Shown here: positions 1-64,000 of the stretch, in pieces | Numbering within the stretch: position 1 is the stretch's first letter | Layout of the letters: every line of letters starts with the position of its first letter | Origin: Candidatus Vecturithrix granuli | GTDB lineage: Bacteria > Moduliflexota > Moduliflexia > Moduliflexales > Moduliflexaceae | Assembly: GCA_000739535.1 (NCBI GenBank) | Contig: DF820466.1 | Span: 466,949 to 530,948, forward strand | Reading direction: 5' to 3' | DNA length: 64,000 nt | Position numbers and translations under genes: made by a program | Notes under the pieces: model-generated | Seen by the model: only the letters and a program-made list of their open reading frames with translations | Database searches by the model: none | Told to the model about the DNA's origin: nothing

Positions 1-13
1 TGTAATGACACAG

Positions 14-102
14 AAGGTTATGGACACGCTCTCCGGAGTGCGCAAGCTCTGCTTGCGCGGCCAAAGCAGAACTTTGGCACTCCGAAAAATGTCCATAACC
101 TT
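14..102. repeat. Nested palindromic repeat
   Basis: The outer arms AAGGTTATGGACA (14-26) and TGTCCATAACCTT (90-102) are perfect inverted repeats. Inside them lies a second palindrome beginning GGAGTGC and ending GCACTCC. The inner core (GGAGTGC..AGCTCTGCTT) recurs near 24.4, 51.6 and 59.1 kb with other outer arms. I see no gene in it and no clear target duplication. Confidence 0.7.
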
Positions 103-114
103 GTATGTCAATAC

Positions 115-281
115 AGGTAGTGGTTAAATGGTAAGTGATGACTTGTCAGGGGGCAGGAGTGCGACATGGTCGTCGCAACGGTATCTCCGATGCCGCTCCT
201 GTCAGGGCGTTGCCCTGATGCGATGACCTCATCGCACTCCTGTTTCCTGACAAGTCATCACATACAACTTCATCGCTACCT
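115..281. repeat. Nested palindromic repeat
   Basis: An imperfect outer inverted repeat begins AGGTAG at 115 and ends CTACCT at 281. It contains the perfect arms GTGATGACTTGTCAGG (135-150) and CCTGACAAGTCATCAC (246-261). Within these sits a CAGGAGTGCGA / TCGCACTCCTG palindrome like the one near 3.4 kb. The GGTAGTGG-like ends resemble the 115-bp MITE found at 2.3 and 58.5 kb. A short open frame crossing it is a chance frame. Confidence 0.65.
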
Positions 282-388
282 CCCATATTATACTAAACGT
301 CTGCTGAAATTTGCAGAACAGTCATCAGTATCTGGAAATCTCAGTGTGCATTTAGTATAAAACCAAAGATTCTACAGATTCGGATGTA

Positions 389-1192
389 TCATGTATTCGT
401 GATATTCGCGTCATTCGATGGCTCATGCGCCGATATATTTTGCATACAATCCGCGCGCCAGCGATTCATCACCGGACAATTTCTGTCATGACTGATGGTA
501 AGTTTTTCAAACGTGCCTTCCCAGAAGTCTATGATCAAAAAATCCCGATTGATCTCGCCGCTTCCGACCAGGATTTTCATGGCTTCAACCGCTTCAAAGG
601 ACCCGATAATCATCGGCGCCGGGTTCAGAACGCCGACCGTATCGCAGGTTTCCACCTGACCTCTGCCGGGTGGAGTATCTAACAGACAGCGAAAACATGA
701 GGTTTCACCAGGCAGAATCGTTCGGCTCATGCCAGTAGATGAAATCGCTGCGCCATAGACCCAGGGAATGTGAAGTTTCAAGGACACATCGTTAATCAGA
801 AAACGCGTTTCAAAATTATCCAATCCATCCAGAATCACATCCGCATCTTGCACGAGCCGCTCGATATTGGTAAAATTCACGTCAGCCACAACACCTTCAA
901 TCTCAATACTCGAGTTGACGCGTTTTAAATGTCGTTCCGCCGCAACAGCTTTGGGGATTTGCTGCACGACGTCTTCTTCAGTAAACAGAATTTGACGTTG
1001 AAGATTATGAAACTCAATAAAATCGCGGTCAATAATTCGAATCTTACCGACCCCGCTGCGTGCCAGCGACGTCGCAATCACAGTTCCCAACGCGCCGCAG
1101 CCAATAATTACGGCACAGCTTGCGGATAATTTTTTCTGTCCTTCTACGCCAATCCCTCCAAAAAGGAGTTGTCGAGCATATCTCTCAAACAT
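389..1192 (-). CDS. ThiF/MoeB/HesA-family adenylyltransferase
   Basis: This 267-residue protein has the fold of E1-like enzymes that adenylate the C terminus of a ubiquitin-like sulfur carrier such as ThiS or MoaD. The nucleotide-binding loop GCGALG is at residues 31-36. The acidic DRDFIEFHNLQRQ segment is at about 55-67 and the DGLDNFETR motif at 122-130. A zinc CxxC is at C166/C169 and a candidate thioester cysteine at C183 in TCDTVGVLNP. The usual second zinc pair is incomplete: C239 is followed by Pro-Val-Met, not Pro-Val-Cys. It lies 27 bp after the HTH gene with its own AAGGAACGG ribosome binding site, so the two probably form an operon. No sulfur-carrier gene is nearby, so the partner is unknown. 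Confidence 0.85.
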   Translation of the reverse strand: MFERYARQLLFGGIGVEGQKKLSASCAVIIGCGALGTVIATSLARSGVGKIRIIDRDFIEFHNLQRQILFTEEDVVQQIPKAVAAERHLKRVNSSIEIEGVVADVNFTNIERLVQDADVILDGLDNFETRFLINDVSLKLHIPWVYGAAISSTGMSRTILPGETSCFRCLLDTPPGRGQVETCDTVGVLNPAPMIIGSFEAVEAMKILVGSGEINRDFLIIDFWEGTFEKLTISHDRNCPVMNRWRADCMQNISAHEPSNDANITNT

Positions 1193-1219
1193 TGTTTTTA
1201 TCCGTTCCTTGCAATAGTG

Positions 1220-1615
1220 TCATGGATGTTCTTCTTCCTGAGCTATTGCGAATGAGGCAAACACTTCACATGTGCGACACATTTTCATCTTGGCGCGCCA
1301 ATCTTTCTGAGCTTCGCCTTCGCAGATGGTGCCGTTAATGAACCAGCACAATTTCCCGGCGTGACATTCCCAGGCCGGGCATTGTTCTTTTCGTTCATCC
1401 GGGCAATTCCTGATCACCCAACAGGGATTTTGACTTACCGCGCCTTGCGACATCATCAACAGAAAGAGTATCTGACGTTCAACATGCACCGGAATATTGC
1501 GCCATCCCTGTTCGTAACTATGAATCGCCTTGATTGACGTTCCGAGCAGTTGAGCCATCTGTTTCTGGGTTTTCTGTAATTTTTGACGAATGGAGAGAAA
1601 TTCTTTGCTTTCCAT
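1220..1615 (-). CDS. HTH protein with C-terminal two-CW cysteine-rich domain
   Basis: This is a protein of about 131 residues. Residues 6-46 form an XRE/Cro-like helix-turn-helix (QKQMAQLLGTSIKAIHSYEQGW). Residues 65-116 hold eight cysteines, including the paired C65-W66 and C90-W91 typical of two-CW domain proteins, so a metal-binding or redox-sensing C terminus is likely. I place the start at 1615 because GGAG lies six bases upstream; an in-frame ATG at 1627 is possible. A longer frame to 1696 would begin with TTG inside the -35 box and is unlikely. The gene precedes the ThiF-type gene and may regulate that operon in response to metal or redox state, which is inference. Confidence 0.7.
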   Translation of the reverse strand: MESKEFLSIRQKLQKTQKQMAQLLGTSIKAIHSYEQGWRNIPVHVERQILFLLMMSQGAVSQNPCWVIRNCPDERKEQCPAWECHAGKLCWFINGTICEGEAQKDWRAKMKMCRTCEVFASFAIAQEEEHP

Positions 1616-1651
1616 AAGATACTCCATAAGCTCTTTATTTTGTGAACTGCT

Positions 1652-1693
1652 ACATTGTGGTAACATGTGATACAATGTGGTATATTTTGTCAA
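1652..1693 (-). promoter_or_regulatory. Promoter with dyad operator for the HTH/ThiF operon
   Basis: A TTGACA -35 box reads leftward at 1693-1688. Immediately downstream is a 7-bp inverted repeat, ACAATGT/ACATTGT (1672-1678 and 1652-1658), which could be the autoregulatory site of the HTH protein. A -10 box is weak; TATCAC at 1672-1667 is the best candidate. Confidence 0.45.
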
Positions 1694-1850
1694 CAAAAAA
1701 ATACAATGATTTTGGGGTTATAGGTTGAGAACTGTGCTGAACAACTCAAACTTCACCTCAACGATTTGTCATCAGAAATTCTTGCTGGACTATTTTGTAG
1801 GGGTAGTCAGTCCAATATAACATAATTGAGTAAAAATTTTCATTTTTTTC

Positions 1851-1885
1851 TTGACACGTGCATAGATGTGCATTAATGTATGCTC
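1851..1885 (+). promoter_or_regulatory. ars promoter and ArsR operator 1
   Basis: TTGACA (1851-1856), a 17-bp spacer and TAATGT (1874-1879) form a good sigma-70 promoter. The spacer and -10 box overlap ATGTGCATTAATGTATGC (1866-1883), a dyad like the ArsR operator class. A near-copy lies at 2261-2280, before arsM. The predicted transcription start is close to the ATG at 1886, so the arsR mRNA may have almost no leader. Confidence 0.7.
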
Positions 1886-2239
1886 ATGACAACGGAACAG
1901 ACAAAAACACAAATTGCGGAAGAGTTGGTTGACATTCTGGATTCGGCGTTTTTCAAGACGCTGAGTGAACCGGTGCGGGTGCAGATTTTAAAATTCCTGC
2001 TGCTGCATGGCCGTTCGGATATTGGCACGATTGCCGAACAGATGCCCCAGGATCGTTCGGTCATCTCCCGCCATCTGAATTTGATGCACACGGCCGGAAT
2101 TCTGACCTGTGAAAAAGAGACGCGCCACATCTATTATGCAATTGACGCCCAGGCGTTTCTGGAAAAGGTAGAAGGGATTGCCGACAAACTCCGCGCGTGT
2201 ATGCTGATCTGCTGTCCCGATTGTTGTCGGAAAGAATAA
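1886..2239 (+). CDS. arsR: ArsR-family arsenic-responsive repressor
   Basis: This 117-residue winged-helix repressor has the recognition helix in DRSVISRHLNLMHTAGIL and the wing at TRHIYYAID. Five cysteines cluster at the C terminus (C105, C109, C110, C113, C114), a likely As(III) site; in some ArsR subgroups C-terminal cysteine pairs release the repressor from DNA. It precedes arsM and an ArsP-like permease gene, which supports an arsenic role. Two matching dyads, at 1866-1883 and 2261-2280, are the likely operators, so it probably controls itself and arsM. The in-frame ATG at 1880 is an alternative start but overlaps the -10 region. Confidence 0.88.
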   Translation: MTTEQTKTQIAEELVDILDSAFFKTLSEPVRVQILKFLLLHGRSDIGTIAEQMPQDRSVISRHLNLMHTAGILTCEKETRHIYYAIDAQAFLEKVEGIADKLRACMLICCPDCCRKE

Positions 2240-2260
2240 ATAAATTTTTTTTAATCGTTT

Positions 2261-2280
2261 ATGTGCATTAGTGTGCATAT
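2261..2280 (+). promoter_or_regulatory. ArsR operator 2 upstream of arsM
   Basis: ATGTGCATTAGTGTGCATAT matches the dyad in the arsR promoter at most positions, which suggests a second repressor site between arsR and arsM. I see no good separate -35/-10 pair here. Confidence 0.55.
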
Positions 2281-2306
2281 AAACAATATAAATAAGGAGA
2301 AACTCG

Positions 2307-2421
2307 GGTAGTGGTATTCTGTACATGATGTACGTTCCCTGAGCGAAGTCGAAGGGAACGCCTGCATGCTCGTCTCGACTCCGCTCGACGACCGGTCATC
2401 ATGTACAAGGTAGCCACTACC
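2307..2421. mobile_element. 115-bp MITE, copy 1, inserted before arsM
   Basis: The element begins GGTAGTGGTA and ends with the near-complementary GTAGCCACTACC, giving imperfect terminal inverted repeats of about 24 bp. It is flanked by an exact 8-bp duplication, GAAACTCG (2299-2306 and 2422-2429). A second copy of the same 115-bp length lies at 58521-58635, also with an 8-bp duplication. The core carries GAGCGAAGTCGA and CTCGACTCCGCTCGA palindromes that recur in other elements. It has no coding capacity. It separates AAGGAG (2295-2299) from the arsM ATG (2431). Confidence 0.9.
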
Positions 2422-2430
2422 GAAACTCGT

Positions 2431-3261
2431 ATGCAAACAGCAGAACAGATCAAAACCATTGTCAAAGAGAAATATGGACAGATCGCCAGCCAGCGGACTA
2501 CAGGGTGCTGTGGCCCTCAAAATGCCCAGGTAACATCGAGTTGTTGCGGCAGTAACACCGATGCACAGGTACTCACTCCGGACTACAGTCAGGTTGATGG
2601 CTATTATGCCGGAGCTGATTTGGGATTGGGCTGCGGCGTGCCTACCCAGTTTGCGGATATCCAGGCCGGCGAGGTCGTGCTTGACTTGGGGTCAGGTGCA
2701 GGCAATGATGTATTTGTCGTTCGATCATTGGTTGGGGAGTCCGGGAAGGTCATCGGCGTAGATATGACCGCGGAGATGATTGCACGTGCGCAGGAAAATC
2801 AGGCGAAATTGGGCTATCAGAATGTGGAATTTCGACTGGGAGAAATCGAGAGTTTGCCAGTGAAGACCGGGGAAGTTGATGTCGTCATCAGTAATTGCGT
2901 GCTCAACCTGGTGCCGGATAAAACCAAAGCTTTTCAAGAAATTTACCGGGTGCTGAAACCAGGCGGACATTTTTGCATCTCGGATATCGTCTTGCGAGGT
3001 GAACTCCCTGAAAAGCTCAAATCTCTGGCAGAATTGTACGCCGGATGTGTCGCCGGGGCCTTGCAGCATGATGAGTATTTGCACGTCATTCGGGAAGCCG
3101 GATTTACGGATATGGAGATTCATAAAGATCACCAGTATATCCTGCCCGACGCGATCTTAACTCAATATCTGAGTCACGAGGATATTGAGCTGTATCGGCA
3201 TTCGAACACCGGAATCTTCAGCATCACGGTGTCAGCCAGGAAACCAGCGACAGCAGAGTAA
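2431..3261 (+). CDS. arsM: Arsenite S-adenosylmethionine methyltransferase
   Basis: This 276-residue class I methyltransferase converts As(III) to methylated arsenicals using SAM. The SAM-binding loop DLGSGAGND is at 85-93. The cysteines expected to bind arsenic are at C68, C156 and C206, with further pairs at C26-C27 and C38-C39. The natural start is ATG 2431: removing the upstream MITE and one duplication restores AAGGAG eight bases before it. The MITE also supplies an in-frame ATG at 2401 that would add ten residues but has no ribosome binding site. Translation may be weakened unless the MITE hairpin loops out. With ArsR and ArsP it forms a methylation-and-export detoxification route. Confidence 0.92.
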   Translation: MQTAEQIKTIVKEKYGQIASQRTTGCCGPQNAQVTSSCCGSNTDAQVLTPDYSQVDGYYAGADLGLGCGVPTQFADIQAGEVVLDLGSGAGNDVFVVRSLVGESGKVIGVDMTAEMIARAQENQAKLGYQNVEFRLGEIESLPVKTGEVDVVISNCVLNLVPDKTKAFQEIYRVLKPGGHFCISDIVLRGELPEKLKSLAELYAGCVAGALQHDEYLHVIREAGFTDMEIHKDHQYILPDAILTQYLSHEDIELYRHSNTGIFSITVSARKPATAE

Positions 3262-3381
3262 ACCGGGAAACAGAAATCTGAAAGAGTCTGGCATGGAATG
3301 CAGGCAGCTTGTTTGTCCCGCAAAATGAACTTTTTAAATTGACCAGCAAGGATGTCTGCGCTTCATGTAGAACAGAATAAA

Positions 3382-3521
3382 GTTGTTGCGCAATAACAGG
3401 AGTGCGACGTGGTCGTCGCTGCGTTGTTTCGACCGCAGAGGGATCCCCCTTTTCTGCGACGACCGCGTCGCACTCCTGAGATCACCTGCTTTTCAGGCAC
3501 GATCGTTTATTGAGCAACAAC
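3382..3521. repeat. Nested palindromic repeat between arsM and the flavodoxin gene
   Basis: The outer arms GTTGTTGCGCAATAA (3382-3396) and TTATTGAGCAACAAC (3507-3521) differ at one position. The inner palindrome is CAGGAGTGCGACG / CGTCGCACTCCTG, the same core type as at 115-281. It is the only recognisable content of the 280-bp gap and could form a long hairpin in the ars transcript. Confidence 0.7.
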
Positions 3522-3541
3522 TCTAATAAGGAAGAGAATTT

Positions 3542-4018
3542 ATGCCAAAGGCTTTGATTATATACTATTCCAGAAGCGGTAATACGAAAAAGATGGCGGA
3601 ATCCATCGCAGAAGGTTTACAACACGAACAGGTAGAAGTCGATCTTCGCGCTGTCAACGATGTGACCGCCGATGACCTGTTGCGGCCGGATGCCATTATT
3701 ATCGGTTCTCCTACATATTACGGGAGTATGGCAGCCGAAATCAAACGGCTGCTCGATGAATCTGTCAGGGTGCATGGTAAGCTCGATGGCAAAATCGGCG
3801 CGGCCTTTAGCTCCAGTCATCACATTGGCGGAGGCAACGAAACCACGATCCTGGATATGTTACACGCGATGTTAATTCATGGAATGATCGTGCAGGGCGA
3901 TTGGCAGGGCGACCATTACGGCCCGGTCGCCATCGGCGCTCCTGATGAGCGGGTTGTTCAGGAGTGTATCCGCTCAGGCGGCAGAATCGCCCGGCTCATC
4001 AAAAAATTAGCAGAGTAG
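3542..4018 (+). CDS. Flavodoxin-like FMN protein
   Basis: This 158-residue flavodoxin/WrbA-type protein has the FMN phosphate loop SRSGNT at residues 10-15 and the second flavin loop GSPTYYGS near 55-63. Length and motifs fit a short-chain flavodoxin or NAD(P)H:quinone oxidoreductase. It lies in the ars cluster, after AAGGAAGAG. It could supply reducing power for arsenic chemistry, but that is inference; it is not an ArsH by sequence. Confidence 0.8.
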   Translation: MPKALIIYYSRSGNTKKMAESIAEGLQHEQVEVDLRAVNDVTADDLLRPDAIIIGSPTYYGSMAAEIKRLLDESVRVHGKLDGKIGAAFSSSHHIGGGNETTILDMLHAMLIHGMIVQGDWQGDHYGPVAIGAPDERVVQECIRSGGRIARLIKKLAE

Positions 4019-4052
4019 GTGACTTACGGAATTATTCAGGAGGATTGAATCC

Positions 4053-4085
4053 AGACCTGACAGGTTTTCAACCCCTGTCAGGTCT
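4053..4085 (+). terminator. Strong intergenic hairpin
   Basis: AGACCTGACAGG (4053-4064) pairs perfectly with CCTGTCAGGTCT (4074-4085). No U-run follows, so it may attenuate or stabilise mRNA between the flavodoxin and permease genes and is not a classical terminator. Confidence 0.45.
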
Positions 4086-4148
4086 CAGCCAATAGTGTAA
4101 ATTCAGAAAAGTTGTTTAATCATTCAACCCACAAGAAGGAAACACTTT

Positions 4149-5321
4149 ATGCAACACGTATTCATCGAATTGACAGAACTTTTGACGAACATGGTACAAA
4201 CCGTCATCGGCAGCCTTGCGCACAACTGGATTCCGCTGAGTTTAGCGATTCTGACGGCGGCAATAATGACCGTCTATATGGATGCAGCAAAACTTAAAGG
4301 TGCATTACTTCGCAACCCCAATGTTTCCATTTGGGGCAGTGTCGCGGTGGGCGCGTTTACGCCGCTGTGTGCGTGCGGCACAATGGCCGTAATTCTTGGA
4401 ATGCTCAGCACAACCTTACCCTGGGGGCCGATCATGGCATTCCTCACCTCGTCTCCGTTGATGAGCCCCGACGGTTTTATCATGGTGGCAGGCATACTCA
4501 GTCTCAAGTTTGCGATTGCGCTGACGCTTGCGTCCATCGTTATCGGCATGGGGGCCGGTTACGCGACGCATCTGATCGAAAAAAAGACCGATTTCTTGAA
4601 AAACCAGACACGCTTTGCACAGAAATCGCCCGGTCAAGCCTGTGGGTGTGCTGGCGTGTTTCCACAACCTCAGCCGGTACAAACGTGCGCTTGCGCTGTG
4701 ACGGCGGTTTCTCGTCCACAGCCAGTGCCAATGTGTGGGTGTACTGCGACAGATTCTCTTCCACAACCGGTCTTGAGTAAGTCTCAACTCTGCTGCGCCG
4801 CGCCAACTATCAACGACCTCACTCCATTGTCCTGGCTTTCAGACATTGGACAGGCGTTTGCAGCGAATACCGGAGCGTTGGTGGGGTTTTTACAGAAACT
4901 AAAATGGCGCGCTCTGGCCGACGCGGTGGTGAAGATCGGCGTCAAACAGATTCTGTTGTATTATGCAATTTTCGTGGCGATAGGTTTCCTGATTAACACG
5001 TTTGTACCAACCGCACTTATCATGACGCTGTTTAGCGCCAACAATATCCTGGCGGTTCCGTTCGCCGCTCTCATCGGTCTGCCACTCTACGTGACCACAG
5101 AATCCTCAATTCCATTGATGAGTGCCTTAACGACGCAAGGCGCCAGCGAAGGTGCAATGCTGGCATTCATGATTACCGGGCCGGGCACGAGCGCCTGGGT
5201 AATAGCCGGAATTACCACCATTCTCAAAAAACGAGCGATCAGTCTGTATGTCGCCTTTTTGCTGGCAGGGGGAATTCTCTCGGGCTATTGCTACGATCTG
5301 CTCATGCTGATGGGAAAATAA
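4149..5321 (+). CDS. ArsP/DUF318-family permease
   Basis: This 390-residue inner-membrane protein has about eight hydrophobic helices in two blocks, as in ArsP-type exporters of trivalent methylarsenicals. The first block carries T71-P-L-C-A-C-G77, matching the family signature with paired cysteines; the second has GLPLYVTTESSIPL and ITGPGTSAWV. The central loop (about 160-220) is unusual: it repeats Pro-Gln-Pro-Val spacers with C-x-C pairs and a CC pair, so it could bind As(III) before export. Its position after arsR and arsM supports methylarsenite efflux. The cluster itself is strong evidence, but the substrate is inferred. Confidence 0.8.
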   Translation: MQHVFIELTELLTNMVQTVIGSLAHNWIPLSLAILTAAIMTVYMDAAKLKGALLRNPNVSIWGSVAVGAFTPLCACGTMAVILGMLSTTLPWGPIMAFLTSSPLMSPDGFIMVAGILSLKFAIALTLASIVIGMGAGYATHLIEKKTDFLKNQTRFAQKSPGQACGCAGVFPQPQPVQTCACAVTAVSRPQPVPMCGCTATDSLPQPVLSKSQLCCAAPTINDLTPLSWLSDIGQAFAANTGALVGFLQKLKWRALADAVVKIGVKQILLYYAIFVAIGFLINTFVPTALIMTLFSANNILAVPFAALIGLPLYVTTESSIPLMSALTTQGASEGAMLAFMITGPGTSAWVIAGITTILKKRAISLYVAFLLAGGILSGYCYDLLMLMGK

Positions 5322-5401
5322 ACTGACTCAATATAAACACGACAACGAAGTGGGAACACAACCAATTCGTTATATTTCCAATTGGTTATCGTGCTGTCAT
5401 G

Positions 5402-5640
5402 TCATCCGCCAAAATGGCCGCCGACATTGGGTTGTGCCGCTGTTTGCAGTTGTTCGTTTTGGTATTGTTCGACGGCTGACTGCACCGTCCCCGTCACGTC
5501 GGTTAGTACCTGAATCCCGGCGGCTTCTCAAGGACTTCGAACGCCATCGTCTCGGTCTCTACAATGTGTGATTGTTTGGAAACGGCCGATCATCGTGTTG
5601 CTGTCAAAACGACTTCGGCCGCCCTGTTCGGTTGTTTTTG
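5402..5640 (-). pseudogene. NifX/NifB-type cofactor protein remnant
   Basis: Reading leftward, fragments resembling the dinitrogenase iron-molybdenum cofactor (NifX/MTH1175-like) domain appear in different frames: AAEVVLT, then AFEVLEK, then AAGIQVLTDVTGTV and a final PNVGGHFGG before a stop at 5402. The N-terminal half is missing, replaced by the FmdB-type gene directly upstream, and at least two frame changes and a stop separate the pieces. I read it as a truncated, decayed gene. It is unlikely to make a functional protein. Confidence 0.5.
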
Positions 5641-5889
5641 TTAATGATTACACGGCGGCCTGTCGCACCGCTCGGTTCGTCCGCAGCAAGTCTGTTCCCG
5701 TCCGCATTGGATTGACGATGCGCTGGGTGACGCGTCGCTGCCTTTCATGATAAATCCGGTGCCCGTTCCTAACAATCGGCGCACCGGTCCGCCGCATTCC
5801 GGACAGGTTGCAACCGGGGCATCATTGCTCCCCTGAAATTGTTCGAACCGATGACCTTGCATGATACATTCATACTCGTAAGTTGGCAT
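5641..5889 (-). CDS. FmdB-type zinc ribbon protein, variant
   Basis: This 82-residue protein starts MPTYEYEC, the typical opening of FmdB-family regulatory zinc ribbons, and has CPECGG at 29-34. The first half of the ribbon is altered: where C-x-x-C-G-H is expected it reads C8-I-M-Q-G-H, so one zinc ligand is lost. The tail after residue 50 is Cys-rich and unlike the family; it may be frameshifted sequence joined to the NifX remnant downstream. GGGAG lies well placed before the ATG. It is the gene nearest the open end of the cassette array; whether it belongs to a cassette is unclear because no further attC follows. Confidence 0.6.
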   Translation of the reverse strand: MPTYEYECIMQGHRFEQFQGSNDAPVATCPECGGPVRRLLGTGTGFIMKGSDASPSASSIQCGREQTCCGRTERCDRPPCNH

Positions 5890-6003
5890 AGTATTCTCCC
5901 ATAACTACATGTCGCTATTAGATATGCACTGTTCTGCAATTGTTCCAAAGGCGGCGGCGATGCCGGACAATGGCAATTTTTCGATGTATGGTTTTCCGGC
6001 GTC

Positions 6004-6115
6004 GCATAACGCCCTGCTTCAGGGGCGGCACAGGGCGGCGGCCACCAAACCTCAGGGAACACCACCCAATTTTCCCCGCCGCCCTGTGGCGTCCCCTGCA
6101 AGCAGCTCGTTAGGA
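6004..6115 (-). other. attC site 1
   Basis: Read on the minus strand, the site runs from the inverse core TCCTAAC (6115-6109) through a long imperfect palindrome to the core site GTTATGC (6010-6004). The palindrome contains GCCGCCCTGTG and its complement. Size and layout match the five other attC sites here. The inverse core complements the start of the cassette that ends here (GTTAGGAAGC), as expected for a cassette's own attC. Confidence 0.85.
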
Positions 6116-6126
6116 AGCTTGTTGTC

Positions 6127-7071
6127 TCAATACCCATAGACATCAAACGTTAATTGCGATGATTCATCGACCCGGAAAACCTGAACCAGTACCTGTTGGA
6201 TGATCTCACCAATGCTATCCGGCTCCCCATGCAAGTCGTAATCTAAAAATTCTGTTCCATCAGTTCCCCTATTCACCGAGAGCGAGAGTCCAAGATTGCC
6301 ACATCCTTCTTCAATGCGTGATCGCAAGCGTTGCTGAGATTCTGTGGCCATAGGGAAATCCATTTGAACACCACGTGAATCGCCAGTAAATTGTACAACC
6401 GTGTCTATGTCTTGAACACGAATAATTGTAAACGCCTCTGGATTCTGTGATACCATTAAGCCGTGAATAAATTTCGAAATATCGTGAAGCGTTCCAGAAA
6501 CGGAATTCGTTGAGTCGGGATGGGGTATATTCCTCGTGTGGGATGGAGGCGAATTTTTTATTGTGTAAAGGATTATTCCACCAATGACTGTAAGCCCAAT
6601 AACGAGTGATACCCCCAACTCTACGGACGGAGAAAGCTGGAGAGGAACTACCGGAAATGTTTTAGACCATGAAAACGCGCGCAAGCCGATGGCAACGATT
6701 CCTATGGGCATCCCACGTCGAAGGTTGGCTAATTCTTTTTGCCGCCACTCATCAGGCATTTGCGCAGACTCATAATTTTTAAACAGGTGCTTCCCCCCAG
6801 TGCTTGCCCACAAGTGGAAGAAGGCATCAATGAGCATAACAATAGCAATACTCCCCCAGACATAGGGGAAATACATGTATTGAAGCGAGAGGAACAGCAA
6901 AAATACCGCGATACAGGAGGACACCGCATCAATGAAATGGTATTTGTGAACCCCAACAGTATAGATTTTGTGATATTTTCGTTTCACCCGTCGCTCCGGC
7001 CATATGAGGTTTACTGCTAACCGGATACTGCCGAAGACAAAGAGTGTAAACAGTCCTATTGGAAGAATCAT
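6127..7071 (-). CDS. Cassette-borne membrane protein of unknown function
   Basis: This 314-residue protein has about five hydrophobic helices (near 2-22, 45-65, 67-88, 118-137 and 148-170) and then a soluble C-terminal domain (about 200-314) of mixed alpha/beta character. I do not recognise a family. It is the only gene of the cassette between attC2 and attC1, and its stop lies 12 bp before attC1, a typical cassette arrangement. The start follows the core site by about 40 bp and I see no strong ribosome binding site. Confidence 0.65.
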   Translation of the reverse strand: MILPIGLFTLFVFGSIRLAVNLIWPERRVKRKYHKIYTVGVHKYHFIDAVSSCIAVFLLFLSLQYMYFPYVWGSIAIVMLIDAFFHLWASTGGKHLFKNYESAQMPDEWRQKELANLRRGMPIGIVAIGLRAFSWSKTFPVVPLQLSPSVELGVSLVIGLTVIGGIILYTIKNSPPSHTRNIPHPDSTNSVSGTLHDISKFIHGLMVSQNPEAFTIIRVQDIDTVVQFTGDSRGVQMDFPMATESQQRLRSRIEEGCGNLGLSLSVNRGTDGTEFLDYDLHGEPDSIGEIIQQVLVQVFRVDESSQLTFDVYGY

Positions 7072-7110
7072 ATGTTCACACCTTACGAAATGTCAATATC
7101 TCCATATGCT

Positions 7111-7222
7111 TCCTAACGCCCCGCTTCAGCAGCCACGAGGGGCGGCGGCCACTGAACCCCAAAGAATAGCAACCAATTTTCCTCGCCGCCCCTCGTGGTC
7201 TGCTGCAAGCGGATCGTTCGAC
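7111..7222 (-). other. attC site 2
   Basis: The minus strand runs from inverse core GTCGAAC (7222-7216) to core site GTTAGGA (7117-7111). The stem contains GCGGCGAGGAAAA and CCGCCGCCCCTCGTGG segments. The arm next to the inverse core has two extra unpaired bases, which fixes the orientation as leftward. The first 11 bases of its cassette (GTTCGACATTC, at attC3) complement its inverse core exactly. Confidence 0.9.
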
Positions 7223-7236
7223 ATTCTTCTCATTTT

Positions 7237-7965
7237 TTACCTCTTCTTTTTTATCTCTTTTTCAATGATTTCCTTTACAAATGCGGGGATTTCTTTATCA
7301 AATCGAATTGCTTGCGCTTTGAGCTTTTCATAGGTGGCGATTTCATCACCTTGCCAGAGCAGATCAATTCGACGAACGTGTTTCATGGCGATATGACTAT
7401 AATTCTCTGGATATGCCCAGTAGCAGGAGACGCAAATCTTCCGATCTTTCAAAGAATTCCAATTTTCGCAATGTTCGCATGACCACGATTTCGCCCGGTT
7501 GGCAGAACTGCTCAACAACATGAAATTTTCTGGGACTAATTCTGGTTCTCCTCCGACTTCATAAGGAATCCGATGATCAATTTGTAGCTCTCGCTCATCC
7601 ATGTCTTCTAAATAGATGAAACATTGACAGCCATATTGCTGAATCAATTGCTCTTTAAGCGTTTTTGATAAGCCTGTTCTTCCTGACAATTTCCTAAATC
7701 TGAGCTTCTTGGGATCACCAAATTTATATGCCGCGATTTTTCGCCCGTCGCGTCCTGTGACACGGAAGGTTTCAAGGGGAATACCATGCTCTCTCACATC
7801 GCGCGCCGCTCGTGGCGGGTGATTATAGCCATACTGCTCTTTGAGTTCTTCTGTTGTGACAAACCCATGTTGCAAAATATGGTCAATCACCGCTTTAGGG
7901 CGTTTAGCCGTGACCGATTGACAAAGAGCAAGAAATTCGTCAGGTAATTTCGGGATAGTGTTCAT
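7237..7965 (-). CDS. HNH-type restriction endonuclease (predicted)
   Basis: This 242-residue protein has an HNH nuclease fold: LQIDHRIPYEVGG with H131, then ENFMLL with N147 and ANRAKSW with N156. A zinc ribbon follows (C163/C166 and C178/C181). It overlaps the end of the methyltransferase gene by 26 bp in the same cassette, which makes it the likely endonuclease of a type II restriction-modification pair. The N-terminal 100 residues look like a winged-helix DNA-binding region. The recognition sequence cannot be read from the protein. Confidence 0.78.
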   Translation of the reverse strand: MNTIPKLPDEFLALCQSVTAKRPKAVIDHILQHGFVTTEELKEQYGYNHPPRAARDVREHGIPLETFRVTGRDGRKIAAYKFGDPKKLRFRKLSGRTGLSKTLKEQLIQQYGCQCFIYLEDMDERELQIDHRIPYEVGGEPELVPENFMLLSSSANRAKSWSCEHCENWNSLKDRKICVSCYWAYPENYSHIAMKHVRRIDLLWQGDEIATYEKLKAQAIRFDKEIPAFVKEIIEKEIKKKR

Positions 7966-8875
7966 ACGTCTCTAACAAAATGAATTGTTCTCCTCTTGGT
8001 TTGACATAGGCTGTCGGTGGATGAATATCTTGACGAAGAAGTGCTGGGGAAAGATAGAGCGATTCGATCGTAATCTCGTCTCGACCGAGTAATGTCGCTT
8101 GCGTTGAACGACCCGCTTCCAACTCAATTTTTTTCAATTGAAGGGATTGTGGGAGCGTTTCGCCATACGTTTTTTCGCCTTTTCTTCCATCATAACTGAT
8201 CAGGAAAGCAATGTCTTTAGCATTTAGTTCAGCTAACGCATTGACAAACTCTGGAAAGACAATTCCGGCATAATAGCGTGAATCTCGATCTCCGCAGACG
8301 CCTTGATACGGGGGATCCATATACACCACGTCGTCATGGTCAATTTGATGGAATAACTGTTGATAGTCCAATGATGAAAAGGAACATTTGCCTTTTAATA
8401 ATCGTGACATCCCGATAATATTCTTTCGCATCGTTTCAGGGCATGTCCCTTTTCGGCGTTTATCAGGACTTTGATTGAAAAGACCATCGGCATTATATCG
8501 GACAGAACCTTTGACACATCGAGCAAGTAAGTAGAGAAAATATTTCGGGTCGTGGGTACGATTAAATTGCTCACGAATTTGATAATAGTGTTCTATTGAA
8601 TCGTGATGTTGTTCATACCAAATCTTTGTATAGGTATCAGCAATATCTTCAGGATACTCAACAATCAGTTGGAGCAATTCGATCAGGGGTTTATTCAGAT
8701 CATTAATCCAAAATACCTGGGAAATATTCCGCGCAGCCGCAGCGATGCTAATTGCCGCTGTTCCGGCGAATGGCTCAACAAGTCGTTTCACCTTCTTTGG
8801 AAGATATGGAAGAATCAGAGGAGCTAAGTTCCGCTTACTCCCTTGATATTGAATAGGATGAGGAAGATTTTTCAT
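7940..8875 (-). CDS. Dam-family adenine-N6 DNA methyltransferase
   Basis: This 311-residue protein has SAM-binding motif I as EPFAGTA near 35-41, preceded by YQGSKRNL, and catalytic motif IV D187-P-P-Y190. This order is typical of alpha-class, DpnM/Dam-like adenine methyltransferases. It would protect the host from the overlapping HNH nuclease downstream. Upstream (minus strand) is TTGACA followed by two direct repeats ACTAAATA(C/T)AG, so the cassette probably carries its own promoter, perhaps with a control site. No Shine-Dalgarno is evident, so initiation may be leaderless or weak. Confidence 0.85.
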   Translation of the reverse strand: MKNLPHPIQYQGSKRNLAPLILPYLPKKVKRLVEPFAGTAAISIAAAARNISQVFWINDLNKPLIELLQLIVEYPEDIADTYTKIWYEQHHDSIEHYYQIREQFNRTHDPKYFLYLLARCVKGSVRYNADGLFNQSPDKRRKGTCPETMRKNIIGMSRLLKGKCSFSSLDYQQLFHQIDHDDVVYMDPPYQGVCGDRDSRYYAGIVFPEFVNALAELNAKDIAFLISYDGRKGEKTYGETLPQSLQLKKIELEAGRSTQATLLGRDEITIESLYLSPALLRQDIHPPTAYVKPRGEQFILLETYEHYPEIT

Positions 8876-9006
8876 ATCGATATCATTCTATATTTAGTTT
8901 ACTGTATTTAGTGATTATGTCAATTTCTTCATATATCATCTCCTGAAAAAGTCAACGAATTTTATCTATGTTTGCTATTTTTGTATAAACGACGTGGGGT
9001 ATGAAT

Positions 9007-9119
9007 GTCGAACGCCAGGCGTAACCGGCGCAAAAAGGCGGCGGCCACCGAACCCCAAAAAAAACAGCAACCCATTTTCTCCGCCGCCTTTTTGCGTCCG
9101 GTTCACGCCATCGTTAGGC
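9007..9119 (-). other. attC site 3
   Basis: The minus strand runs from inverse core GCCTAAC (9119-9113) to core site GTTCGAC (9013-9007). The palindrome contains CCGCCGCCTTTTTGCG and its complement. The 5' end of its cassette (GTTAGGCGG, at attC4) complements the inverse core. Between this site and 9434 I see only one short leftward open frame (9277-9480) with no recognisable features. Confidence 0.88.
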
Positions 9120-9434
9120 GGAACCTCAACATTTATAACAAGTTATTCATACTTTTATACTAATAGCTCACATGGAACACGCAACCTTAGCTCACGCCAT
9201 ATCCCGTATTCTTCGCTTATTAGCGGCTTTATGTGTCGGTAATGAACACCGCGATAATAGACACGAAGGGCTGAACTCAGCGACGACAATCAGTTGTCAG
9301 ATGGCGTCGTTCGTTCGCTGAGTCATTCTCTGTTTTCTGTGAACCGCTTTTTACGATTCTTTTGGATATCTGCAAGGGACAACAGAAGAATCGCAAGCGG
9401 AACAGAACCAAGCGTGAGACAGGTATGGAGATAA

Positions 9435-9743
9435 CTAGATATAGGTACCTCGTGAAACTTCTGTATATCGTCCTTTCCACTTCACAAAGTATGTATCCTG
9501 TTCTTTCTTGCCAGATAGTGCCTCACCACGAAGTGCAACCGTTCCAACACCCCATACACCAAAGTTAAGAATGGTCATCACTAATACGATCCTCTTCACA
9601 CGACTCGACCGGTTTCCGCCGAATCCGACGTTCATAAGTTTGCCGATGGCTTTCTGATGAATGACCCACAGAATAAACGCCAGCATCGGTATTGTGATTA
9701 TTGACAACCACCAGTACTCAATAAAGATTTCCTTTATTTCCAT
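9435..9743 (-). CDS. Small cassette-borne membrane protein
   Basis: The protein has about 102 residues from the ATG at 9743, with two hydrophobic helices near 8-30 and 52-75 and a polar tail. No family is recognised. A longer frame reaching 9785 would start inside attC4 and is unlikely. It is the first gene after attC4 in a 750-bp cassette; about 300 bp downstream of it, before attC3, hold nothing convincing. Confidence 0.55.
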   Translation of the reverse strand: MEIKEIFIEYWWLSIITIPMLAFILWVIHQKAIGKLMNVGFGGNRSSRVKRIVLVMTILNFGVWGVGTVALRGEALSGKKEQDTYFVKWKGRYTEVSRGTYI

Positions 9744-9758
9744 ATTTGACTCAATACC

Positions 9759-9873
9759 GCCTAACGCCCGCGCATAACGCGCCAAGAAAGGCGGGCGCTA
9801 CCACACGTGATAGAACAGCAACCCAATGTTCTCGCCCGCCTTTCTTGGTCGCCGTTCATGCGCCTCGTTCGGC
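9759..9873 (-). other. attC site 4
   Basis: The minus strand runs from inverse core GCCGAAC (9873-9867) to core site GTTAGGC (9765-9759). The stem contains GCGGGCGAGAAC and GCCCGCCTTTCTTGG. The start of its cassette (GTTCGG at attC5) complements the inverse core over six bases. Confidence 0.88.
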
Positions 9874-9880
9874 GTCTCCA

Positions 9881-10162
9881 CTATGCGGCTTGCTTCAGGC
9901 CGGATTCCATCTGGCCGTTTTGCTGAAGCGCTAAGTCGTACAAAAATTCTGGGGCAAAATCAGCCTCATTTTCCCAGCACATGGTATTGAGTTTGACCGT
10001 GAACTGTTTAAAATACTCTGGCTGACGTAACGGTCGAAAAATGATGCGAGGATCATGAAAAACCGTATCATGTAAATCAACGGTCGCTTGATATCCATTA
10101 TTAAATGTCAGGAACGCTTTATATGCGCCGAGATAGTTGGCTGAGACAACTTCAAGTAACAT
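9881..10162 (-). CDS. DUF2442 domain protein
   Basis: This 93-residue protein matches the DUF2442 pattern: an early V-S-A-N-Y-L-G-A-Y-K stretch, L-T-F-N-N-G-Y, a V-D-L core and a C-terminal W-E-N-E-A-D-F-A-P-E-F-L-Y segment. It starts five bases after the DUF4160 gene. DUF4160 and DUF2442 genes are often adjacent and are suspected toxin-antitoxin-like partners, a frequent cargo of integron cassettes; no activity is proven by the sequence. Confidence 0.8.
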   Translation of the reverse strand: MLLEVVSANYLGAYKAFLTFNNGYQATVDLHDTVFHDPRIIFRPLRQPEYFKQFTVKLNTMCWENEADFAPEFLYDLALQQNGQMESGLKQAA

Positions 10163-10167
10163 ACCCT

Positions 10168-10425
10168 TTACTCCAATGGTGGTAATTTTTGAAATTCACC
10201 CGTCTCTCGCAATGAATTCCAATTCTGTAATAACTCGTCTTTATGGATCTCATACCATTCGAAGACCAGATGTAAGGCACGTTTCGGGAATTTGCCTTCG
10301 ACAATGCCCGTCTGAATATCTACTGTCATATGATACCCGCCATACTTTGCATGAAAATGAGGGGGAGGGTGTTCATTAAAGTTCATAAAGATGATCACCC
10401 CTAAAAACCGGCTGATTTCAGGCAT
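10168..10425 (-). CDS. DUF4160 domain protein
   Basis: This 85-residue protein contains the hallmark HPPPHFHAKYGGY segment of DUF4160 near residues 19-31 and a C-terminal helical stretch with W-Y-E-I-H. It lies upstream of the DUF2442 gene in the same cassette. The pair is probably co-expressed; a toxin-antitoxin role is a hypothesis based on frequent co-occurrence. Confidence 0.8.
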   Translation of the reverse strand: MPEISRFLGVIIFMNFNEHPPPHFHAKYGGYHMTVDIQTGIVEGKFPKRALHLVFEWYEIHKDELLQNWNSLRETGEFQKLPPLE

Positions 10426-10608
10426 ACTACGAACCTCGCATCATTGTGTAACGATTGGTATATAGGATCTTCTATGATTCACTCCACCGTTCTCTCACGT
10501 CGTGTATTTTGTCCATATTTTTCTGTGATGAATAACATCTTCCATTTCCGTACCGTTCTGTATTTTCTATACAACCTGGGATATTCATGCTTATACCGAC
10601 TGATACAC

Positions 10609-10721
10609 CCCGAACGCCCGCGTTTCACCGGCGCGAAACAACGGGCGCAACTGAACTATAAGTTTCAGCACCCAATTTTCCCGCCCGCTGTTTCGCGTCC
10701 GGTGCAAACGCCTTGTTCGGC
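10609..10721 (-). other. attC site 5
   Basis: The minus strand runs from inverse core GCCGAAC (10721-10715) to core site GTTCGGG (10615-10609). The stem contains GCGGGCGGGAAAA and GCCCGTTGTTTCGCG. The 5' end of its cassette (GTTCGGC, at attC6) complements the inverse core. The 180 bp between this site and the DUF4160 gene hold no clear gene; a promoter could lie there. Confidence 0.88.
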
Positions 10722-10741
10722 ATTTATTCCGATCCCCTCTG

Positions 10742-11017
10742 TTATTTTGTCCAGAGCAGATAACTATTTGGGATCGCCTGAGCATGATAAATATACTGTA
10801 CGCCTATTTGCGCCTGATATGACGTGCTGCTTGATACGCCTATCGGGCTGCTTTGACCAAGCGTAATATTCGCTTTGTAACTCGTTGACGCCATACTCAC
10901 GCTACCACCAGAATTCAGATTACTCCCCAACAGCTTATAATTTGTACTTGATTGCGCCCAAACAACCACAGACAGCAATATACACGTTAATACAATACCG
11001 ATACCAATTCGTTGCAT
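10742..11017 (-). CDS. Small secreted protein with C-terminal YLLWTK tag, in an integron cassette
   Basis: This 91-residue protein has a signal peptide (about 1-21, ending VWAQ). The Ser/Gly-rich domain resembles the short repeat N-Y-x-L...S-x-Y-x...I-G-Q-S-S found in many surface proteins. It ends I-P-N-S-Y-L-L-W-T-K and a TAA stop, so it carries the same tag as sixteen genes at 30-58 kb. GGGAGG precedes the ATG at good spacing. It is the last gene of the four-gene cassette between attC6 and attC5, so the tag is also present on potentially mobile DNA. Confidence 0.75.
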   Translation of the reverse strand: MQRIGIGIVLTCILLSVVVWAQSSTNYKLLGSNLNSGGSVSMASTSYKANITLGQSSPIGVSSSTSYQAQIGVQYIYHAQAIPNSYLLWTK

Positions 11018-11046
11018 AGAAACCTCCCTGTGTAATTATTTCTATA

Positions 11047-11066
11047 GGGCGCGGAAGACCGCGCCC
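11047..11066 (-). terminator. GC-rich hairpin after the amidase gene
   Basis: GGGCGCGG (11047-11054) and CCGCGCCC (11059-11066) form an 8-bp stem with a 4-base loop just downstream of the amidase stop. There is no clear U-run, so it may be a processing or attenuation hairpin. Confidence 0.4.
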
Positions 11067-11072
11067 GTCCCA

Positions 11073-11825
11073 TCATTGCCCCCAAAGCAATTCACCATTC
11101 ACCGTAAAACTGTGCCCATTGTAATTCAACGTGACACCGGGCATGATGTGCAACGGTGCGCCGGAATTGACGTAGATATCACAACTGAGAGTGTACGTTC
11201 CGGCAGACAATGTGCCTGAAAGCGCACCACACAAATCATTACTCGGGTAGTGCAGCCATTCATAATATGGTTTTGATGACGAAAGATAGGTGTACGAAAC
11301 GTCATGCTGATTCGATGAATGACAGGAAATCCTGACATCTGTGCCATTAACAGACGTCACCACTGTGGCATGAGCATCAGAATCAGAACACGAACCCGTA
11401 TGATACACTAGCACATCACCAACTTGAATATCGGCTGGTGGTGCTTGATGATACCCACAAGTACGCGTCCAACCTTTTTGCACAAGGCAGTCCCCTAAAT
11501 TCTTCGCTCCAATTTCTTCTCTGCCACAAGGATATCCACGACACGGCAATCCCCCGTTTAAATCGGAATGTCCACCGGCCAGGACGCTCTGCGAAGTAAA
11601 ATTGGCGCAATCTCCCCCCTGACTGGGGTAGCCACAGCATTCGCTGCCCCAATATGACCAGGGGGTGCAACTGCTATAAGTGCCGCACGTGTGGTTGCAT
11701 GAATTCCACCAAGTATTAGCATAATCATCTACTGCTTGCCGGTCATAGGCTTCTGTCGGCAATGTGCATACGATCCCAATCGTCAGTAGTATCAAGAATC
11801 GTATCAGATATTTATTGACAATCAT
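11073..11825 (-). CDS. Secreted amidase-6-like Cys protease/amidase
   Basis: This 250-residue protein has a signal peptide (1-26) followed by an amidase_6-like domain: Y-D-R-Q-A-V-D-D-Y-A at 27-36 and G-G-D-C-A-N-F-T-S-Q-S with likely nucleophile C73, then AHATVV with likely H152. It has many extra cysteines, consistent with disulfides outside the cytoplasm. The start overlaps the end of the HEAT gene by 14 bp, so translation is probably coupled. It ends G-E-L-L-W-G-Q, which recalls the YLLWTK tag but lacks its last residues; I do not count it as tagged. Confidence 0.75.
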   Translation of the reverse strand: MIVNKYLIRFLILLTIGIVCTLPTEAYDRQAVDDYANTWWNSCNHTCGTYSSCTPWSYWGSECCGYPSQGGDCANFTSQSVLAGGHSDLNGGLPCRGYPCGREEIGAKNLGDCLVQKGWTRTCGYHQAPPADIQVGDVLVYHTGSCSDSDAHATVVTSVNGTDVRISCHSSNQHDVSYTYLSSSKPYYEWLHYPSNDLCGALSGTLSAGTYTLSCDIYVNSGAPLHIMPGVTLNYNGHSFTVNGELLWGQ

Positions 11826-12786
11826 ATTGCCCCTCCTTTCGTTGCTGTTCTAACATGAAAAGCTGTTGTTTGACCGCGCTATCCTGTTCATGTTCGTAAA
11901 TCTCTTGAATGGTCGTGCAAATCTGTTCCTGTAAGAGCGGATTTTCACGCGCCAAGCTGTTGAGCGTCGAGACAGCCCGAATTTTAGCTTGCCTGTCTGT
12001 AGATGTCCGCGCAATGCCCTCTATATCGCGTAACACATCAGCCTGCGCGGTGATTCCAAGTTGATATGCGCCCCACAATGCATTGAGTTTGACGGTATCA
12101 TTCGGACTTTGAGTCCCCAGATGAATTAAGAGCGCTTGAGCGGTCTTTGTATTCATACGTTGAAGGGTAACAGGCATACTATCCCATATTACCGGATCAA
12201 GCGGCTGGTTCTTTGCAATAACGTCCTGGAGAATTGTTTCCCCGTGATTATCACCAAACCAGACCAACATCTCTGCCGCTTGAACTTTCACATTCCAGGA
12301 AGGATCGTCAGTTAATCGGCCTTGAATGGCTGTGATGATCTGGAGAATCTGTGAATCTGGCAACCCCGCTTGTGTGGCTAACGATGCAAAGCACGCAATA
12401 TATGCCATGCGTACTTGCTCATCAGGTTCATTGGCGAACATCGTGAATAATTGTTCGGTGATTTTGTAAGCCATTTCGCCAGTGGCGAAACCTAATTCAA
12501 ACAGCAGATGACGTCGGGCATTGGGATCGCTTTCGGTACGTAGCAAAGCAAAATAGTGTTCCATATGCGGTTGTTTCCATACCTGTTGTTGTGTCACCTG
12601 TTTTTGAACGGTCTCATCAGGTATCACTGGCACGACAAATGCTGTGGATTGTCCTTGTTCATCAAGCAATATTCGTACAGTTCCTATAAATGGCTTGGTT
12701 AGGGTATTGCTTTCAGAGGCACATACTGAACTTGCCACTAAAAAGAATACCATATTTATCAGACTCCAATACGATATATTTTTCAT
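11812..12786 (-). CDS. Secreted HEAT-repeat protein
   Basis: This 324-residue protein has a signal peptide (about 1-23) and a long all-helical region made of HEAT-like repeats, with recurring ALLxLGT / AEMLVWFGD / LLFELGFATG helices from about 75 to 300. HEAT arrays are binding scaffolds. It is preceded by AAGGAGGAGGAG and lies between the adhesin and amidase genes in one cassette, which suggests a joint cell-surface function. Confidence 0.7.
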   Translation of the reverse strand: MKNISYWSLINMVFFLVASSVCASESNTLTKPFIGTVRILLDEQGQSTAFVVPVIPDETVQKQVTQQQVWKQPHMEHYFALLRTESDPNARRHLLFELGFATGEMAYKITEQLFTMFANEPDEQVRMAYIACFASLATQAGLPDSQILQIITAIQGRLTDDPSWNVKVQAAEMLVWFGDNHGETILQDVIAKNQPLDPVIWDSMPVTLQRMNTKTAQALLIHLGTQSPNDTVKLNALWGAYQLGITAQADVLRDIEGIARTSTDRQAKIRAVSTLNSLARENPLLQEQICTTIQEIYEHEQDSAVKQQLFMLEQQRKEGQYDCQ

Positions 12787-12809
12787 ACTCTCCTCCTCCT
12801 TATCCTTTA

Positions 12810-14759
12810 TTATTGTAACGTCACCAACACCAGGATTTTCCCACGATCCCCGTCAAATGCTTGTAACGCTTTACCGAGAATTGCGCCCTGACGTTTCTCA
12901 AAATCGGTTGCTTTCATGGCATAGCCCGGCGTATTAGACGTTGTGAGGAGATCGCCAATGTGAATTGTGCCGTTTTCGGTGCTGACATTACAGAGGACAC
13001 GCCCGACCAATGCAATCGGTTTGTTGGAACTGCCATCGCTGCGGCTGCCAGCCACATACCCGGCCTGCGTGGTGCTAGAGACAATCCCGGCCACGGCCGT
13101 ATCATACGCGGTGCTAGATTTGGTGACGTGCAACGGATTCAACGGGTCAATCACCACCACGTCGCCGAGTTCCAGGGTGGCGATGTCGGTCATATCAAAG
13201 GGTTCAGCAAGATCGGCGCCACCACTAACATAAAGAGTTCCGTTGACGTGCAACGTATAAAGAGGATTGGTTACACCAATACCGACATTCCCTCCTGCTT
13301 CAATAACAAATCTTGGAGAACTCCCATCTTCACTAATATGGAAATGTGCTCCGTATGCTTCCAGATCCCATTGGGCAACCGTGGTTTCCAGGCGCATTTC
13401 TGTCACACTTCCACCATTAAGATGCAACTCAGTTAGAGGATTGCTTGTACCAATACCAACGTGATTAGTCACAGTAAGGTTATTCACTAAACCTACATTC
13501 CCATCATTATCAACATATACGGCGTCTACAGGGCTGCCATCTGCGGCATCAAGTGAGAACCCATCGCCGCTGCCTGAAGTTCCTGTAGCTGTAAAGGATT
13601 TCCAGGCTGTTCCTGTGTATCCTTCAAAATCTCCATTACGATACCGAATTGTTCCGGCATTGAAGGTTGTGGTATCAGCAACTTTAACTCCACCATTCAC
13701 ATCAAGCTTCTCAACAGGGGTTTTCGTATTCACTCCAACCGCACTATCTTTGACCAATAATTCCGGAATAGTATCCGTTTGATTATTCATGAAACCAACC
13801 ATAAATGAATTGGAGACATCATTGTTCAACCTTGCTAATGGATCACCTTTACCGATCACTGTTGTATAATCGGCACTGGCTTCTGTATTCCATCCCATAG
13901 CCGTCGAGACAGCTCCGCTTGCGATAGTGAAATTGCCCATGGCGGTGGAACGAGCTCCGCTTGCGGAAGTCTCATATCCCATTGCGGTGGCAGTTTCACC
14001 TGTGGCGTAACTGTACAACCCGAATGCTGTGGCATAATTTCCGCTTGCAACGGTATCAGCGCCCATGGCGACAGCATTGTTTCCAGTCGCCTCTGTACTC
14101 CAGCCAAAGGCCATTGCGTAATTTTTATTCGCCAGGGTTTCGTATCCCATACCTATAGAATAATTACCAATGTTTGCGTCATTCCATTCGGAACTACTGG
14201 CATGTCCAATCCGGAAAGCCCCTTTTCTGGGATACCAAAAGAATCGCTCTCCGGCCCCTGTGGTAGTCAATGTACGTCCATTGTTAAATGTCCCTTTCGC
14301 CATAATCCCACCATCATTCTCAAGACTTAATTTAAACTCAGGGTTTGTGGTGCCGATACCAATACTACTATTCTTTACTGTGATCGTATTCAAAATAATC
14401 AGATCATATACCCCTGGCGTTAGTTCGACGCGCGGCGACATTTCAGCATCCACGCCCACTTTCACCCCAAGCCATAATGCTTTGGTTTCAGTCAATTCCG
14501 TATCCATCGGGTTTACCTGCCCCAACTGCACATTGTAAATACCATTTGTAACTGTAACAGACTGCGTTTCCGTCCAGAGCGCCGTACCGCCACTGACGAC
14601 ATCGTAGATTGAAAAGACCATGCTGACACTCGCGGTAATCGGATTCCCGGCGGCATCCGTGAGCTTCCCCTGAAAATTCACTTTCTGCGGTGCAGCAAAC
14701 GCGTTCCCACACAGCACAACCATCAACACGACCATTTTGAATCCTACATATCTCTTCAT
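12810..14759 (-). CDS. Large YadA-head-like surface adhesin
   Basis: This is a 649-residue secreted protein with a signal peptide (1-22). Residues 25-125 form a beta-rich N-terminal domain (V-N-F-Q-G-K-L-T-D). About seven 14-residue repeats of the form A-x-A-x-G-x-x-x-x-A-x-G-x-x at about 200-305 match the left-handed beta-roll of YadA/Hep_Hag trimeric adhesins. Further I-G-I-G-T-x-N-P linkers follow, and the C-terminal G-D-L-L-T-T-S-N-T-P-G-Y-A-M-K-A region is common in fibre proteins. It lacks a membrane anchor and the YLLWTK tag. I use the ATG at 14759, preceded by AAGGAGG; a longer frame runs into attC6. Confidence 0.8.
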   Translation of the reverse strand: MKRYVGFKMVVLMVVLCGNAFAAPQKVNFQGKLTDAAGNPITASVSMVFSIYDVVSGGTALWTETQSVTVTNGIYNVQLGQVNPMDTELTETKALWLGVKVGVDAEMSPRVELTPGVYDLIILNTITVKNSSIGIGTTNPEFKLSLENDGGIMAKGTFNNGRTLTTTGAGERFFWYPRKGAFRIGHASSSEWNDANIGNYSIGMGYETLANKNYAMAFGWSTEATGNNAVAMGADTVASGNYATAFGLYSYATGETATAMGYETSASGARSTAMGNFTIASGAVSTAMGWNTEASADYTTVIGKGDPLARLNNDVSNSFMVGFMNNQTDTIPELLVKDSAVGVNTKTPVEKLDVNGGVKVADTTTFNAGTIRYRNGDFEGYTGTAWKSFTATGTSGSGDGFSLDAADGSPVDAVYVDNDGNVGLVNNLTVTNHVGIGTSNPLTELHLNGGSVTEMRLETTVAQWDLEAYGAHFHISEDGSSPRFVIEAGGNVGIGVTNPLYTLHVNGTLYVSGGADLAEPFDMTDIATLELGDVVVIDPLNPLHVTKSSTAYDTAVAGIVSSTTQAGYVAGSRSDGSSNKPIALVGRVLCNVSTENGTIHIGDLLTTSNTPGYAMKATDFEKRQGAILGKALQAFDGDRGKILVLVTLQ

Positions 14760-14835
14760 ACCATCCTCCTTAGTACAACGATTGTTATTATTTAATATAC
14801 ACGTTATCCCAACCATCGCTTTCGCGACACAACAA

Positions 14836-14947
14836 GCCGAACGCCCCGCTTCAGGCGACCAAAAGGCCGGGCGCAACCCAACTTGACAGCATACCGATCA
14901 ATTTTCCCGCCCGGCCTTTTGGGTCGCCTGCAAGCGGATCGTTAGAA
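14836..14947 (-). other. attC site 6
   Basis: The minus strand runs from inverse core TTCTAAC (14947-14941) to core site GTTCGGC (14842-14836). The stem contains GCCCGGCCTTTTGGGTCG and its complement. GATGTTCTAAC, spanning the inverse core, is the exact complement of the first cassette's 5' end at the attI junction (16401-16411), which shows that this attC and that junction belong to one cassette. Confidence 0.92.
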
Positions 14948-14988
14948 CATCTTTAGTGATTTATGTACTGTAGCCCTTAATATAGAAA

Positions 14989-15978
14989 TTAAAACATATC
15001 TGGAAAATAATCTTCAGGGGCATCACTTGGAACAAAGAAAATCCCGAAGAATCCTAAAATTGGAACAATAAGAGCTCCTAATAAAACAAGGAAAACCTTA
15101 ACTGGTACGAAGAAAAATATAATCCCATATACAATTGCCCAAATAAGAATCGGAATTATAATCTTTTTGTTTGCCTTCTTCTTAAATTCATGATACTTGG
15201 GAGTAAGAGTTCCTCCTTTTTGTTTAACCTCTATTCTCGCTTTTTTTAAAACTTTCTTAATTTCGATTCCCTCTCTAACCATCTTTCCTGATGTTCCAAT
15301 AAGGTATAGAATACCAATAATAACAAGTACGGCTATAATTCCTCCTATCCAGCCAAATACAGAACTGAAGATTCCTTTTTCCCTTATAGCTGCCCACTTA
15401 TTTTTGAAATTTGCTAACATGGAAACATTTTCTTGAAAACTGTCGAAGATAGGAATAGCTTGACTAAATTCGTTGGTTGCAGAATAAGCGAGCATAATAT
15501 ATCCATATGTTCCTGAAGTCGTAAAACGAGCCAATCCATACAAACCAGTCCTCCCAGGTTTATATCTCTTCTCAACTTCAATTACATCAAGGAATATCTC
15601 TCCTATCAATCCAATCTTCCATTTTTTAAAAAGTGCTTTTGTAAACTGATTTTTCTCATATACCTCGCCAAGATGTTCAAAGAGTTTATGGTCTTGCTCC
15701 TCAAGTTTTTGAAGATCAATATCGTCGCCTACTCGTATTGAATAAATCGCCACTTGTAGTTTTTTGTCTGGAGGTGTTGCCGATAATCGCCATAAAGAAT
15801 TACTTTCCTTCGCTTGTTCAAATTCCCAATTTTTAGGTATACGAAGACTAAAATGATATTCTTCATCCTCTATAAATATAGAATCTTGCTCAACTTTAGT
15901 CGAGGCATTAATCGACGTTTGCCAAAAACACCAAAATAAACTAATTATTAACATTGCGATCATTACAATACGTCTCAT
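14989..15978 (-). CDS. Cassette-borne exported membrane protein of unknown function
   Basis: The protein has 329 residues from the ATG at 15978 (GGAG seven bases upstream). It has a signal peptide or anchor (1-25) and an extracytoplasmic domain (about 30-205) starting Y-H-F-S-L-R-I-P-K-N-W-E-F, which resembles PsbP-like or DUF1795-type surface domains. A helix follows near 210-235, then a Lys-rich segment and two C-terminal helices (about 280-325). It belongs to the first cassette after attI. The function is not known. Confidence 0.65.
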   Translation of the reverse strand: MRRIVMIAMLIISLFWCFWQTSINASTKVEQDSIFIEDEEYHFSLRIPKNWEFEQAKESNSLWRLSATPPDKKLQVAIYSIRVGDDIDLQKLEEQDHKLFEHLGEVYEKNQFTKALFKKWKIGLIGEIFLDVIEVEKRYKPGRTGLYGLARFTTSGTYGYIMLAYSATNEFSQAIPIFDSFQENVSMLANFKNKWAAIREKGIFSSVFGWIGGIIAVLVIIGILYLIGTSGKMVREGIEIKKVLKKARIEVKQKGGTLTPKYHEFKKKANKKIIIPILIWAIVYGIIFFFVPVKVFLVLLGALIVPILGFFGIFFVPSDAPEDYFPDMF

Positions 15979-16085
15979 CTTTATCTCCAATAGTTGTCTG
16001 TCCCTACAATGGTACACAGCTTGAATTGTCGTGTCTCTCGAACGAGTATCGTTGTAGGGGTATTTCGTTCTTGTTTTCTACCAAC

Positions 16086-16328
16086 TCAATCAAATGGAGT
16101 TCCTTCTTTCCCTCGTATAGCTTGAATAATTCCGATAATCAGACCAACGATAGCACCAATCCCTGCTAGCAATAAGCCTAGTTGAAAATTTGCAACAATT
16201 GATGCCCAAATTCCTTTAGGGGAATTTATACCGACAAAGCTCAAAACAAGGATTGGTAAAAAGAATCCGCCACCAAATGTCCAACCTGCAATGATCTGAA
16301 GTTTTCCTCTTTTTTTATCGTTTTCCAT
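16086..16328 (-). CDS. Small membrane protein, first cassette gene
   Basis: This 80-residue protein has two hydrophobic helices (about 12-35 and 45-68) rich in Gly and a charged tail. AAAGGAG precedes the ATG by nine bases. It is the gene nearest attI, so it should be the best expressed from an integron promoter. It may act with the larger membrane protein downstream in the same cassette. No family is recognised. Confidence 0.65.
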   Translation of the reverse strand: MENDKKRGKLQIIAGWTFGGGFFLPILVLSFVGINSPKGIWASIVANFQLGLLLAGIGAIVGLIIGIIQAIRGKEGTPFD

Positions 16329-16404
16329 GTGTTTTAACTCCTTTCATTTTAAAGATTACGGTAGATGTGCAATAGAGAGGATTGCTCTTTCATCTCGCCT
16401 GATG

Positions 16405-16470
16405 TTCTAACAACTTATTGTCACAACGAAGTCTGGATAATATTTTCTCATATTTCTTTACCCGGAAAGG
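16405..16470 (-). other. attI-type integration junction
   Basis: On the minus strand GTTAGAA (16411-16405) is the core site where the first cassette begins. The cassette's first 11 bases, GTTAGAACATC, complement the inverse core of attC6, as expected for the two ends of one cassette. The adjoining DNA toward the integrase gene (to about 16470) should contain the rest of attI; its right boundary is uncertain. Confidence 0.75.
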
Positions 16471-16478
16471 GTTGTCAA
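16446..16478 (-). promoter_or_regulatory. Candidate cassette promoter (Pc)
   Basis: TTGACA reads leftward at 16478-16473. An AT-rich -10 candidate (AAATAT or TATGAG) lies about 17-20 bases downstream, just before the attI core site and directed into the cassettes. The -10 is weak, so this is only a plausible Pc. Confidence 0.35.
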
Positions 16479-16506
16479 GCAATTTCTGAGAAAATGACAT
16501 GTTATC

Positions 16507-16535
16507 TTGACAACGTTTGTATAATTTTTTATATG
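16507..16535 (+). promoter_or_regulatory. Integrase promoter
   Basis: TTGACA (16507-16512), 17-bp spacer and TATATG (16530-16535) form a strong promoter directed to the integrase gene. An AAAGGAGG ribosome binding site lies just before ATG 16588. I did not find a LexA-type box. Confidence 0.6.
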
Positions 16536-16587
16536 GACATATTTAGAAATAAAAGACGAATATAAAAATAATTAAAGGAGGTTTTTT

Positions 16588-17567
16588 ATGGATGTTAAGC
16601 CTAAACTCTTTGAACAAGTTCGAGACCGTTTACGGGTGCTCCACAGGTCCTACCATACGGAGCGGCAATATCTGATCTGGATTCGAGCATACATCGTGTT
16701 CTGTAACCAACATGAGCCGGATAAAGCCAAATGGCGGCATCCGAAGGACTGTGGACGGCATGAGCTTGAAGCGTTCTTGACGCATCTGGCGGTTGACCAA
16801 CATGTATCAGCTTCTACCCAAAATCAAGCCCTGTGCGCGCTGGTTTTCCTCTACCGTGAAGTTCTCCAACAGCCTTTTGACCACCTGAATGCAATTCGGG
16901 CCAAAAAACCTGTTACGATGCCAGCCGTGTTTTCACGAGAAGAAGCGGTGGCGGTGATTGAACTCATTGACACTGATATGATGCAAACGATGGCGAAATT
17001 GCTGTATGGCTCCGGACTCCGGTTGATGGAATGCGTCCGGCTGCGGATCAAAGATGTGGATTTCCAACGCAAACAATTACTGGTGCGCAATGGCAAAGGC
17101 AGCAAGGATCGCTATACTATTCTGCTCGATAATGCAATCGAACCGTTACAGCGCCAAATTGCATACTCTACAGCCCTGCACGAGCAGGATATATTGCCCA
17201 GGGACATGGAACGGTCTATCTGCCGTATGCGCTGGCGGAAAAATATCCCAATGCCGCAACAGATGTGCGCTGGTTCTGGGTATTTCCATCCAGAAATCTG
17301 TCAGTTGATCCCCGTTCAGGCGTCAAACAACGGCATCATATCAGCCCCACTGCCTTGCAAAAGGCCGTGAGAAAAGCTATTCGCAAAGCCGGCGTTCCGA
17401 AACATGCCTTATGCCATACGTTCCGACATTCCTTTGCAACGCATCTGCTGGAATCCGGTAAATTTCAACTGCAAGAAGTTCAGGAACTCCTCGGACATCA
17501 GGATATTCAGACCACCCAACGCTATCTGCACGTGATGCAGAAGAAGGCGAATCCGTTAAACTGGTAA
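16588..17567 (+). pseudogene. intI: Integron integrase with a frameshift
   Basis: This tyrosine recombinase is split by a frame change at 17191-17195. The first part has the N-terminal core-binding domain and the catalytic Arg in Y-G-S-G-L-R-L-M-E. The second frame contains V-Y-L-P-Y-A-L-A and [15 protein letters not shown], the extra segment specific to IntI, then catalytic H-T-F-R-H, L-L-G-H and the nucleophile Tyr in T-T-Q-R-Y-L-H-V. A duplicated AT in GGATATATTGCC would explain the shift: without it the frame reads D-I-A-Q-G as in IntI. Promoter, start and both halves look otherwise intact, so the loss is recent, is an assembly error, or is bypassed by slippage. Confidence 0.88.
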
Positions 17568-17588
17568 CTGCGATGGTCAAAGGGGCGA

Positions 17589-17609
17589 CTCGTTTTGAAC
17601 GAGCTTTTT
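17589..17609 (+). terminator. Intrinsic terminator after the integrase gene
   Basis: CTCGTT (17589-17594) pairs with AACGAG (17598-17603) and is followed by five Ts, shortly after the integrase stop at 17567. Confidence 0.6.
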
Positions 17610-17672
17610 CGCGTGCGCGGCGTATCTCGCCATTCTGCCCGGATAATCGGGCTGAGAAGGTGCAGTATCTGC

Positions 17673-18590
17673 CTATTTGCTGCCAGCCCAGCGTTTCAGG
17701 CCGTCCCAGGTCCAGGTTACACCTGCGCCAAAGCCCCAATCCTCGCTATTTTCCAGCAGGCCGATGCGTCCGGAAAGCTTCCAGATTTGTTGATTCTTTC
17801 GAATAGAGAGATGGAACAGCGCGGAACGGCGTTCATTATCGTTGGTCCCTAATGTTTGTCCGGCAATTTCAGCGGTCGTCGTCACCCGGGCATTCCAGGG
17901 GAAAGAACAGGCGAAGGCGTAAGAGAGGAGATCATCCTGGCTGGCATGCTCAAAGGGATTGCCTAAAATTAAGAGTCCAACATTCGCGGTTGTGGTGATG
18001 AAAGCAATACGTTTGGCGAAAAGAGCGGAAAACGCGAAATCCGTTTCATCGGTGCCCACGCGATAGTCATTGCTGGCATTCGGCAGCTTGACGCCCACTT
18101 TCATGCCGATTCCAGGCAACCATTGACGCTCTTGCCAGAATTCGATCTTGGTAGAGAGATCCAGATCGCCGCTTTTCCACATTTCTCGAATCCGAAACAC
18201 CTCCTCTTCGACAAAGAGCTGTTCATAGGAAAGTTGAAATTCACTGCGTTTTCCCAGGCCAATGCGAAGACCCAATGTAGGCAGACTGAGCACATCGCGC
18301 CCGGAATCTTTTGAAAACGCTGAAAATGGAAAATTGGTATGACTGAGGTACTGAAGTCCGAAATCAAATTGGATGATTCCGGACTGGAGAACGGTTGGAG
18401 CCTCTGCCTGCAATGGCAGCCGATTCCAGGCATCTACTCCGGAAGAAACACAACACAGCGCAAATATGAAGAACACATAACAAATCCGTAGGTTGCTCAA
18501 AGCGAAAGTGTTTTCGTGTTTTCGTGTTTTCGTGTTTGCATCGTCGCAACCCAAACACTCAAACACCCAAACACTTAAACATTCAAACAT
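17673..18590 (-). CDS. Predicted outer-membrane beta-barrel protein
   Basis: The frame has 305 codons. After a hydrophobic segment (about 33-53) that looks like a signal peptide, the rest alternates polar and hydrophobic residues with Gly and aromatic girdles (I-Q-F-D-F-G-L-Q-Y-L, L-G-L-R-I-G-L-G) and ends in beta-strands, as in outer-membrane barrels. No exact family is recognised. The first about 30 codons are encoded by octanucleotide repeats, and the ATG lies at their upstream edge; no other good start or ribosome binding site is visible. The real start may therefore be a non-ATG codon near the signal peptide, or expression may depend on repeat number. Confidence 0.6.
   Translation of the reverse strand: MFECLSVWVFECLGCDDANTKTRKHENTFALSNLRICYVFFIFALCCVSSGVDAWNRLPLQAEAPTVLQSGIIQFDFGLQYLSHTNFPFSAFSKDSGRDVLSLPTLGLRIGLGKRSEFQLSYEQLFVEEEVFRIREMWKSGDLDLSTKIEFWQERQWLPGIGMKVGVKLPNASNDYRVGTDETDFAFSALFAKRIAFITTTANVGLLILGNPFEHASQDDLLSYAFACSFPWNARVTTTAEIAGQTLGTNDNERRSALFHLSIRKNQQIWKLSGRIGLLENSEDWGFGAGVTWTWDGLKRWAGSK
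18508..18590 (-). repeat. Two octanucleotide repeat tracts at the 5' end of the barrel gene
   Basis: TTTTCGTG is repeated three times at 18508-18537, and CCAAACAC-like 8-bp units are repeated five times at 18551-18590. Eight is not a multiple of three, so gain or loss of a unit would shift the frame from the ATG at 18590 into the barrel. Confidence 0.7.
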
Positions 18591-18595
18591 CGAAA

Positions 18596-20734
18596 CTATT
18601 GCTGACTTTTTTGCGCCTGTTCATCGCGTAACACAGCCTTGCGGCTGAGTTTAATTTTCCCGCGGTTATCAATCCCGATCACTTTGACCAGGATTTCATC
18701 CCCTTCTGCTAATTCATCGGTCACTTTCTTGACCCGATGTTCAGCAATTTCCGAAATGTGCAAGAGGCCATCAGTCCCTGGTAAAATTTCGACAAACGCG
18801 CCAAAATCAAGAATATTTTTCACCTTCCCCAGATAGATTTTGCCATCTTCGACTTCTGCAACGAGGTCTTCAACCATTTTGATGGCTTTACGGGCTGATT
18901 CCTGATCCGAAGAGGCAATACGCACGGTGCCGTCATCATCAATATCAATCTTGACGCCTGTTTCCTCGACAATCCCGCGAATCACCTTTCCCCCGGGGCC
19001 GATGACTGTGCGAATCTTCTCTTTATCAATCTGCATGGTAAAAATCCGGGGCGCATGAGGCGATAATTCAGTTCGAGGGCTGTTGAGCGCGTCCTGAATT
19101 TTCTTCAGAATAAACAGCCGACCCTCACGAGCTTGATCCAACGCTTTGGCAAAGGTTTCATGGGTAATGCCGCTGATTTTCAGATCCATCTGAATGGCGG
19201 TGATGCCCACTTCGGTGCCGGTCACCTTTAAATCCATGTCTCCGAGATGATCTTCCACTCCGGCAATATCAGACAGAATCGCGGTTTTTCCCCTTTCCGA
19301 GATTAAACCCATGGCAATGCCAGCCACCGGGCGGCGAATCGGCACACCAGCATCCATCAGCGATAACGTTGCACCGCACACACTTGCCATTGATGACGAC
19401 CCGTTTGATTCCAAAATATCCGATACCACGCGAATGGTATAGGGGAATGTCTCCGCATCCGGAATCACTTGCGCTAAAGAGCGTTCAGCCAAAAAGCCAT
19501 GCCCGATTTCACGTCGTCCGGGGCCGCGCAGCATTTTGGTTTCCCCCACAGAGAACGGCGGGAAGTTATAGTGCAGCATAAAACGTTTGGTGGTTTCCCC
19601 TTCAAGATTATCCAGACGTTGTTCATCAATAGACGTGCCTAATGTCGTCACAACTAAGGCTTGCGTTTCTCCGCGCGTAAAGACCGCCGAGCCATGCGTG
19701 CGTGGCAGCAGGCCAACCTGACATGTAATCGGGCGAATCTCGGTTAATCCCCGGCCATCAAGCCGTTTCCCTTTTTCCAGGATAGTGTTGCGCAAAATAT
19801 CCTTCTCTGTATCATGGATGACTTCAGCAATGGTTTTCGACATGTTTTCAAGGTCTTCTTTCTCGTCAGACACAGAAAATTCTTCCAACGCATCTTCGAA
19901 AATTTGATCCATGCTTTCCTGATACAGTTCTTTATTGATGCTCTCCCCTTGTTCATACAGATAATGATGAATGCGATCTCTGGCAAAGCTGCTGATTTTC
20001 GTATTCAATCCTTCATCTTTGATTTCAAGAGAGACTTCCTGTTTCTTGATCCCAAGGCGTTGTTGGAGTTCCTGCTGCATTGAGACGAGTTTCTGAATGT
20101 GCTGATGCCCAAAGGCCACAGCCTCAGTCAAGATCTGTTCCGACGCTTCCCTGGCTTCGCCTTCAATCATGACGACCGCATCATGAGTACCGGACATTAC
20201 GATATTTAATTCGCTCTCCTCGAGCTGCGCGTAAGATGGATTAATCACAAATTCTCCATTCACGCGCCCAACGCGCACGGCCCCAATCGGTTCTAAAAAC
20301 GGAATATCCGAAATGGTTAAGGCGGCCGAGGCCCCAATCATCCCCAAAATATCCGGGCTGTTCACCATGTCAACCGACAACACGGTGACAATAATCTGAA
20401 CTTCATTGGTGTATCCCTCGGGAAACAGCGGACGGATCGGACGGTCAATGAGCCGGGCGGTCAAGACTTCATGATCGCCTGGTTTCCCTTCACGTTTAAT
20501 AAATCCGCCCGGAATCTTTCCGGCCGCATACGCTTTTTCTCGATATTCCACCATCAGCGGGAAAAAATCGATCGATCGCGGAGCTTGCTTCGCCGCGACC
20601 GCTGTCACTAGCACCACGGTATCTTCACAGCGCACTAAAACTGCCCCATTCGCTTGTTTGGCAAGACTTCCGGTTTCCAGAGTCAATTGTTTGCCGCCAA
20701 TTTCAACACTAACTGTTTCTACACTTCGCTTCAT
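18596..20734 (-). CDS. pnp: Polyribonucleotide nucleotidyltransferase
   Basis: This 712-residue PNPase is a 3'-5' phosphorolytic exoribonuclease. It has two RNase PH-like cores (about 1-230 and 300-545) joined by a helical domain, then a KH domain (I-G-P-G-G-K-V-I-R-G-I near 565) and an S1 domain (about 622-692). The second core has the family signatures F-M-L-H-Y-N-F-P-P-F-S-V-G-E and G-D-M-D-L-K-V-T-G-T. Length and domain order are normal. The start at 20734 follows AAGGTAG. It lies downstream of rpsO, the usual gene order. Confidence 0.97.
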   Translation of the reverse strand: MKRSVETVSVEIGGKQLTLETGSLAKQANGAVLVRCEDTVVLVTAVAAKQAPRSIDFFPLMVEYREKAYAAGKIPGGFIKREGKPGDHEVLTARLIDRPIRPLFPEGYTNEVQIIVTVLSVDMVNSPDILGMIGASAALTISDIPFLEPIGAVRVGRVNGEFVINPSYAQLEESELNIVMSGTHDAVVMIEGEAREASEQILTEAVAFGHQHIQKLVSMQQELQQRLGIKKQEVSLEIKDEGLNTKISSFARDRIHHYLYEQGESINKELYQESMDQIFEDALEEFSVSDEKEDLENMSKTIAEVIHDTEKDILRNTILEKGKRLDGRGLTEIRPITCQVGLLPRTHGSAVFTRGETQALVVTTLGTSIDEQRLDNLEGETTKRFMLHYNFPPFSVGETKMLRGPGRREIGHGFLAERSLAQVIPDAETFPYTIRVVSDILESNGSSSMASVCGATLSLMDAGVPIRRPVAGIAMGLISERGKTAILSDIAGVEDHLGDMDLKVTGTEVGITAIQMDLKISGITHETFAKALDQAREGRLFILKKIQDALNSPRTELSPHAPRIFTMQIDKEKIRTVIGPGGKVIRGIVEETGVKIDIDDDGTVRIASSDQESARKAIKMVEDLVAEVEDGKIYLGKVKNILDFGAFVEILPGTDGLLHISEIAEHRVKKVTDELAEGDEILVKVIGIDNRGKIKLSRKAVLRDEQAQKSQQ

Positions 20735-20822
20735 ACTTCTACCTTGTTCATTCTGATACGAGCGGGAATATTGCCAATACAACTATTAAGGCCCGTATCC
20801 TTGAATGACGCCTAAAATTGCA

Positions 20823-20847
20823 GAAACCAGGCGATACACCTGGTTTC
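20823..20847 (-). terminator. Hairpin between rpsO and pnp
   Basis: GAAACCAGG (20823-20831) and CCTGGTTTC (20839-20847) form a 9-bp stem. The run of Ts follows on the plus strand, and the minus-strand tail is less U-rich. It sits where the rpsO attenuator/processing hairpin is found in other bacteria. Confidence 0.6.
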
Positions 20848-20870
20848 TTTTTTCATCTCGATTAAACTTC

Positions 20871-21140
20871 TTATTTGCGAAGGCCTAATTCATTGATAAG
20901 TTTTTGATAACGCTCGACATTTTTGCTCTTCAAATACTCAAGCAGACGACGGCGTTTTCCAACCATTTTGAGTAAACCTCGGCGAGAATGGTGATCTTTC
21001 TTATGGATTTTAAAATGTTCGGTTAACTGATTGATTCGTTCTGTTAAAAGGGCAATTTGAACTTCAGGAGACCCGGTATCATGTTCATGGATACGATGAT
21101 GTTCTATAATGCCGTGTTTCTGATCCTTCGTGACGGACAT
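20871..21140 (-). CDS. rpsO: 30S ribosomal protein S15
   Basis: This 89-residue protein contains the S15 signature [19 protein letters not shown] with the R-R-R-L-L-E-Y-L-K tail. It binds 16S rRNA in the platform of the small subunit. The length is exact for the family. It lies between truB and pnp. Confidence 0.98.
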
Positions 21141-21297
21141 GCAAATATCCTCCCTCTTGTGCTCTGATAACAGTCAACAGGCCGCCTCCAGACGCCATGC
21201 ACCGTAGTCAGAGATTCACATACTACCAATATTCAACAAGTTATCGAGATACCAGACTTCAGCATACCTAAAATTGTAAAGAAAAAAATCACAGATT

Positions 21298-22281
21298 TCA
21301 GAGTTTTCTTTCGAGCACTTCCCGACATTCCCTATATTTACAGGCAAACTCAAAGGCATTTGCAAACACCCTGATGGGCTGTAATTGCATCTGTTTTTTC
21401 CCTTCAAGGTTCTCCTCGATCACTCTGGCCAAAGCGATCAATTCAGCATTCAGATGCTGCACGCGAACAATCTGGTTCTGCCCCTCGATTGGCTCAAACA
21501 AGGCAGCATACGTCTCCGGAACTGCCACGCGCCCTCCGTGTGCAAGCCTGCAAGATGCCGTTTCATCAAGTTCAATGGCCGGCAAAAAGGATAATGCCTG
21601 ATTTATTGGGATCAGACACCTTTCCCGGTCGTTAAGTTGAGTCAATTGCGCAAGTTGGTCAAGAGAAAATGCATCTTGCACAGAAAAATGTCCGATTCTG
21701 GTGCGCGTCAATGCAGTCAAATGAGCGCCGCATCCCAGCACTGCCCCTATATCGTGCGCTAACGTGCGAATATAGGTCCCTTTGGAACACACCACCCGAA
21801 AACGAAGAAAGGGCAACGCCTGCTCCAGGATCTCAAGCTCATAGATCATGACTTTCTGAGCAGCGCGTTCAACAATATTACCGGCCCGGGCAAGCTCATA
21901 CAAGTGCTGCCCTTCCAGCCGTTTGGCCGAATACATCGGCGGAATTTGGGAAATTTCCCCGGAAAAGCGAGCAAAGATCGTTGAGATGCTCTCTTGCGCC
22001 ATCAAAGGAATCTCGCGGCATTCCTTCACTCTTCCCGTGTAATCCTGGGTATCTGTCGTTTCCCCGAGCTTCATTTCCGCCACATATTCTTTGGGGTGCT
22101 CAACAAGTAACCGAACAATTTTGGTCGCTTCCCCCAGACAGACAAGCAGCAATCCGGTCGCAAAGGGATCAAGCGTTCCGGCATGACCCACTTTCCGGAT
22201 CTGAAATATTTTTCGCACCTGCCGCCCCACATCATGTGAGGTGATACCCGCAGGTTTATTGACTAAAAGAACTCCTTGCAT
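21298..22281 (-). CDS. truB: tRNA pseudouridine(55) synthase
   Basis: TruB makes pseudouridine 55 in the T-loop of tRNAs. The protein has 327 residues from the ATG at 22281, which begins M-Q-G-V-L-L-V-N-K-P. The catalytic motif G-H-A-G-T-L-D-P-F-A-T-G has Asp at 38. Y-S-A-K-R near 125 and C-S-K-G-T-Y-I-R-T-L-A are also typical. The C terminus is a PUA-like region. An upstream in-frame ATG at 22323 is possible, but the protein would be longer than usual at its N terminus. It heads the truB-rpsO-pnp group. Confidence 0.95.
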   Translation of the reverse strand: MQGVLLVNKPAGITSHDVGRQVRKIFQIRKVGHAGTLDPFATGLLLVCLGEATKIVRLLVEHPKEYVAEMKLGETTDTQDYTGRVKECREIPLMAQESISTIFARFSGEISQIPPMYSAKRLEGQHLYELARAGNIVERAAQKVMIYELEILEQALPFLRFRVVCSKGTYIRTLAHDIGAVLGCGAHLTALTRTRIGHFSVQDAFSLDQLAQLTQLNDRERCLIPINQALSFLPAIELDETASCRLAHGGRVAVPETYAALFEPIEGQNQIVRVQHLNAELIALARVIEENLEGKKQMQLQPIRVFANAFEFACKYRECREVLERKL

Positions 22282-22346
22282 CACGATGTTTCTTCTTTGA
22301 ATCCGTCCATCAGATACCTTCATCTGGTTTAGCAGCATTCCAGACG

Positions 22347-22375
22347 CAATAATTTCTTTCAGAAGGATTTGTCAA
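22347..22375 (-). promoter_or_regulatory. Promoter for truB
   Basis: TTGACA (22375-22370), a 17-bp spacer and TTATTG (22352-22347) read toward truB. On the plus strand, TTGACG (22425-22430) with 17 bp to CACAAT (22448-22453) could serve the divergent radical SAM gene. The remainder of the 330-bp gap shows nothing else. Confidence 0.55.
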
Positions 22376-22614
22376 GTAATAGTCAAGCAAGAACATCTTC
22401 TGAGAAAGAAAATCTATGAATAGCTTGACGGAATTCTCTGCTCTCGTCACAATCGTTCAATTTTAACACAAGGGTTTCCAGGAAGGAAAACAAACATTTT
22501 CATCCATGCGGTGTCTATAGGATCACATTTCTGGATACACATTCAAGAATTCATTGCAATACCAGTTTCTCCTATACCGACAGATACCAACAGGAATCAT
22601 AAAGGAAAGACGTT

Positions 22615-24363
22615 ATGAAAGTGATACTCATTTCGCCAGACTTGCAAACCACTTACTTTAAATTTACTCCCAAAGAAGTCAAATCGTTCTGGTTTGCGAA
22701 ACTGACGCTGCCGCACTTAGCGGCCCTCACGCCGGAAGATATCGAGGTGAAACTCGTTGATGAAGCAGTTGAGCCGATCAATTTTGATGAGCCTGCTGAT
22801 TTAGTTGGAATTACCGTCAATACCTATCTTGCTCCACGGGCGTATGAGATTTCAGCGGAATTTCGGAAACGAGGCGTGCCGGTGGTGCTTGGGGGCGTCC
22901 ATCCTTCATTATATCCAGAAGAAGCCATGCGTCATGCCGACGCCATTGCCATTGGAGAGGGGGAAAATATCTGGCCTCTTATCCTCAGAGATGCAGAAAA
23001 AGGGCGATTACAACCAATCTATCGCGTGAAAGAGTATCCGACCCTCGCTGGCCTTCCGCTTCCTCGCCGCGATTTGCTCAAACAGGATGCGTATTTGACC
23101 ACGAATACGGTTCAAACCACGCGGGGCTGCCCGTTTAATTGCGATTTTTGTTCGGTGACGGACTTTTTTGGACATACCTATCGCTGTCGTCCATTGCCAG
23201 AGGTGCTTGCGGAAATTGAAACCCTGAATCTGAACCGCCCGCTGGTGTTTGTGGATGACAATATCATCGGACGTCCTGATTATGCTTTGCAATTGTTTAC
23301 TGCCATTAAAGAATTTCATGTGCGTTGGGGCAGTCAGTGCAGCATTAACCTGGCCAATCAGCCGAAGGTCATGAAAGCCGCCAGAGAAAGCGGCTGCGTC
23401 GCCATGTTTATCGGCATTGAATCAATTTCGCAGCAGAATCTTGACGATGTGCACAAAGGCGTGAATCACGCCAGTAAATATGCCGAAGCTATCCAACGCA
23501 TTCATGATCACGGCATTGCGATTAATGCCGGTATGATTTTAGGCATGGATCATGACGACGAAAGCGTCTTTGAGCGCACGTTGGAATTTTTAGAAAAAAA
23601 TAGAATTGAATATGCCACTTTTCACATTCTGACCCCGGTGCCAGGAACGATCCTGTATGAACGCATGGAACGGGAAGGGCGCATTATTGACCGTGATTGG
23701 TCGAAATATAACGGCGGCTATACCGTGTTCAAACCCAAACTCATGTCGCCCGAAGCCCTGGAAGAAGGCTATTATTGGACCTATCAGCAATTTTATTCCC
23801 TGCGTTCAATCTGGAAACGGATTGCGGAGCCAGGAGTTGAAATGTTTTATAAACTCGCGCTCAATCTGGCCTATAAACGCATGATTCACCGTTTTCCCAA
23901 AGGTGAACTTCCGGAAATCGCAAAACTGCTGAAAACGCTGAATGGGGATGTTCATGCCATCCCTTCTGTCAATCGCCAGGGATTGATCCCCAGAACCATT
24001 GAAGTTACCCAGCAAACTATGCGCAGCATGGGTCAGAAAGTGGATCATTTTCTGACCATCAGAGTGCGCCAGCACCATGCGCTTCAGGCCCTGCTTGTGG
24101 ATTTAACCGGCGTGTTAACCGGCATTTCAGCCCGGCGGCTGCGGGAACGCATCACCTATGCCCTGGAACAGAAAAAATGGGACATCATTGTGAATTTTGA
24201 ACATGTGCAATTTGCGACTCTCCGCGGACTGAAAAGCTTTCTGCCGCCATACAACCGGCGTACAGATGTGACGATTACATGCTCGCACCTCCCGTCACAC
24301 TTCCGCCAATATATTGAACGATTTCATCAAGGGATTCAATTCATCGAAGCCGAAGAAGAATAG
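22615..24363 (+). CDS. B12-binding radical SAM protein with C-terminal STAS-like domain
   Basis: This is a 582-residue protein. Residues 1-140 form a cobalamin-binding-type Rossmann domain without the classical D-x-H-x-x-G base-off motif. The radical SAM cluster C172-P-F-N-C176-D-F-C179 follows TTRG, and the typical barrel continues to about 420 with F-I-G-I-E-S and N-A-G-M-I-L-G. The last about 110 residues (A-L-L-V-D-L-T-G-V-L-T-G-I-S and I-I-V-N-F-E-H-V-Q-F-A-T) look like a STAS domain, known from anti-sigma antagonists and sulfate transporters. That fusion is unusual. The substrate is unknown. It stands alone, with no operon partner. Confidence 0.85.
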   Translation: MKVILISPDLQTTYFKFTPKEVKSFWFAKLTLPHLAALTPEDIEVKLVDEAVEPINFDEPADLVGITVNTYLAPRAYEISAEFRKRGVPVVLGGVHPSLYPEEAMRHADAIAIGEGENIWPLILRDAEKGRLQPIYRVKEYPTLAGLPLPRRDLLKQDAYLTTNTVQTTRGCPFNCDFCSVTDFFGHTYRCRPLPEVLAEIETLNLNRPLVFVDDNIIGRPDYALQLFTAIKEFHVRWGSQCSINLANQPKVMKAARESGCVAMFIGIESISQQNLDDVHKGVNHASKYAEAIQRIHDHGIAINAGMILGMDHDDESVFERTLEFLEKNRIEYATFHILTPVPGTILYERMEREGRIIDRDWSKYNGGYTVFKPKLMSPEALEEGYYWTYQQFYSLRSIWKRIAEPGVEMFYKLALNLAYKRMIHRFPKGELPEIAKLLKTLNGDVHAIPSVNRQGLIPRTIEVTQQTMRSMGQKVDHFLTIRVRQHHALQALLVDLTGVLTGISARRLRERITYALEQKKWDIIVNFEHVQFATLRGLKSFLPPYNRRTDVTITCSHLPSHFRQYIERFHQGIQFIEAEEE

Positions 24364-24385
24364 GAGCACATTTGCCTGGAGTGCC

Positions 24386-24437
24386 CGGAGTGCAAAAGCT
24401 CTGCTTGTGCAGCGAAAGCAGAGCTTTCGCACTCCGG
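24386..24437. repeat. Palindromic repeat between convergent genes
   Basis: CGGAGTGCAAAAGCTCTGCTT pairs with its complement ending at 24437, forming a long hairpin of the GGAGTGC family. It lies between the ends of the radical SAM gene and the TPR lipoprotein gene and could terminate both. Confidence 0.65.
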
Positions 24438-24459
24438 AATGCGAATAATACGGCAGCAT

Positions 24460-24927
24460 CTATTCTTGCAACGCATCCAGCATCTTTTGCGTCCGTTCTT
24501 TATTATTCAACGCCTGCGGATGATTCGGATCCAGTGCGAGGATCGCATTCCATTCGCGCATAGCCTCTTGAAGTTGTTCTCTCCTGAAATATTCGGTGCC
24601 CTGCTTCAAATGCTGCTGAATCAATTCTTCACGCCGGGCCATTGCCTTTTTCAGGTATTGAGCCGCCTCCGCATTCTTCGGATCATTTTTTTTCGCTTTT
24701 TCAAAAGAGGCGATCGCCTTATTAACCTGATCGGCTTCCAATTCCTTTACCCCCTGACTGATAATTTTTGAAACATCCGGAGGTTTCGGTTTTGGGGTCT
24801 GCTGCGATGATGTGGGTTTAGGCCTGGGCTTTGATTTTTCCGGCTTGTTCAAACTGCAACTCACCGCCAGCGCGAGCATAATCAGAATGAGTATAAAATA
24901 CGCTGTGTGCCGGGAGAATTTTTTCAT
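24460..24927 (-). CDS. TPR-repeat lipoprotein
   Basis: This 155-residue lipoprotein has a signal sequence with lipobox L-A-V-S-C and lipidated Cys at 24. A Pro/Lys-rich linker follows (about 28-55), then two to three tetratricopeptide repeats with the Pro at position 32 (A-L-D-P-N-H-P-Q-A and K-N-D-P-K-N-A-E-A). TPR lipoproteins usually serve as protein-binding adaptors in the envelope. The ATG at 24927 follows AAAGGAGGAATTCG. Confidence 0.82.
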   Translation of the reverse strand: MKKFSRHTAYFILILIMLALAVSCSLNKPEKSKPRPKPTSSQQTPKPKPPDVSKIISQGVKELEADQVNKAIASFEKAKKNDPKNAEAAQYLKKAMARREELIQQHLKQGTEYFRREQLQEAMREWNAILALDPNHPQALNNKERTQKMLDALQE

Positions 24928-25009
24928 ACACGAATTCCTCCTTTTGGTAGAAATATAACGGATGAAAGAGAGAAAAAACGAATAATACCACCTTATATTC
25001 AATAGAGTG

Positions 25010-25681
25010 TCATGTCAAGAAATGAAAACATTCTCGCACTTCGTAAGTATCTGAGCAACGAGTTCGTAGTTCTGCCTTCAAGCAGAAGAACTCATTCGTC
25101 TCTCCGTGACAAAGAACCTTCGCTTGATGCGTACGGGGTGAGGAGGTATAAGCTACGAAAACGATCGAATATCAAAAAAATGGAAGGATAACATCTTTTA
25201 TAAAGAGAAATGACAGGATCTGGCAAGTTTTGTCAAGAGTGTATTGGCGGGTTTGACGAGAATCTAATTTTACATTAGCCGTATCGCAGAAAATTCCATT
25301 GACAAAACTGTAATTTTCTGAAATTCTTATCCAGAGATAACAATACTTCGGACAGTTTTTTGAAAATGCCCACATAACGGGTTGTTTCGGGAATGAGCGG
25401 AGCAATGTCCCGAAACCTGAACATGCCCTCTGTTTCGGGAATTTCGAAGACTCATTCCCGAAACAACTGAATTCCTATCCAAAGATAAGGGATATTATCG
25501 GAAATAAGGTTCGTAATGAACGCTTCAGCGTTTTTTAAATCTTTTCAGAAACGCTGAAGCGTTTACTACGAGCCGATAGTATGAATTTTTAGCGGCGTTG
25601 TTTCTGATCCTCCAACGCTATTACCTGTAAGGTCTGATGGGCGGCGCAGTCAAAGGATAGTTATACCATGAAGGAGTCTTT
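25010..25681. repeat. Intergenic region with stacked palindromes
   Basis: This gap of about 670 bp has no convincing gene. It contains three clear inverted repeats: GTTTCGGGA/TCCCGAAAC (25384-25416), TGTTTCGGGAAT/ATTCCCGAAACA (25431-25465) and AACGCTTCAGCGTTT/AAACGCTGAAGCGTT (25519-25563). The last has a relative near 47.4 kb, with the same GCTGAAGCG...ACTAC(G/A)AGCC tail. A further hairpin, with AGTTCT and AAGCAGAA arms, is near 25.06 kb. Confidence 0.6.
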
Positions 25682-27619
25682 ATGAGGAAACCATTACTTC
25701 AACAACCATATTTCAAACCCTTCCCGTTAGGGAACATTAAGCCGCTTGGCTGGTTAAAAAATCAATTACGCATCCAGGCCAATGGCCTGAGCGGACACCT
25801 GGATGAATTCTGGCCGGATGTCAAAGACAGTGCGTGGTTCGGCGGTAATGCTGAAGGCTGGGAACGTGCGCCTTACTGGCTGGATGGCGTGATCCCGCTC
25901 TCATATTTGCTGGGTGATCCTGCCCTCAAAGCGAAAGTACAACGCTATGTCGAATATATCATGGATCATCAACAGGAAGACGGGTGGTTGGGACCGCGAA
26001 CTGAGAATGACAAGCGTCATGACATCTGGTCCTTGTTTCTGGCGTTGAAAGTGCTGCTCCAATATTACGAAGTCACGCACGATTCCCGCGTAATCACCGC
26101 AATGGAGAAATCGTTGCGCGGGATTGACCGGCACATTGATGCTGCGCCGCTGTTCAACTGGGCGCAATTTCGCTGGTTTGAAGCACTTATTCCGCTTTAT
26201 TGGCTGTATGAGCGCACTGGAGAGGAGTGGTTACTGCAATTGGCTATCAAACTCCACGCTCAGGGATTCAATTGGAGTGCGTTTTTTGAACACTGGCCGA
26301 TGACCGCGCCAACCGAAATGAAGCGGTGGAATTATATGAGTCATGTGGTGAACAATGCCATGGCGCTCAAGGCTCATGGGTTGTGGCAGCGACAGAGCGG
26401 AAGAGAGGCGGATCGGGCGGCGGTGTATAACATGCTCGCCCAACTCGACCGCTATCACGGGATGGTTACAGGTATCTTTAGCGGCGACGAGTGTCTGGCC
26501 GGAGACAGCCCGATTCAGGGCACCGAACTCTGCGCTGTAGTCGAATACATGTACTCGCTCGAAATTCTGTTGTCCCTCTTTGGCGACCCTGCCTTTGGCG
26601 ACCGCCTGGAAAAAATCGCGTTTAATGCCCTGCCAGCCACATTTTCACCGGATATGTGGACGCATCAGTATGTGCAGCAGGCCAACCAGATCGAGTGCAG
26701 TATCAAAGAACACCGCCCCTGGAACACCAATACTCCAGATGCCAACATTTTCGGACTTGAACCGCACTATGGCTGCTGCACCGCCAATTTGAGCCAGGGA
26801 TGGCCGAAATTTGCCGCACATTTGTGGATGCAGACCGCGGATCAGGGATTAGCAGCAGTCGCCTACGCGCCTAATGTGGTCGCCGCTGCCATTCACGGCA
26901 CTCGGGTAGAGGTCAGGACAGAAACGGATTATCCCTTCCGTGAAACGCTGAAACTCAGCGTCAATACTGACGCACCCGTGCGTTTCCCCTTGCTGTTAAG
27001 GATTCCCCAATGGGCTGCGGGCGCGACAATCTCTCTGGACAACGGTGAGGTGATTCTGCCTCAAATCGGCGATTTTCACCGGCTGGAACGAGAATGGAAA
27101 CGCGGTATAACAGAAATTACGATAAAATTTCCCATGCAGCCGCAATTGATCCGTCGCCCCCGAAGAACGGTTGCTATTGAACGCGGCCCCTTGGTCTATA
27201 GTTTGAAAATCGAGGAAGAGTGGAAACGAGTGAACACAGACAAACCGCATCGGGAATTGCCGCATGCCGACTATGAAATCTATGCGACCACGTCGTGGAA
27301 TTATGGACTGGAAGTGACTGAGGATACGCTTGAGCAATCGCTCGTTTTTACAGAACAGCCGCTCAGTGAATGCCCGTTTTCTCCGGCAGGTGCATCAGTT
27401 GTGTGCAAGGTCAAGGGTCGAAAAATTTCTGAGTGGCAGAACGAGCATGGCTCGGCAGGCCCGCTGCCTGAACGTCTTATGGCATCCTCAGAACCTGAAG
27501 AGGAATTGACCTTAATTCCTTATGGCTGCACGAATCTGCGTCTGACGGAATTTCCGGTTCTCAGGAGAGCATCGCACTCCTGGCGATCAATCGCCAGTCT
27601 CAAAGCTGAAGCACGCTGA
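25682..27619 (+). CDS. GH127-type beta-L-arabinofuranosidase-like protein (DUF1680)
   Basis: This 645-residue protein matches the GH127/DUF1680 family, which cleaves terminal beta-L-arabinofuranosides through a zinc-bound cysteine nucleophile. The conserved E338-C339 segment and H-Y-G-C365-C366-T-A-N motif are the metal/nucleophile region. The N-terminal (alpha/alpha)6 barrel is followed by beta-sandwich domains from about 400. No signal peptide is seen, so it probably acts in the cytoplasm on imported oligosaccharides. It is a single gene, with AAGGAG close to the start. It is not tagged with YLLWTK. Confidence 0.85.
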   Translation: MRKPLLQQPYFKPFPLGNIKPLGWLKNQLRIQANGLSGHLDEFWPDVKDSAWFGGNAEGWERAPYWLDGVIPLSYLLGDPALKAKVQRYVEYIMDHQQEDGWLGPRTENDKRHDIWSLFLALKVLLQYYEVTHDSRVITAMEKSLRGIDRHIDAAPLFNWAQFRWFEALIPLYWLYERTGEEWLLQLAIKLHAQGFNWSAFFEHWPMTAPTEMKRWNYMSHVVNNAMALKAHGLWQRQSGREADRAAVYNMLAQLDRYHGMVTGIFSGDECLAGDSPIQGTELCAVVEYMYSLEILLSLFGDPAFGDRLEKIAFNALPATFSPDMWTHQYVQQANQIECSIKEHRPWNTNTPDANIFGLEPHYGCCTANLSQGWPKFAAHLWMQTADQGLAAVAYAPNVVAAAIHGTRVEVRTETDYPFRETLKLSVNTDAPVRFPLLLRIPQWAAGATISLDNGEVILPQIGDFHRLEREWKRGITEITIKFPMQPQLIRRPRRTVAIERGPLVYSLKIEEEWKRVNTDKPHRELPHADYEIYATTSWNYGLEVTEDTLEQSLVFTEQPLSECPFSPAGASVVCKVKGRKISEWQNEHGSAGPLPERLMASSEPEEELTLIPYGCTNLRLTEFPVLRRASHSWRSIASLKAEAR

Positions 27620-27699
27620 AGCGCCCTGCGGAATTGATGAGCGGGCTTCAACCTGCTTCACCTTTGAGACCGGCCATTTATGGCTGGGTTGGCTTTTTC

Positions 27700-28725
27700 C
27701 TACGAGGCAATCACGCCATCCAAGTCCCACAAATCTTCCCAGCCTTTCGCGTGTTCCCATAGAAACACGACGCCCTTAATCAGCCTGCAATTCTTGTCAA
27801 TGCCTGCAATGGCCTGCATCTCGTCATCTGTCAGAGGATCTTGTACAACAGCTTGCAAGTTACTGAGATATTGCGCACGATAGGCAGAAAAGGGAATCGG
27901 CACCTGCCCGCGCTGGACAGCCCACTTGATACAAACCACGGCCGGATGCACGTTCAGGCGTCTGGCAATATTGACGATGACGGGATCTTCAATAACCACC
28001 GTATCGGTTTCGGTCTTGTCGCGCTTCGGGCGTTCGGGCGAGCCAATCGGCGCATAGCCAATCGGTACAATGTCATTTTTGATCAGAAAGTCAAAAAACT
28101 CCGGCTGTTGAAAGTGCGGATGCAGTTCCATCTCATTACAGGCGGGTTTAATGACGGCATCGCGCAGTAAAAGCTCCAGTTTAGGGATCGTCATATTCGA
28201 CGTGCCGATATGTTTGACCAATCCTGCTTTGACCAACCGCTCCATCTGTCGCCAGGTCTTCATATAGCGCTCGTGAATATAGGGCACTGCGTGAGGGTCG
28301 CGGGCATGGGCGCTCGCGCCCGGGGCATGATTATTCGGAAAAGGCCAGTGGATCAGATACAGATCCAGGTAATCCAATTGAAGATGTTTTAAAGTCTGAG
28401 CGCAGGCCAGCAAGACATCGCCTTCATCATGCATCGTATTCCAGAGTTTGGACGTAATCCACAGGTCTTCACGCGCTACTCCGGCCGCCATTGCCGCTTG
28501 CAGGGCCGGGCCAATCAGGTGCTCGTTGCCATAAGCTGCGGCGCAGTCAATATGGCGATAGCCCAGCGCAATAGCGTCCTTGACAGCTTCCGCCACCTCT
28601 TCGCCGGAATAGCGATCCGAACCAAACGTTCCCAGTCCGATGCCTGGAATTTCAGCGCCGGTATAAACGGTTTTATAAGGCACTTGCTGAGGGTTGACCC
28701 CTGAGATAGTTGTTTGTGCTTTCAT
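27700..28725 (-). CDS. Aldo/keto reductase
   Basis: This 341-residue NADPH-dependent reductase has the catalytic tetrad D60, Y65, K93 and H126 in the motifs I-D-C-A-A-A-Y-G, S-K-L-W-N-T and L-I-H-W-P. The C-terminal segment I-P-F-S-A-Y-R is a changed form of the I-P-K-S coenzyme loop. Substrates are likely sugar or aromatic aldehydes and cannot be fixed from sequence. A well-placed GAGGAGAACATC lies before the ATG. Confidence 0.9.
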   Translation of the reverse strand: MKAQTTISGVNPQQVPYKTVYTGAEIPGIGLGTFGSDRYSGEEVAEAVKDAIALGYRHIDCAAAYGNEHLIGPALQAAMAAGVAREDLWITSKLWNTMHDEGDVLLACAQTLKHLQLDYLDLYLIHWPFPNNHAPGASAHARDPHAVPYIHERYMKTWRQMERLVKAGLVKHIGTSNMTIPKLELLLRDAVIKPACNEMELHPHFQQPEFFDFLIKNDIVPIGYAPIGSPERPKRDKTETDTVVIEDPVIVNIARRLNVHPAVVCIKWAVQRGQVPIPFSAYRAQYLSNLQAVVQDPLTDDEMQAIAGIDKNCRLIKGVVFLWEHAKGWEDLWDLDGVIAS

Positions 28726-28741
28726 TGCGATGTTCTCCTCT

Positions 28742-28836
28742 GAAACTACCAGGATGACTCATAAGCAAGGATTTGTTATCCCTGGTTATGTGAAATCCAT
28801 GTAGTTTCATTGTGCCGGGTGAGCGTAAGTTCATGC
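28742..28836 (-). repeat. Diverged copy of the GAAACTACAAGGAT repeat with peptide remnant
   Basis: GAAACTACCAGGAT at the left and ATCCATGTAGTTTC at the right form the arms. The minus strand starts A-T-G with M-N-L-R-S-P-G-T-M-K-L-H-G-F, which resembles the peptides of the small frames at 39390-39518 and 47486-47614. The frame has no stop inside the repeat here. Confidence 0.5.
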
Positions 28837-28853
28837 CAACCCCGGCATCCGCC

Positions 28854-28955
28854 CAGGGCTTGTCAGAAATGGCGTCTCGACTTCGTTCGACGTGCGATGT
28901 TCCGGTCATCGAGCGAAGTCGAGATGATGAAAAGATGGAGAACTGAACAGCCCTG
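28854..28955. mobile_element. MITE-like element, CAGGGCT family, copy 1
   Basis: The element starts CAGGGCT and ends AGCCCTG and is flanked by an exact 10-bp duplication, GGCATCCGCC (28844-28853 and 28956-28965). Its core contains the CTCGACTTCG and CGAGCGAAGTCGAG palindromes that also occur in the GGTAGTGG-type MITE. It has no coding capacity. Confidence 0.75.
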
Positions 28956-28985
28956 GGCATCCGCCAGTCATAACTTGACAGAAAG

Positions 28986-29729
28986 TCACTCCTGAGAGGG
29001 CTTACGTTTATCTTTGATATACATAACCGAATTATTGCGCATGTCAATCAGAAACAGTTCACTGACGCGAATCAGGTCGCTTAATTTTTTGTAGCCGTAA
29101 TTCACCGGCGAAAACGAGGTATTATTGGAAATATATTGCCCGATGCGGCCAAGATGCGACCAGCCATCCTCCTCGGCGGTTTGTTCGGCGGCGTTGCGCA
29201 GCAAATTGACCAGCTTCGCATCGCCGCGCAATTCGTTGCGCGATTTCTTCATGTCTTTACGGACTTCCGGAATTTTTTCCGGCTCATCCTCGGTCACTTC
29301 CAGATTTTCCGTATAGATAAACTGCGAACAGGCGTTCACAAAGGGCGGCGGCGTTTTCTTTTCACCAAAGCCATACACTTTCAGGCCATTGGTGAGAATG
29401 CGCATCACCAGAGGCGTGAAATCGCTGTCGCTAGTCATCAGGGCAAAGGCGTCTAATTGCTGAGTGTAGAGCAGATCTATGGCGTCAATAATCATGGCCG
29501 CATCTGTAGCGTTTTTGCCGGACGTATAGGCAAATTGCTGGATCGGCTGAATCGCGAAGGGGTGTAATTGTTCTTCCCAGCCTTTTAAGTGCGAACTCTT
29601 CCAGTTGCCATACGCGCGGCGGATATTGGTGACGCCGTATTTGGCCAGTTCGTTCAACACGCCTTCAATCGCGTGGTAGTTGGCGTTATCACAGTCAATC
29701 AGTAACGCAATCTTCCGTTCTTGTTCCAT
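28986..29729 (-). CDS. NYN-domain nuclease with OST-HTH/LOTUS-like domain
   Basis: This 247-residue protein has an N-terminal NYN/PIN-like nuclease domain (1-150) with acidic residues D12, D76, D101 and D103 in I-D-C-D-N-A-N, A-T-D-A-A-M and T-S-D-S-D-F-T-P. A C-terminal OST-HTH/LOTUS-like RNA-binding domain (about 165-240) ends L-S-D-L-I-R-V-S. LabA-type proteins of this design are thought to cleave or bind RNA. It stands alone; AGGACTTTC spacing gives a weak ribosome binding site. Confidence 0.85.
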   Translation of the reverse strand: MEQERKIALLIDCDNANYHAIEGVLNELAKYGVTNIRRAYGNWKSSHLKGWEEQLHPFAIQPIQQFAYTSGKNATDAAMIIDAIDLLYTQQLDAFALMTSDSDFTPLVMRILTNGLKVYGFGEKKTPPPFVNACSQFIYTENLEVTEDEPEKIPEVRKDMKKSRNELRGDAKLVNLLRNAAEQTAEEDGWSHLGRIGQYISNNTSFSPVNYGYKKLSDLIRVSELFLIDMRNNSVMYIKDKRKPSQE

Positions 29730-30111
29730 GTAGAAAGTCCTTTCTCAGGTAATAGTTAAAAATGTTGAGATGATCGGGATTCTCTAAACAGTTCCCACGC
29801 TTGCCGGGCGGTAATTCGCCGCCTGCTACGCTCACCTGTACCAAAGCTAAACTATTCGTTTTTTGCGGCATGTCAAGTGAAAAAAGACTATGAGCAATCA
29901 TAAGCAACGAAATTTTTGAGCAAAAACCATACCCTATTATAGCATTATTCATCAGCATTGAACTTGGTGGAGTCCATCTTCAAGGCGGCCTCCACCTCAG
30001 CAGGTGTCAATACCAGTGAATAATCCATGCCATTTCCGGCGCACCTGTTCATCAGCGAGAACGCCTGCACTCTCTTGAAGTAACAGTATTGGAGGAGCTC
30101 AGGCGTGTTCG
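29730..30111 (-). other. Gap with one uncertain small open frame
   Basis: I see no standard gene. The minus strand has an open frame ending at about 29950 with stretches such as L-L-Q-Y-C-Y-F-K-R-V and Y-S-L-V-L-T-P-A-E-V-E-A-A. It continues from just below the stop of the peptidase gene and could be the end of a displaced gene or chance. The rest is unremarkable. Confidence 0.25.
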
Positions 30112-31596
30112 TCACTTCGTCCAGAGCAGGTATCGAGCGGCATCGACAAATGCCTTAATGCAGACGTTGGTATTGGCAAAATCAGGGTTAGCCGTCAGGT
30201 CTGTCCAGGATGCGCCATCTGGAGACATGTAACTTTCGCCGGCATGCGCGGTCGCTGCTGAAGCATCCCCGACCGGAAATTCCAGTGAGAGAGGCCAGGT
30301 ATTAGCGGGAGGAGCCGTAAATTTGATCGCAACCGCAAACCCATTCCCGGCATGCAGCGCGACCGGCTGATTCAGTTTGATCGTGTGATAGCCCGCATAC
30401 GTGACCGTTCCAGTTTGGGTGGCGCCTAACTGATCGCTAAACGAGGAACTTGTTGAGGAATCAGTCTTTGTATCATAGATCCGAATCTCGTATGCCATAT
30501 TCGAAGCTCCGACCGAAAGCCCTACTGCCGTCAAGATACCATCTTGTGTGGGCGTAAACCAGTTAGCTCCCCAGACAATATTCGAACCATAGGAGACAGC
30601 ACCCGTGTTGCCAAGAGGATCGTACATATAGATTTTCTGAAATGCCAGGGAAGCGTCCGCTTTTTCGTCGAACGCCGCCAGTTCCCCAAAGGCAAGTTTG
30701 GTATCAGCATACGCTATGTAAAAATAACCGGCCTCGCCCCACCCAGTCCCCCAACTGTTGCGGATGATAAAGGCTCCCGGAGTTGGGGCTACGGTCAGTT
30801 TCGTATCATCCCAACCCACAATCACTATTGCATGATTGCTACCTTCCGGGCCATTGTAGTAATAGGTGTAATTGCTGGCGTTGTAAGACGCACTCTCCCA
30901 ATAGAACGCCGAAGAGAGTGCCCCATAGGTCAGCAGCGCGGATTTGATATAGGCATTATCAGTTACACTGGATCGGACTGGAAGATACAAGATGTTATCT
31001 ATGTATCGGACCGGAGTACAGGTGGTGCAGAAAGTCGAGGTGGGAGAAGGATCATAGGGATCATCGGACTCGCTGATCGGACCATCAGAACGGGCAAGAT
31101 ACACCACGGTCATTTGTGTATAGCCTCCACTACAGGGACCCAGGTCAAAGCCATGCCGGTGCTTCAAATTATCTTCCGAGAAATCGGGATTACTGTCCAG
31201 ACCGAATTTTTTCAAATGACTTTCCAGGCTACCATAGTTCGCAAACGCCCAACATGTCCCACAACTACCCTGATCCCTGATCGGTGAAAGGAGGCTGTCA
31301 TTCTGATTACCATCCCCATTGGGATCGCGCAGGTCATATTTCGGATCAGACGGAGACGCTTGCCTTTTGTCAGGAACATGGATTTCCGGTAATAGCGGAG
31401 AAGGGATATACCCCAGCGCATGGCCTTCCTCATCCATGATCATTCTGCGTGGAGATTTCAGGTACTCTACAAAAGCGGGGTTCAACGGCGCCAATTGCGG
31501 CGTTTCTTGCGCATATCCAGGCGTGCTCAGTCCCCCGTTTAACAACATTCCCCCACCAATGACGCCCAGCAACACGACTATTTGAGTTCTATTCAT
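30112..31596 (-). CDS. Secreted papain-like (C1A) peptidase with YLLWTK tag
   Basis: This 494-residue peptidase has a signal peptide (1-29) and a propeptide to about 85. The catalytic residues are C115 (G-S-C-G-T-C-W-A-F), H255 (S-N-H-A-I-V-I-V-G-W) and N280 (R-N-S-W-G-T-G-W-G). A beta-rich C-terminal domain (about 330-485) follows, and the protein ends A-A-R-Y-L-L-W-T-K directly before TGA. Secreted protein degradation is likely. AAAGGAG precedes the start. The tag codons are TAC CTG CTC TGG ACG AAG. Confidence 0.92.
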   Translation of the reverse strand: MNRTQIVVLLGVIGGGMLLNGGLSTPGYAQETPQLAPLNPAFVEYLKSPRRMIMDEEGHALGYIPSPLLPEIHVPDKRQASPSDPKYDLRDPNGDGNQNDSLLSPIRDQGSCGTCWAFANYGSLESHLKKFGLDSNPDFSEDNLKHRHGFDLGPCSGGYTQMTVVYLARSDGPISESDDPYDPSPTSTFCTTCTPVRYIDNILYLPVRSSVTDNAYIKSALLTYGALSSAFYWESASYNASNYTYYYNGPEGSNHAIVIVGWDDTKLTVAPTPGAFIIRNSWGTGWGEAGYFYIAYADTKLAFGELAAFDEKADASLAFQKIYMYDPLGNTGAVSYGSNIVWGANWFTPTQDGILTAVGLSVGASNMAYEIRIYDTKTDSSTSSSFSDQLGATQTGTVTYAGYHTIKLNQPVALHAGNGFAVAIKFTAPPANTWPLSLEFPVGDASAATAHAGESYMSPDGASWTDLTANPDFANTNVCIKAFVDAARYLLWTK

Positions 31597-31672
31597 TATA
31601 GTACTCCTTTTGTTTGCGTATTCTCGGCCAATTAAATCTTCATCAAACGAAACTACAAACAGCGCGGCTTCT

Positions 31673-33049
31673 TCAAGCGGGCTTCCAGGTTTTCAGTTCG
31701 TGCAGCAGATAGGCGGCGGCTTCCGCGCCCTGATAAAACAACTCCTCGGTCAGATGTTCGTTCGGGGCGTGGGCGTTATCGTTTGGCTGCGCCATGCCGA
31801 CCATGATAATGGGAAGGTGAAGAGCTTCGGAAAAGGTGCTCAACACGCCAATCGTACCGCCAGTTCTGGTAAACACCGGTTCCTGGTGATAGGCTTGCTG
31901 CAAGGCTTTCGCGATCAACGGCAGAATCGGGTGCTCGAGAGGTGTCAGATACGCGCTGCCGCCGACGCCGCCGGTCACGCTGACTTTCGCCGCTGCGGGT
32001 GCAAGCTGTTCAAGATAGGCTTTGGCCGCATTGAAAACCTTCTCAGGGTCTTGATATGGAACCAGCCGTATCGTGAATTTAGCCATGGCTTTGGCTGGAA
32101 TCACGGTCTTGGTGCCGGTTCCGGTAAAGCCGCCCAGAATGCCGTTCACGTCCAGGGCCGGACGCGCCCAGCGTTTTTCCAGCGTCGAAAACCCGGTTTC
32201 CCCGATAAACTCCTCCATTCCGATTTCGCGCTTCAAGGCCTCTTCATCATAAGGCAGGGCCGCAAACTGGGCTTGTTCTTTGGGTGTGAGTTCAGCGACA
32301 TCCTCGTAAAAATCGGGAATGGTGATGCGTCCGTCTTTATCCTTTAACGCGGCAATCATCTCAGCCAAAATATGAATCGGATTGGGCGCAAACCCTCCAA
32401 AGGCCCCGGAGTGCAAATCCGTCGCAGCAGTTTCAAGATCAATTTGACAGTGAACCAGTCCGCGGGTGCCGTAGCAAATCGTCGGCAAGCCCGGCGCGAA
32501 CATGGAAGTATCGGATAACAGGATGGCGTCGGCGTTGAGCAGCGCGCGATGTTCCTGCACAAAGGCATGCAGATTCTCACTGCCGATTTCTTCCTCACCT
32601 TCAATCAGGAGCTTGACATTGATCGGCAGCGCACCCTTTTCCGTGAAATACGCTTCCATCGCCTTGACATAGGCAAAAAACTGCCCTTTATCGTCTGCGA
32701 TGCCCCGGGCGTAGATTTCACCTTCCCGGATTTGCGGTTCAAAGGGCGGACTGTTCCACAGTTCCAGCGGTTCCGGCGGTTGCACGTCATAATGACCATA
32801 AATCAAAATCGTCGGCGCGTTTGAGGCTTCAAGCCACTCAGCATAGACGATCGGATGCCCTGGGGTCGGCATTACCTCAACGCGGGTCAGGCCGAGGGAT
32901 TGTAAATGATCCGCCAGAAAGCGAGCGCACCGGGCGACATCCTCAACATGTTCAGCCGCCGTGCTTACGCTCGGAAAACGAGTCAGTTCAAACAATTGCG
33001 CCAGATGCTGCCGGCGATGGGTACGCAGATAGTTCAGAATGTGTTCCAT
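31673..33049 (-). CDS. M20-family dipeptidase
   Basis: This 458-residue zinc dipeptidase has the metal ligands H86-x-D88, D119-D120 and E152-E153 in G-H-Y-D-V-Q-P, I-A-D-D-K-G and G-E-E-E-I-G-S. The family cleaves dipeptides in the cytoplasm. No signal peptide and no C-terminal tag are present, so it is a useful negative control: its neighbours on both sides are secreted and tagged. It could use up peptides released by the secreted peptidases. Confidence 0.9.
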   Translation of the reverse strand: MEHILNYLRTHRRQHLAQLFELTRFPSVSTAAEHVEDVARCARFLADHLQSLGLTRVEVMPTPGHPIVYAEWLEASNAPTILIYGHYDVQPPEPLELWNSPPFEPQIREGEIYARGIADDKGQFFAYVKAMEAYFTEKGALPINVKLLIEGEEEIGSENLHAFVQEHRALLNADAILLSDTSMFAPGLPTICYGTRGLVHCQIDLETAATDLHSGAFGGFAPNPIHILAEMIAALKDKDGRITIPDFYEDVAELTPKEQAQFAALPYDEEALKREIGMEEFIGETGFSTLEKRWARPALDVNGILGGFTGTGTKTVIPAKAMAKFTIRLVPYQDPEKVFNAAKAYLEQLAPAAAKVSVTGGVGGSAYLTPLEHPILPLIAKALQQAYHQEPVFTRTGGTIGVLSTFSEALHLPIIMVGMAQPNDNAHAPNEHLTEELFYQGAEAAAYLLHELKTWKPA

Positions 33050-33263
33050 ATTCCCTCCTAAAAGTAACTACAAGGATTTCACATAAGAAGCAGGATTGCT
33101 CGAAAATTTCCGATGTGCGGAAACTTGTCAATAGAAAAAACGGAAGAGGGGTGAAATAATAAGCGGCGCCGTTTCCTGAGGTTTTGGAAAACCTCTCCCT
33201 GGATGTGGGTTCTAAGGGCTTGAAGGCGAACGAACACCGGCGCGGGCTGCCACACCTCGCGCC

Positions 33264-33387
33264 CAGGGCTGTTAAGTTCTCGCGGGGAGAAGTTGTGACC
33301 CCCCTTTTGTTCCCCCCGCAAGCGGGGGGAAACGGATCGACCTCCCCCGCTTGCGGGGGACTGAGGGGGGAGAACTTAACAGCCCTG
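33264..33387. mobile_element. MITE-like element, CAGGGCT family, copy 2
   Basis: The arms CAGGGCTGTTAAGTTCTC and GAGAACTTAACAGCCCTG are perfect inverted repeats. The flanking direct repeat is CACCTCGCGCC at 33253-33263 and CACCTCACGCC at 33388-33398, 11 bp with one mismatch. The core is different from copies 1 and 3: it has CCCCCGCAAGCGGGGG-type palindromes. Confidence 0.75.
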
Positions 33388-33408
33388 CACCTCACGCCAG
33401 TGTGATTG

Positions 33409-34212
33409 TCACCTGGTCCAGAGAAGGTAAGCGTTTGATTGGCCGAGGGAGGAGGTAGCCTGAAGCATATCATACGCGCCCGAACTTCCTGCCGGAAGAT
33501 AGTCCGCCAACACGATCCACTGGAGATTCGTCCACACAACGCCGCTGAGGGTTGGCGTAGTGATGGTAAATGTTCTGGTCGCTCCATTGGCTAAATCTGA
33601 CGTGATGGCTTGCGAAACGGCAGCCCGAACGTACCGCTTCGTCAATCGTTCTGTTGCGCCGGGCGCGGTGGTAAACATTTCATATACAATCGCCCACACC
33701 GTTGCCGAGTTACTGGTACCAAGGGTCACGCCGCTCTGGTTAGTCAGTTGTACGCTAAACTGGAGTGTATCGCCAATCCGCTGGCTGCTGGCAGTGAGCG
33801 TGGCCTGCGCCGGCCGCGCTAAGGAAGCGTCAACCATCGCACTATATTTTGTGGCAAAATCTTCATACCCGTTACTGATAGCATTCCCGCTGTCGATCAT
33901 GACCAAAGGTAAGGAGACCACACCTCCTGTAGAAGCTGCCCACCACCGACTCTGGCGACTGCTAAAGAGACTACTATCCACATCATACTCTATAAACACA
34001 ACAGGTTGGTTCGCATATTTAGCGACTAATGTATCTTCGATGGCCAAACTGGCCTGCTGGCTATTCCATCAGGTGTATCGCAAAAAGGCTTCAAACACGA
34101 CGAAGCGCTACCCCTGCGCGAATGAGGACTCCACAGCTACGCCAAACAACAGCACGATGATCACACATAAGCCAGCAATCATGCTCATCCACCACTGGAT
34201 GCGAGTCATCAT
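33409..34212 (-). pseudogene. Thioredoxin-fold secreted protein with two in-frame stops and a YLLWTR tag
   Basis: From the ATG at 34212 (GAGGAGGAAATA upstream) the frame encodes a signal peptide ending S-F-A-Q-G. Then comes TAG, R-F-V-V-F-E-A-F-L-R-Y-T, TGA and W-N-S-Q-Q-A, followed by an uninterrupted frame to the tag S-N-A-Y-L-L-W-T-R. The region after the first stop resembles thioredoxin-fold proteins of the Omp28 type, where Cys would be expected at the TGA. TAG could be a mutated CAG. The single open frame, intact domain and intact tag suggest recent inactivation. Selenocysteine recoding of the TGA alone would not explain the TAG. Confidence 0.75.
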
Positions 34213-34350
34213 TATTTCCTCCTCTACAATCCCATGAATGTCAGACCTTGCACTTTTGAACTCCATCGAAACATGGCGACTGGTCACATTGATGCCGAGC
34301 GCGGATTTCTTAAATCAAGGTAATTTTCTATCAGATCACTATAGCCACCC

Positions 34351-34543
34351 AATAAAGAACGGAATGATTCTTGCAAGAAAAGCATGTATGCCCGCGAAAC
34401 ACGCAAAACACGCGAAAAATCTCTTGGCTCTGCTGTAGCGTTTTTTGAGAAACAACGAACGTTTCATCGCCTCATGTTCGCGTATTTCGCGTGTTTCGCG
34501 GGCTATGTCACTGTCCATACAAGAACCGTTCCGTTCTTCATTG
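34351..34543. mobile_element. 193-bp nested palindromic element with 10-bp target duplication
   Basis: The outer arms include AAAGAACGGAA and TTCCGTTCTT (34354-34364 and 34529-34538), and the inner arms are CCCGCGAAACACGC / GCGTGTTTCGCGGG (34391-34404 and 34489-34502). The whole is flanked by the exact direct repeat ATAGCCACCC (34341-34350 and 34544-34553). It has no coding capacity. The rest of the 680-bp gap (34213-34896) holds one more imperfect palindrome near 34.6 kb. Confidence 0.72.
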
Positions 34544-34854
34544 ATAGCCACCCTAAACCACTTGTGTCATTAGCGAGGAATCTTCGATGAAGCAATCTCG
34601 GCGGGATTGTTTCGCAAAGCCTCGCAATGACAGTTTACATTTGATTTAGGACTGTAATTTTGCTTTAGAAATGGGCAGGATGTCAAGACAAAAAATAGCG
34701 ATTCTTCAGGGCCCCTGTTGACTACCAGAAAGGAAGTTGAGAGGAGGGAGCACATCTTGACAGGAAATTGAAAACCTTCCAGACCGCCATATTTTGTCAG
34801 AGCGCCGGACTTCTGGTCTTCACAAGCATCTTCACTGTTGTTCGTATTTCCCAG

Positions 34855-34891
34855 GCGCGGGCGCGGGTTTGCACCCGTCCCGCGCCCGCGC
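34855..34891 (-). terminator. GC-rich hairpin after the M28 peptidase gene
   Basis: GCGCGGGCGCGGG (34855-34867) and CCCGCGCCCGCGC (34879-34891) form a 13-bp perfect stem six bases past the stop codon. It lacks a U-run, so its effect may be termination or mRNA 3'-end protection. Confidence 0.5.
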
Positions 34892-34896
34892 GGTTG

Positions 34897-36327
34897 TCAT
34901 TTCGTCCAGAGGATGTAAGAATTGCCAGACTGTTCGATTGGTACGGCCTGATGCGCAATTGATCCGAGTGAAGCCTTCACCACCGCGGTGAAATACGACA
35001 TGTTCAGATATTGCAATTTGTCGTTCTTGGTATGGTAGTAGGGGTTAAAATCATCGTCATCCTCAATCGCCCACAGGGCGGCATACCCAAACCCCCAAAA
35101 CGAAGCATGATCACTGAAATCATATCCATTGCTGATGATGAGCGGCGTCAGGCTGCTGCTCAACCCATAAGTGTTAATCACCTGAACCAAAAGCTGAGCC
35201 AGGGCCAGATCGCCGGCATAGCCAGGGTTGGAAGGCAGGCGCGTATAGAGCCGAAAATCCGGTCCACCTTTGTTATCCCAGGCGATCATATCCAGGTTAT
35301 ACACGGCCACAATGTTTTGATTTGCATTATATACCGACTCGGCATACGCGTAGCTGCCAAGAAAATCTATCTCCTCGCCCGTAAAGAAAACAAAGCGCAC
35401 AGTACGTTCGAAGGTGTACGCACTCATCACATCGGCGGCGACCATCACTCCGGCCGCGCCGCTGGCATTGTCATCTGCTCCGGGCGCTAACCCGCTGGCA
35501 GGCATATCATCCAGGTGGGCAGTGATCAAGACAATTTCGCCGGGTCGGGTCGTTCCTCGCAGTTCCCCGATCACATTACGCCCCGAACTCTCATAATCAT
35601 CATTATTCCAGTTCTGGTACCTCACTGCCAGTCCCAACGCTTGCAGATGCTCATAGACATACTGGGTGGCCTTTTGGATCGGCGTGCCTGAATCTGTGTG
35701 GCGCGTCGTGATTGTATAAGACGCGCCGCCAATGATGGCTGGCGTTACGCCGCTTAGACGGCTGGTGTAAGCACTCAGCGTACTTTGCGTCACCTGATCA
35801 ATCAGGTTTTGAATCAATGGGAGCGGGGTAATGGCTTTAGTGCGGAGTCTTTCAGACACTCGCAGGATCATTGGCCGCTTCCGCAGCCACGCAATTTCGA
35901 ACCCCAGATTGGCAAGCCGTTCCGCCTGAGATGGGGTGGCGCGGACAAGGAGGTACTTGCCATCATCGTACAAGACTGTCATAATCGTAACGGCTTGTTG
36001 CCGCGCCCCTTGCCGCCGTTCATAGGCCAGCAGATACCATTCATCCGGCTTCAATGCCGCTACAGCATCCACAATGCGATAGGATAACTGCCGTTGCTGC
36101 AACGCCTGTTCCGAGACAAGCGTTAAGACATACTCCTGACCGGCGGCATCCAGCAGATGTGCATGGATCGGAATCCCAAGCTCCGCAATCGCCCCTGTGA
36201 CATCCACCTGCGCCAACATGCGAGTCTCTTCCGTCGGCTCGTCTGCCGCAGCCCAGGAGGTCAGGAGCAGAAGAGCAAGCATTCCAAACAAGACTCTCGA
36301 GCGCGTCCATCTTATGAATTGCACCAT
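34897..36327 (-). CDS. Secreted M28-family zinc aminopeptidase with YILWTK tag
   Basis: The protein has 476 residues from the ATG at 36327 (AAAGGAGAG upstream). A signal peptide (1-28) precedes an N-terminal domain (about 35-200). The M28 domain follows, with zinc ligands H271 and D285 (T-A-H-L-D-D and G-A-D-D-N-A-S-G), catalytic E318 with E319 (T-G-E-E), D346 and a final His in S-D-H-A-S-F. It ends G-N-S-Y-I-L-W-T-K, the tag with Ile at the second position. The frame extends further upstream but without signal-peptide character. Confidence 0.92.
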   Translation of the reverse strand: MVQFIRWTRSRVLFGMLALLLLTSWAAADEPTEETRMLAQVDVTGAIAELGIPIHAHLLDAAGQEYVLTLVSEQALQQRQLSYRIVDAVAALKPDEWYLLAYERRQGARQQAVTIMTVLYDDGKYLLVRATPSQAERLANLGFEIAWLRKRPMILRVSERLRTKAITPLPLIQNLIDQVTQSTLSAYTSRLSGVTPAIIGGASYTITTRHTDSGTPIQKATQYVYEHLQALGLAVRYQNWNNDDYESSGRNVIGELRGTTRPGEIVLITAHLDDMPASGLAPGADDNASGAAGVMVAADVMSAYTFERTVRFVFFTGEEIDFLGSYAYAESVYNANQNIVAVYNLDMIAWDNKGGPDFRLYTRLPSNPGYAGDLALAQLLVQVINTYGLSSSLTPLIISNGYDFSDHASFWGFGYAALWAIEDDDDFNPYYHTKNDKLQYLNMSYFTAVVKASLGSIAHQAVPIEQSGNSYILWTK

Positions 36328-36418
36328 ACAATCTCTCCTTTCTGTTGTTGAGACCCCCAGAGCAGGCCAATGTACTTGCATGAAAACGTGAACGTTCCCG
36401 GCAGCCGCACTGCTTGTA

Positions 36419-37255
36419 TTACTTCGTCCAGAGGAAATATGAATTGGTAGAAGTTGCAGGCACATAGGAGGAAATCCAGGCAGCATAGTTCGAAACTCTG
36501 GTATAAACGCCGTAATATCCTGCCAGAGCGCACCCATCGCCCCAACTGACCACCCCTACCTGCACGTAACTTCCAGAACCAGTTGACACCATTAACGGCC
36601 CGCCGCTGTCTCCCTCGCAGGAATCTTTGCCGCCTGCCGCATACCCGGCGCAAAACATACTGCTTGTAATCTCTCCAGGGTATGCGGCGCTGCACGCGGC
36701 GTCGGAGACGATGGGCACATCTACCTGCATGAGCAGATCAGGATAACTCTCTCCGGGATACTCCGTATTCCCCCAGCCGATGACCGTCGAATTGGTGCCG
36801 GCCGCATTATACGCGCTGCTGGTATTCCAGGCAATCGGAGTCTGCGCTGAGGCCTGCGCTAATTCCAACAGCGCAATATCATTATCAATCGTGGAACTAT
36901 TATAACTGGGATGCGCAATCTGTTGGATCACCGCAATGCGTTCATAGGTTGATGCGGAAGCCGTAAGGTCGTTCGTGCCAAGCACCACATCAATGTTCCC
37001 ACCGAGACAATGGGCGGCCGTCAGCACCCAATTCGCATGAATGAGCGCGCCCCCGCAGAATTGCCCGTAGGGACGCGGATCCTCGTAGCGATCTACTAGT
37101 GCGGCCATCCAGGGCCAGGCACCGTCAGCCGCCACCACCCCTCCGATAATCCGAGTCTGGGCCAACGCCCTCTCCGGCATCCCTCCTGTCCACATCCCAA
37201 CAGCACTCATCAGGATTATCGTCACGACTACCTTACAAAACCACCTTATAGTCAT
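36419..37255 (-). CDS. Secreted trypsin-like serine peptidase with YFLWTK tag
   Basis: This 278-residue peptidase has a signal peptide (about 1-33). The mature start I-I-G-G-V at 36 follows Arg. The triad is H82 (L-T-A-A-H-C), D126 (N-D-I-A-L-L) and S217 (E-G-D-S-G-G-P), and D211 in the specificity pocket predicts cleavage after Lys/Arg. The catalytic domain ends normally at about A-A-W-I-S-S-Y-V, and a short linker then leads to T-N-S-Y-F-L-W-T-K, so the tag is an appended module. AGGAG precedes the ATG. Confidence 0.93.
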   Translation of the reverse strand: MTIRWFCKVVVTIILMSAVGMWTGGMPERALAQTRIIGGVVAADGAWPWMAALVDRYEDPRPYGQFCGGALIHANWVLTAAHCLGGNIDVVLGTNDLTASASTYERIAVIQQIAHPSYNSSTIDNDIALLELAQASAQTPIAWNTSSAYNAAGTNSTVIGWGNTEYPGESYPDLLMQVDVPIVSDAACSAAYPGEITSSMFCAGYAAGGKDSCEGDSGGPLMVSTGSGSYVQVGVVSWGDGCALAGYYGVYTRVSNYAAWISSYVPATSTNSYFLWTK

Positions 37256-37481
37256 ATTCTCCTGACGCAATAACAGAGTGAAAAAGGCAACAGAACGCAG
37301 CCATTGTTCTACCTGTCACCCTTCTCGCCTCGGTTGCACCTACTTGTTTTAAAGGTTTGTTTTTTATATCACTGTGTCAGATCGTGCTGTATGATCCTTT
37401 CTTGACGATGGGATGGATTGTCAAGACAAAAATAACGATCAAAAGGGGGGCAGTTCCTTTTGCCAATGATCCTGGAGAGGG

Positions 37482-37514
37482 GCGCCAGCGCGGAGCTGTA
37501 GTCCGCACTGGCGC
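37482..37514 (-). terminator. Hairpin after the beta-helix gene
   Basis: GCGCCAGCG (37482-37490) and CGCACTGGCGC (37504-37514) form an imperfect GC-rich stem just beyond the stop of the beta-helix gene; no U-run is present. Confidence 0.4.
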
Positions 37515-37519
37515 GTTGG

Positions 37520-39256
37520 TCACTTTGTCCACAATAGATAACTTATTGGGGAACGGGGACCGTAGAGCGGCAACGGCTGGCCGTACTCAAAGGCACCCAG
37601 ATCGGGTGCGCCGGAAAGGGAAAAGGCATCATTGAGATTGGAGATCGCCGCGCCGGCGTTAATCTCCGGCGCGCCCGCAACCAGCCGCAAGTCCCGGCTG
37701 CCTGGCGCAACCGGCTGGTTCCACGCGGCTGGCAGGGCGGCGTTCACTACATGACCAAACGCCGCCGCGACGCCATGCTCCTCGACTCCATCGGGCAAAT
37801 CCAGCAGAGTATTGTACTGGGTACCATTCCACTTGAAATAGGGCAGGCTGGCGCGGGTGGTGCCCCAGGCGTTGTAATCAAAATCGCGGAATCCTTCGTC
37901 AGGGGCCGTGATAAACTCAAAGGCATAGTCAGTGCCTAAAAAAAGGTTGTTCCGAAAAACCGCATTGCGCCACATTGAGCCATCATCGCCGTGACCGTCG
38001 TCAAGCTTGGCGCTCGTGTTGTGAATAACGTAGAAGCCTGTCGTCTGGTTGTGCATCTTGATCGGCGTGCTTTCCAGATTGAACAACTCATTGCGGAAGA
38101 TGTAGGCCGGACCGCCACGAATAGGCTGGACGCTCACGCCCATCCGCGCATTCATCACCCGGTTACGCCAGACCCGCACGTTGGCCTGATTGTAGTCTAT
38201 CTCGATGCCGTCATCTACACAATAGGCAATGTCATTGCCGTAAATATCGTTGCCGAAAGATGACCCGGTAAAAGGCTGGACCGAGACCCCGTCGCCAAAG
38301 TTTTGTACCGTGTTGTGGCAGACCACATTGCCGTAGCCGCGCAGATCAATGCCTCGTTCCTCTGGAATATCGCTGCCGGGCCAGGTTGTGCGTCCCGTGA
38401 TCACATTATCGCATACGGTCTGGTTGCCTTCCAGAGCGCCATCACGCCGGTTGTAGATGCCAAAACCGATGTTCTGGATGACATTTCGGCGGATCACGAT
38501 ATCGTGGCTGTTTTGGGCATCTACGCCCCAATATCCGTTCTGAATGGTCAGCCCTGCGAGAATCACATAGGCAATGCTCTGGCCGTACTCGCCTAACGTG
38601 ACGACGCCTCGATCCGTGTCGTTCCCATCTATGATCGCTGAACCGATGGCTGGTCCCTGGAACACAATTGGGTGTCCGGCAGTACCGCTCGTGAGCAGTT
38701 GAAACGAGCTATATGTACCGGCCGCGACGTGGAAAATATCTCCAGGCTGCGCATTGTTCGCGGCCGTCTGTAATCCTCGAAAGGGATTGCCGCTGCTGCC
38801 GTCGCCGCCGCTGCTGCCAGGGATGATGTAACGATGAGTGCCAGCAGGATCAGGCTGGGGTTCAGTACGCGTGGCAGCCGTGACGATTTGGGTTGCGCTC
38901 CCCCCGTCAGGATCGCTCAAGGTCAGGCGGAGTTGGTAGATTGTCCCGCTTGCAAGGAACAACGCACTGGCGGCCCAGTAATTCAAACCGAGCGCCGAAC
39001 CGTTCACAATAATCGTCGGATACGCCCGCATGGCCGGTGCGCCAGACTTCCAGACACTTTCGCCCTGCTTGCGGAATTCGACGGTCATGGAACTATCTAA
39101 GTCATCATCGCCTGTAATCCACCACAGCACGCCAATATGGTTGAAGGTTGCATCAGTGCGAATTGTACCGGGAACAACGGCTGTCGCTGCAAAACTCACA
39201 GCACTGGTCAGCATGAATATGATGAGTCCGATCATATAGGTCAACAATGTTTTCAT
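37520..39256 (-). CDS. Secreted right-handed beta-helix protein with YLLWTK tag
   Basis: The protein has 578 residues from the ATG at 39256 (GGGGAGAA upstream). A signal peptide (1-23) is followed by a fibronectin-like region (to about 130). The parallel beta-helix (about 140-530) has recurring N-x-x-x-x-N-x-I-x-x-x-x rungs (H-D-I-V-I-R-R-N-V-I, G-N-D-I-Y-G-N-D-I-A), typical of polysaccharide lyases and surface proteins. It ends P-I-S-Y-L-L-W-T-K. The leucine codons here are CTA TTG, unlike most other copies, which shows protein-level conservation. Confidence 0.87.
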   Translation of the reverse strand: MKTLLTYMIGLIIFMLTSAVSFAATAVVPGTIRTDATFNHIGVLWWITGDDDLDSSMTVEFRKQGESVWKSGAPAMRAYPTIIVNGSALGLNYWAASALFLASGTIYQLRLTLSDPDGGSATQIVTAATRTEPQPDPAGTHRYIIPGSSGGDGSSGNPFRGLQTAANNAQPGDIFHVAAGTYSSFQLLTSGTAGHPIVFQGPAIGSAIIDGNDTDRGVVTLGEYGQSIAYVILAGLTIQNGYWGVDAQNSHDIVIRRNVIQNIGFGIYNRRDGALEGNQTVCDNVITGRTTWPGSDIPEERGIDLRGYGNVVCHNTVQNFGDGVSVQPFTGSSFGNDIYGNDIAYCVDDGIEIDYNQANVRVWRNRVMNARMGVSVQPIRGGPAYIFRNELFNLESTPIKMHNQTTGFYVIHNTSAKLDDGHGDDGSMWRNAVFRNNLFLGTDYAFEFITAPDEGFRDFDYNAWGTTRASLPYFKWNGTQYNTLLDLPDGVEEHGVAAAFGHVVNAALPAAWNQPVAPGSRDLRLVAGAPEINAGAAISNLNDAFSLSGAPDLGAFEYGQPLPLYGPRSPISYLLWTK

Positions 39257-39274
39257 ACTATTCTCCCCTGAAAA

Positions 39275-39337
39275 TGTAGCGCGAAACTCCAGTTTCGCGC
39301 ATCGTTGACAGCCGCAAAACTGGAGTTTCGCGGTACA
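39275..39337. repeat. Palindromic repeat upstream of the beta-helix gene
   Basis: TGTAGCGCGAAACTCCAGTT and its near-complement ending GTTTCGCGGTACA flank a short loop. Its right side continues into TTTTCATGATGCCGGGTGAG, a motif that also follows similar sequences near 45.8 and 47.4 kb. Confidence 0.55.
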
Positions 39338-39389
39338 TCTGATTTTCATGATGCCGGGTGAGTGCCCGCGCATGACAACTCCTGTGAAA

Positions 39390-39518
39390 CTACAAGGATG
39401 TTGTGTAGGAAGGATTCCTACCGGTGAATTGGTCGGTGCGACGCCAAATCCTGCCTCTGAGAATCCTTCCTACACGAACTCCTTGTAGTTTCATTGCGGC
39501 GGGTGAGCACAAGCTCAT
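39390..39518 (-). repeat. Repeat-encoded small open frame, copy 1 (42 codons)
   Basis: After AGGAGATATC the frame reads M-S-L-C-S-P-A-A-M-K-L-Q-G and ends N-P-S-Y-T-T-S-L. A second copy of exactly the same length is at 47486-47614 with the same start and end. The DNA forms a hairpin with arms GTGTAGGAAGGATT / AATCCTTCCTACAC, and the core between the arms is inverted relative to copy 2. It may be a small protein gene or a palindromic repeat that contains a frame. Confidence 0.45.
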
Positions 39519-39544
39519 GATATCTCCTTTAATAAACATTACCG

Positions 39545-40522
39545 TCATTTTGTCCAGAGCAGATACACATTTGCCGCAATCTGGCCGGAGTTCGGGTTTA
39601 TCATCAGTGAAGAAACGTCCACCGCTTCAAAATCTGAACCGTGGATATTGCTTAATTTAGCCAGATCATCATTGTTCCAGCGTTCATCCGGCGCGCCGGA
39701 GAGATACCACGCCGCACCATTATCTGCGATGATCATGCCATATTTCTTCAAGGCGCGTAAGATCACCTGCACTTCAGACGAAAAGCTTGAAATATTCACA
39801 TTCGCCTTCAGCCGAAATCGTTGTCCCATCGGGGGATATTGCGTCCCAGTCAGTTCGAATGCAAAGTGGCGGGCCGGCCACACATACGCGCGCCGCGTTT
39901 GCGGCACCGTAAAGCGCAGCGCATGTCGAATTTCTCCGGCCGCGGCTTCATCATACCGCACTAATCCAGGAAAGATCGGCAAACCAGCCGCATCCGCCGA
40001 TGTCCAGCCATCCGGGCGCAAAGCATTGGAAGTCAGCGGAAAGATCGCGCCTGAATCGGCATTCCAACTGCCATCAGGTTGATAGGCTGCCCGGTATAAT
40101 TCGTACAACACACAGTTCCCGGTCTCCACCACCAACACATGATGGTCGCTCCCCCATTCGATTGGCGCATCAGGCGGAATGGGGTACGGCCCCGGATCGC
40201 TTTCCTTCGGATAGGCGACGAAGTGGATGGGGACTTTTGGCTGTGTGCCCGGCACATTCACAAAGGGAATCCCAATCGGACCGCCATCCCAGGTGTCGGA
40301 GCCAAAATCGGCGTGCATTCCCGTTGAGGCTCCAATTGTGGCAATATACGCGGCCGAGTTCGCGTCAACAGGTAAGGCGTCAATCGGCGTGTTCCAAATA
40401 TTATCCGCCGGAAACACCGAGCATCCGCTGGCGCGCCCGGCATTCCAAATCAACGCCGCCGCAATCATCAGCAAAATCATATATGTCTTCGATGGATGTA
40501 AAAAATGGTCGTCGCTCGCCAT
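39545..40522 (-). CDS. Secreted protein of unknown function with YLLWTK tag
   Basis: The protein has 325 residues from the ATG at 40522 (GGAGG upstream). The signal peptide (about 1-33) ends near G-R-A-S-G-C. The mature protein starts C-S-V-F-P-A-D-N-I-W-N-T-P-I, a pattern seen in uncharacterised secreted proteins, with His/Asp-rich segments H-A-D-F-G-S-D-T-W-D-G-G and H-H-V-L-V-V-E-T-G-N. No family is named with confidence. It ends A-N-V-Y-L-L-W-T-K and TGA. Confidence 0.8.
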   Translation of the reverse strand: MASDDHFLHPSKTYMILLMIAAALIWNAGRASGCSVFPADNIWNTPIDALPVDANSAAYIATIGASTGMHADFGSDTWDGGPIGIPFVNVPGTQPKVPIHFVAYPKESDPGPYPIPPDAPIEWGSDHHVLVVETGNCVLYELYRAAYQPDGSWNADSGAIFPLTSNALRPDGWTSADAAGLPIFPGLVRYDEAAAGEIRHALRFTVPQTRRAYVWPARHFAFELTGTQYPPMGQRFRLKANVNISSFSSEVQVILRALKKYGMIIADNGAAWYLSGAPDERWNNDDLAKLSNIHGSDFEAVDVSSLMINPNSGQIAANVYLLWTK

Positions 40523-40594
40523 GATTGTTTTACCTCCATGAATTGTCGTTACAGCATTATGCAAAACTGTTGACCTGATACCTGTCACAAAAAT

Positions 40595-40622
40595 CAGGTT
40601 TCTTGAAGAAACCTGGTTTTTA
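40595..40622. terminator. Bidirectional intrinsic terminator
   Basis: AGGTTTCT (40596-40603) and AGAAACCT (40607-40614) form a stem with T-runs on both strands. It follows the gene at 40645-41550 and lies before the start of the next gene leftward. Confidence 0.75.
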
Positions 40623-40644
40623 ACGGTAATAGCCGGCCCGGCCG

Positions 40645-41550
40645 TTATTTCGTCCAGAGCAGGTGAGCCTGGTTTTCGGTAATCACCTGTACCACAAACT
40701 GAGAAAAAATCGGGCCAATGGTTTGATTGGCCGGCAGATTGGGGTGAGAATCCGAATCGTCATGGCCACGTTCATAGATATAACGCAGCGTATTGACCTG
40801 TCCTTGTGGCGGGGTCGGATTGCTCTCGGCCGCGTAGCCCCAAAAATCGAAAATCGAAATATTACTGTGATTATGTCCGCATTCGGTGAGCCAGGTATGT
40901 TTAACCCAGTCCACAAATTGTTTGGCTCTCGCAGCCGTGGTGGTATCTGTTGCCAATCTATGGAGAGGGACAAGCGTCCAGACAATAAATTTGGTATTCG
41001 GATAGGTGGCGAATTTTTCGCGTAATGCGCGATACTGAAGTTTATAGTTTTCAAGCGACTTGATGCTGGAAGCGACGTCAGGATAGCCTGTATCGGGCGA
41101 GATATCAGCCCCCGGAAAACAGTGTTTGAAAATGATCACATCATAACGTGGATGCTCTCCGGTCGTCTGGGTAAGATAATCCAGCGACTCCTGTCCCGGC
41201 TCAGTCTGGGTATTGTAGCTCGGATCAACCCACAGGTGCCAATAGTCATACGGATAGTTTTCTGAATCTGAATAATAGGGATAATTCGGATACCAGCGTT
41301 CCGTGATCTGATAATTGGTGCCATGGGTGCTATTATAGTTAGCAAACCAGGCTTCCACTCCGCCCTCGTTATACAGATTGTCGCCAGTGGAATGGTGCAG
41401 CAAGATGATATTGACATCAGTCTGGCCGAATACAGGCGTCATTATCCCAAAGCCTGCGAAAATCACCAGGGTGATGAAGAAGAGGATGAGCATTCTCAAG
41501 CTATGTTGACGTTGATGCTTCAAAAACACACAAGACATAAGTTTTTTCAT
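40645..41550 (-). CDS. Secreted protein of unknown function, riboswitch-controlled, HLLWTK tag
   Basis: The protein has 301 residues from the ATG at 41550 (AAAGGAG nine bases upstream). A longer frame to 41601 would start inside the riboswitch terminator and is not used. After a signal peptide or N-terminal anchor (about 20-45) comes I-L-L-H-H-S-T-G-D-N-L-Y, which recalls SGNH-type hydrolases with a Ser near a His, but I cannot confirm the family. It ends N-Q-A-H-L-L-W-T-K, the only copy with His in place of Tyr. GEMM riboswitch A lies 27 bp upstream. Confidence 0.8.
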   Translation of the reverse strand: MKKLMSCVFLKHQRQHSLRMLILFFITLVIFAGFGIMTPVFGQTDVNIILLHHSTGDNLYNEGGVEAWFANYNSTHGTNYQITERWYPNYPYYSDSENYPYDYWHLWVDPSYNTQTEPGQESLDYLTQTTGEHPRYDVIIFKHCFPGADISPDTGYPDVASSIKSLENYKLQYRALREKFATYPNTKFIVWTLVPLHRLATDTTTAARAKQFVDWVKHTWLTECGHNHSNISIFDFWGYAAESNPTPPQGQVNTLRYIYERGHDDSDSHPNLPANQTIGPIFSQFVVQVITENQAHLLWTK

Positions 41551-41576
41551 AGGTGTGCTCCTTTGTCTCAAACACA

Positions 41577-41730
41577 AAAGCCGGGCTACCATTCCTGGCA
41601 ACCCGGCTGTCTTGGGATTGAATAATGAAGATTGGAGAGAAAAGGGTTCTCAATGCTCAATCTTTAATTCCAAGGCCCGTGGCTTTCCGCCCCCACCTCA
41701 CGATGGGTTTGGTTTTCTCAGGCTCACAAC
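41577..41730 (-). promoter_or_regulatory. GEMM cyclic-dinucleotide riboswitch A
   Basis: On the minus strand the order is GAGCCTGAG, AAACCAAACC, a stem-loop, GGGGCGGAAAGCC, a variable stem-loop and GACAGCCGGGTTGCC, the hallmark layout of GEMM-I (cyclic di-GMP or cGAMP) aptamers. The last segment, GCCGGGTTGCC, also pairs with GGTAGCCCGGC just downstream, followed by TTTT, forming a terminator (41577-41609). Ligand binding should hold the 3' strand in the aptamer and prevent termination, so an ON switch is predicted. Confidence 0.88.
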
Positions 41731-41745
41731 AGCAGTGATAGAAAT

Positions 41746-41805
41746 AAGATGGGTTCTGCACAAATGATTTGTCAACAGGAATTTCTTATCAATCGAAAAA
41801 TTATT
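41746..41805 (-). promoter_or_regulatory. Promoter module A with distal box
   Basis: TTGACA (41775-41770), an 18-bp spacer and CATCTT (41751-41746) form the promoter of riboswitch A. A distal box AATTTTTCG (minus strand, 41802-41794) lies at exactly the same distance from the -35 as in modules B and C. Confidence 0.65.
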
Positions 41806-41901
41806 GGGCCCTGCGCGTTCTGCTCAGCGAACATTCGCACAAATTCTCTGATAGGAAAATTACCAGCGTGGACCGACATAAGCCCAGCGCTGGTGTATCG
41901 T

Positions 41902-44040
41902 TCACTTCGTCCAAAGTAGAAAGAAATTGTCCCCTGACAGTTCTCCATCCAATTTCGAGACAAAGGCATCATAGGCGCCGCCATTATAGGTGCGATCATA
42001 CCCGCTGCTTGTGACGGGAAAATTGGTAGAGGAGGTATAACCGGTTACATAAATGTTGTTGCTGCTGTCCACCGTCACGTCATTCACCCCTTCACTCCCA
42101 CTTCCTGCAAGGAACGTCGAGGCGGAGAGTCCGGTGAGATCACCGGAAAATTTACTTACGAAACCATCCCAATAGGCATCTGGCGTTGTATCAAACGCGC
42201 CAGCCGTGGTGGGAAAATCGCTGGAATATGTCTTCCCAACCACATAGAACATTCCGGCACTATCCTCCCCTATTGCCTGTCCGTAGTCATCGTTGCCGCC
42301 GCCAAGATAGGTGGACACCGATAGTCCCGTTAGGGCATTGTTCAACCTGGCAATAAAAACATCCGAATTACCATTGTGCGTAGGATCATACGCGCCGGTC
42401 GTGGTGGGGAAATTGGTTGAAGTTGTGGACCCGACGACAGCAATGTTATTGCTGCTATCCTTTATCAGATGTTTAACTTCGTCATCGGTGCCGCCGCCGA
42501 GGTACGTGACGCCATACAATGTAACCAGACTACTACTCAGATTGAGCACAAAACCGTCACTTGTCCCACTGAGCCAGATGTCATACGCGCCGGATTTCCA
42601 GGGAAAATCGGAGGAGAGAGTCTTCCCAGCCACATAAGGCGTTTGGGCAGAATCTAGTGCCAACGCATTACCAGAATCATCGCTGCTGCCGCCGAAGTAT
42701 GTTCCCGCTATCAACGTGCTCAGATTATTGCTCAACTTCGCGATAAAACCATCCGCTCCCCCATTGGCTGAGACATCATACGCGCCAGTCGTGGTGGGGA
42801 AATCGGTGGAGTAAGTGGTCCCGGTCACAAAAATGTTATCGCTGCTATCCACTTTCACATCGGTCCCGTATTCAGCACTGCTGCCGCCGAGATATGTGGC
42901 GCTCAGGAGTGAGCTTAAGCCGTTGTTCAGGTTGAGGATAAAAGCATCACACGCCCCGCCTAACCAGATGTCATATCCCCCGCTCTTCCAAGGAAAATCT
43001 GAGGAAGCCGTGTACCCGGTCACATAAACTTCGGCGTAACTGTCGAAAGCCAGCGCCGCCCCCCAATCCTCGCCACTGCCGCCGAAGAACGTGGATGCTA
43101 CCAGGGAGGTCATTGTACTGTTAAACTCCGCGACAAAACCATCCTTCGAACTATTGTGCGTCCTATCATACGCTCCGGTTGTAGTGGGGAAGTCAGTGGA
43201 GTAGGTATAGCCTGTGATATAAACATAGCCATACGGGTCGAGCGCCAGGGCATAGGCAGACTCTTCGCCGCTTCCGCCCAGAAACGTCGAGGCCAGCAGC
43301 GGGTCAATGATCAGGGGCGTCTGCGGGTCATACGCGCCGACCGTAAAACGATAGTGTTCCCCTGTCGCCGTATATGCTGCCTCAATCAGATGTTTGGCGC
43401 CGGCAATCTCCTGATACGCTACCGGTTTACTAAACGTGACCACACCGGCGGCTGTAGCGACGAGCAATTCGCCCGCAGCGTTTACGCTCAGGCCTTGTGC
43501 GCCATCTACGTGTAAACAAATCTGGTCCGGCGAGGCCCCGGGTTGCACTTCGAAAACTTTCTCGACAGTGTTCCCGTAGGCTCGCAGCGTCACGCCGATC
43601 CCTGGATAGACCTCTCCCATATTCACCTGGGTGTAGGTCGGGAGATTACTGCGCCACAGGGCTGGATCGCTCCCAATAAACGTACTGACTTGCGTTTCCG
43701 CTGCTGCGCCGCCGGTCACAGTGGTCACTGTCCCGCCAGTAAAGGTCTCGCGCAGCGCCACGCCGGCGATTGCAGTGTCCGTCGTGTGGTTTGGCAGAAC
43801 ATAGACGATCTGTCCGTCGTATGTGACAAACACTGTCCCGCTAAAGGTTTTCGCGTACAACGCCACCCGTTGATCTACCTGACCCTCATTCAGAATAAAC
43901 GGAACATGTAGCATCGCGATCTGCGTTTGCATTTCTGCTCGTTCCATCGCAGCGATTTTCGTTTGTGGCAGCGTCTGTCCAGCCAGGTTTATTATGAAGA
44001 ATACATATACCATAACTGCGATATCCTTGAATGTGTTCAT
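41902..44040 (-). CDS. Secreted SBBP-type beta-propeller protein with FLLWTK tag
   Basis: This 712-residue protein has a signal peptide (about 1-24). An N-terminal domain (about 45-250) typical of SBBP-repeat proteins is followed by seven repeats of about 58 residues that begin S-T-F-L-G-G-S-G-x-x and continue Y-V-T-G-Y-T-x-S-x-D-F-P, forming a probable seven-bladed propeller. It ends D-N-F-F-L-L-W-T-K. AAGGAGG precedes the ATG, and riboswitch B lies about 135 bp upstream. Such proteins are usually surface or secreted binding proteins. Confidence 0.87.
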   Translation of the reverse strand: MNTFKDIAVMVYVFFIINLAGQTLPQTKIAAMERAEMQTQIAMLHVPFILNEGQVDQRVALYAKTFSGTVFVTYDGQIVYVLPNHTTDTAIAGVALRETFTGGTVTTVTGGAAAETQVSTFIGSDPALWRSNLPTYTQVNMGEVYPGIGVTLRAYGNTVEKVFEVQPGASPDQICLHVDGAQGLSVNAAGELLVATAAGVVTFSKPVAYQEIAGAKHLIEAAYTATGEHYRFTVGAYDPQTPLIIDPLLASTFLGGSGEESAYALALDPYGYVYITGYTYSTDFPTTTGAYDRTHNSSKDGFVAEFNSTMTSLVASTFFGGSGEDWGAALAFDSYAEVYVTGYTASSDFPWKSGGYDIWLGGACDAFILNLNNGLSSLLSATYLGGSSAEYGTDVKVDSSDNIFVTGTTYSTDFPTTTGAYDVSANGGADGFIAKLSNNLSTLIAGTYFGGSSDDSGNALALDSAQTPYVAGKTLSSDFPWKSGAYDIWLSGTSDGFVLNLSSSLVTLYGVTYLGGGTDDEVKHLIKDSSNNIAVVGSTTSTNFPTTTGAYDPTHNGNSDVFIARLNNALTGLSVSTYLGGGNDDYGQAIGEDSAGMFYVVGKTYSSDFPTTAGAFDTTPDAYWDGFVSKFSGDLTGLSASTFLAGSGSEGVNDVTVDSSNNIYVTGYTSSTNFPVTSSGYDRTYNGGAYDAFVSKLDGELSGDNFFLLWTK

Positions 44041-44174
44041 ACGTCCTCCTTGTAGGTTGTGCCCATGATTCAGGCAGGGTTGGCCACTCCTGACTCAAAT
44101 AAACCGGTTTAGTCCTTATGTTTCATCCTCCTCTCATCAATCCGAAATTTCATATACACTTCATCCCTCCTCCC

Positions 44175-44282
44175 AAAATAAAAAGCCGGGTTCCTCATTT
44201 GAGGTAACCCGGCTGTCTTTATGAAAAGATCCGTAGCTTTCCGTCCCCACCTCACGGTAGGTTTGGTTTTCTCAGGTTCACA
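44175..44282 (-). promoter_or_regulatory. GEMM cyclic-dinucleotide riboswitch B
   Basis: The minus strand has AACCTGAG, AAACCAAACC, GGGGACGGAAAGC, a short variable stem and GACAGCCGGGTTACC. GCCGGGTT pairs with AACCCGGC (stem closed by CTCA/TGAG) before TTTTTATTTT, giving a strong terminator that shares the aptamer's 3' strand. An ON switch is predicted, controlling the beta-propeller gene. Confidence 0.9.
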
Positions 44283-44307
44283 ACATCACACTATCAGTAA
44301 TGGAAAT

Positions 44308-44367
44308 AAGATGGGTTCTGCACAAACGATTTGTCAACAGAAATTTTCGATCATTCGAAAAATTGTT
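44308..44367 (-). promoter_or_regulatory. Promoter module B with distal box
   Basis: TTGACA (44337-44332), 18-bp spacer and CATCTT (44313-44308). The distal box AATTTTTCG (minus, 44364-44356) is at the same spacing as in A and C. Confidence 0.65.
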
Positions 44368-44444
44368 GAACCATGCTTGCTCTGCTCATAGAACACCTGC
44401 CCGCATTCTCTCCTCATGGCCGGTGAAAAATACCGGTGCGTTTG

Positions 44445-45761
44445 TCATTTCATCCAGAGCAAATAGGAAGAAGAAGCTGAAGGCGTCCACCAGTTGCCGG
44501 ACATGACAAGCATGGCAAGCAGTTTCAGGGTGTCTTCATAGTAACCTTCAAGTGCCTGGCTGACCACCAGATTCCATAGGCTGTTCAGCCAGGCTTGATT
44601 GCTCGCATCCACCATGGCCCCAACGCCCAGCGGAGCGACAAAGGCCATTGTGGTGTAATCATTGTCGGGAAGGTCGGCGCCGTTCAAGTAATATCCGGCA
44701 CGAATGTTAGCAGGATTGTTCCCGGTTTTGTTCCGAATCCAGGTATTGATGGCATCGGCGGCGGCCTTTGCCCGTGAATCCGCTGACAGGAGATACTCAA
44801 CCCCGATGCGCCACGGGTCACGGCAGGCGTTATAGTAGTAATGTCCATCGTAAGGCCCTTCCAGATATGAGGAAGCGGCTGGTTGAGGAGTGCTATTGAG
44901 ATTTTGAATGAAATCGGGCAGCAATCCGGTAGGTGGGCTATACGTGGTTTGCATGGCGTGTATCAGGTTATAGGTTGTCGCCAGCACCTGGCCCCAGCGG
45001 GCGTCGCCGCTCGCAGCCTGGTAGGAGCGGAGGTGGTTGAGCATGAAATCAGAGGTGCGTGTGCCGTAATAATACGTTGGCTCCGTCGCTTCGACCCAGT
45101 CACCTAACATGATAGACCAGGTGTTGGGGTTGATTTCTTGCGCCATGATCGCCTGCATCACATTGAGGGCTTCCTGCCGATAATTGATCGCTCCGGCGCT
45201 GCCCCACTGGGCATCCGCTAACAGGAGTGCATAGGCAATGTCCATATCGCCATCGGTCGCAGAACCGTTCTCGTCTGCGGGAGTGACGCAGCCTGTCACC
45301 TGCTTCCAGGCCATCAAATAAGGGTGATTCTGACTGGGATGATCCTTATAATACCAATACAATCCGTCAAAGTAGGTCTTTGCATTGGAATCGTACCCGG
45401 CCATCAGGGTGGTGATGATCATGCCATAGCCCTGTCCCTCGGAAACAGCAATGGTTGGGCCGCTCGGTGAGAAGCGCACATAATAGCGTCCCGGTTGACA
45501 ACCTTCACTGTCGCCGGTCTTGAGATACTGAGTTTTCCAGGCGATATAAAATGCAGTCACCGCGTTATCCAGTTGCGTCTGCGTGACATGATTGGGTTTG
45601 ATTGTGCCAGGCGTATAAGCGACATGCTGGGGAAAAGGCCGCTGAATCCCAGCCCGGGCCGGACACACTGCAAATAACAGCAAACTGAACCCGAAAAAAC
45701 TTAATACAATCGTAATATATGGCGTTCTCAATCTACTCATGGTAATGACATCAGTTTTCAT
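44445..45761 (-). CDS. Secreted glycoside hydrolase family 8 enzyme with YLLWMK tag
   Basis: The protein has 438 residues from the ATG at 45761 (GGAGAAAG nine bases upstream). A signal peptide (about 1-37) is followed by the GH8 (alpha/alpha)6 barrel. The general acid is E108 in V-S-E-G-Q-G-Y-G-M, and the second motif A-T-D-G-D-M-D-I-A-Y-A-L is at 169-180. GH8 enzymes cleave beta-1,4-glucan, chitosan or xylan. It ends S-S-S-Y-L-L-W-M-K, the only copy with Met in place of Thr. It may act on biofilm or plant polysaccharide. Confidence 0.92.
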   Translation of the reverse strand: MKTDVITMSRLRTPYITIVLSFFGFSLLLFAVCPARAGIQRPFPQHVAYTPGTIKPNHVTQTQLDNAVTAFYIAWKTQYLKTGDSEGCQPGRYYVRFSPSGPTIAVSEGQGYGMIITTLMAGYDSNAKTYFDGLYWYYKDHPSQNHPYLMAWKQVTGCVTPADENGSATDGDMDIAYALLLADAQWGSAGAINYRQEALNVMQAIMAQEINPNTWSIMLGDWVEATEPTYYYGTRTSDFMLNHLRSYQAASGDARWGQVLATTYNLIHAMQTTYSPPTGLLPDFIQNLNSTPQPAASSYLEGPYDGHYYYNACRDPWRIGVEYLLSADSRAKAAADAINTWIRNKTGNNPANIRAGYYLNGADLPDNDYTTMAFVAPLGVGAMVDASNQAWLNSLWNLVVSQALEGYYEDTLKLLAMLVMSGNWWTPSASSSYLLWMK

Positions 45762-45888
45762 AACAGCTTTCTCCAATTGACATGGCCGCGAAAAGGAATT
45801 TCGCGCTACATCTCATTTTCATGGTGTCGGGTGAACGTCAGTTCATGGCATCTCCTATGCTGTCAAAGCCGGGCTTTAACACTTCAAG

Positions 45889-47280
45889 TCACTTCGTCCA
45901 GAGTAAATAGGACTCTAAGAAATACCCGGCGTCAAAGTACACATCATAGCTTGCTCCCCCCAAAACCGTCCAGGCGATGCCGGCCTCCTGCGCTGCAGGT
46001 TTGGTTGAATTGATCGTCACGGCCGGTTTTTCGTGCGAGACCCAACTGACTGCATTGATACGCGTCGCTGCGCTCCAGGAGGAGGGCGCAGTTGTTGGCG
46101 CCGCCCGATACATAATATCATTCTCCTGCCAGTAGGCGGCGTGAAAGCTGCCTCCCGACCAACTCCGGTCAAGTTCCACCGCATCTTCGTTTACACTTGA
46201 TAAAGTCGCTAACTGATAACTGGTGTTCCAGCTACTCCCGGCATCGGTAGAATACGCATACCAGATATCCCAATCGCCCGAATTATTCCAGTCGCGGGTG
46301 TATGCGATCAGTACTGAATTATTGCCGATAGCGGCGGACACGCGCGCATGATATTCCGCATCCGTGGAAGTCGTAAGCTGGACCGGATCCCCCCAATTGG
46401 CTCCGAAGTCGGTGCTCTTTCTCACCCAAATCTGATTGGCCCAGGCACTGCCGGTCCACCCTAATTTCTCGAAGGCAATAAACAACAAATAAGATGTTGT
46501 TCCGAACGCGATATCCGGCTGGGTCTGCCAGCCGGAGTTGCTGCCAATCCCGCCAGTGACGTTCACGGGCGCACTCCAACTGGCTCCGCGATCCAGGCTG
46601 CGGCTAAACATGACCGGATAATAGTCAACAGCCTGAACCGCGTAGGTGACATACAGATAGATACCGCCGCTGATAAATGCCGGATAATCCGCGCATATCT
46701 CCGGAGCAATGTGTTGATCTGCCGGCATGGATATGCCGGAGGCAATAGTAACAGGGCCGGAGGTGCCTGCGCCGGCCACAAGCTTTCGATACAGCATCAC
46801 ATTCCGTGAATCATCCGCCCACGTTCCCTCATAAACCACATAGAGCCATTTCTCGTTGTTCAGGGTATCTTCAATATAGGTCAGTGAGGGATTGTGAGAG
46901 CTCACGCCGGTTCTCACGCCAAACCACAAACTCCAGCTTTCGCCGCCATTGATTGAACGATAGATTTTAATATATCCGTCAGTGGTGTCTTGAATGGCAG
47001 CATAAAGCGTTCCATCCGGCGCACTTGCCAGAGATGGACACATCTCGTTATCAGAAGAGGAGGCAATCAGTTTGTCGCCTGCCCATCTCAGTCCTGATGC
47101 GTGAGGCATATCTTCGGCAGCGAGCACCTGAGTTTGTTCATCGTCTTTCATCGGTGCAGGGCTGTTCGAGGGGTCTTGCGCATCGGCAGCATAGGATATG
47201 ACGATCCCCCCAACCATCACGATCAACGTGAGCACCAGATAACCTACAATTTTCACGCTGTTTGTCTTTGTTTTCATCAT
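45889..47280 (-). CDS. Secreted BNR/sialidase-like propeller protein 1 with YLLWTK tag
   Basis: The protein has 463 residues from the ATG at 47280. A signal peptide or anchor (about 8-30) is followed by about six sialidase-type repeats with Asp-box motifs S-x-D-x-G-x-x-W (S-T-D-A-G-S-S-W, S-L-D-R-G-A-S-W, S-T-D-F-G-A-N-W). No full sialidase catalytic arginine triad is obvious, so it may be a binding or structural propeller. It is a tandem paralogue of the next gene. It ends L-E-S-Y-L-L-W-T-K. Confidence 0.88.
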   Translation of the reverse strand: MMKTKTNSVKIVGYLVLTLIVMVGGIVISYAADAQDPSNSPAPMKDDEQTQVLAAEDMPHASGLRWAGDKLIASSSDNEMCPSLASAPDGTLYAAIQDTTDGYIKIYRSINGGESWSLWFGVRTGVSSHNPSLTYIEDTLNNEKWLYVVYEGTWADDSRNVMLYRKLVAGAGTSGPVTIASGISMPADQHIAPEICADYPAFISGGIYLYVTYAVQAVDYYPVMFSRSLDRGASWSAPVNVTGGIGSNSGWQTQPDIAFGTTSYLLFIAFEKLGWTGSAWANQIWVRKSTDFGANWGDPVQLTTSTDAEYHARVSAAIGNNSVLIAYTRDWNNSGDWDIWYAYSTDAGSSWNTSYQLATLSSVNEDAVELDRSWSGGSFHAAYWQENDIMYRAAPTTAPSSWSAATRINAVSWVSHEKPAVTINSTKPAAQEAGIAWTVLGGASYDVYFDAGYFLESYLLWTK

Positions 47281-47485
47281 AGCTTCTGCTTGACCTTGGC
47301 ATGTATTCACTATCAATCATAATGGAGTCCTGACGATGATGACACATAGCAAGGTCAAATGCTCCTTTGAAAATACTCGTTCATAGTAAACGCTTCAGCG
47401 TTTCTTCACGCCGCTGAAGCGGCTACTACAAGCCTGATTTTCATGGTGAGGGACAGAGCGCAAGCTCATGACGCCTCCTATGAAA

Positions 47486-47614
47486 CTACAAGGATTTTGT
47501 GTAGGAAGGATTCTCAGAGGCACGGTCCGGTGCCACGCCGACCAGTTCGCCATCAGGAATCCTTCCTACACGAAATCCTTGTAGTTTCATCATACCGGGT
47601 GAGCGCAAGCTCAT
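47486..47614 (-). repeat. Repeat-encoded small open frame, copy 2 (42 codons)
   Basis: After AGGAGTTCAC the frame reads M-S-L-R-S-P-G-M-M-K-L-Q-G-F and ends N-P-S-Y-T-K-S-L. Its arms are the same as in copy 1 (39390-39518), but the internal core is in the opposite orientation. A related palindrome with GCTTCAGCG arms lies beside it at about 47.39-47.43 kb. Confidence 0.45.
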
Positions 47615-47709
47615 GTGAACTCCTCTGAAAGCAGAAGTGTCACAGCTTACTTTGATAACGCTGCACAGCAACGTTCATTGTCCGGTTTTGTTACCACTCC
47701 GGCGCATTA

Positions 47710-49254
47710 TCACTTTGTCCAGAGTAAATAGGAGTCTGAGAGATACCCGGAATCAAAGAACACATCATAATACGTATCACGAAAATCTGTCCAGGCGATG
47801 CCAGCTTCCTGAGCTTCAGGTTTGGTCGGATTGGCGCAAACAGCCGGCCTGGGATACCCCGTGCTGGCAGAAGCCTCTTCATTAACCGTCACAAGAGTCG
47901 TCCAACCACTTGAGAAGCTCGTCGGTATCTGAGTGTATCGAACGTCATATTCCGGATATCGCGTGAAAGCGGCATGGAAGTTTCCCAGTGAATCACTCCG
48001 GCTAAGCTCCACGCCGTCTTCGTCAGAAGTAGACGATGTTGACAGACCCCAGCCTTTGCTCCAGCTTGTTCCGCCATTGGTTGTATAGGCGTAATTGATG
48101 TCCAGATCCCCCGAATTCTGAAAATCCCTGGTATAGGCTACAAGCACCGAATTATTGCCAAACGCGGCGGACACGCGCGGATGATATTCCTTCCCCGAAC
48201 CCCCACTGGAAAGCGAGACGGGCGTTCCCCAGCTATTCCCCGAATTGGTACTCTGTGTCACCCAGTTCCGAATCTCCGATAAGGCCGGCTTCTCGAAGAC
48301 CACAAACAAGTCCCCATTGGAAGTGCCATACGTAATATCCGGTCTTGCCTCCCAACTGGAGTTTTCAGATCCGCCCGTGATGTTCGTGGGAGTACTCCAG
48401 GTGTTGCCGAAATCCGTGCTGCGGCTAAAATACACCGGATAGTAATCAACCGACTTTAGAGCGTATGTAACATACACATAGTGAAGTATTGTAAAATCAG
48501 GGTAATCTGTACATATTTCAGGGTAGATGTCGTTGGTCGTGATAGAGGTGGTGGCAACAGTCTCAGCAATCCATGCCTCGCCAACCGTATTAATCCGGAA
48601 AACGTCAACCCACTTTGAACTACTTGTCGTTCCTTCCATGGCGACATAGACGAATTTTTCAGTGCTGCTTTTTTCAGCATACGCGATTGACGGATGCCTT
48701 GAAGTGGTACCGCCAGTTGTCAGCCAGAACCAGTATGTCCAACTCTGTCCCCCATCCGTAGAGCGATAGATGTACACCTGACCGTTTGTGTTATTTTGAA
48801 CGGCGACATAGAGGACGCCAGCAGGAGTGCTCACCATGGAAGGTTCCCGGACATCAATGCTGGAGCTATTAATCCGGACATCACCGGTTGCCCACTTGCG
48901 AAGATCCTTCGATTCGACCCTGTCCGTAACAAGACCTGCCTGCTGTTGGTGCTCGTCCTCCTCCGGCAACGAGATTCTGGAAGTCATGCCGTGCAATGCG
49001 TCCAATGTGACCTGAAGTTCCCTGGCTGTTTCGCTATCGCCAGCCTTGCGGGCCGTTCTCAGATCGTTAAGCAGCGTCTTTTCTTCAGACCTTAACGCGA
49101 TTGGCGGGACCTGCACAATACTGGGTTTCTCAACCTTCTGACCAGCCCCTGGCCCCCCGGCCTTTCCAGTACCAAGATCCTTATCCTGGGCGAAGGACAT
49201 GCCGCCGCCGACAAACAAACAACACAAACATACATATACAACGAATCGTTTCAT
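47710..49254 (-). CDS. Secreted BNR/sialidase-like propeller protein 2 with YLLWTK tag, riboswitch-controlled
   Basis: This 514-residue protein has a signal peptide (1-22) and an N-terminal helical, charged region (about 25-115) absent from the paralogue. Asp-box repeats follow (S-T-D-G-G-Q-S-W, S-T-D-F-G-N-T-W, S-T-N-S-G-N-S-W, T-T-N-G-G-T-S-W). The C-terminal V-F-F-D-S-G-Y-L-S-D-S-Y-L-L-W-T-K closely parallels the neighbour's end, consistent with duplication. AGGAGG precedes the ATG. Riboswitch C lies about 380 bp upstream. Confidence 0.88.
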   Translation of the reverse strand: MKRFVVYVCLCCLFVGGGMSFAQDKDLGTGKAGGPGAGQKVEKPSIVQVPPIALRSEEKTLLNDLRTARKAGDSETARELQVTLDALHGMTSRISLPEEDEHQQQAGLVTDRVESKDLRKWATGDVRINSSSIDVREPSMVSTPAGVLYVAVQNNTNGQVYIYRSTDGGQSWTYWFWLTTGGTTSRHPSIAYAEKSSTEKFVYVAMEGTTSSSKWVDVFRINTVGEAWIAETVATTSITTNDIYPEICTDYPDFTILHYVYVTYALKSVDYYPVYFSRSTDFGNTWSTPTNITGGSENSSWEARPDITYGTSNGDLFVVFEKPALSEIRNWVTQSTNSGNSWGTPVSLSSGGSGKEYHPRVSAAFGNNSVLVAYTRDFQNSGDLDINYAYTTNGGTSWSKGWGLSTSSTSDEDGVELSRSDSLGNFHAAFTRYPEYDVRYTQIPTSFSSGWTTLVTVNEEASASTGYPRPAVCANPTKPEAQEAGIAWTDFRDTYYDVFFDSGYLSDSYLLWTK

Positions 49255-49631
49255 AATTTATTCCTCCTATGTATGGGTATCATTAACAGGGATAGTTCAC
49301 AATCTCTCTGCATTTACCCTTAACAAGGCGAATTCAGAGAGACAAATACGCTTCCTGCCCCTTCTAATGGTATCCCTCGTTTGACTAAACCTTGAGGATT
49401 CTTTCGTGTTCCTTTTTCTTCTGCTGACTCCTATCACGCCGATCTGCCTCAGTCCTATGAACACATGTATGCCTGTGAACAATGATTAATAACGCCGGTA
49501 TTTCCCGATATATCCCGATATATCAATCATGTTCTTGTAACCCATTCCCCCTTTCTTCTCTGCCGTCGCTCTTCGCTATCGAACCATGTATTCGTTAACG
49601 CCATGCTATCTCCGCAGAAACTCAATCAATC
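49255..49631 (-). other. Long leader between riboswitch C and the sialidase-like gene
   Basis: About 377 bases separate the terminator of riboswitch C from the start codon. I see no convincing gene in it; a leftward frame at 49297-49482 is not supported by a ribosome binding site. It may hold further regulatory structure. Confidence 0.4.
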
Positions 49632-49795
49632 AAAAAAGAAAAGCCGGGTTTCCTTTCCAGGCGACCCGGCTGTCTTGGGATTTTAGATTGTAGATTGCGG
49701 ATGTTCACAATCTTCAATCTCAAATCGTAAATTATAAGATCCGCGGCTTTCCGTCCCCATCTCACGGTGGGTTTAGCTTTGTCAGGGTTATGAAC
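49632..49795 (-). promoter_or_regulatory. GEMM cyclic-dinucleotide riboswitch C
   Basis: The minus strand has CCCTGACAAAGCTAAACC, a GTGA-capped stem, GGGGACGGAAAGCC, a long variable stem and GACAGCCGGGTCGCC. GCCGGGT pairs with ACCCGGC followed by TTTTCTTTTTT, a strong terminator overlapping the aptamer. An ON switch is predicted. Confidence 0.9.
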
Positions 49796-49818
49796 TCACA
49801 ACATCAGCTATAAGCAAT

Positions 49819-49878
49819 AAGATAGGGTCTGTATGTACGTTTTGTCAACAAGGATTTCCAGTTGAACGAAAAATTCTT
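49819..49878 (-). promoter_or_regulatory. Promoter module C with distal box
   Basis: TTGACA (49848-49843), 18-bp spacer and TATCTT (49824-49819). The distal box AATTTTTCG (minus, 49875-49867) is at the same spacing from the -35 as in A and B. Confidence 0.68.
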
Positions 49879-49979
49879 GCACAAGGCGATCTGCTCATCA
49901 CAGATACAAACGCACTTGTTCCCCATGACAGGTATGCGAGCGCTAACGCGGACCGGCACAAGTCCCGTACTGATGGCTG

Positions 49980-51332
49980 TCACTTCGTCCAGAGCAGGTA
50001 GGCATTACCGGATCTGAATTCATACGCCCCAATATCGTACGCGCCCGCTTGCGGTCGCGCTTGCCCGTCAAAATCAACTGTTGGAGCGTCTGTCGCTGCA
50101 CCCTGGTTGATGGCCGGTGAAGTAGATTGGAGATAAAAATCAGCGTCCGTAGGATTAATAAATAGCGGGTCTGCTTCTACCACCGCGGTGCCATCATTTT
50201 CGGCATATCCTTCGACCCCCCAGACAAGATTATGGTCACTCGTTACTGACTCTGGATATTCATGTTGAATTTGAAACTGGGCATTCTCACTGCAAATATT
50301 GTTACGAATCACGATATTCTCAACATGGGCGACATCCGTATTCTCTAGCGATATTCCGCCGCCCCAACCAGGCTCAGGATTGCCATTCTGGTAACATGTG
50401 TTATTGATCATCGTCACATTCTTAACGGGTTGGGGTAGTTCAGAAGGTTCGTGACTGAGGCAGATGCCGGAATAATAGTTCTGGTACGCCAGATTATTAT
50501 AGATTCTGATATTTTCAAGCAGACCGCCCTGTTCAGATGCCAGGGCAAAGCCATTGTTGCCGGTATCATGCACGCGATTTTGATAGAGGTCAAGATGATA
50601 GGTGTGCTGATCATGAGCGTCAACGTAGATCCCGACCCGCGTGACGTCGTGGACATGATTCCGATAGATTTTTCCATCATGGGCTCCCTGCTTGGCACAT
50701 ATACCCTCTTTATAACCATGATGCACATGATTATTTTTGACCTCAAAAAATCCGGTTTGAGCAATGCTAATACATTCCTGCCATCCGCCGCTGCCCGCCT
50801 GATTCACCTCATTCCCGTCAATTACAATATTTGTGCTCTCCCATACCCCGATCCCGGAAGACCAGGTATGGGATGTGTAATTCTTTTCGATGGTAATATA
50901 GTCAGAATTTCTGACCATGATACCAGCATTATCATTATAAAAACCGGCATTTATGACCCGTAAGCCAGACACTTTGAGATAGCTTTTATTAGCAATGTGA
51001 AACACACCATATAAATCATCGGGTAATGTGATTCCGCTGCCGTCAATCGTGACGGTCTCCCCCGGATACGCCGCATAGACAATATATTGCCCGCTGCGGC
51101 CTGAGTTTTGGGGCGTCACCTGTTCCGAGTACGTTCCGGCCCTGATATACACCGTATCCCCGGCGACTAAGGTTTGCGCTGCTTTTGTGATGGTTCGCCA
51201 CGGCTTCGCCAATGTGCCAGGGTTTGAATTATTGCCTCCCGGTGCGACATAATAAGTAGTTCCGAAAGCTGCTATTGGGAGCAGAAGCGACCAGACCAAC
51301 ATGATCGCGCTGAAAAAACCTTTACCTTTCAT
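49980..51332 (-). CDS. Secreted right-handed beta-helix (DUF1565-type) protein with YLLWTK tag
   Basis: This 450-residue protein has a signal peptide (1-23). Y-Y-V-A-P-G-G-N-N-S-N-P-G-T is followed by A-G-D-T-V-Y-I-R-A-G-T-Y-S-E, the classic N-terminal motif of DUF1565/pectate-lyase-like helices. Beta-helix rungs follow to about 400 (N-I-V-I-D-G-N-E-V, I-R-I-Y-N-N-L-A-Y). It ends D-I-G-A-Y-E-F-R-S-G-N-A-Y-L-L-W-T-K: G-A-Y-E-F is the usual end of the domain, so the tag is an appendage. Confidence 0.9.
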   Translation of the reverse strand: MKGKGFFSAIMLVWSLLLPIAAFGTTYYVAPGGNNSNPGTLAKPWRTITKAAQTLVAGDTVYIRAGTYSEQVTPQNSGRSGQYIVYAAYPGETVTIDGSGITLPDDLYGVFHIANKSYLKVSGLRVINAGFYNDNAGIMVRNSDYITIEKNYTSHTWSSGIGVWESTNIVIDGNEVNQAGSGGWQECISIAQTGFFEVKNNHVHHGYKEGICAKQGAHDGKIYRNHVHDVTRVGIYVDAHDQHTYHLDLYQNRVHDTGNNGFALASEQGGLLENIRIYNNLAYQNYYSGICLSHEPSELPQPVKNVTMINNTCYQNGNPEPGWGGGISLENTDVAHVENIVIRNNICSENAQFQIQHEYPESVTSDHNLVWGVEGYAENDGTAVVEADPLFINPTDADFYLQSTSPAINQGAATDAPTVDFDGQARPQAGAYDIGAYEFRSGNAYLLWTK

Positions 51333-51575
51333 ACACCTGCTTCCCTATCTGTTCAGGTCTCCCACTTGCGCCTTGTACCGTTCTTAACGACATTCTGACG
51401 AGCAAAGGGGCACCTGAAAGACTTGACAGACAGGATTCTATCTTGTTGTCATTGGACAGGATGTCTTGCTTAATAATCTACCTGCGCAAAGGGTTTAATC
51501 AACTCCCCTGTCATCACATCCCAGATGTGATATAAGTTGCATCAAATAACGCATAGCAAGGTTTTCCCCTCCTTA

Positions 51576-51701
51576 GAAGCTGTTTTAAAAGTCCATGCAA
51601 CGGGCATTTCGAGAGAGGTGAACAGGAGTGTCAAAGCTCTGCTTTGACAGCGAAAGCAGAGCTTTCGCACTCCTCACCTGTAAACTTTTAAAACAGCTTC
51701 T
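51576..51701. repeat. Nested palindromic element with 18-bp perfect outer arms
   Basis: AGAAGCTGTTTTAAAAGT (51576-51593) and ACTTTTAAAACAGCTTCT (51684-51701) are perfect arms. Inside lies the GGAGTG..AGCTCTGCTT / AAGCAGAGCT..CACTCC core of the family also seen at 0.05 and 24.4 kb. The right arm touches the stop codon of the spherulin-4 gene, so it may also end that transcript. The rest of the gap 51333-51575 shows nothing clear. Confidence 0.75.
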
Positions 51702-52522
51702 TAGCGCGTCCAGAGCAGATAAGAACGTGCGTTGAGCGACGTGAGATAGTCCACAAATTCCGTCCAATAACTTGGCAACGTGTCCCAGGGATTATCCATA
51801 ATATCGTTGGTGACGTACACGTAGCCGATATGGCGAGCCATCGCCAGATCCACATGTGATTTCATCGTATTCACGTCCGGGGTCGTATGCACCAGCACGG
51901 CAAAACGTTCTGCCGGATAGGCGCTGACATAGGAATCGGGCTCATAACCGGGCCATTCAGTGGAATAACTTTCGAAAATGATACTGATATCGCCAGCCGG
52001 GCGGCTGACATATTGCTCGATAATGTTTGTGCCCGGGTTCAACACCACAGTGTTAAAATTCGGCTTTGATCTGATATAATCGTACAATTCCCCATAGTAA
52101 CTGAGTTTATCAAGCGTAGTAGCCGTTTCATCCAGGAAGATGCCATGAATATTGAAACATTGAACGTACAGATCAATATCCGCCTTCACATTATTAATCT
52201 GGCGATCCCCATTCGTGGTAGGCACATAGCCCACAATCGTCACGCCGGCGTTCCGCAGCGTGTTCAGTCCCTGAATATAAGCGGCGTCGGGCGGACACGT
52301 TCCCGGTCCGCTATTGGGGTTAATGACTGCCGTCACCGGCAATTTGGAAGCAGCAGTCGCCACGTCATTCCATCGATTGTCCGGGTAAATGTATAATGGA
52401 ATGAGAATCTGAAGTTGCACCTTCGTTTGCGCCCGGGTTGTTATGGGTTGAATTATTGCCATACTCACCACGAATATAGACAGGAAAATCATGTAACGGT
52501 ACGTGTGCCTGAGATGAATCAT
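51701..52522 (-). CDS. Secreted spherulin-4/GH135-like glycoside hydrolase with YLLWTR tag, riboswitch-controlled
   Basis: This 273-residue protein has a signal peptide (about 1-30). The TIM-barrel-like domain contains I-P-L-Y-I-Y-P (substrate loop), V-I-N-P-N-S-G-P-G, V-G-Y-V-P-T-T-N-G and I-F-L-D-E-T, typical of spherulation-specific family 4. Relatives include galactosaminogalactan hydrolases such as Sph3, so biofilm polysaccharide is a plausible substrate. It ends A-R-S-Y-L-L-W-T-R with TAA. AAAGGAG precedes the ATG; riboswitch D lies about 80 bp upstream. Confidence 0.88.
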   Translation of the reverse strand: MIHLRHTYRYMIFLSIFVVSMAIIQPITTRAQTKVQLQILIPLYIYPDNRWNDVATAASKLPVTAVINPNSGPGTCPPDAAYIQGLNTLRNAGVTIVGYVPTTNGDRQINNVKADIDLYVQCFNIHGIFLDETATTLDKLSYYGELYDYIRSKPNFNTVVLNPGTNIIEQYVSRPAGDISIIFESYSTEWPGYEPDSYVSAYPAERFAVLVHTTPDVNTMKSHVDLAMARHIGYVYVTNDIMDNPWDTLPSYWTEFVDYLTSLNARSYLLWTR

Positions 52523-52603
52523 AATTATGGTGCTCCTTTCAGATGGAGAACAATGATGGATGTCACTGTGCCGGCGGCAACCAACATTCTTCCACCCAGG
52601 CTG

Positions 52604-52712
52604 TAAAAAAAGACAGCCGGATTCCTGAATTCAGGCAACCCGGCTGTCTTGATAAAAGATCCGCGGCTTTCCGTCCCCATCTCACGGTAGGTTTAGCTTT
52701 GCCAGAAAAGCA
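52604..52712 (-). promoter_or_regulatory. GEMM cyclic-dinucleotide riboswitch D
   Basis: The minus strand has CTGGCAAAGCTAAACC, a GTGA-capped stem, GGGGACGGAAAGCC, a short stem and GACAGCCGGGTTGCCTG. The terminator stem GACAGCCGG..CCTG / CAGG..CCGGCTGTC is followed by seven Ts. It is very similar to riboswitch C. An ON switch is predicted, controlling the spherulin-4 gene. Confidence 0.92.
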
Positions 52713-52879
52713 GACACGAATCGAGATGTTCGCAATTGATTGCGGCCATACTCAAAGAACTGTCATGAGGCATTCTGTCGGTCAGAACCTTAGGAGTGGA
52801 TCAGAAGAGAAGAAGGAATAATGTCCAGTATATCAGCGCAAACAGAGACATATACCTCGTCACGCCGCCATACTATCGG

Positions 52880-52989
52880 CAGGGCTGTTAAGTTCTACGG
52901 AATTTTGTCATCTCGACTTCGCTCGATGACCGGAACACCGGGCGTCGAGCGAAGTCGAGACGGCATTTCTGACGAGAACTTAACAGCCC
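52880..52989. mobile_element. MITE-like element, CAGGGCT family, copy 3
   Basis: The arms CAGGGCTGTTAAGTTCT and AGAACTTAACAGCCC flank a core with CTCGACTTCGCTCGA and TCGAGCGAAGTCGAG. A 13-bp direct repeat, GCCATACTATCGG, lies on both sides (52867-52879 and 52990-53002). It shares its ends with copy 2 but its core with copy 1. Confidence 0.75.
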
Positions 52990-53071
52990 GCCATACTATC
53001 GGGGCTGTTCGTTGTCATGACTTCATGATAGAAAATTGATACCCTCCTTCTGGCGCACCGGATGGAACGCA

Positions 53072-53096
53072 GGCGCGGGGCCGAATGTCCCGCGCC
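53072..53096 (-). terminator. GC-rich hairpin after the seven-repeat gene
   Basis: GGCGCGGG (53072-53079) and CCCGCGCC (53089-53096) form a stem 10 bases beyond the stop of the propeller gene. It lacks a U-run. Confidence 0.4.
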
Positions 53097-53106
53097 CGTG
53101 TGGGGA

Positions 53107-54216
53107 TCACTTCGTCCAGAGCAAATAGGAATTGTCCTCTGTCCATTTTGCAATAGGGTAGGCTGGCGTGGTGCCGGCCGTATTGAACGTCCCCCCGGCA
53201 TAGAGCGAGCCGTCGCTCCCGACCGCCAATGCCCTGACCTCGCCGCTGCCTATGCCATCCCCCAGGGCCTCCCACGTTGTCCCGTTCCAGCGCGCCACTC
53301 GGTTCGCCGCCACGCCGCCGGCCGTGGTGAACTCTCCACCGACGTAAAGCTTGCCATCGCTCCCGGCCGCTAATGCATAAACTGTGCCATTCATGCCGGT
53401 TCCCAGGGCTTGCCAGGCAGTTCCGCTCCAGCGCGCCACTCGATTCACCGTCACACCCCCGGCCGTGATGAACTTTCCACCGGCGTAAAGTAGGCCGTCG
53501 CTTCCGATCGCCAATGCCGTGACTTCGTCGTTCATGCCGCTCCCCATGGCTTGCCATGCACTCCCAGTCCATCGCGCCACTCGGTTCACTGCCACACCGC
53601 TAGCTGTGGTAAAGTACCCTCCGGCGTAGAGCGTCCCGCTTCCGACTGCCAACGCATAGACGTCGCTGTCCATGCCGGTTCCCAGAGCCTGCCACGTACT
53701 CGTACTCGTATTCCAGCGCGCCACTCGGTTTGCCGCCACGCCTCCAGCCGTGGTAAACGCCCCGCCGGCGTAAAGCGTGCCATCACTCCCGACCGCCAAC
53801 GCATAGACCGTGCTGTTCACGCCATTCCCCAGAGTAGCCCAGGCACTCCCATTCCAGTAGGCTACCCTGAGCGCCGCCACGCTTCCAGCCGTGGTGAATG
53901 CCCCACCAGCATAAAGCGTGCCGCTGCTGCCGGCCGCCAACGCAAAGACTGTGCTGGTCATGCCATTTCCCATGTTAGCCCAGGCACTCCCATTCCAGTA
54001 GGCTACCCTGAGCGCCGCCACGCCGCCGGCTGTGGTAAAATACCCTCCGGCGTACAGCTTACCGTCGCTCCCAACCACCAACGCCCTGACCTGCTCATTC
54101 ATGCCGCTCCCCAGGGCTTGCCAGGCAGCCTGAACCGGCGTCACCGCCAGGCTCCATCCCAAGCAAACCAGTATGATGATTCTATAAATACCCGTCTGAT
54201 ATCGTTGTGTATTCAT
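53107..54216 (-). CDS. Secreted seven-repeat beta-propeller protein with YLLWTK tag
   Basis: This 369-residue protein has a signal peptide (1-30). Seven repeats of about 47 residues follow, each with the pattern W-x-x-L-G-x-G-M/V-x-x-x-V-x-A-L-A-V-G-S-D-G-x-L-Y-A-G-G-x-F-T-T-A-G-G-V. The repeats are nearly identical, which suggests recent expansion into a seven-bladed propeller. It ends D-N-S-Y-L-L-W-T-K. A decayed GEMM riboswitch lies about 330 bp upstream. CAGGAG precedes the ATG. Confidence 0.87.
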   Translation of the reverse strand: MNTQRYQTGIYRIIILVCLGWSLAVTPVQAAWQALGSGMNEQVRALVVGSDGKLYAGGYFTTAGGVAALRVAYWNGSAWANMGNGMTSTVFALAAGSSGTLYAGGAFTTAGSVAALRVAYWNGSAWATLGNGVNSTVYALAVGSDGTLYAGGAFTTAGGVAANRVARWNTSTSTWQALGTGMDSDVYALAVGSGTLYAGGYFTTASGVAVNRVARWTGSAWQAMGSGMNDEVTALAIGSDGLLYAGGKFITAGGVTVNRVARWSGTAWQALGTGMNGTVYALAAGSDGKLYVGGEFTTAGGVAANRVARWNGTTWEALGDGIGSGEVRALAVGSDGSLYAGGTFNTAGTTPAYPIAKWTEDNSYLLWTK

Positions 54217-54544
54217 GTATTTTTTCTCCTGTTACTTTTGCGGTGTGGCGAGACCCCCCTTCCCCCATCACCGATTGTTTGATTGTGACCGGGTTCTCCT
54301 GTCCCCTGTCTGCAAGATCTCGCTATCATTGGGCGGTGTTGAGCACCGCTGTAATGCCTTCAGCGGCGCTGATGAATTAAATAAACGATCTGTTCTGTGA
54401 TGTGTAGGCAAGTGTTCTGTCAGAAACAACATGTACATTGCTTAACTCAACTTTCGCACCCCGACTATCCTCAGACGAGTTACGAACAGAAAGTTCAGCG
54501 AACAATACACTCTGGAAACAAGGATCTTGACGTTTCATCAGATA

Positions 54545-54602
54545 CGGATAACCCGATCGATCCTCCTATAAACTCCGTAGATTTCCGTCCTTGCTTCACA
54601 TA
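54545..54602 (-). promoter_or_regulatory. Decayed GEMM riboswitch remnant
   Basis: The minus strand keeps GTGA, AGGACGGAAA, a CGGA stem side and GATCGGGTTATCC in the same order as riboswitch D, but the AAAGCTAAACC strand and the terminator hairpin are missing. I read it as a degenerate copy in front of the seven-repeat propeller gene. The remainder of the gap 54217-54735 shows nothing else. Confidence 0.5.
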
Positions 54603-54735
54603 GAATGATGAGATGATAAAAGTCAAGGATATTTCTGATAAATTTTACGTGGGAAGAGTGTTCTCTGCCAGGGGCATTGTATGGAACGCCTCTTTGAAAC
54701 TGCTACGCTTGTTTTCCGGATTCCAGGCGCATGTG

Positions 54736-55818
54736 TCACTTTGTCCAGAGCAGGTAATTATCCATCGAACTAACCGGCTGTGCCGGATCAAAGACAATGA
54801 CAGTATACGTGAAACTTCTGGGACTTCCGCCAATCAGCACATTAGAAACGCTAACCGTATATGTGACTAAATGTTCTGATGGCCATGTGGCATCATCTGC
54901 CATACCAAGAGGCCTCCAAACCAGTGTATTTTCTCCATAGCCTGTCACATACGTTTCCTGTGTCACCGAAATGGGACTTCCGTTTTGGGTCATTGTCACC
55001 GTAGCGCTTCCAAAATTAGCAGAAGCATAGGCAAATGACCATCGTGGATAGATGACCTGGTATGGGACATACCCAGGCGGGGGCCAGGCAACATACTCCT
55101 CTCGAGTGGTCGGTCGCGGGTCCCACGTATGCGAATCAAACACCCATAAGGCATTGGCTGCCCATTGATATCCGGGAGCGCTCGGAACATCTCCGGTTCC
55201 CATCAGTTGGGTTTGAGGATACAATACCCAACGCCGATGTCCGGCAGCAGAGTTACTGGAACCCTTGTCTTTCATGTAACCTGCGATATTATGGGTGAGG
55301 GTCGGATAGCCCATCCTGATGTTTGATTTTCCGGCGCCTTCTTTGCCCTCCTCCGTATAACATGTCCATGAAGAGTCAGGGTCATGGCTTAGTTGGCCGT
55401 TAACACTTATCATCAAAGCGGTTTGTTGATCTTTATTATTGTACTCATTGAAAAATGTCACTCCAGCAGGTATACCGGCCATGGCGCGAAAATAATTCAA
55501 CTCCAGGAGCATAACATCCTTAAACGCCTGAGTGGTCGTCCCTGCCGTACATGAAACATGATTTCCCGTCCAGCCCATTGCGACCCCCTCAGAGCCGACA
55601 TAGTGACTGTAATACAGGTCTCTCGACGCTTGCCAGTTCTGAGGATTCACACTCAGGGCTCTAGTAGCGCGAGTGATGGTCCCTATATCTTCTTGCGGGA
55701 GTGGTGTTGCGGGAAATGTGGGGGGAATGCCTAACTGGATAGTCTCCGAAAAAGCTGTCAGAGAAAGCATACATAAACAACCGATCAGACAGAAGAGATG
55801 ATACATCATTTTTTTCAT
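54736..55818 (-). CDS. Secreted CAP-domain protein with YLLWTK tag
   Basis: This 360-residue protein has a signal peptide (1-24). A CAP/SCP-PR1-like domain (about 60-215) carries M-L-L-E-L-N-Y-F-R-A-M-A-G, Q-T-A-L-M-I-S-V-N-G-Q-L-S-H and G-H-R-R-W-V-L-Y-P with His residues at the expected metal site. A beta-sandwich follows (about 250-350). It ends S-M-D-N-Y-L-L-W-T-K. CAP proteins are secreted and often bind lipids or act on cell walls; the activity here is unknown. AGGAGG precedes the ATG. Confidence 0.87.
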   Translation of the reverse strand: MKKMMYHLFCLIGCLCMLSLTAFSETIQLGIPPTFPATPLPQEDIGTITRATRALSVNPQNWQASRDLYYSHYVGSEGVAMGWTGNHVSCTAGTTTQAFKDVMLLELNYFRAMAGIPAGVTFFNEYNNKDQQTALMISVNGQLSHDPDSSWTCYTEEGKEGAGKSNIRMGYPTLTHNIAGYMKDKGSSNSAAGHRRWVLYPQTQLMGTGDVPSAPGYQWAANALWVFDSHTWDPRPTTREEYVAWPPPGYVPYQVIYPRWSFAYASANFGSATVTMTQNGSPISVTQETYVTGYGENTLVWRPLGMADDATWPSEHLVTYTVSVSNVLIGGSPRSFTYTVIVFDPAQPVSSMDNYLLWTK

Positions 55819-55933
55819 ATTACGAACCTCCTGACTTCGTTTATGTTACTCTTAAAAAAAGCTGATTCAGCTAAAGAAATGTGAAATCCTCCGGTACTGT
55901 TGTCAAGCAAAATTATGGAATTTATATGGGCAT

Positions 55934-58321
55934 TCAGCGCGTCCACAGCAAATAACTGGGCACGGCTTCAATATGCAAGTAATTAATATAGCCGATCTGG
56001 TCATACTTGCCCATCTGGAGCGAGAGTTTTTTATCTTTCACGGTCACGGTTTTGGTGCGGGTAATCCAACTGTTATTGGTCGTTTCACTATTTATAAAGC
56101 TCACGCCCTCGATCACGATGGTATGGTATCTGGTGCTACTGCGCGACCCGACACAGACAGTCACATTGTACGTACCGTTTGGCAGATCGAATTCGAACAC
56201 ATCTTCACGGCTATAATCATTAATCACGGCGCTGCCCAACAGTTTTTTGGGCTCCGGATCGACCCATTGATCCCAGGCGGTATAAAAATTGGCCGACGGC
56301 ACGTCCGCCGCCCGATACCAGCCATAACCCAGACTCGGACTATACAGAGTGTTGCCAATCTTCATATACGTGCGGCCGTTCACAATCAGCGGATTGTCGG
56401 TGGGCTGGCCGGCCGGATCTTGAAAATTGATGTAATAATTCCCCGGCGCGCCGTTTGATCTGGAATGTACGGACGCCGGCGCAATGTCCGGGATGGTCGC
56501 AATTTCGCCGCTGAGTTTGAGTCCGATCAGCCGCCGCAGGTTATACATGAACTCGCTGTCGCGCGTGTAAGAGGTTGGCATCCCAATCACTTTATTCACC
56601 TGCGCATCGGCGGCATTGCTGACATCCGGCTGCGGTTGACCACCGTTTAATAAATAGAAATATTCATAATCTTCTAACCCGTCACGGATCATTTCTAAAC
56701 GGATAGAAGGGACAAAACGGTGGCCGTTTGAGCCATAAGTAATATTGGTATTTGCCTCTGAAGGGGGATACATCAAGAACATTTCGCCGTTCTGGCCGTT
56801 CGGGTTCGGCGAAGTCCAGGGGTTACTGCTCCAGTCATTAAAGGTATAATAAGCGACGCCACGCACGCGGTATTTCCATAAGAACCAGCCCAGGAATTTG
56901 CCTTCAATGGCCGGATGATCGAGAGTAATCGAATTAAAGCGCGGCAAGTAGGTGCTTTTGAGAAAGTAAATCCAGCTTTCCTCGCTGTTATTTTTCAGGC
57001 GCTGCTGTGAGAGCGCCGGATTGAAATGCAGGCCAAAGTGCGGCAACCAGATGTCAATTTGATGATTATAGAAATAATTGGCGTGGTTGTAGATTTCCGG
57101 TTTGGGTTCCTCTGAAACCATCAATTTGAGATTAGGCGCGTATTGTTTCAGATAACGGGAATACCAGGCTACAGCGTCATAATCCGCCTGATTCTGGGGT
57201 TCATTCGCAAAATAGTAATACGCTCTACTCAGATAACCCTTTGCGTTGAGATAATTCTGCATGGCGGTCATATATTGGAACCATTTTTGATTGTAAGCAG
57301 AAGAGGGATTATTGCCGGTGTACCAGTCGCTCGTCGTGCGGGTCTGGCTGCAGAACGTGGAAGGGCGTTGATCGGCGGACGCATCGTTATTCTGAAAGGT
57401 CGCCGCCATAAACGAGGGAAAACCGACGCCGCCATTAAAAGGCTGAGTAAATGTGCTGCTCATCAGACCAGTCCCATTCAGATAGCGCGCCGCTGGTTGT
57501 TCAAAACCCCAGATGCCTTCGTTGTCGGTGAAGGTGCCGCTACAGTTGTAGTCAATATACGGCGCGGCGCCATTCGTGGTCAATCCGCCTGACCAGAGTA
57601 CCGAGCTGGGCACCAGCCGGTGGTCAATCAGAAATTTCTTCATTTTATCCACATACATCCAGTAGTCCGCACCTGTGCCAGAGACGCTATATTTCGCCAG
57701 AATTGTTTGATGGCTAAAATTCATCTGGGAATTAACGTGTAGTTGCGCCGGAAGTGTAAAATTGAACACGTGCAGGCGCACCGGAATAGCGACGCCGCCA
57801 ATCGTTACATTCGTCGTATAATTCCCGGCAGCCGTGGTTGACGGCACATACACATTAATCCAAAAAGCGGTATTTTGACTGGCGGTTACACTGATGGAGG
57901 CTCCACTCGCGATCGGCCATAAGGGATCGGGATTCGCACCGGTCTTCCCAAGATAATCCGTCGCTGTGGTGACATTGATGTATTTGACCTGGAATAATTC
58001 GGTGGTAATCCCTGTTCCAAAACTTCCCATCGTGACCGTCACATTCCCTGATGATGTTGGCTTCACGATGATTTGAAACGGCTCGAATTCCCTTTTGGCG
58101 GCATAGACTTTGACAATTGAGCCAGTATCGGTGGGCACAGCGTCGGTCTTAAACACGCGCTCACTGGGCGGAGTTGTCCAGAACTGATACGCCGACGTAG
58201 ATTGCGTGAGTTTGAAGGTATAATCTTCAGTCTGCGCATTGCCTGCGATTGGCCGCAGCAAGATGACAAGTACGCTCAATATGATAACATTGAACCTGTT
58301 GATGATCATAGCGTTGTTCAT
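55934..58321 (-). CDS. Secreted DUF4091-type glycoside hydrolase-like protein with YLLWTR tag
   Basis: The protein has 795 residues from the ATG at 58321 (in-frame sequence further upstream has no signal-peptide character). A signal peptide (about 1-31) is followed by a beta-sandwich (to about 180). The catalytic-like TIM barrel (about 190-570) ends with R-L-E-M-I-R-D-G-L-E-D-Y-E-Y-F-Y-L-L, the DUF4091 signature. A C-terminal carbohydrate-binding-like domain (about 640-785) follows. It ends A-V-P-S-Y-L-L-W-T-R with TGA. It is likely to act on polysaccharide. Confidence 0.88.
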   Translation of the reverse strand: MNNAMIINRFNVIILSVLVILLRPIAGNAQTEDYTFKLTQSTSAYQFWTTPPSERVFKTDAVPTDTGSIVKVYAAKREFEPFQIIVKPTSSGNVTVTMGSFGTGITTELFQVKYINVTTATDYLGKTGANPDPLWPIASGASISVTASQNTAFWINVYVPSTTAAGNYTTNVTIGGVAIPVRLHVFNFTLPAQLHVNSQMNFSHQTILAKYSVSGTGADYWMYVDKMKKFLIDHRLVPSSVLWSGGLTTNGAAPYIDYNCSGTFTDNEGIWGFEQPAARYLNGTGLMSSTFTQPFNGGVGFPSFMAATFQNNDASADQRPSTFCSQTRTTSDWYTGNNPSSAYNQKWFQYMTAMQNYLNAKGYLSRAYYYFANEPQNQADYDAVAWYSRYLKQYAPNLKLMVSEEPKPEIYNHANYFYNHQIDIWLPHFGLHFNPALSQQRLKNNSEESWIYFLKSTYLPRFNSITLDHPAIEGKFLGWFLWKYRVRGVAYYTFNDWSSNPWTSPNPNGQNGEMFLMYPPSEANTNITYGSNGHRFVPSIRLEMIRDGLEDYEYFYLLNGGQPQPDVSNAADAQVNKVIGMPTSYTRDSEFMYNLRRLIGLKLSGEIATIPDIAPASVHSRSNGAPGNYYINFQDPAGQPTDNPLIVNGRTYMKIGNTLYSPSLGYGWYRAADVPSANFYTAWDQWVDPEPKKLLGSAVINDYSREDVFEFDLPNGTYNVTVCVGSRSSTRYHTIVIEGVSFINSETTNNSWITRTKTVTVKDKKLSLQMGKYDQIGYINYLHIEAVPSYLLWTR

Positions 58322-58381
58322 AATTAATGAAACTCCATATTTAAATATTTTGTTGTTCCGGGAACCTGCCTGTACATATTT

Positions 58382-58422
58382 CACCTGTCTGTGTGCAATA
58401 CACAGGCAGACACAGACAGGTG
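58382..58422. repeat. 13-bp perfect inverted repeat upstream of the DUF4091 gene
   Basis: CACCTGTCTGTGT (58382-58394) and ACACAGACAGGTG (58410-58422) flank a 15-base loop, 60 bp upstream of the start codon. It could be an operator or a leader hairpin; no GEMM features are present. Confidence 0.6.
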
Positions 58423-58520
58423 GGTCTTCTAAACTCTCGAAACAACAGAACAACAAAAATTGGAAACCTGTCAATAAAAAACCATTACTTTTCAGCGATA
58501 ATTGTCAGAATCAGCGATAA

Positions 58521-58635
58521 GGTAGTGGTATCCTGTACATGATGCACGTTCCCTGAGCGAAGTCGAAGGGAACGCCTGCGTGCTCGTCTCGACTCCGCTC
58601 GACGACCGGTCATCATGTACAAGGTAGCCACTACC
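58521..58635. mobile_element. 115-bp MITE, copy 2, at the end of the VanZ-like gene
   Basis: The element has the same ends, length and core as the copy at 2307-2421 (a few base differences), in the same orientation. It is flanked by an exact 8-bp duplication, AGCGATAA (58513-58520 and 58636-58643). It falls at the stop codon of the VanZ-like gene; the element now supplies W and TAG in place of the original TGA. Confidence 0.9.
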
Positions 58636-59131
58636 AGCGATAATTGTCAGAATTTTTTTCCGAAAACCAATAGGAGATATAAGAGATGGAATGTAAGATC
58701 CGAAATTTCTTCAAAACCTTTGATCGCCCAGAGGTTCTGGTAAGCAGCCAATAATCTAACATCGCCGCCATATATGCCAGAAACGCGCCAAAAGTATCTG
58801 CGGCCACATCATGCAAGCTGCAATGCCGGTTGGGAACGAAATATTGATGGAATTCATCTGTAATGCCATAGGCGATTGCGATGAATGTCCCGAGAAGACA
58901 GACAAGATGCCAACGCTGAAAATCTTCGACTTTGCTTTTCAACAGATATTGCGACAGCAAGAGCCGGATCAACAATAATGTCAGTAGAAAATATTCCAGA
59001 GCATGAAGCACGTAATCCGGAATCTCGCCGCTAATCTGAGGGTTCGGCAGCGAAGAAACATAAAAGATCGTAATCATATAGCCCAGCGGCGGCAGCCAGA
59101 ACCAGAAAATATGATGGATACACTGTTTCAT
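58631..59131 (-). CDS. VanZ-like membrane protein
   Basis: The protein has 166 residues from the ATG at 59131, with four to five hydrophobic helices. The VanZ-like motif region has D-E-F-H-Q-Y-F-V-P-N-R near residues 90-100 and D-V-A-A-D-T-F-G-A-F following. The function of this family is poorly defined. Its last residue and stop are supplied by the MITE inserted here. A palindrome of the GGAGTG family lies between a GGAG and the ATG, so initiation may be affected. A longer frame to 59182 begins inside that palindrome. Confidence 0.82.
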   Translation of the reverse strand: MKQCIHHIFWFWLPPLGYMITIFYVSSLPNPQISGEIPDYVLHALEYFLLTLLLIRLLLSQYLLKSKVEDFQRWHLVCLLGTFIAIAYGITDEFHQYFVPNRHCSLHDVAADTFGAFLAYMAAMLDYWLLTRTSGRSKVLKKFRILHSISYISYWFSEKNSDNYRW

Positions 59132-59136
59132 AAGAC

Positions 59137-59186
59137 AGGCTGTCAAAGCTCGACTTTGACAGCCAAAAATGAGCTTTGACACTCCT
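59137..59186. repeat. Short palindrome of the GGAGTG family
   Basis: GCTGTCAAAGCTCGACTTTGACAGC forms one hairpin, next to a TGAGCTTTGACACTCC segment. The GGAGTG end and AGCT core relate it to the elements at 0.05, 24.4 and 51.6 kb. Confidence 0.55.
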
Positions 59187-59191
59187 AATGA

Positions 59192-60496
59192 TCACATCCA
59201 GGATCTCAACAATAAAAAATAGAGAAATGAACCAACTAGCAGCACCAACAGAGGTTTCCACAGTTGACGATAAATTCCTCGAAAATCGGCTTTGAAATAC
59301 TCCTGGGTAAAGACCAGGCACACATGCAGCGGTGACGCCATCATTCCGATGAAACCGGCGATAAATCCGAGAATCAAATACGGAATGATGTTCTGCTCGA
59401 TCTGAAGCTCGTGAAAGAGGGAGATCAATACCGGAAACGAGGTGCCGACAAACGCAACGGCAATGCCTGAAAGCCCCCCGGCGATCATCGGGATAAGGAT
59501 AAGCACGAGTAAAAACGGAATGTGCTGCGATGCGAGAAATGCACTGAGATCATTGACCGCCTGACTATCTACCAACACCTGCTTAAACATGTAAATGCTA
59601 CAAATCATGTAGATCATCTTGAGCAATCCCTTATCAAACAGAATGTTACGAATCATGTCGCCCGATACCGAGTTCTTATGCCAGATATACAGGATACTGA
59701 CTATCAGCGATAGTACTAAAGGCAGTTCGGTTGGAATATTTATAAAAGCCGGAATACGCTGTTGTAAGATCGTCAGTAGTCCGCTTCCGAAGATTGCTCC
59801 GATAATTACGATGATAATAGGGACCAATTCTTGCAGAAAGCTTTTCAACCGACGCGGAGCGGCATTGCGAGAATTGACCGCCATGTTCACCGGCATGTTC
59901 CTGAGCAAGAATATATACCCTGCGGTAAGAGAAATCAGTGTTAACGGGAACGACCGGCTGACAAAGGCCCAGATACTGACAGACGACATGGAAGCGGCGA
60001 GCAGCAAACCGGGATAAAGCGGCCAGGTAAATTCCCAGACATGCCGAAACCAGTAATTCAATACAGACTTGGTTTCGGGGTCCAGGTTGTGTTCATTGCC
60101 CAATTCATCCACCATTGGCGCGGAGAAGATCGCGCCGCCCGGCATGGGAAGCAAGCCGATTAATGAAGGAAAGACGATCAAATTAAATTTGGGATTTTTC
60201 ACTAAGCCCTGAAAAGATGAGAGCAGCCGTTTCATCTGTTCAACTCGCTCTAAAGAGCGACTTAGAATGAGAATAAGGACCACAATCGCGCTCAACATGA
60301 TCGTTCTGATTTGCGCCAGACCTGCGCCCATAGAGGCAAGAATTTCCACCGGATTCATGCGACACCAGAATCCTAATAGTATAGAGCCTGCGAGCAAGGC
60401 CGTACCTAAGTGATATTTACGACGGATCAAAAAGAGTATCAGGCTAAACACTCCGACAATTTTGAGAATAATAGGGATGTTCCAAAAAAATTCCAT
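59192..60496 (-). CDS. DUF401-family membrane transporter-like protein
   Basis: This 434-residue protein has about eleven hydrophobic helices. Typical DUF401 segments are L-P-M-P-G-G-A-I-F-S-A-P (residues about 115-126), L-N-Y-W-F-R-H-V-W-E-F-T-W-P-L-Y-P-G and M-A-S-P-L-H-V-C-L-V-F-T-Q-E-Y-F near the C terminus. The family is related to anion/gluconate-type carriers. The substrate is unknown. It lies upstream of the VanZ-like gene on the same strand. Confidence 0.82.
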   Translation of the reverse strand: MEFFWNIPIILKIVGVFSLILFLIRRKYHLGTALLAGSILLGFWCRMNPVEILASMGAGLAQIRTIMLSAIVVLILILSRSLERVEQMKRLLSSFQGLVKNPKFNLIVFPSLIGLLPMPGGAIFSAPMVDELGNEHNLDPETKSVLNYWFRHVWEFTWPLYPGLLLAASMSSVSIWAFVSRSFPLTLISLTAGYIFLLRNMPVNMAVNSRNAAPRRLKSFLQELVPIIIVIIGAIFGSGLLTILQQRIPAFINIPTELPLVLSLIVSILYIWHKNSVSGDMIRNILFDKGLLKMIYMICSIYMFKQVLVDSQAVNDLSAFLASQHIPFLLVLILIPMIAGGLSGIAVAFVGTSFPVLISLFHELQIEQNIIPYLILGFIAGFIGMMASPLHVCLVFTQEYFKADFRGIYRQLWKPLLVLLVGSFLYFLLLRSWM

Positions 60497-60813
60497 AGTT
60501 GCCCATTGTGATAAAAATGTTCATAATCTTCCCCTCAAAAAGGGGCATTTCCAATTCTATATTCTATTGCTGGCAACATGGCAAGGAAGTCAAGGAGTTT
60601 ACCATTTTTTTTGAAAAACACAAAAAGTTCACGATTTTTCTTGCATTTTCCGCTTGTAGCTATATGTAGAATTTGAAGTTGAGAGTAAAATTTCCGATCC
60701 TTCTGGTTCTTCCGTACCATTTCGCGAACGATCGAGATTTCTTATGAGAAATCCTTGTAGTTCCAAACGGGAGGGGTTTCAGAGAGTTCTATTGACAGGA
60801 AGGGAAAAAGATC
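60497..60813 (+). other. AT-rich divergent intergenic region
   Basis: No gene is visible. A short hairpin GATTTCT/AGAAATC lies near 60738-60755, followed by CCTTGTAGTT, a fragment of the GAAACTACAAGG repeat family. The promoters of both flanking genes must lie here, but I cannot place them. Confidence 0.4.
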
Positions 60814-62121
60814 ATGCGCGCACAAGATTTGATTAAAAAGAAACGCGATGGGGGAGCGCTGACGCCCACAGAGATTCAATTCCTGATTGAAGGGTACACG
60901 AGCGGATACATCCCGGATTATCAAATGTCTGCCTTGACAATGGCGGTGTTTTTTCAGGGTATGACCAAAGAAGAAACGGTTGCGCTCACCACGTGCATGC
61001 TGCATTCTGGACTGGTGGTTGATTTGAGCATGATCCCCGGAAAAAAAGTTGACAAACATTCGACTGGTGGAGTGGGCGATAAAATTTCACTCCCGCTGGC
61101 GCCAGCGGTGGCAGCGGCAGGGGTAACAGTGCCAATGATTTCAGGCCGGGGACTTGGTCATACCGGTGGAACACTCGATAAACTCGAATCAATTCCCGGA
61201 TTTCAGGTTGATCTTCCATTAGATCGTTATATTGCTATTCTGCAACAAGCCGGATTATGCTTAATTGGGCAAACCCAGGATATTGCCCCGGCGGATAAGA
61301 AACTCTATGCGCTACGAGATGTGACCGCCACCGTCGAAAGCATTCCATTGATTACAGCCAGTATTTTAAGCAAAAAACTGGCAGAAGGGATTGACGGCAT
61401 TGTGTTCGATGTCAAAACCGGCAGCGGCGCGTTTATGAAAAATGATGATGATGCCCTGAAATTGGCGCAAAACCTGGTGAATATTGCTGTGATGATGGGT
61501 AAAGATGCGGTCGCATTGATCACAGATATGGATCAGCCTCTGGGAAATGCTGTCGGAAATACGCTGGAAATGCTTGAATCAATTGACGTACTGCGCGGAG
61601 AAGGGCCGCAAGATGTAGTCGCTCTCACAATTGAACTTGGCGCGTATATGCTGAAATTCGGTGGTGCAGCGACCGCTATCGAACAGGGACGCGAGACGAT
61701 CCGACGCGTACTTTCTGACGGATCGGCCTTTGAAAAATTTCGACAGCTTGTGAAATTGCAGGGCGGCGACGCAACGGTCATCACTGATCCGTCTCGTTTT
61801 CAGCGAGCCACGTACCACCTGCCTGTTTGCGCTGAAATGGCGGGTTATGTCGAAGCCATTCAGAGTGAACAGATCGGCGTTGCCAGCATGTTGATCGGTG
61901 CAGGCCGCGAACGGCTTGATTCCCCAATTGATCACGCTGTCGGCATCATGCTGCGCAAAAAGATCGGCGACCACGTGGAAGTAGGCGAACCGCTCTGCGT
62001 GGTAGAATATAACGACGACACGAAATTGGAGGATGCCGTTGCCCTGATTCGTCAGGCCTATCGCCTCGGCGAAATTCGGCCTGAAAAGCCGAAGCTTATC
62101 AAGGCGATTATTACAGCATAA
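60814..62121 (+). CDS. Pyrimidine-nucleoside phosphorylase
   Basis: This 435-residue enzyme of the thymidine/pyrimidine phosphorylase family cleaves uridine and thymidine with phosphate to base plus sugar phosphate. K-H-S-T-G-G-V-G-D-K is at about 80-89, and S-G-R-G-L-G-H-T-G-G-T-L-D-K-L-E is the signature at about 109-124. The C-terminal alpha/beta domain is complete. It heads a salvage cluster with the purine phosphorylase and cytidine deaminase genes. GGAAGGG lies before the ATG. Confidence 0.95.
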   Translation: MRAQDLIKKKRDGGALTPTEIQFLIEGYTSGYIPDYQMSALTMAVFFQGMTKEETVALTTCMLHSGLVVDLSMIPGKKVDKHSTGGVGDKISLPLAPAVAAAGVTVPMISGRGLGHTGGTLDKLESIPGFQVDLPLDRYIAILQQAGLCLIGQTQDIAPADKKLYALRDVTATVESIPLITASILSKKLAEGIDGIVFDVKTGSGAFMKNDDDALKLAQNLVNIAVMMGKDAVALITDMDQPLGNAVGNTLEMLESIDVLRGEGPQDVVALTIELGAYMLKFGGAATAIEQGRETIRRVLSDGSAFEKFRQLVKLQGGDATVITDPSRFQRATYHLPVCAEMAGYVEAIQSEQIGVASMLIGAGRERLDSPIDHAVGIMLRKKIGDHVEVGEPLCVVEYNDDTKLEDAVALIRQAYRLGEIRPEKPKLIKAIITA

Positions 62122-62188
62122 AAAAAGATGTGAGATGTTTTCAGTCATTTTGTCAGAGATGAGCTTTTCTTCGTAAAAATTATAAATT

Positions 62189-62893
62189 ATGAAACAGAAA
62201 GATAGTCTCGTTTTGTTATGCGTCATGGGCATATTCATATTTGGTGTGTTTGGAATACGGAACATTCAAGCAGAAGAGAATGACTTTCCGCTTGCGCCGG
62301 GAACGTACTGGGTTTATGAAGGGTTGGTTAAATGGCAGGTTGAATCGGGAGTAAAAGAGCGGCAGATGACATGGAAAATGGAGGTTATCAAGAAGGTTGA
62401 GCGCGGCGAGTTTACCGGTTATTTGATGAAAGGTCATCCGATTGATCTCGTATTTTATGAAGATGGGCGCATATCGAGCGATTACGCGATTATTCGCAAC
62501 GGTGAAAAATTTTATGAAACCGACGTCGAGACGTTTCAACGCCTGAAAGACTTGCAAGATAAACTGGAAAATCTTGTTTCCGATGCAGAATTGACTTTAG
62601 ATCTTCCGCTGATGCCAGGCAAAAAATTCGGCGAGGCCGAGATGCTCGACCGAGAAGATGATTCCTATTGCTGGATGGTTAAGGAAGCCCGACCGTTTTC
62701 TCGCCAGATCAATGGTGTTGCCCTATCGGACACGCTGACGGAATACCTCCTGACATTTGCAACGCTTCCTGAAGATGTGGTTGTTCATTTCACGCCCGGT
62801 ATTGGTATCACACGTTTTGAATACGTGCATCACGGCACGATCTCCGAAGTGGATGTAAGCCTGATTGAGTATCATGCAAGCAGTAGCCAGTAA
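62189..62893 (+). CDS. Secreted protein of unknown function
   Basis: This 234-residue protein has a signal peptide (1-29). The mature part starts L-A-P-G-T-Y-W-V-Y-E-G and is rich in beta-strands and charged residues. No family is recognised, and it lacks the YLLWTK tag. It sits between two nucleoside phosphorylase genes; the relation to salvage is unclear. No clear ribosome binding site is visible. Confidence 0.6.
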   Translation: MKQKDSLVLLCVMGIFIFGVFGIRNIQAEENDFPLAPGTYWVYEGLVKWQVESGVKERQMTWKMEVIKKVERGEFTGYLMKGHPIDLVFYEDGRISSDYAIIRNGEKFYETDVETFQRLKDLQDKLENLVSDAELTLDLPLMPGKKFGEAEMLDREDDSYCWMVKEARPFSRQINGVALSDTLTEYLLTFATLPEDVVVHFTPGIGITRFEYVHHGTISEVDVSLIEYHASSSQ

Positions 62894-63030
62894 GCAGTCA
62901 GCAGTAGAGCAGTAGCCAGAGTTCAGTGACCAGTCAGCATACTCATCATTGAACTCTGAACACTGACTACTGCTGACTGACTATTGCTTACTAACCACTG
63001 CTTACTGACTATTGTTTACTGAAAACGAGG
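62890..63030. repeat. Degenerate CAGTAG/CTACTG repeats
   Basis: The spacer consists of imperfect short units such as AGCAGTAGCCAGT and complementary ACTGCTTACTGACT, forming loose inverted repeats. A T-poor hairpin may form between the two genes. Confidence 0.5.
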
Positions 63031-63037
63031 TATCTTT

Positions 63038-63868
63038 ATGAATATTGCACAGATTCACGAAACTATTGACGCGATTCGGGCAAAAGTTCCTGTTCGCCCG
63101 CAGATTGGTATAGTTTTAGGCTCAGGACTCGGTGAATATGCCGACCAATTTCCTTCGCCGACGATCATCCCGTATGAAGACATTCCGCATTTCCCGCAAG
63201 TGACTATCGTCGGTCATAAGGGGCGGCTTGTCTTTCAGGAAATAGAAGGGCTGCCTGTAGTCGTTATGCAGGGTCGCTTCCATTACTACGAAGGCTATAG
63301 CATGGAACAACTGACGTTTCCGATTCGTGTGATGGGCCAACTCGGCATTCGGCGATTGATTCTGACCAATGCGGCCGGCGGGGCCAATCTCAATTTTTCT
63401 CCGGGCGATCTCATGCTGATTACTGATCATCTGAACTTGATGGGGATGAATCCCCTGCGCGGACCGCATGATGCGGAATTTGGCGAGCGGTTTCCTGATA
63501 TGACCTGCGTCTATCATCCGGAAGAAAGGGAGGTGTTCGAAACCGTGGCGCAACGCTTGCAGATTCCCTTGCAAAAGGGGGTCTATGCGGCATTTAGCGG
63601 GCCCTCCTATGAAACCCCGGCGGAAATTCGCATGATCCGAACCCTGGGAGCTGATGCGGTCGGCATGTCCACTGTCCCGGAAGCCATTGTCGCTACACAA
63701 ATGGGGATCCGCGTGTCAGGTGTCTCTTGCATTACGAATATGGCGGCCGGAATGCCTGGAGCCAAACTGACTCATGAAGATGTGATGGAAACGGCCAACC
63801 GGGTGAAACACCAGTTTATCGCCTTGCTTAACGGAGTCATTCAGGAATTTGCCAAAGCCAACACGTAG
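63038..63868 (+). CDS. Purine-nucleoside phosphorylase (trimeric class)
   Basis: This 276-residue enzyme has the phosphate loop G-S-G-L-G-E-Y at about 28-34 and G-R-F-H-Y-Y-E-G at about 79-86. T-N-A-A-G-G-A-N is at about 111-118, and the purine/ribose residues lie in S-G-P-S-Y-E-T-P-A-E and the following V-G-M-S-T-V-P-E. It converts inosine and guanosine to base and ribose-1-phosphate. ACGAGG precedes the ATG. It is followed by a cytidine deaminase gene. Confidence 0.95.
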   Translation: MNIAQIHETIDAIRAKVPVRPQIGIVLGSGLGEYADQFPSPTIIPYEDIPHFPQVTIVGHKGRLVFQEIEGLPVVVMQGRFHYYEGYSMEQLTFPIRVMGQLGIRRLILTNAAGGANLNFSPGDLMLITDHLNLMGMNPLRGPHDAEFGERFPDMTCVYHPEEREVFETVAQRLQIPLQKGVYAAFSGPSYETPAEIRMIRTLGADAVGMSTVPEAIVATQMGIRVSGVSCITNMAAGMPGAKLTHEDVMETANRVKHQFIALLNGVIQEFAKANT

Positions 63869-63923
63869 AAAGGAAACGAGGAATGTTGTATGAGTTGTTT
63901 CTTGTGCAACAAACTATCTGCTT

Positions 63924-64000
63924 ATGTCCATACGCGACACGCTGATTCAGGAAGCCAAACAGGCGCGTTTAAGCGCCTATACCCCATATTCTCACTTCAA
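63924..64000 (+). CDS. cdd: Cytidine deaminase, 5' part only
   Basis: The frame from ATG 63924 runs to the window end and reads M-S-I-R-D-T-L-I-Q-E-A, then R-L-S-A-Y-T-P-Y-S-H-F, the conserved N-terminal A-Y-x-P-Y-S-x-F motif of cytidine deaminase. It fits the nucleoside salvage cluster. The zinc site lies beyond the window, so the identity rests on a short stretch. Confidence 0.75.
   Translation, partial: MSIRDTLIQEAKQARLSAYTPYSHF

Follow-up and report, generated by a model that had tools for sequence, protein, structure and literature searches.

Approximately 41 genes in the genome of the uncultured bacterium Candidatus Vecturithrix granuli end in a common short motif, YLLWTK, which probably serves exported proteins as an address signal at the C terminus, recognized by a receptor that is periplasmic or located at the outer membrane and leading to export or docking. 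This reading is supported by the conservation of the motif at the C terminus under purifying selection, by the signal peptides and extracellular-type bodies of its carriers, and by a shared riboswitch regulon. The starting point was a window of 64,000 nucleotides of contig DF820466.1, for which an earlier note had claimed a common C-terminal tag on 17 genes. All 17 exist with the ends it gave, directly before the stop codon, sixteen of them at 30112-58321 and one at 10742-11017, and all are on the minus strand (Table 1).

Table 1 Tagged genes and associated elements in the window
Feature	Positions	Strand	C-terminal end	Remark
Papain (C1) + lectin-like domain	30112..31596	-	AARYLLWTK	
Tagged gene, no Pfam match	33409..33999	-	SNAYLLWTR	
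Peptidase M28	34897..36327	-	GNSYILWTK	
Trypsin	36419..37255	-	TNSYFLWTK	domain ends at residue 261/278
Beta-helix/DUF1565	37520..39256	-	PISYLLWTK	
Tagged gene, no Pfam match	39545..40522	-	ANVYLLWTK	
Tagged gene, no Pfam match	40645..41550	-	NQAHLLWTK	behind c-di-GMP-I riboswitch
DUF7948 + SBBP propeller	41902..44040	-	DNFFLLWTK	behind c-di-GMP-I riboswitch
GH8	44445..45761	-	SSSYLLWMK	
BNR repeats	45889..47280	-	LESYLLWTK	
BNR-like	47710..49254	-	SDSYLLWTK	behind c-di-GMP-I riboswitch
Beta-helix	49980..51332	-	RSGNAYLLWTK	tag follows choice-of-anchor-Q-like end GAYDIGAYEF
Spherulin-4	51701..52522	-	ARSYLLWTR	behind c-di-GMP-I riboswitch
DUF5122/Rax2 propeller	53107..54216	-	DNSYLLWTK	
CAP domain	54736..55818	-	MDNYLLWTK	
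GH123-like	55934..58321	-	VPSYLLWTR	
Small secreted protein (91 aa)	10742..11017	-	PNSYLLWTK	in integron cassette
attC site directly after tagged gene 10742-11017	10609..10722	-		one of four model-building sequences
c-di-GMP-I riboswitch (RF01051)	41594..41723	-		51.1 bits
c-di-GMP-I riboswitch (RF03167)	44199..44276	-		59.8 bits
c-di-GMP-I riboswitch (RF01051)	49657..49787	-		43.7 bits
c-di-GMP-I riboswitch (RF03167)	52630..52706	-		61.9 bits

Across the whole genome (8.4 Mb in 21 contigs), tagged genes are found on nine contigs (C4, C5, C10, C14, C15, C16, C18, C19, and C21). The seven-codon pattern YWYHTNYTNTGGAYNARRTRR had 36 matches, compared to none for the reversed pattern, which rules out a chance origin and answers the question raised in the earlier note of whether the motif is enriched at C termini genome-wide. 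The total of about 41 comprises the YWYHTNYTNTGGAYNARRTRR matches read out as open reading frames together with the CGN-arginine and M variants; two further tag-like genes, ending in Q, lie beyond it, and C20:504779 (a chance ORF of 33 aa) and C16:7185 were removed from the list. The full consensus is N/S-S-Y-L-L-W-T-K/R-COOH, and in an alignment of 38 tagged proteins conservation was confined to the last 7-8 positions, which are preceded by a flexible stretch rich in S, N, P, and G. The tag is maintained at the protein level, under purifying selection (pN/pS = 0.12 over its six codons, with all six leucine codons and three stop codons in use). This ratio excludes a frame or DNA artefact as the sole cause, although the DNA relatedness of a subset is real.

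Signal peptides were called in 28 of 35 tagged proteins, compared to 27 of 255 in the background set (Fisher p = 1.6e-17), using a simple script with automatic start choice on selected genome regions, and the enrichment that the earlier note had suggested looking for is thus present. Three tagged ORFs (L044:8357, L047:10777, and L048:9571) have no recognizable signal peptide, which counts against an address signal; these are perhaps truncated. The protein bodies named in the earlier note held up for papain, M28, trypsin, GH8, spherulin-4, CAP, two beta-helices, the SBBP and DUF5122 propellers, and two BNR proteins, but in Pfam the protein called DUF4091 comes out as GH123. Between the domain end and the tag lie 11-27 residues for the trypsin, M28, GH8, spherulin-4, papain, and lectin-like domains, and the placement of the tag just past the domain end, as described earlier, is evident in the trypsin and in one beta-helix protein (Table 1). 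A structure predicted for the trypsin without relatives had a mean pLDDT of 34.5 and was left unused. In choice-of-anchor D and Q proteins the tag occupies the position of the sorting signal. A C terminus common to many unrelated proteins with signal peptides, at the place where choice-of-anchor proteins have their anchor, is a general mark of C-terminal sorting signals. The genome has three papain proteases, each with the tag, and nine of ten untagged exported proteins scanned from random regions were periplasmic solute-binding proteins, a class in which the tag was not found.

The genome contains approximately 26 c-di-GMP-I riboswitch units, eight upstream of tagged genes and eight upstream of PEP-CTERM(-like) genes, an association with p = 6e-13 at the level of genes and p = 0.02 at the level of 20-kb bins. 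The tag and the PEP-CTERM/exosortase system therefore belong to one c-di-GMP-controlled extracellular regulon. This regulon, the restriction of the tag to one genome, the sharing of DNA after the stop codon, and the integron cassettes were all absent from the earlier note.

The T9SS C-terminal domain of Bacteroidota is a soluble signal on signal-peptide proteins that directs outer-membrane crossing. YLLWTK is likewise a soluble C-terminal signal on signal-peptide proteins, but the T9SS domain folds and spans ~80 residues, whereas the tag has 6-8, and T9SS (Por secretion) tail models matched none of the 38 tagged proteins at E 0.001. PEP-CTERM substrates of exosortase carry a PEP motif, then a membrane helix, then a C-terminal basic cluster (PMC1569441). 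As in the PEP-CTERM/exosortase (EpsH) system, the tag is a C-terminal signal that numerous unrelated proteins with signal peptides share within one genome, encoded in single-gene units with large upstream regions and with a tie to the extracellular matrix (PMC1569441), and in this genome both classes lie behind c-di-GMP-I riboswitches. Unlike PEP-CTERM, YLLWTK has no PEP motif, and its lack of a membrane helix or basic tail agrees with the earlier description; TIGR02595 matched 0 of 38 tagged proteins. In the GlyGly-CTERM (rhombosortase) and MYXO-CTERM (myxosortase) tags, a signature motif is followed by a membrane helix and by basic residues, and cleavage is carried out by a protease in the membrane (PMC3237569, PMC11980579). 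These are also family-wide tags on dozens of surface proteins in an outer-membrane bacterium, and an outer-membrane route would be expected here as well, but YLLWTK is soluble and the protein stops at the motif, with no helix or basic residues following. With LPXTG/sortase the tag has in common a short C-terminal sorting motif on many surface proteins, but the tagged proteins contain neither LPXTG nor a helix, and no sortase was found in this genome (0 of 4 genomes searched, with B. subtilis, C. glutamicum, and L. lactis as positive controls).

An unusual form of one of these systems (exosortase, sortase, rhombosortase/myxosortase, or T9SS) is thus an improbable explanation of the tag. It could draw on the exosortase that the genome encodes (G000:C15:109318-110079), its PEP-CTERM proteins, and their common riboswitch regulon with the tag. 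However, NCBIfam C-terminal sorting models matched 0 of 38 tagged proteins and did match PEP-CTERM proteins of the same genome, relatives have exosortase without the tag, and SprA gave no match, in a search where no control genome gave a signal either. The tag resembles no described label of this kind, as the earlier note had proposed, and YLLWTK did not occur in the literature searched. The address signal also has points against it, as no receptor, translocon, or protease for the tag was identified and the neighbors of tagged genes include no recurrent partner family. An all-against-all comparison of untagged neighbors returned small generic families only, and Pfam matches among the neighbors of tagged genes included a chloride channel, FloA/NfeD, a solute-binding protein, and CHAT-TPR, among others.

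The tag is private to the Candidatus Vecturithrix granuli genome. It was found in 0 of 58 compared genomes, and an exact-pattern scan of 84,980 GTDB species, with a pattern that catches about 30% of this genome's own tags (12 of the 41 listed), returned six single matches, none on a signal-peptide protein. These six, and two further matches in IMG/VR, were judged to be chance. The tag is thus known from one genome bin (93.8% complete, 10.75% contaminated), which also weighs against the address signal.

The DNA around the tag suggests how it may have been distributed. One group of tags has in common a CAAACGCGCCGGCGCGGG-like hairpin downstream of the stop codon (leave-one-out p = 1e-4), and post-stop similarity of approximately 14 of 38 tagged genes exceeded the 99th percentile of 310 untagged genes. 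Tag codons deviate from genome usage (CTC for the second leucine in 21/38 compared to 15%, p = 1e-8; AAG, p = 2e-4), and attC sites follow five tagged genes, three of them called by the attC model. The tag seems to have spread partly with copied gene 3' ends and in integron cassettes, and the common DNA at some 3' ends, which counts against the address signal, leaves room for spread by DNA copying. In an alternative reading, the tag would be a functionless hitch-hiker, carried with a gene 3' end and its terminator hairpin or with the ends of integron cassettes. We regard this as unlikely, given the low pN/pS with diverse codons and three different stop codons, the confinement of the tag to exported proteins, its presence on convergent as well as tandem genes, and the lack of the common downstream DNA in most tags. 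Many secreted proteins carry an identical hydrophobic heptapeptide at their free end, after a flexible linker, and the tag might also be the precursor of a released signal or pheromone. This is the least plausible of the explanations, since some 40 genes for one peptide would be wasteful, no cleavage site is conserved upstream of the motif, and the regulon of the carriers is joined with matrix proteins instead of a sensing system.

That YLLWTK is a sorting, secretion, or processing signal, as first proposed, is supported by its enrichment at C termini and among proteins with a signal peptide; we infer the sorting itself, along with the receptor, its recognition site, and the fate of the tag, retained or cleaved. 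Under the address-signal model, tagged proteins would cross the inner membrane by Sec, and a dedicated receptor, periplasmic or at the outer membrane, would recognize the terminal six to eight residues together with the free carboxyl group that follows W-T-K. This putative receptor would either move its substrate through the outer membrane or dock it on the surface or matrix, such that enzymes and repeat proteins with the tag reach the outside and untagged solute-binding proteins remain periplasmic. Part of the tagged set would be switched by c-di-GMP riboswitches along with PEP-CTERM proteins, which suggests that both take part in a matrix or aggregation program. A narrower form of the address signal, for which we see a limited chance, is a docking ligand: proteins secreted by a general route would be held on the surface, a polysaccharide, or a scaffold by a YLLWTK-binding receptor, as dockerins bind cohesins. 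The short, non-membrane, aromatic and hydrophobic end after a flexible stretch fits this, as does the regulon shared with matrix-type PEP-CTERM proteins, and the enzymes and propeller or helix proteins that carry the tag would gain from matrix retention. However, a separate signal for outer-membrane crossing would be required and none was seen, and no scaffold or receptor was found.

We tentatively suggest, as a possibility that falls somewhat short of probable, that this poorly sampled lineage has a new pathway of outer-membrane export or surface docking that recognizes the free, non-membrane heptapeptide SYLLWTK-COOH, operates beside exosortase with c-di-GMP as its regulator, and can take in new genes by way of copied gene 3' ends and integron cassettes. 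The systems closest in use, PEP-CTERM, GlyGly-CTERM, and MYXO-CTERM, have a membrane helix and T9SS a folded domain, and a bare six-residue end would be far simpler. If true, a six-residue label that serves some 40 proteins would be a potential secretion or display tag. The link to c-di-GMP riboswitches points to a concrete candidate function in matrix building or aggregation, and the link to integrons suggests a way for a lineage to bring new secreted proteins into an export route that it already has.

All 17 tagged genes that the earlier note had reported in the window are present, encoded on the minus strand, with the YLLWTK-like motif abutting the stop codon. A genome-wide search (8.38 Mb), as that note had proposed, returned 36 matches to a 7-codon pattern versus 0 for the reversed control. 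A wider pattern with further gene read-out gained genes ending in YLLWTR, YILWTR, and MLLWTR (loci L142, L151, and L135) and two tag-like ends in Q (L152 and L153), giving about 41 carriers in total. The genome bin has 93.8% completeness and 10.75% contamination; since carriers are spread over nine contigs (C4, C5, C10, C14, C15, C16, C18, C19, and C21), contamination by a single contig does not account for the tag. Across 38 tagged genes, the consensus is S (29/38), Y (35/38), L (35/38), L (38/38), W (38/38), T (37/38), and K or R (38/38). N is favored one position before the S (16/38), and positions further N-terminal show no conservation across this set.

The tags use all six Leu codons, both Tyr codons, both K/R alternatives, and all three stops, and pN/pS among 40 tag sequences is 0.12, which together indicate that the protein sequence is what is kept. 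Codon usage is also biased: the second Leu is CTC in 21/38 (15% genome usage, p 1e-8), and AAG is used in 19/32 (27% genome usage, p 2e-4). In part of the tagged genes the stop is followed by a common sequence that can form a hairpin and resembles CAAACGCGCCGGCGCGGG (leave-one-out Mann-Whitney p 1e-4); about 14 of 38 score higher than the 99th percentile for 310 untagged genes. Codon bias and shared hairpin suggest that a subset of tagged 3′ ends has common ancestry, and that a tag can be gained by copying of a gene end together with its terminator. Two tail-to-tail tagged pairs (C16:120754-120844 and C4:80164-80407) have tags flanking a shared palindromic terminator. Acido-Lenti-1 RNAs near tagged genes (L044, L047, and L055) lie in inverted pairs with about 140 bases between them, an arrangement that looks more like the two ends of a small mobile element than an RNA gene.

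Some carriers lie in integron cassettes. With a model derived from four attC sites, about 75 such sites are found genome-wide, grouped in several arrays; one array lies in the window, beside a frameshifted integron integrase, and holds a tagged gene (see table). An attC site lies 3′ of the stop in four further tagged genes, called by the model at C15:316081 and C15:440007 and read by eye at C14:368690 and C14:377530 (one interrupted by masked bases); three of the attC sites 3′ of tagged genes served in building the model. The model finds none in the main cluster at 30-58 kb, so cassettes are one entry route and not the general one. The next gene upstream of this tagged cassette encodes a secreted Amidase_6 protein with the C terminus GELLWGQ, which may be a tag in decayed or variant form.

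Integron-associated features in the window
Feature	Position	Strand	Basis or remark
attC	6004-6116	minus	attC model
attC	7111-7223	minus	attC model
attC	9007-9120	minus	attC model
attC	9759-9874	minus	attC model
attC	10609-10722	minus	attC model
Tagged cassette gene	10742-11017	minus	Within attC array
Amidase_6 protein	11073-11825		C terminus GELLWGQ
YadA-head-repeat protein	12810-14816		Cassette region; resembles mosaic adhesive trimer fibres (Bdello_MAT_N)
attC	14836-14948	minus	attC model
Integron integrase, frameshifted	16588-17370		TIGR02249, 200 bits

The carriers are predominantly exported. Signal peptides were called in 28/35 tagged versus 27/255 background proteins (Fisher p 1.6e-17), the latter drawn from sixteen 20-kb regions picked without regard to the tag, with automatic start choice. 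Some of the seven exceptions are start miscalls, as at 34897 and 37520, where a later ATG gives a clear signal peptide; three short tagged ORFs have none. The bodies are as unrelated as had been claimed, with 57 Pfam families across 38 proteins, including papain, trypsin, M28, clostripain, GH8, GH114, GH123, spherulin-4, CAP, CHAP, beta-helices, and propellers. Where a domain extends into the C-terminal region, it ends 11-27 residues before the tag. Choice-of-anchor domains are named for the differing sorting signals that follow them in different bacteria (NCBIfam naming); the D and Q models each match two carriers, and an additional choice-of-anchor D protein of this genome ends in YLLWTR. 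By contrast, of ten untagged exported proteins scanned in the background regions, nine are solute-binding proteins of the periplasm.

None of 58 other genomes has the strict pattern; among them are the one from the same family and two from the same order. Very few relatives are represented in the collection. The genome's three papain-family genes each carry the tag; the three relatives have none. An exact pattern scan of 84,980 GTDB species gave six single matches, in tiny ORFs or proteins without a signal peptide. That scan recovers about 30% of the source genome's own tags, so any other genome with at least 10 tags in similar codons should have shown up; it is blind to tags whose residues have diverged or whose codons differ from those scanned.

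We regard the tag as a real, well-supported, lineage-private C-terminal tag. The earlier proposal of a sorting, secretion, or processing signal remains the best supported reading of its function, in which carriers would be exported by Sec and the C-terminal address then read, leading to the outside. Most of the probability is shared between outer-membrane crossing and surface docking; the best explanation spans both, and its first rival is the docking sub-case. No carrier has residues beyond the K/R, which suggests that the free end is part of what is read. No machine reading the tag was found: sortase is absent in a search with working controls, and SprA gave no match in a search without a control. 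Known C-terminal sorting models do not match the tagged proteins, whereas they do match PEP-CTERM proteins of the same genome. Exosortase is present also in three relatives (G001-G003), and the tag is absent from them. No gene family was found to recur beside tagged loci. Compared with all described tags known to us, it is new in that it has no membrane part and is small.

Regulation may indicate what the tagged proteins do. Rfam places four c-di-GMP-I riboswitches in the window, and every one of them lies upstream of a tagged gene. Genome-wide there are 29 (L063-L091), or about 26 units with tandem copies merged, mostly preceding secreted-protein genes. Three stand in tandem before L135:1542 and two before L144:5155, and single copies precede a folD-like gene (L077) and a polysaccharide-export-like operon (L132). 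Eight units precede tagged genes (L075, L078, L079, L082/083/087, L084, L086, L090, and L091); under random placement this has p 6e-13 by genes and 0.02 by 20-kb bins, both on approximate totals, the latter being fairer given the clustering. Another eight stand before genes whose products have PEP-CTERM ends; TIGR02595 confirms seven of these, and the eighth (L129) looks similar by eye. PEP-CTERM proteins, together with exopolysaccharide, are reported as needed for Zoogloea floc formation (PMC9012009). Because riboswitch control is common to tagged and PEP-CTERM genes, this points to a possible role of the tagged proteins in matrix or aggregation.
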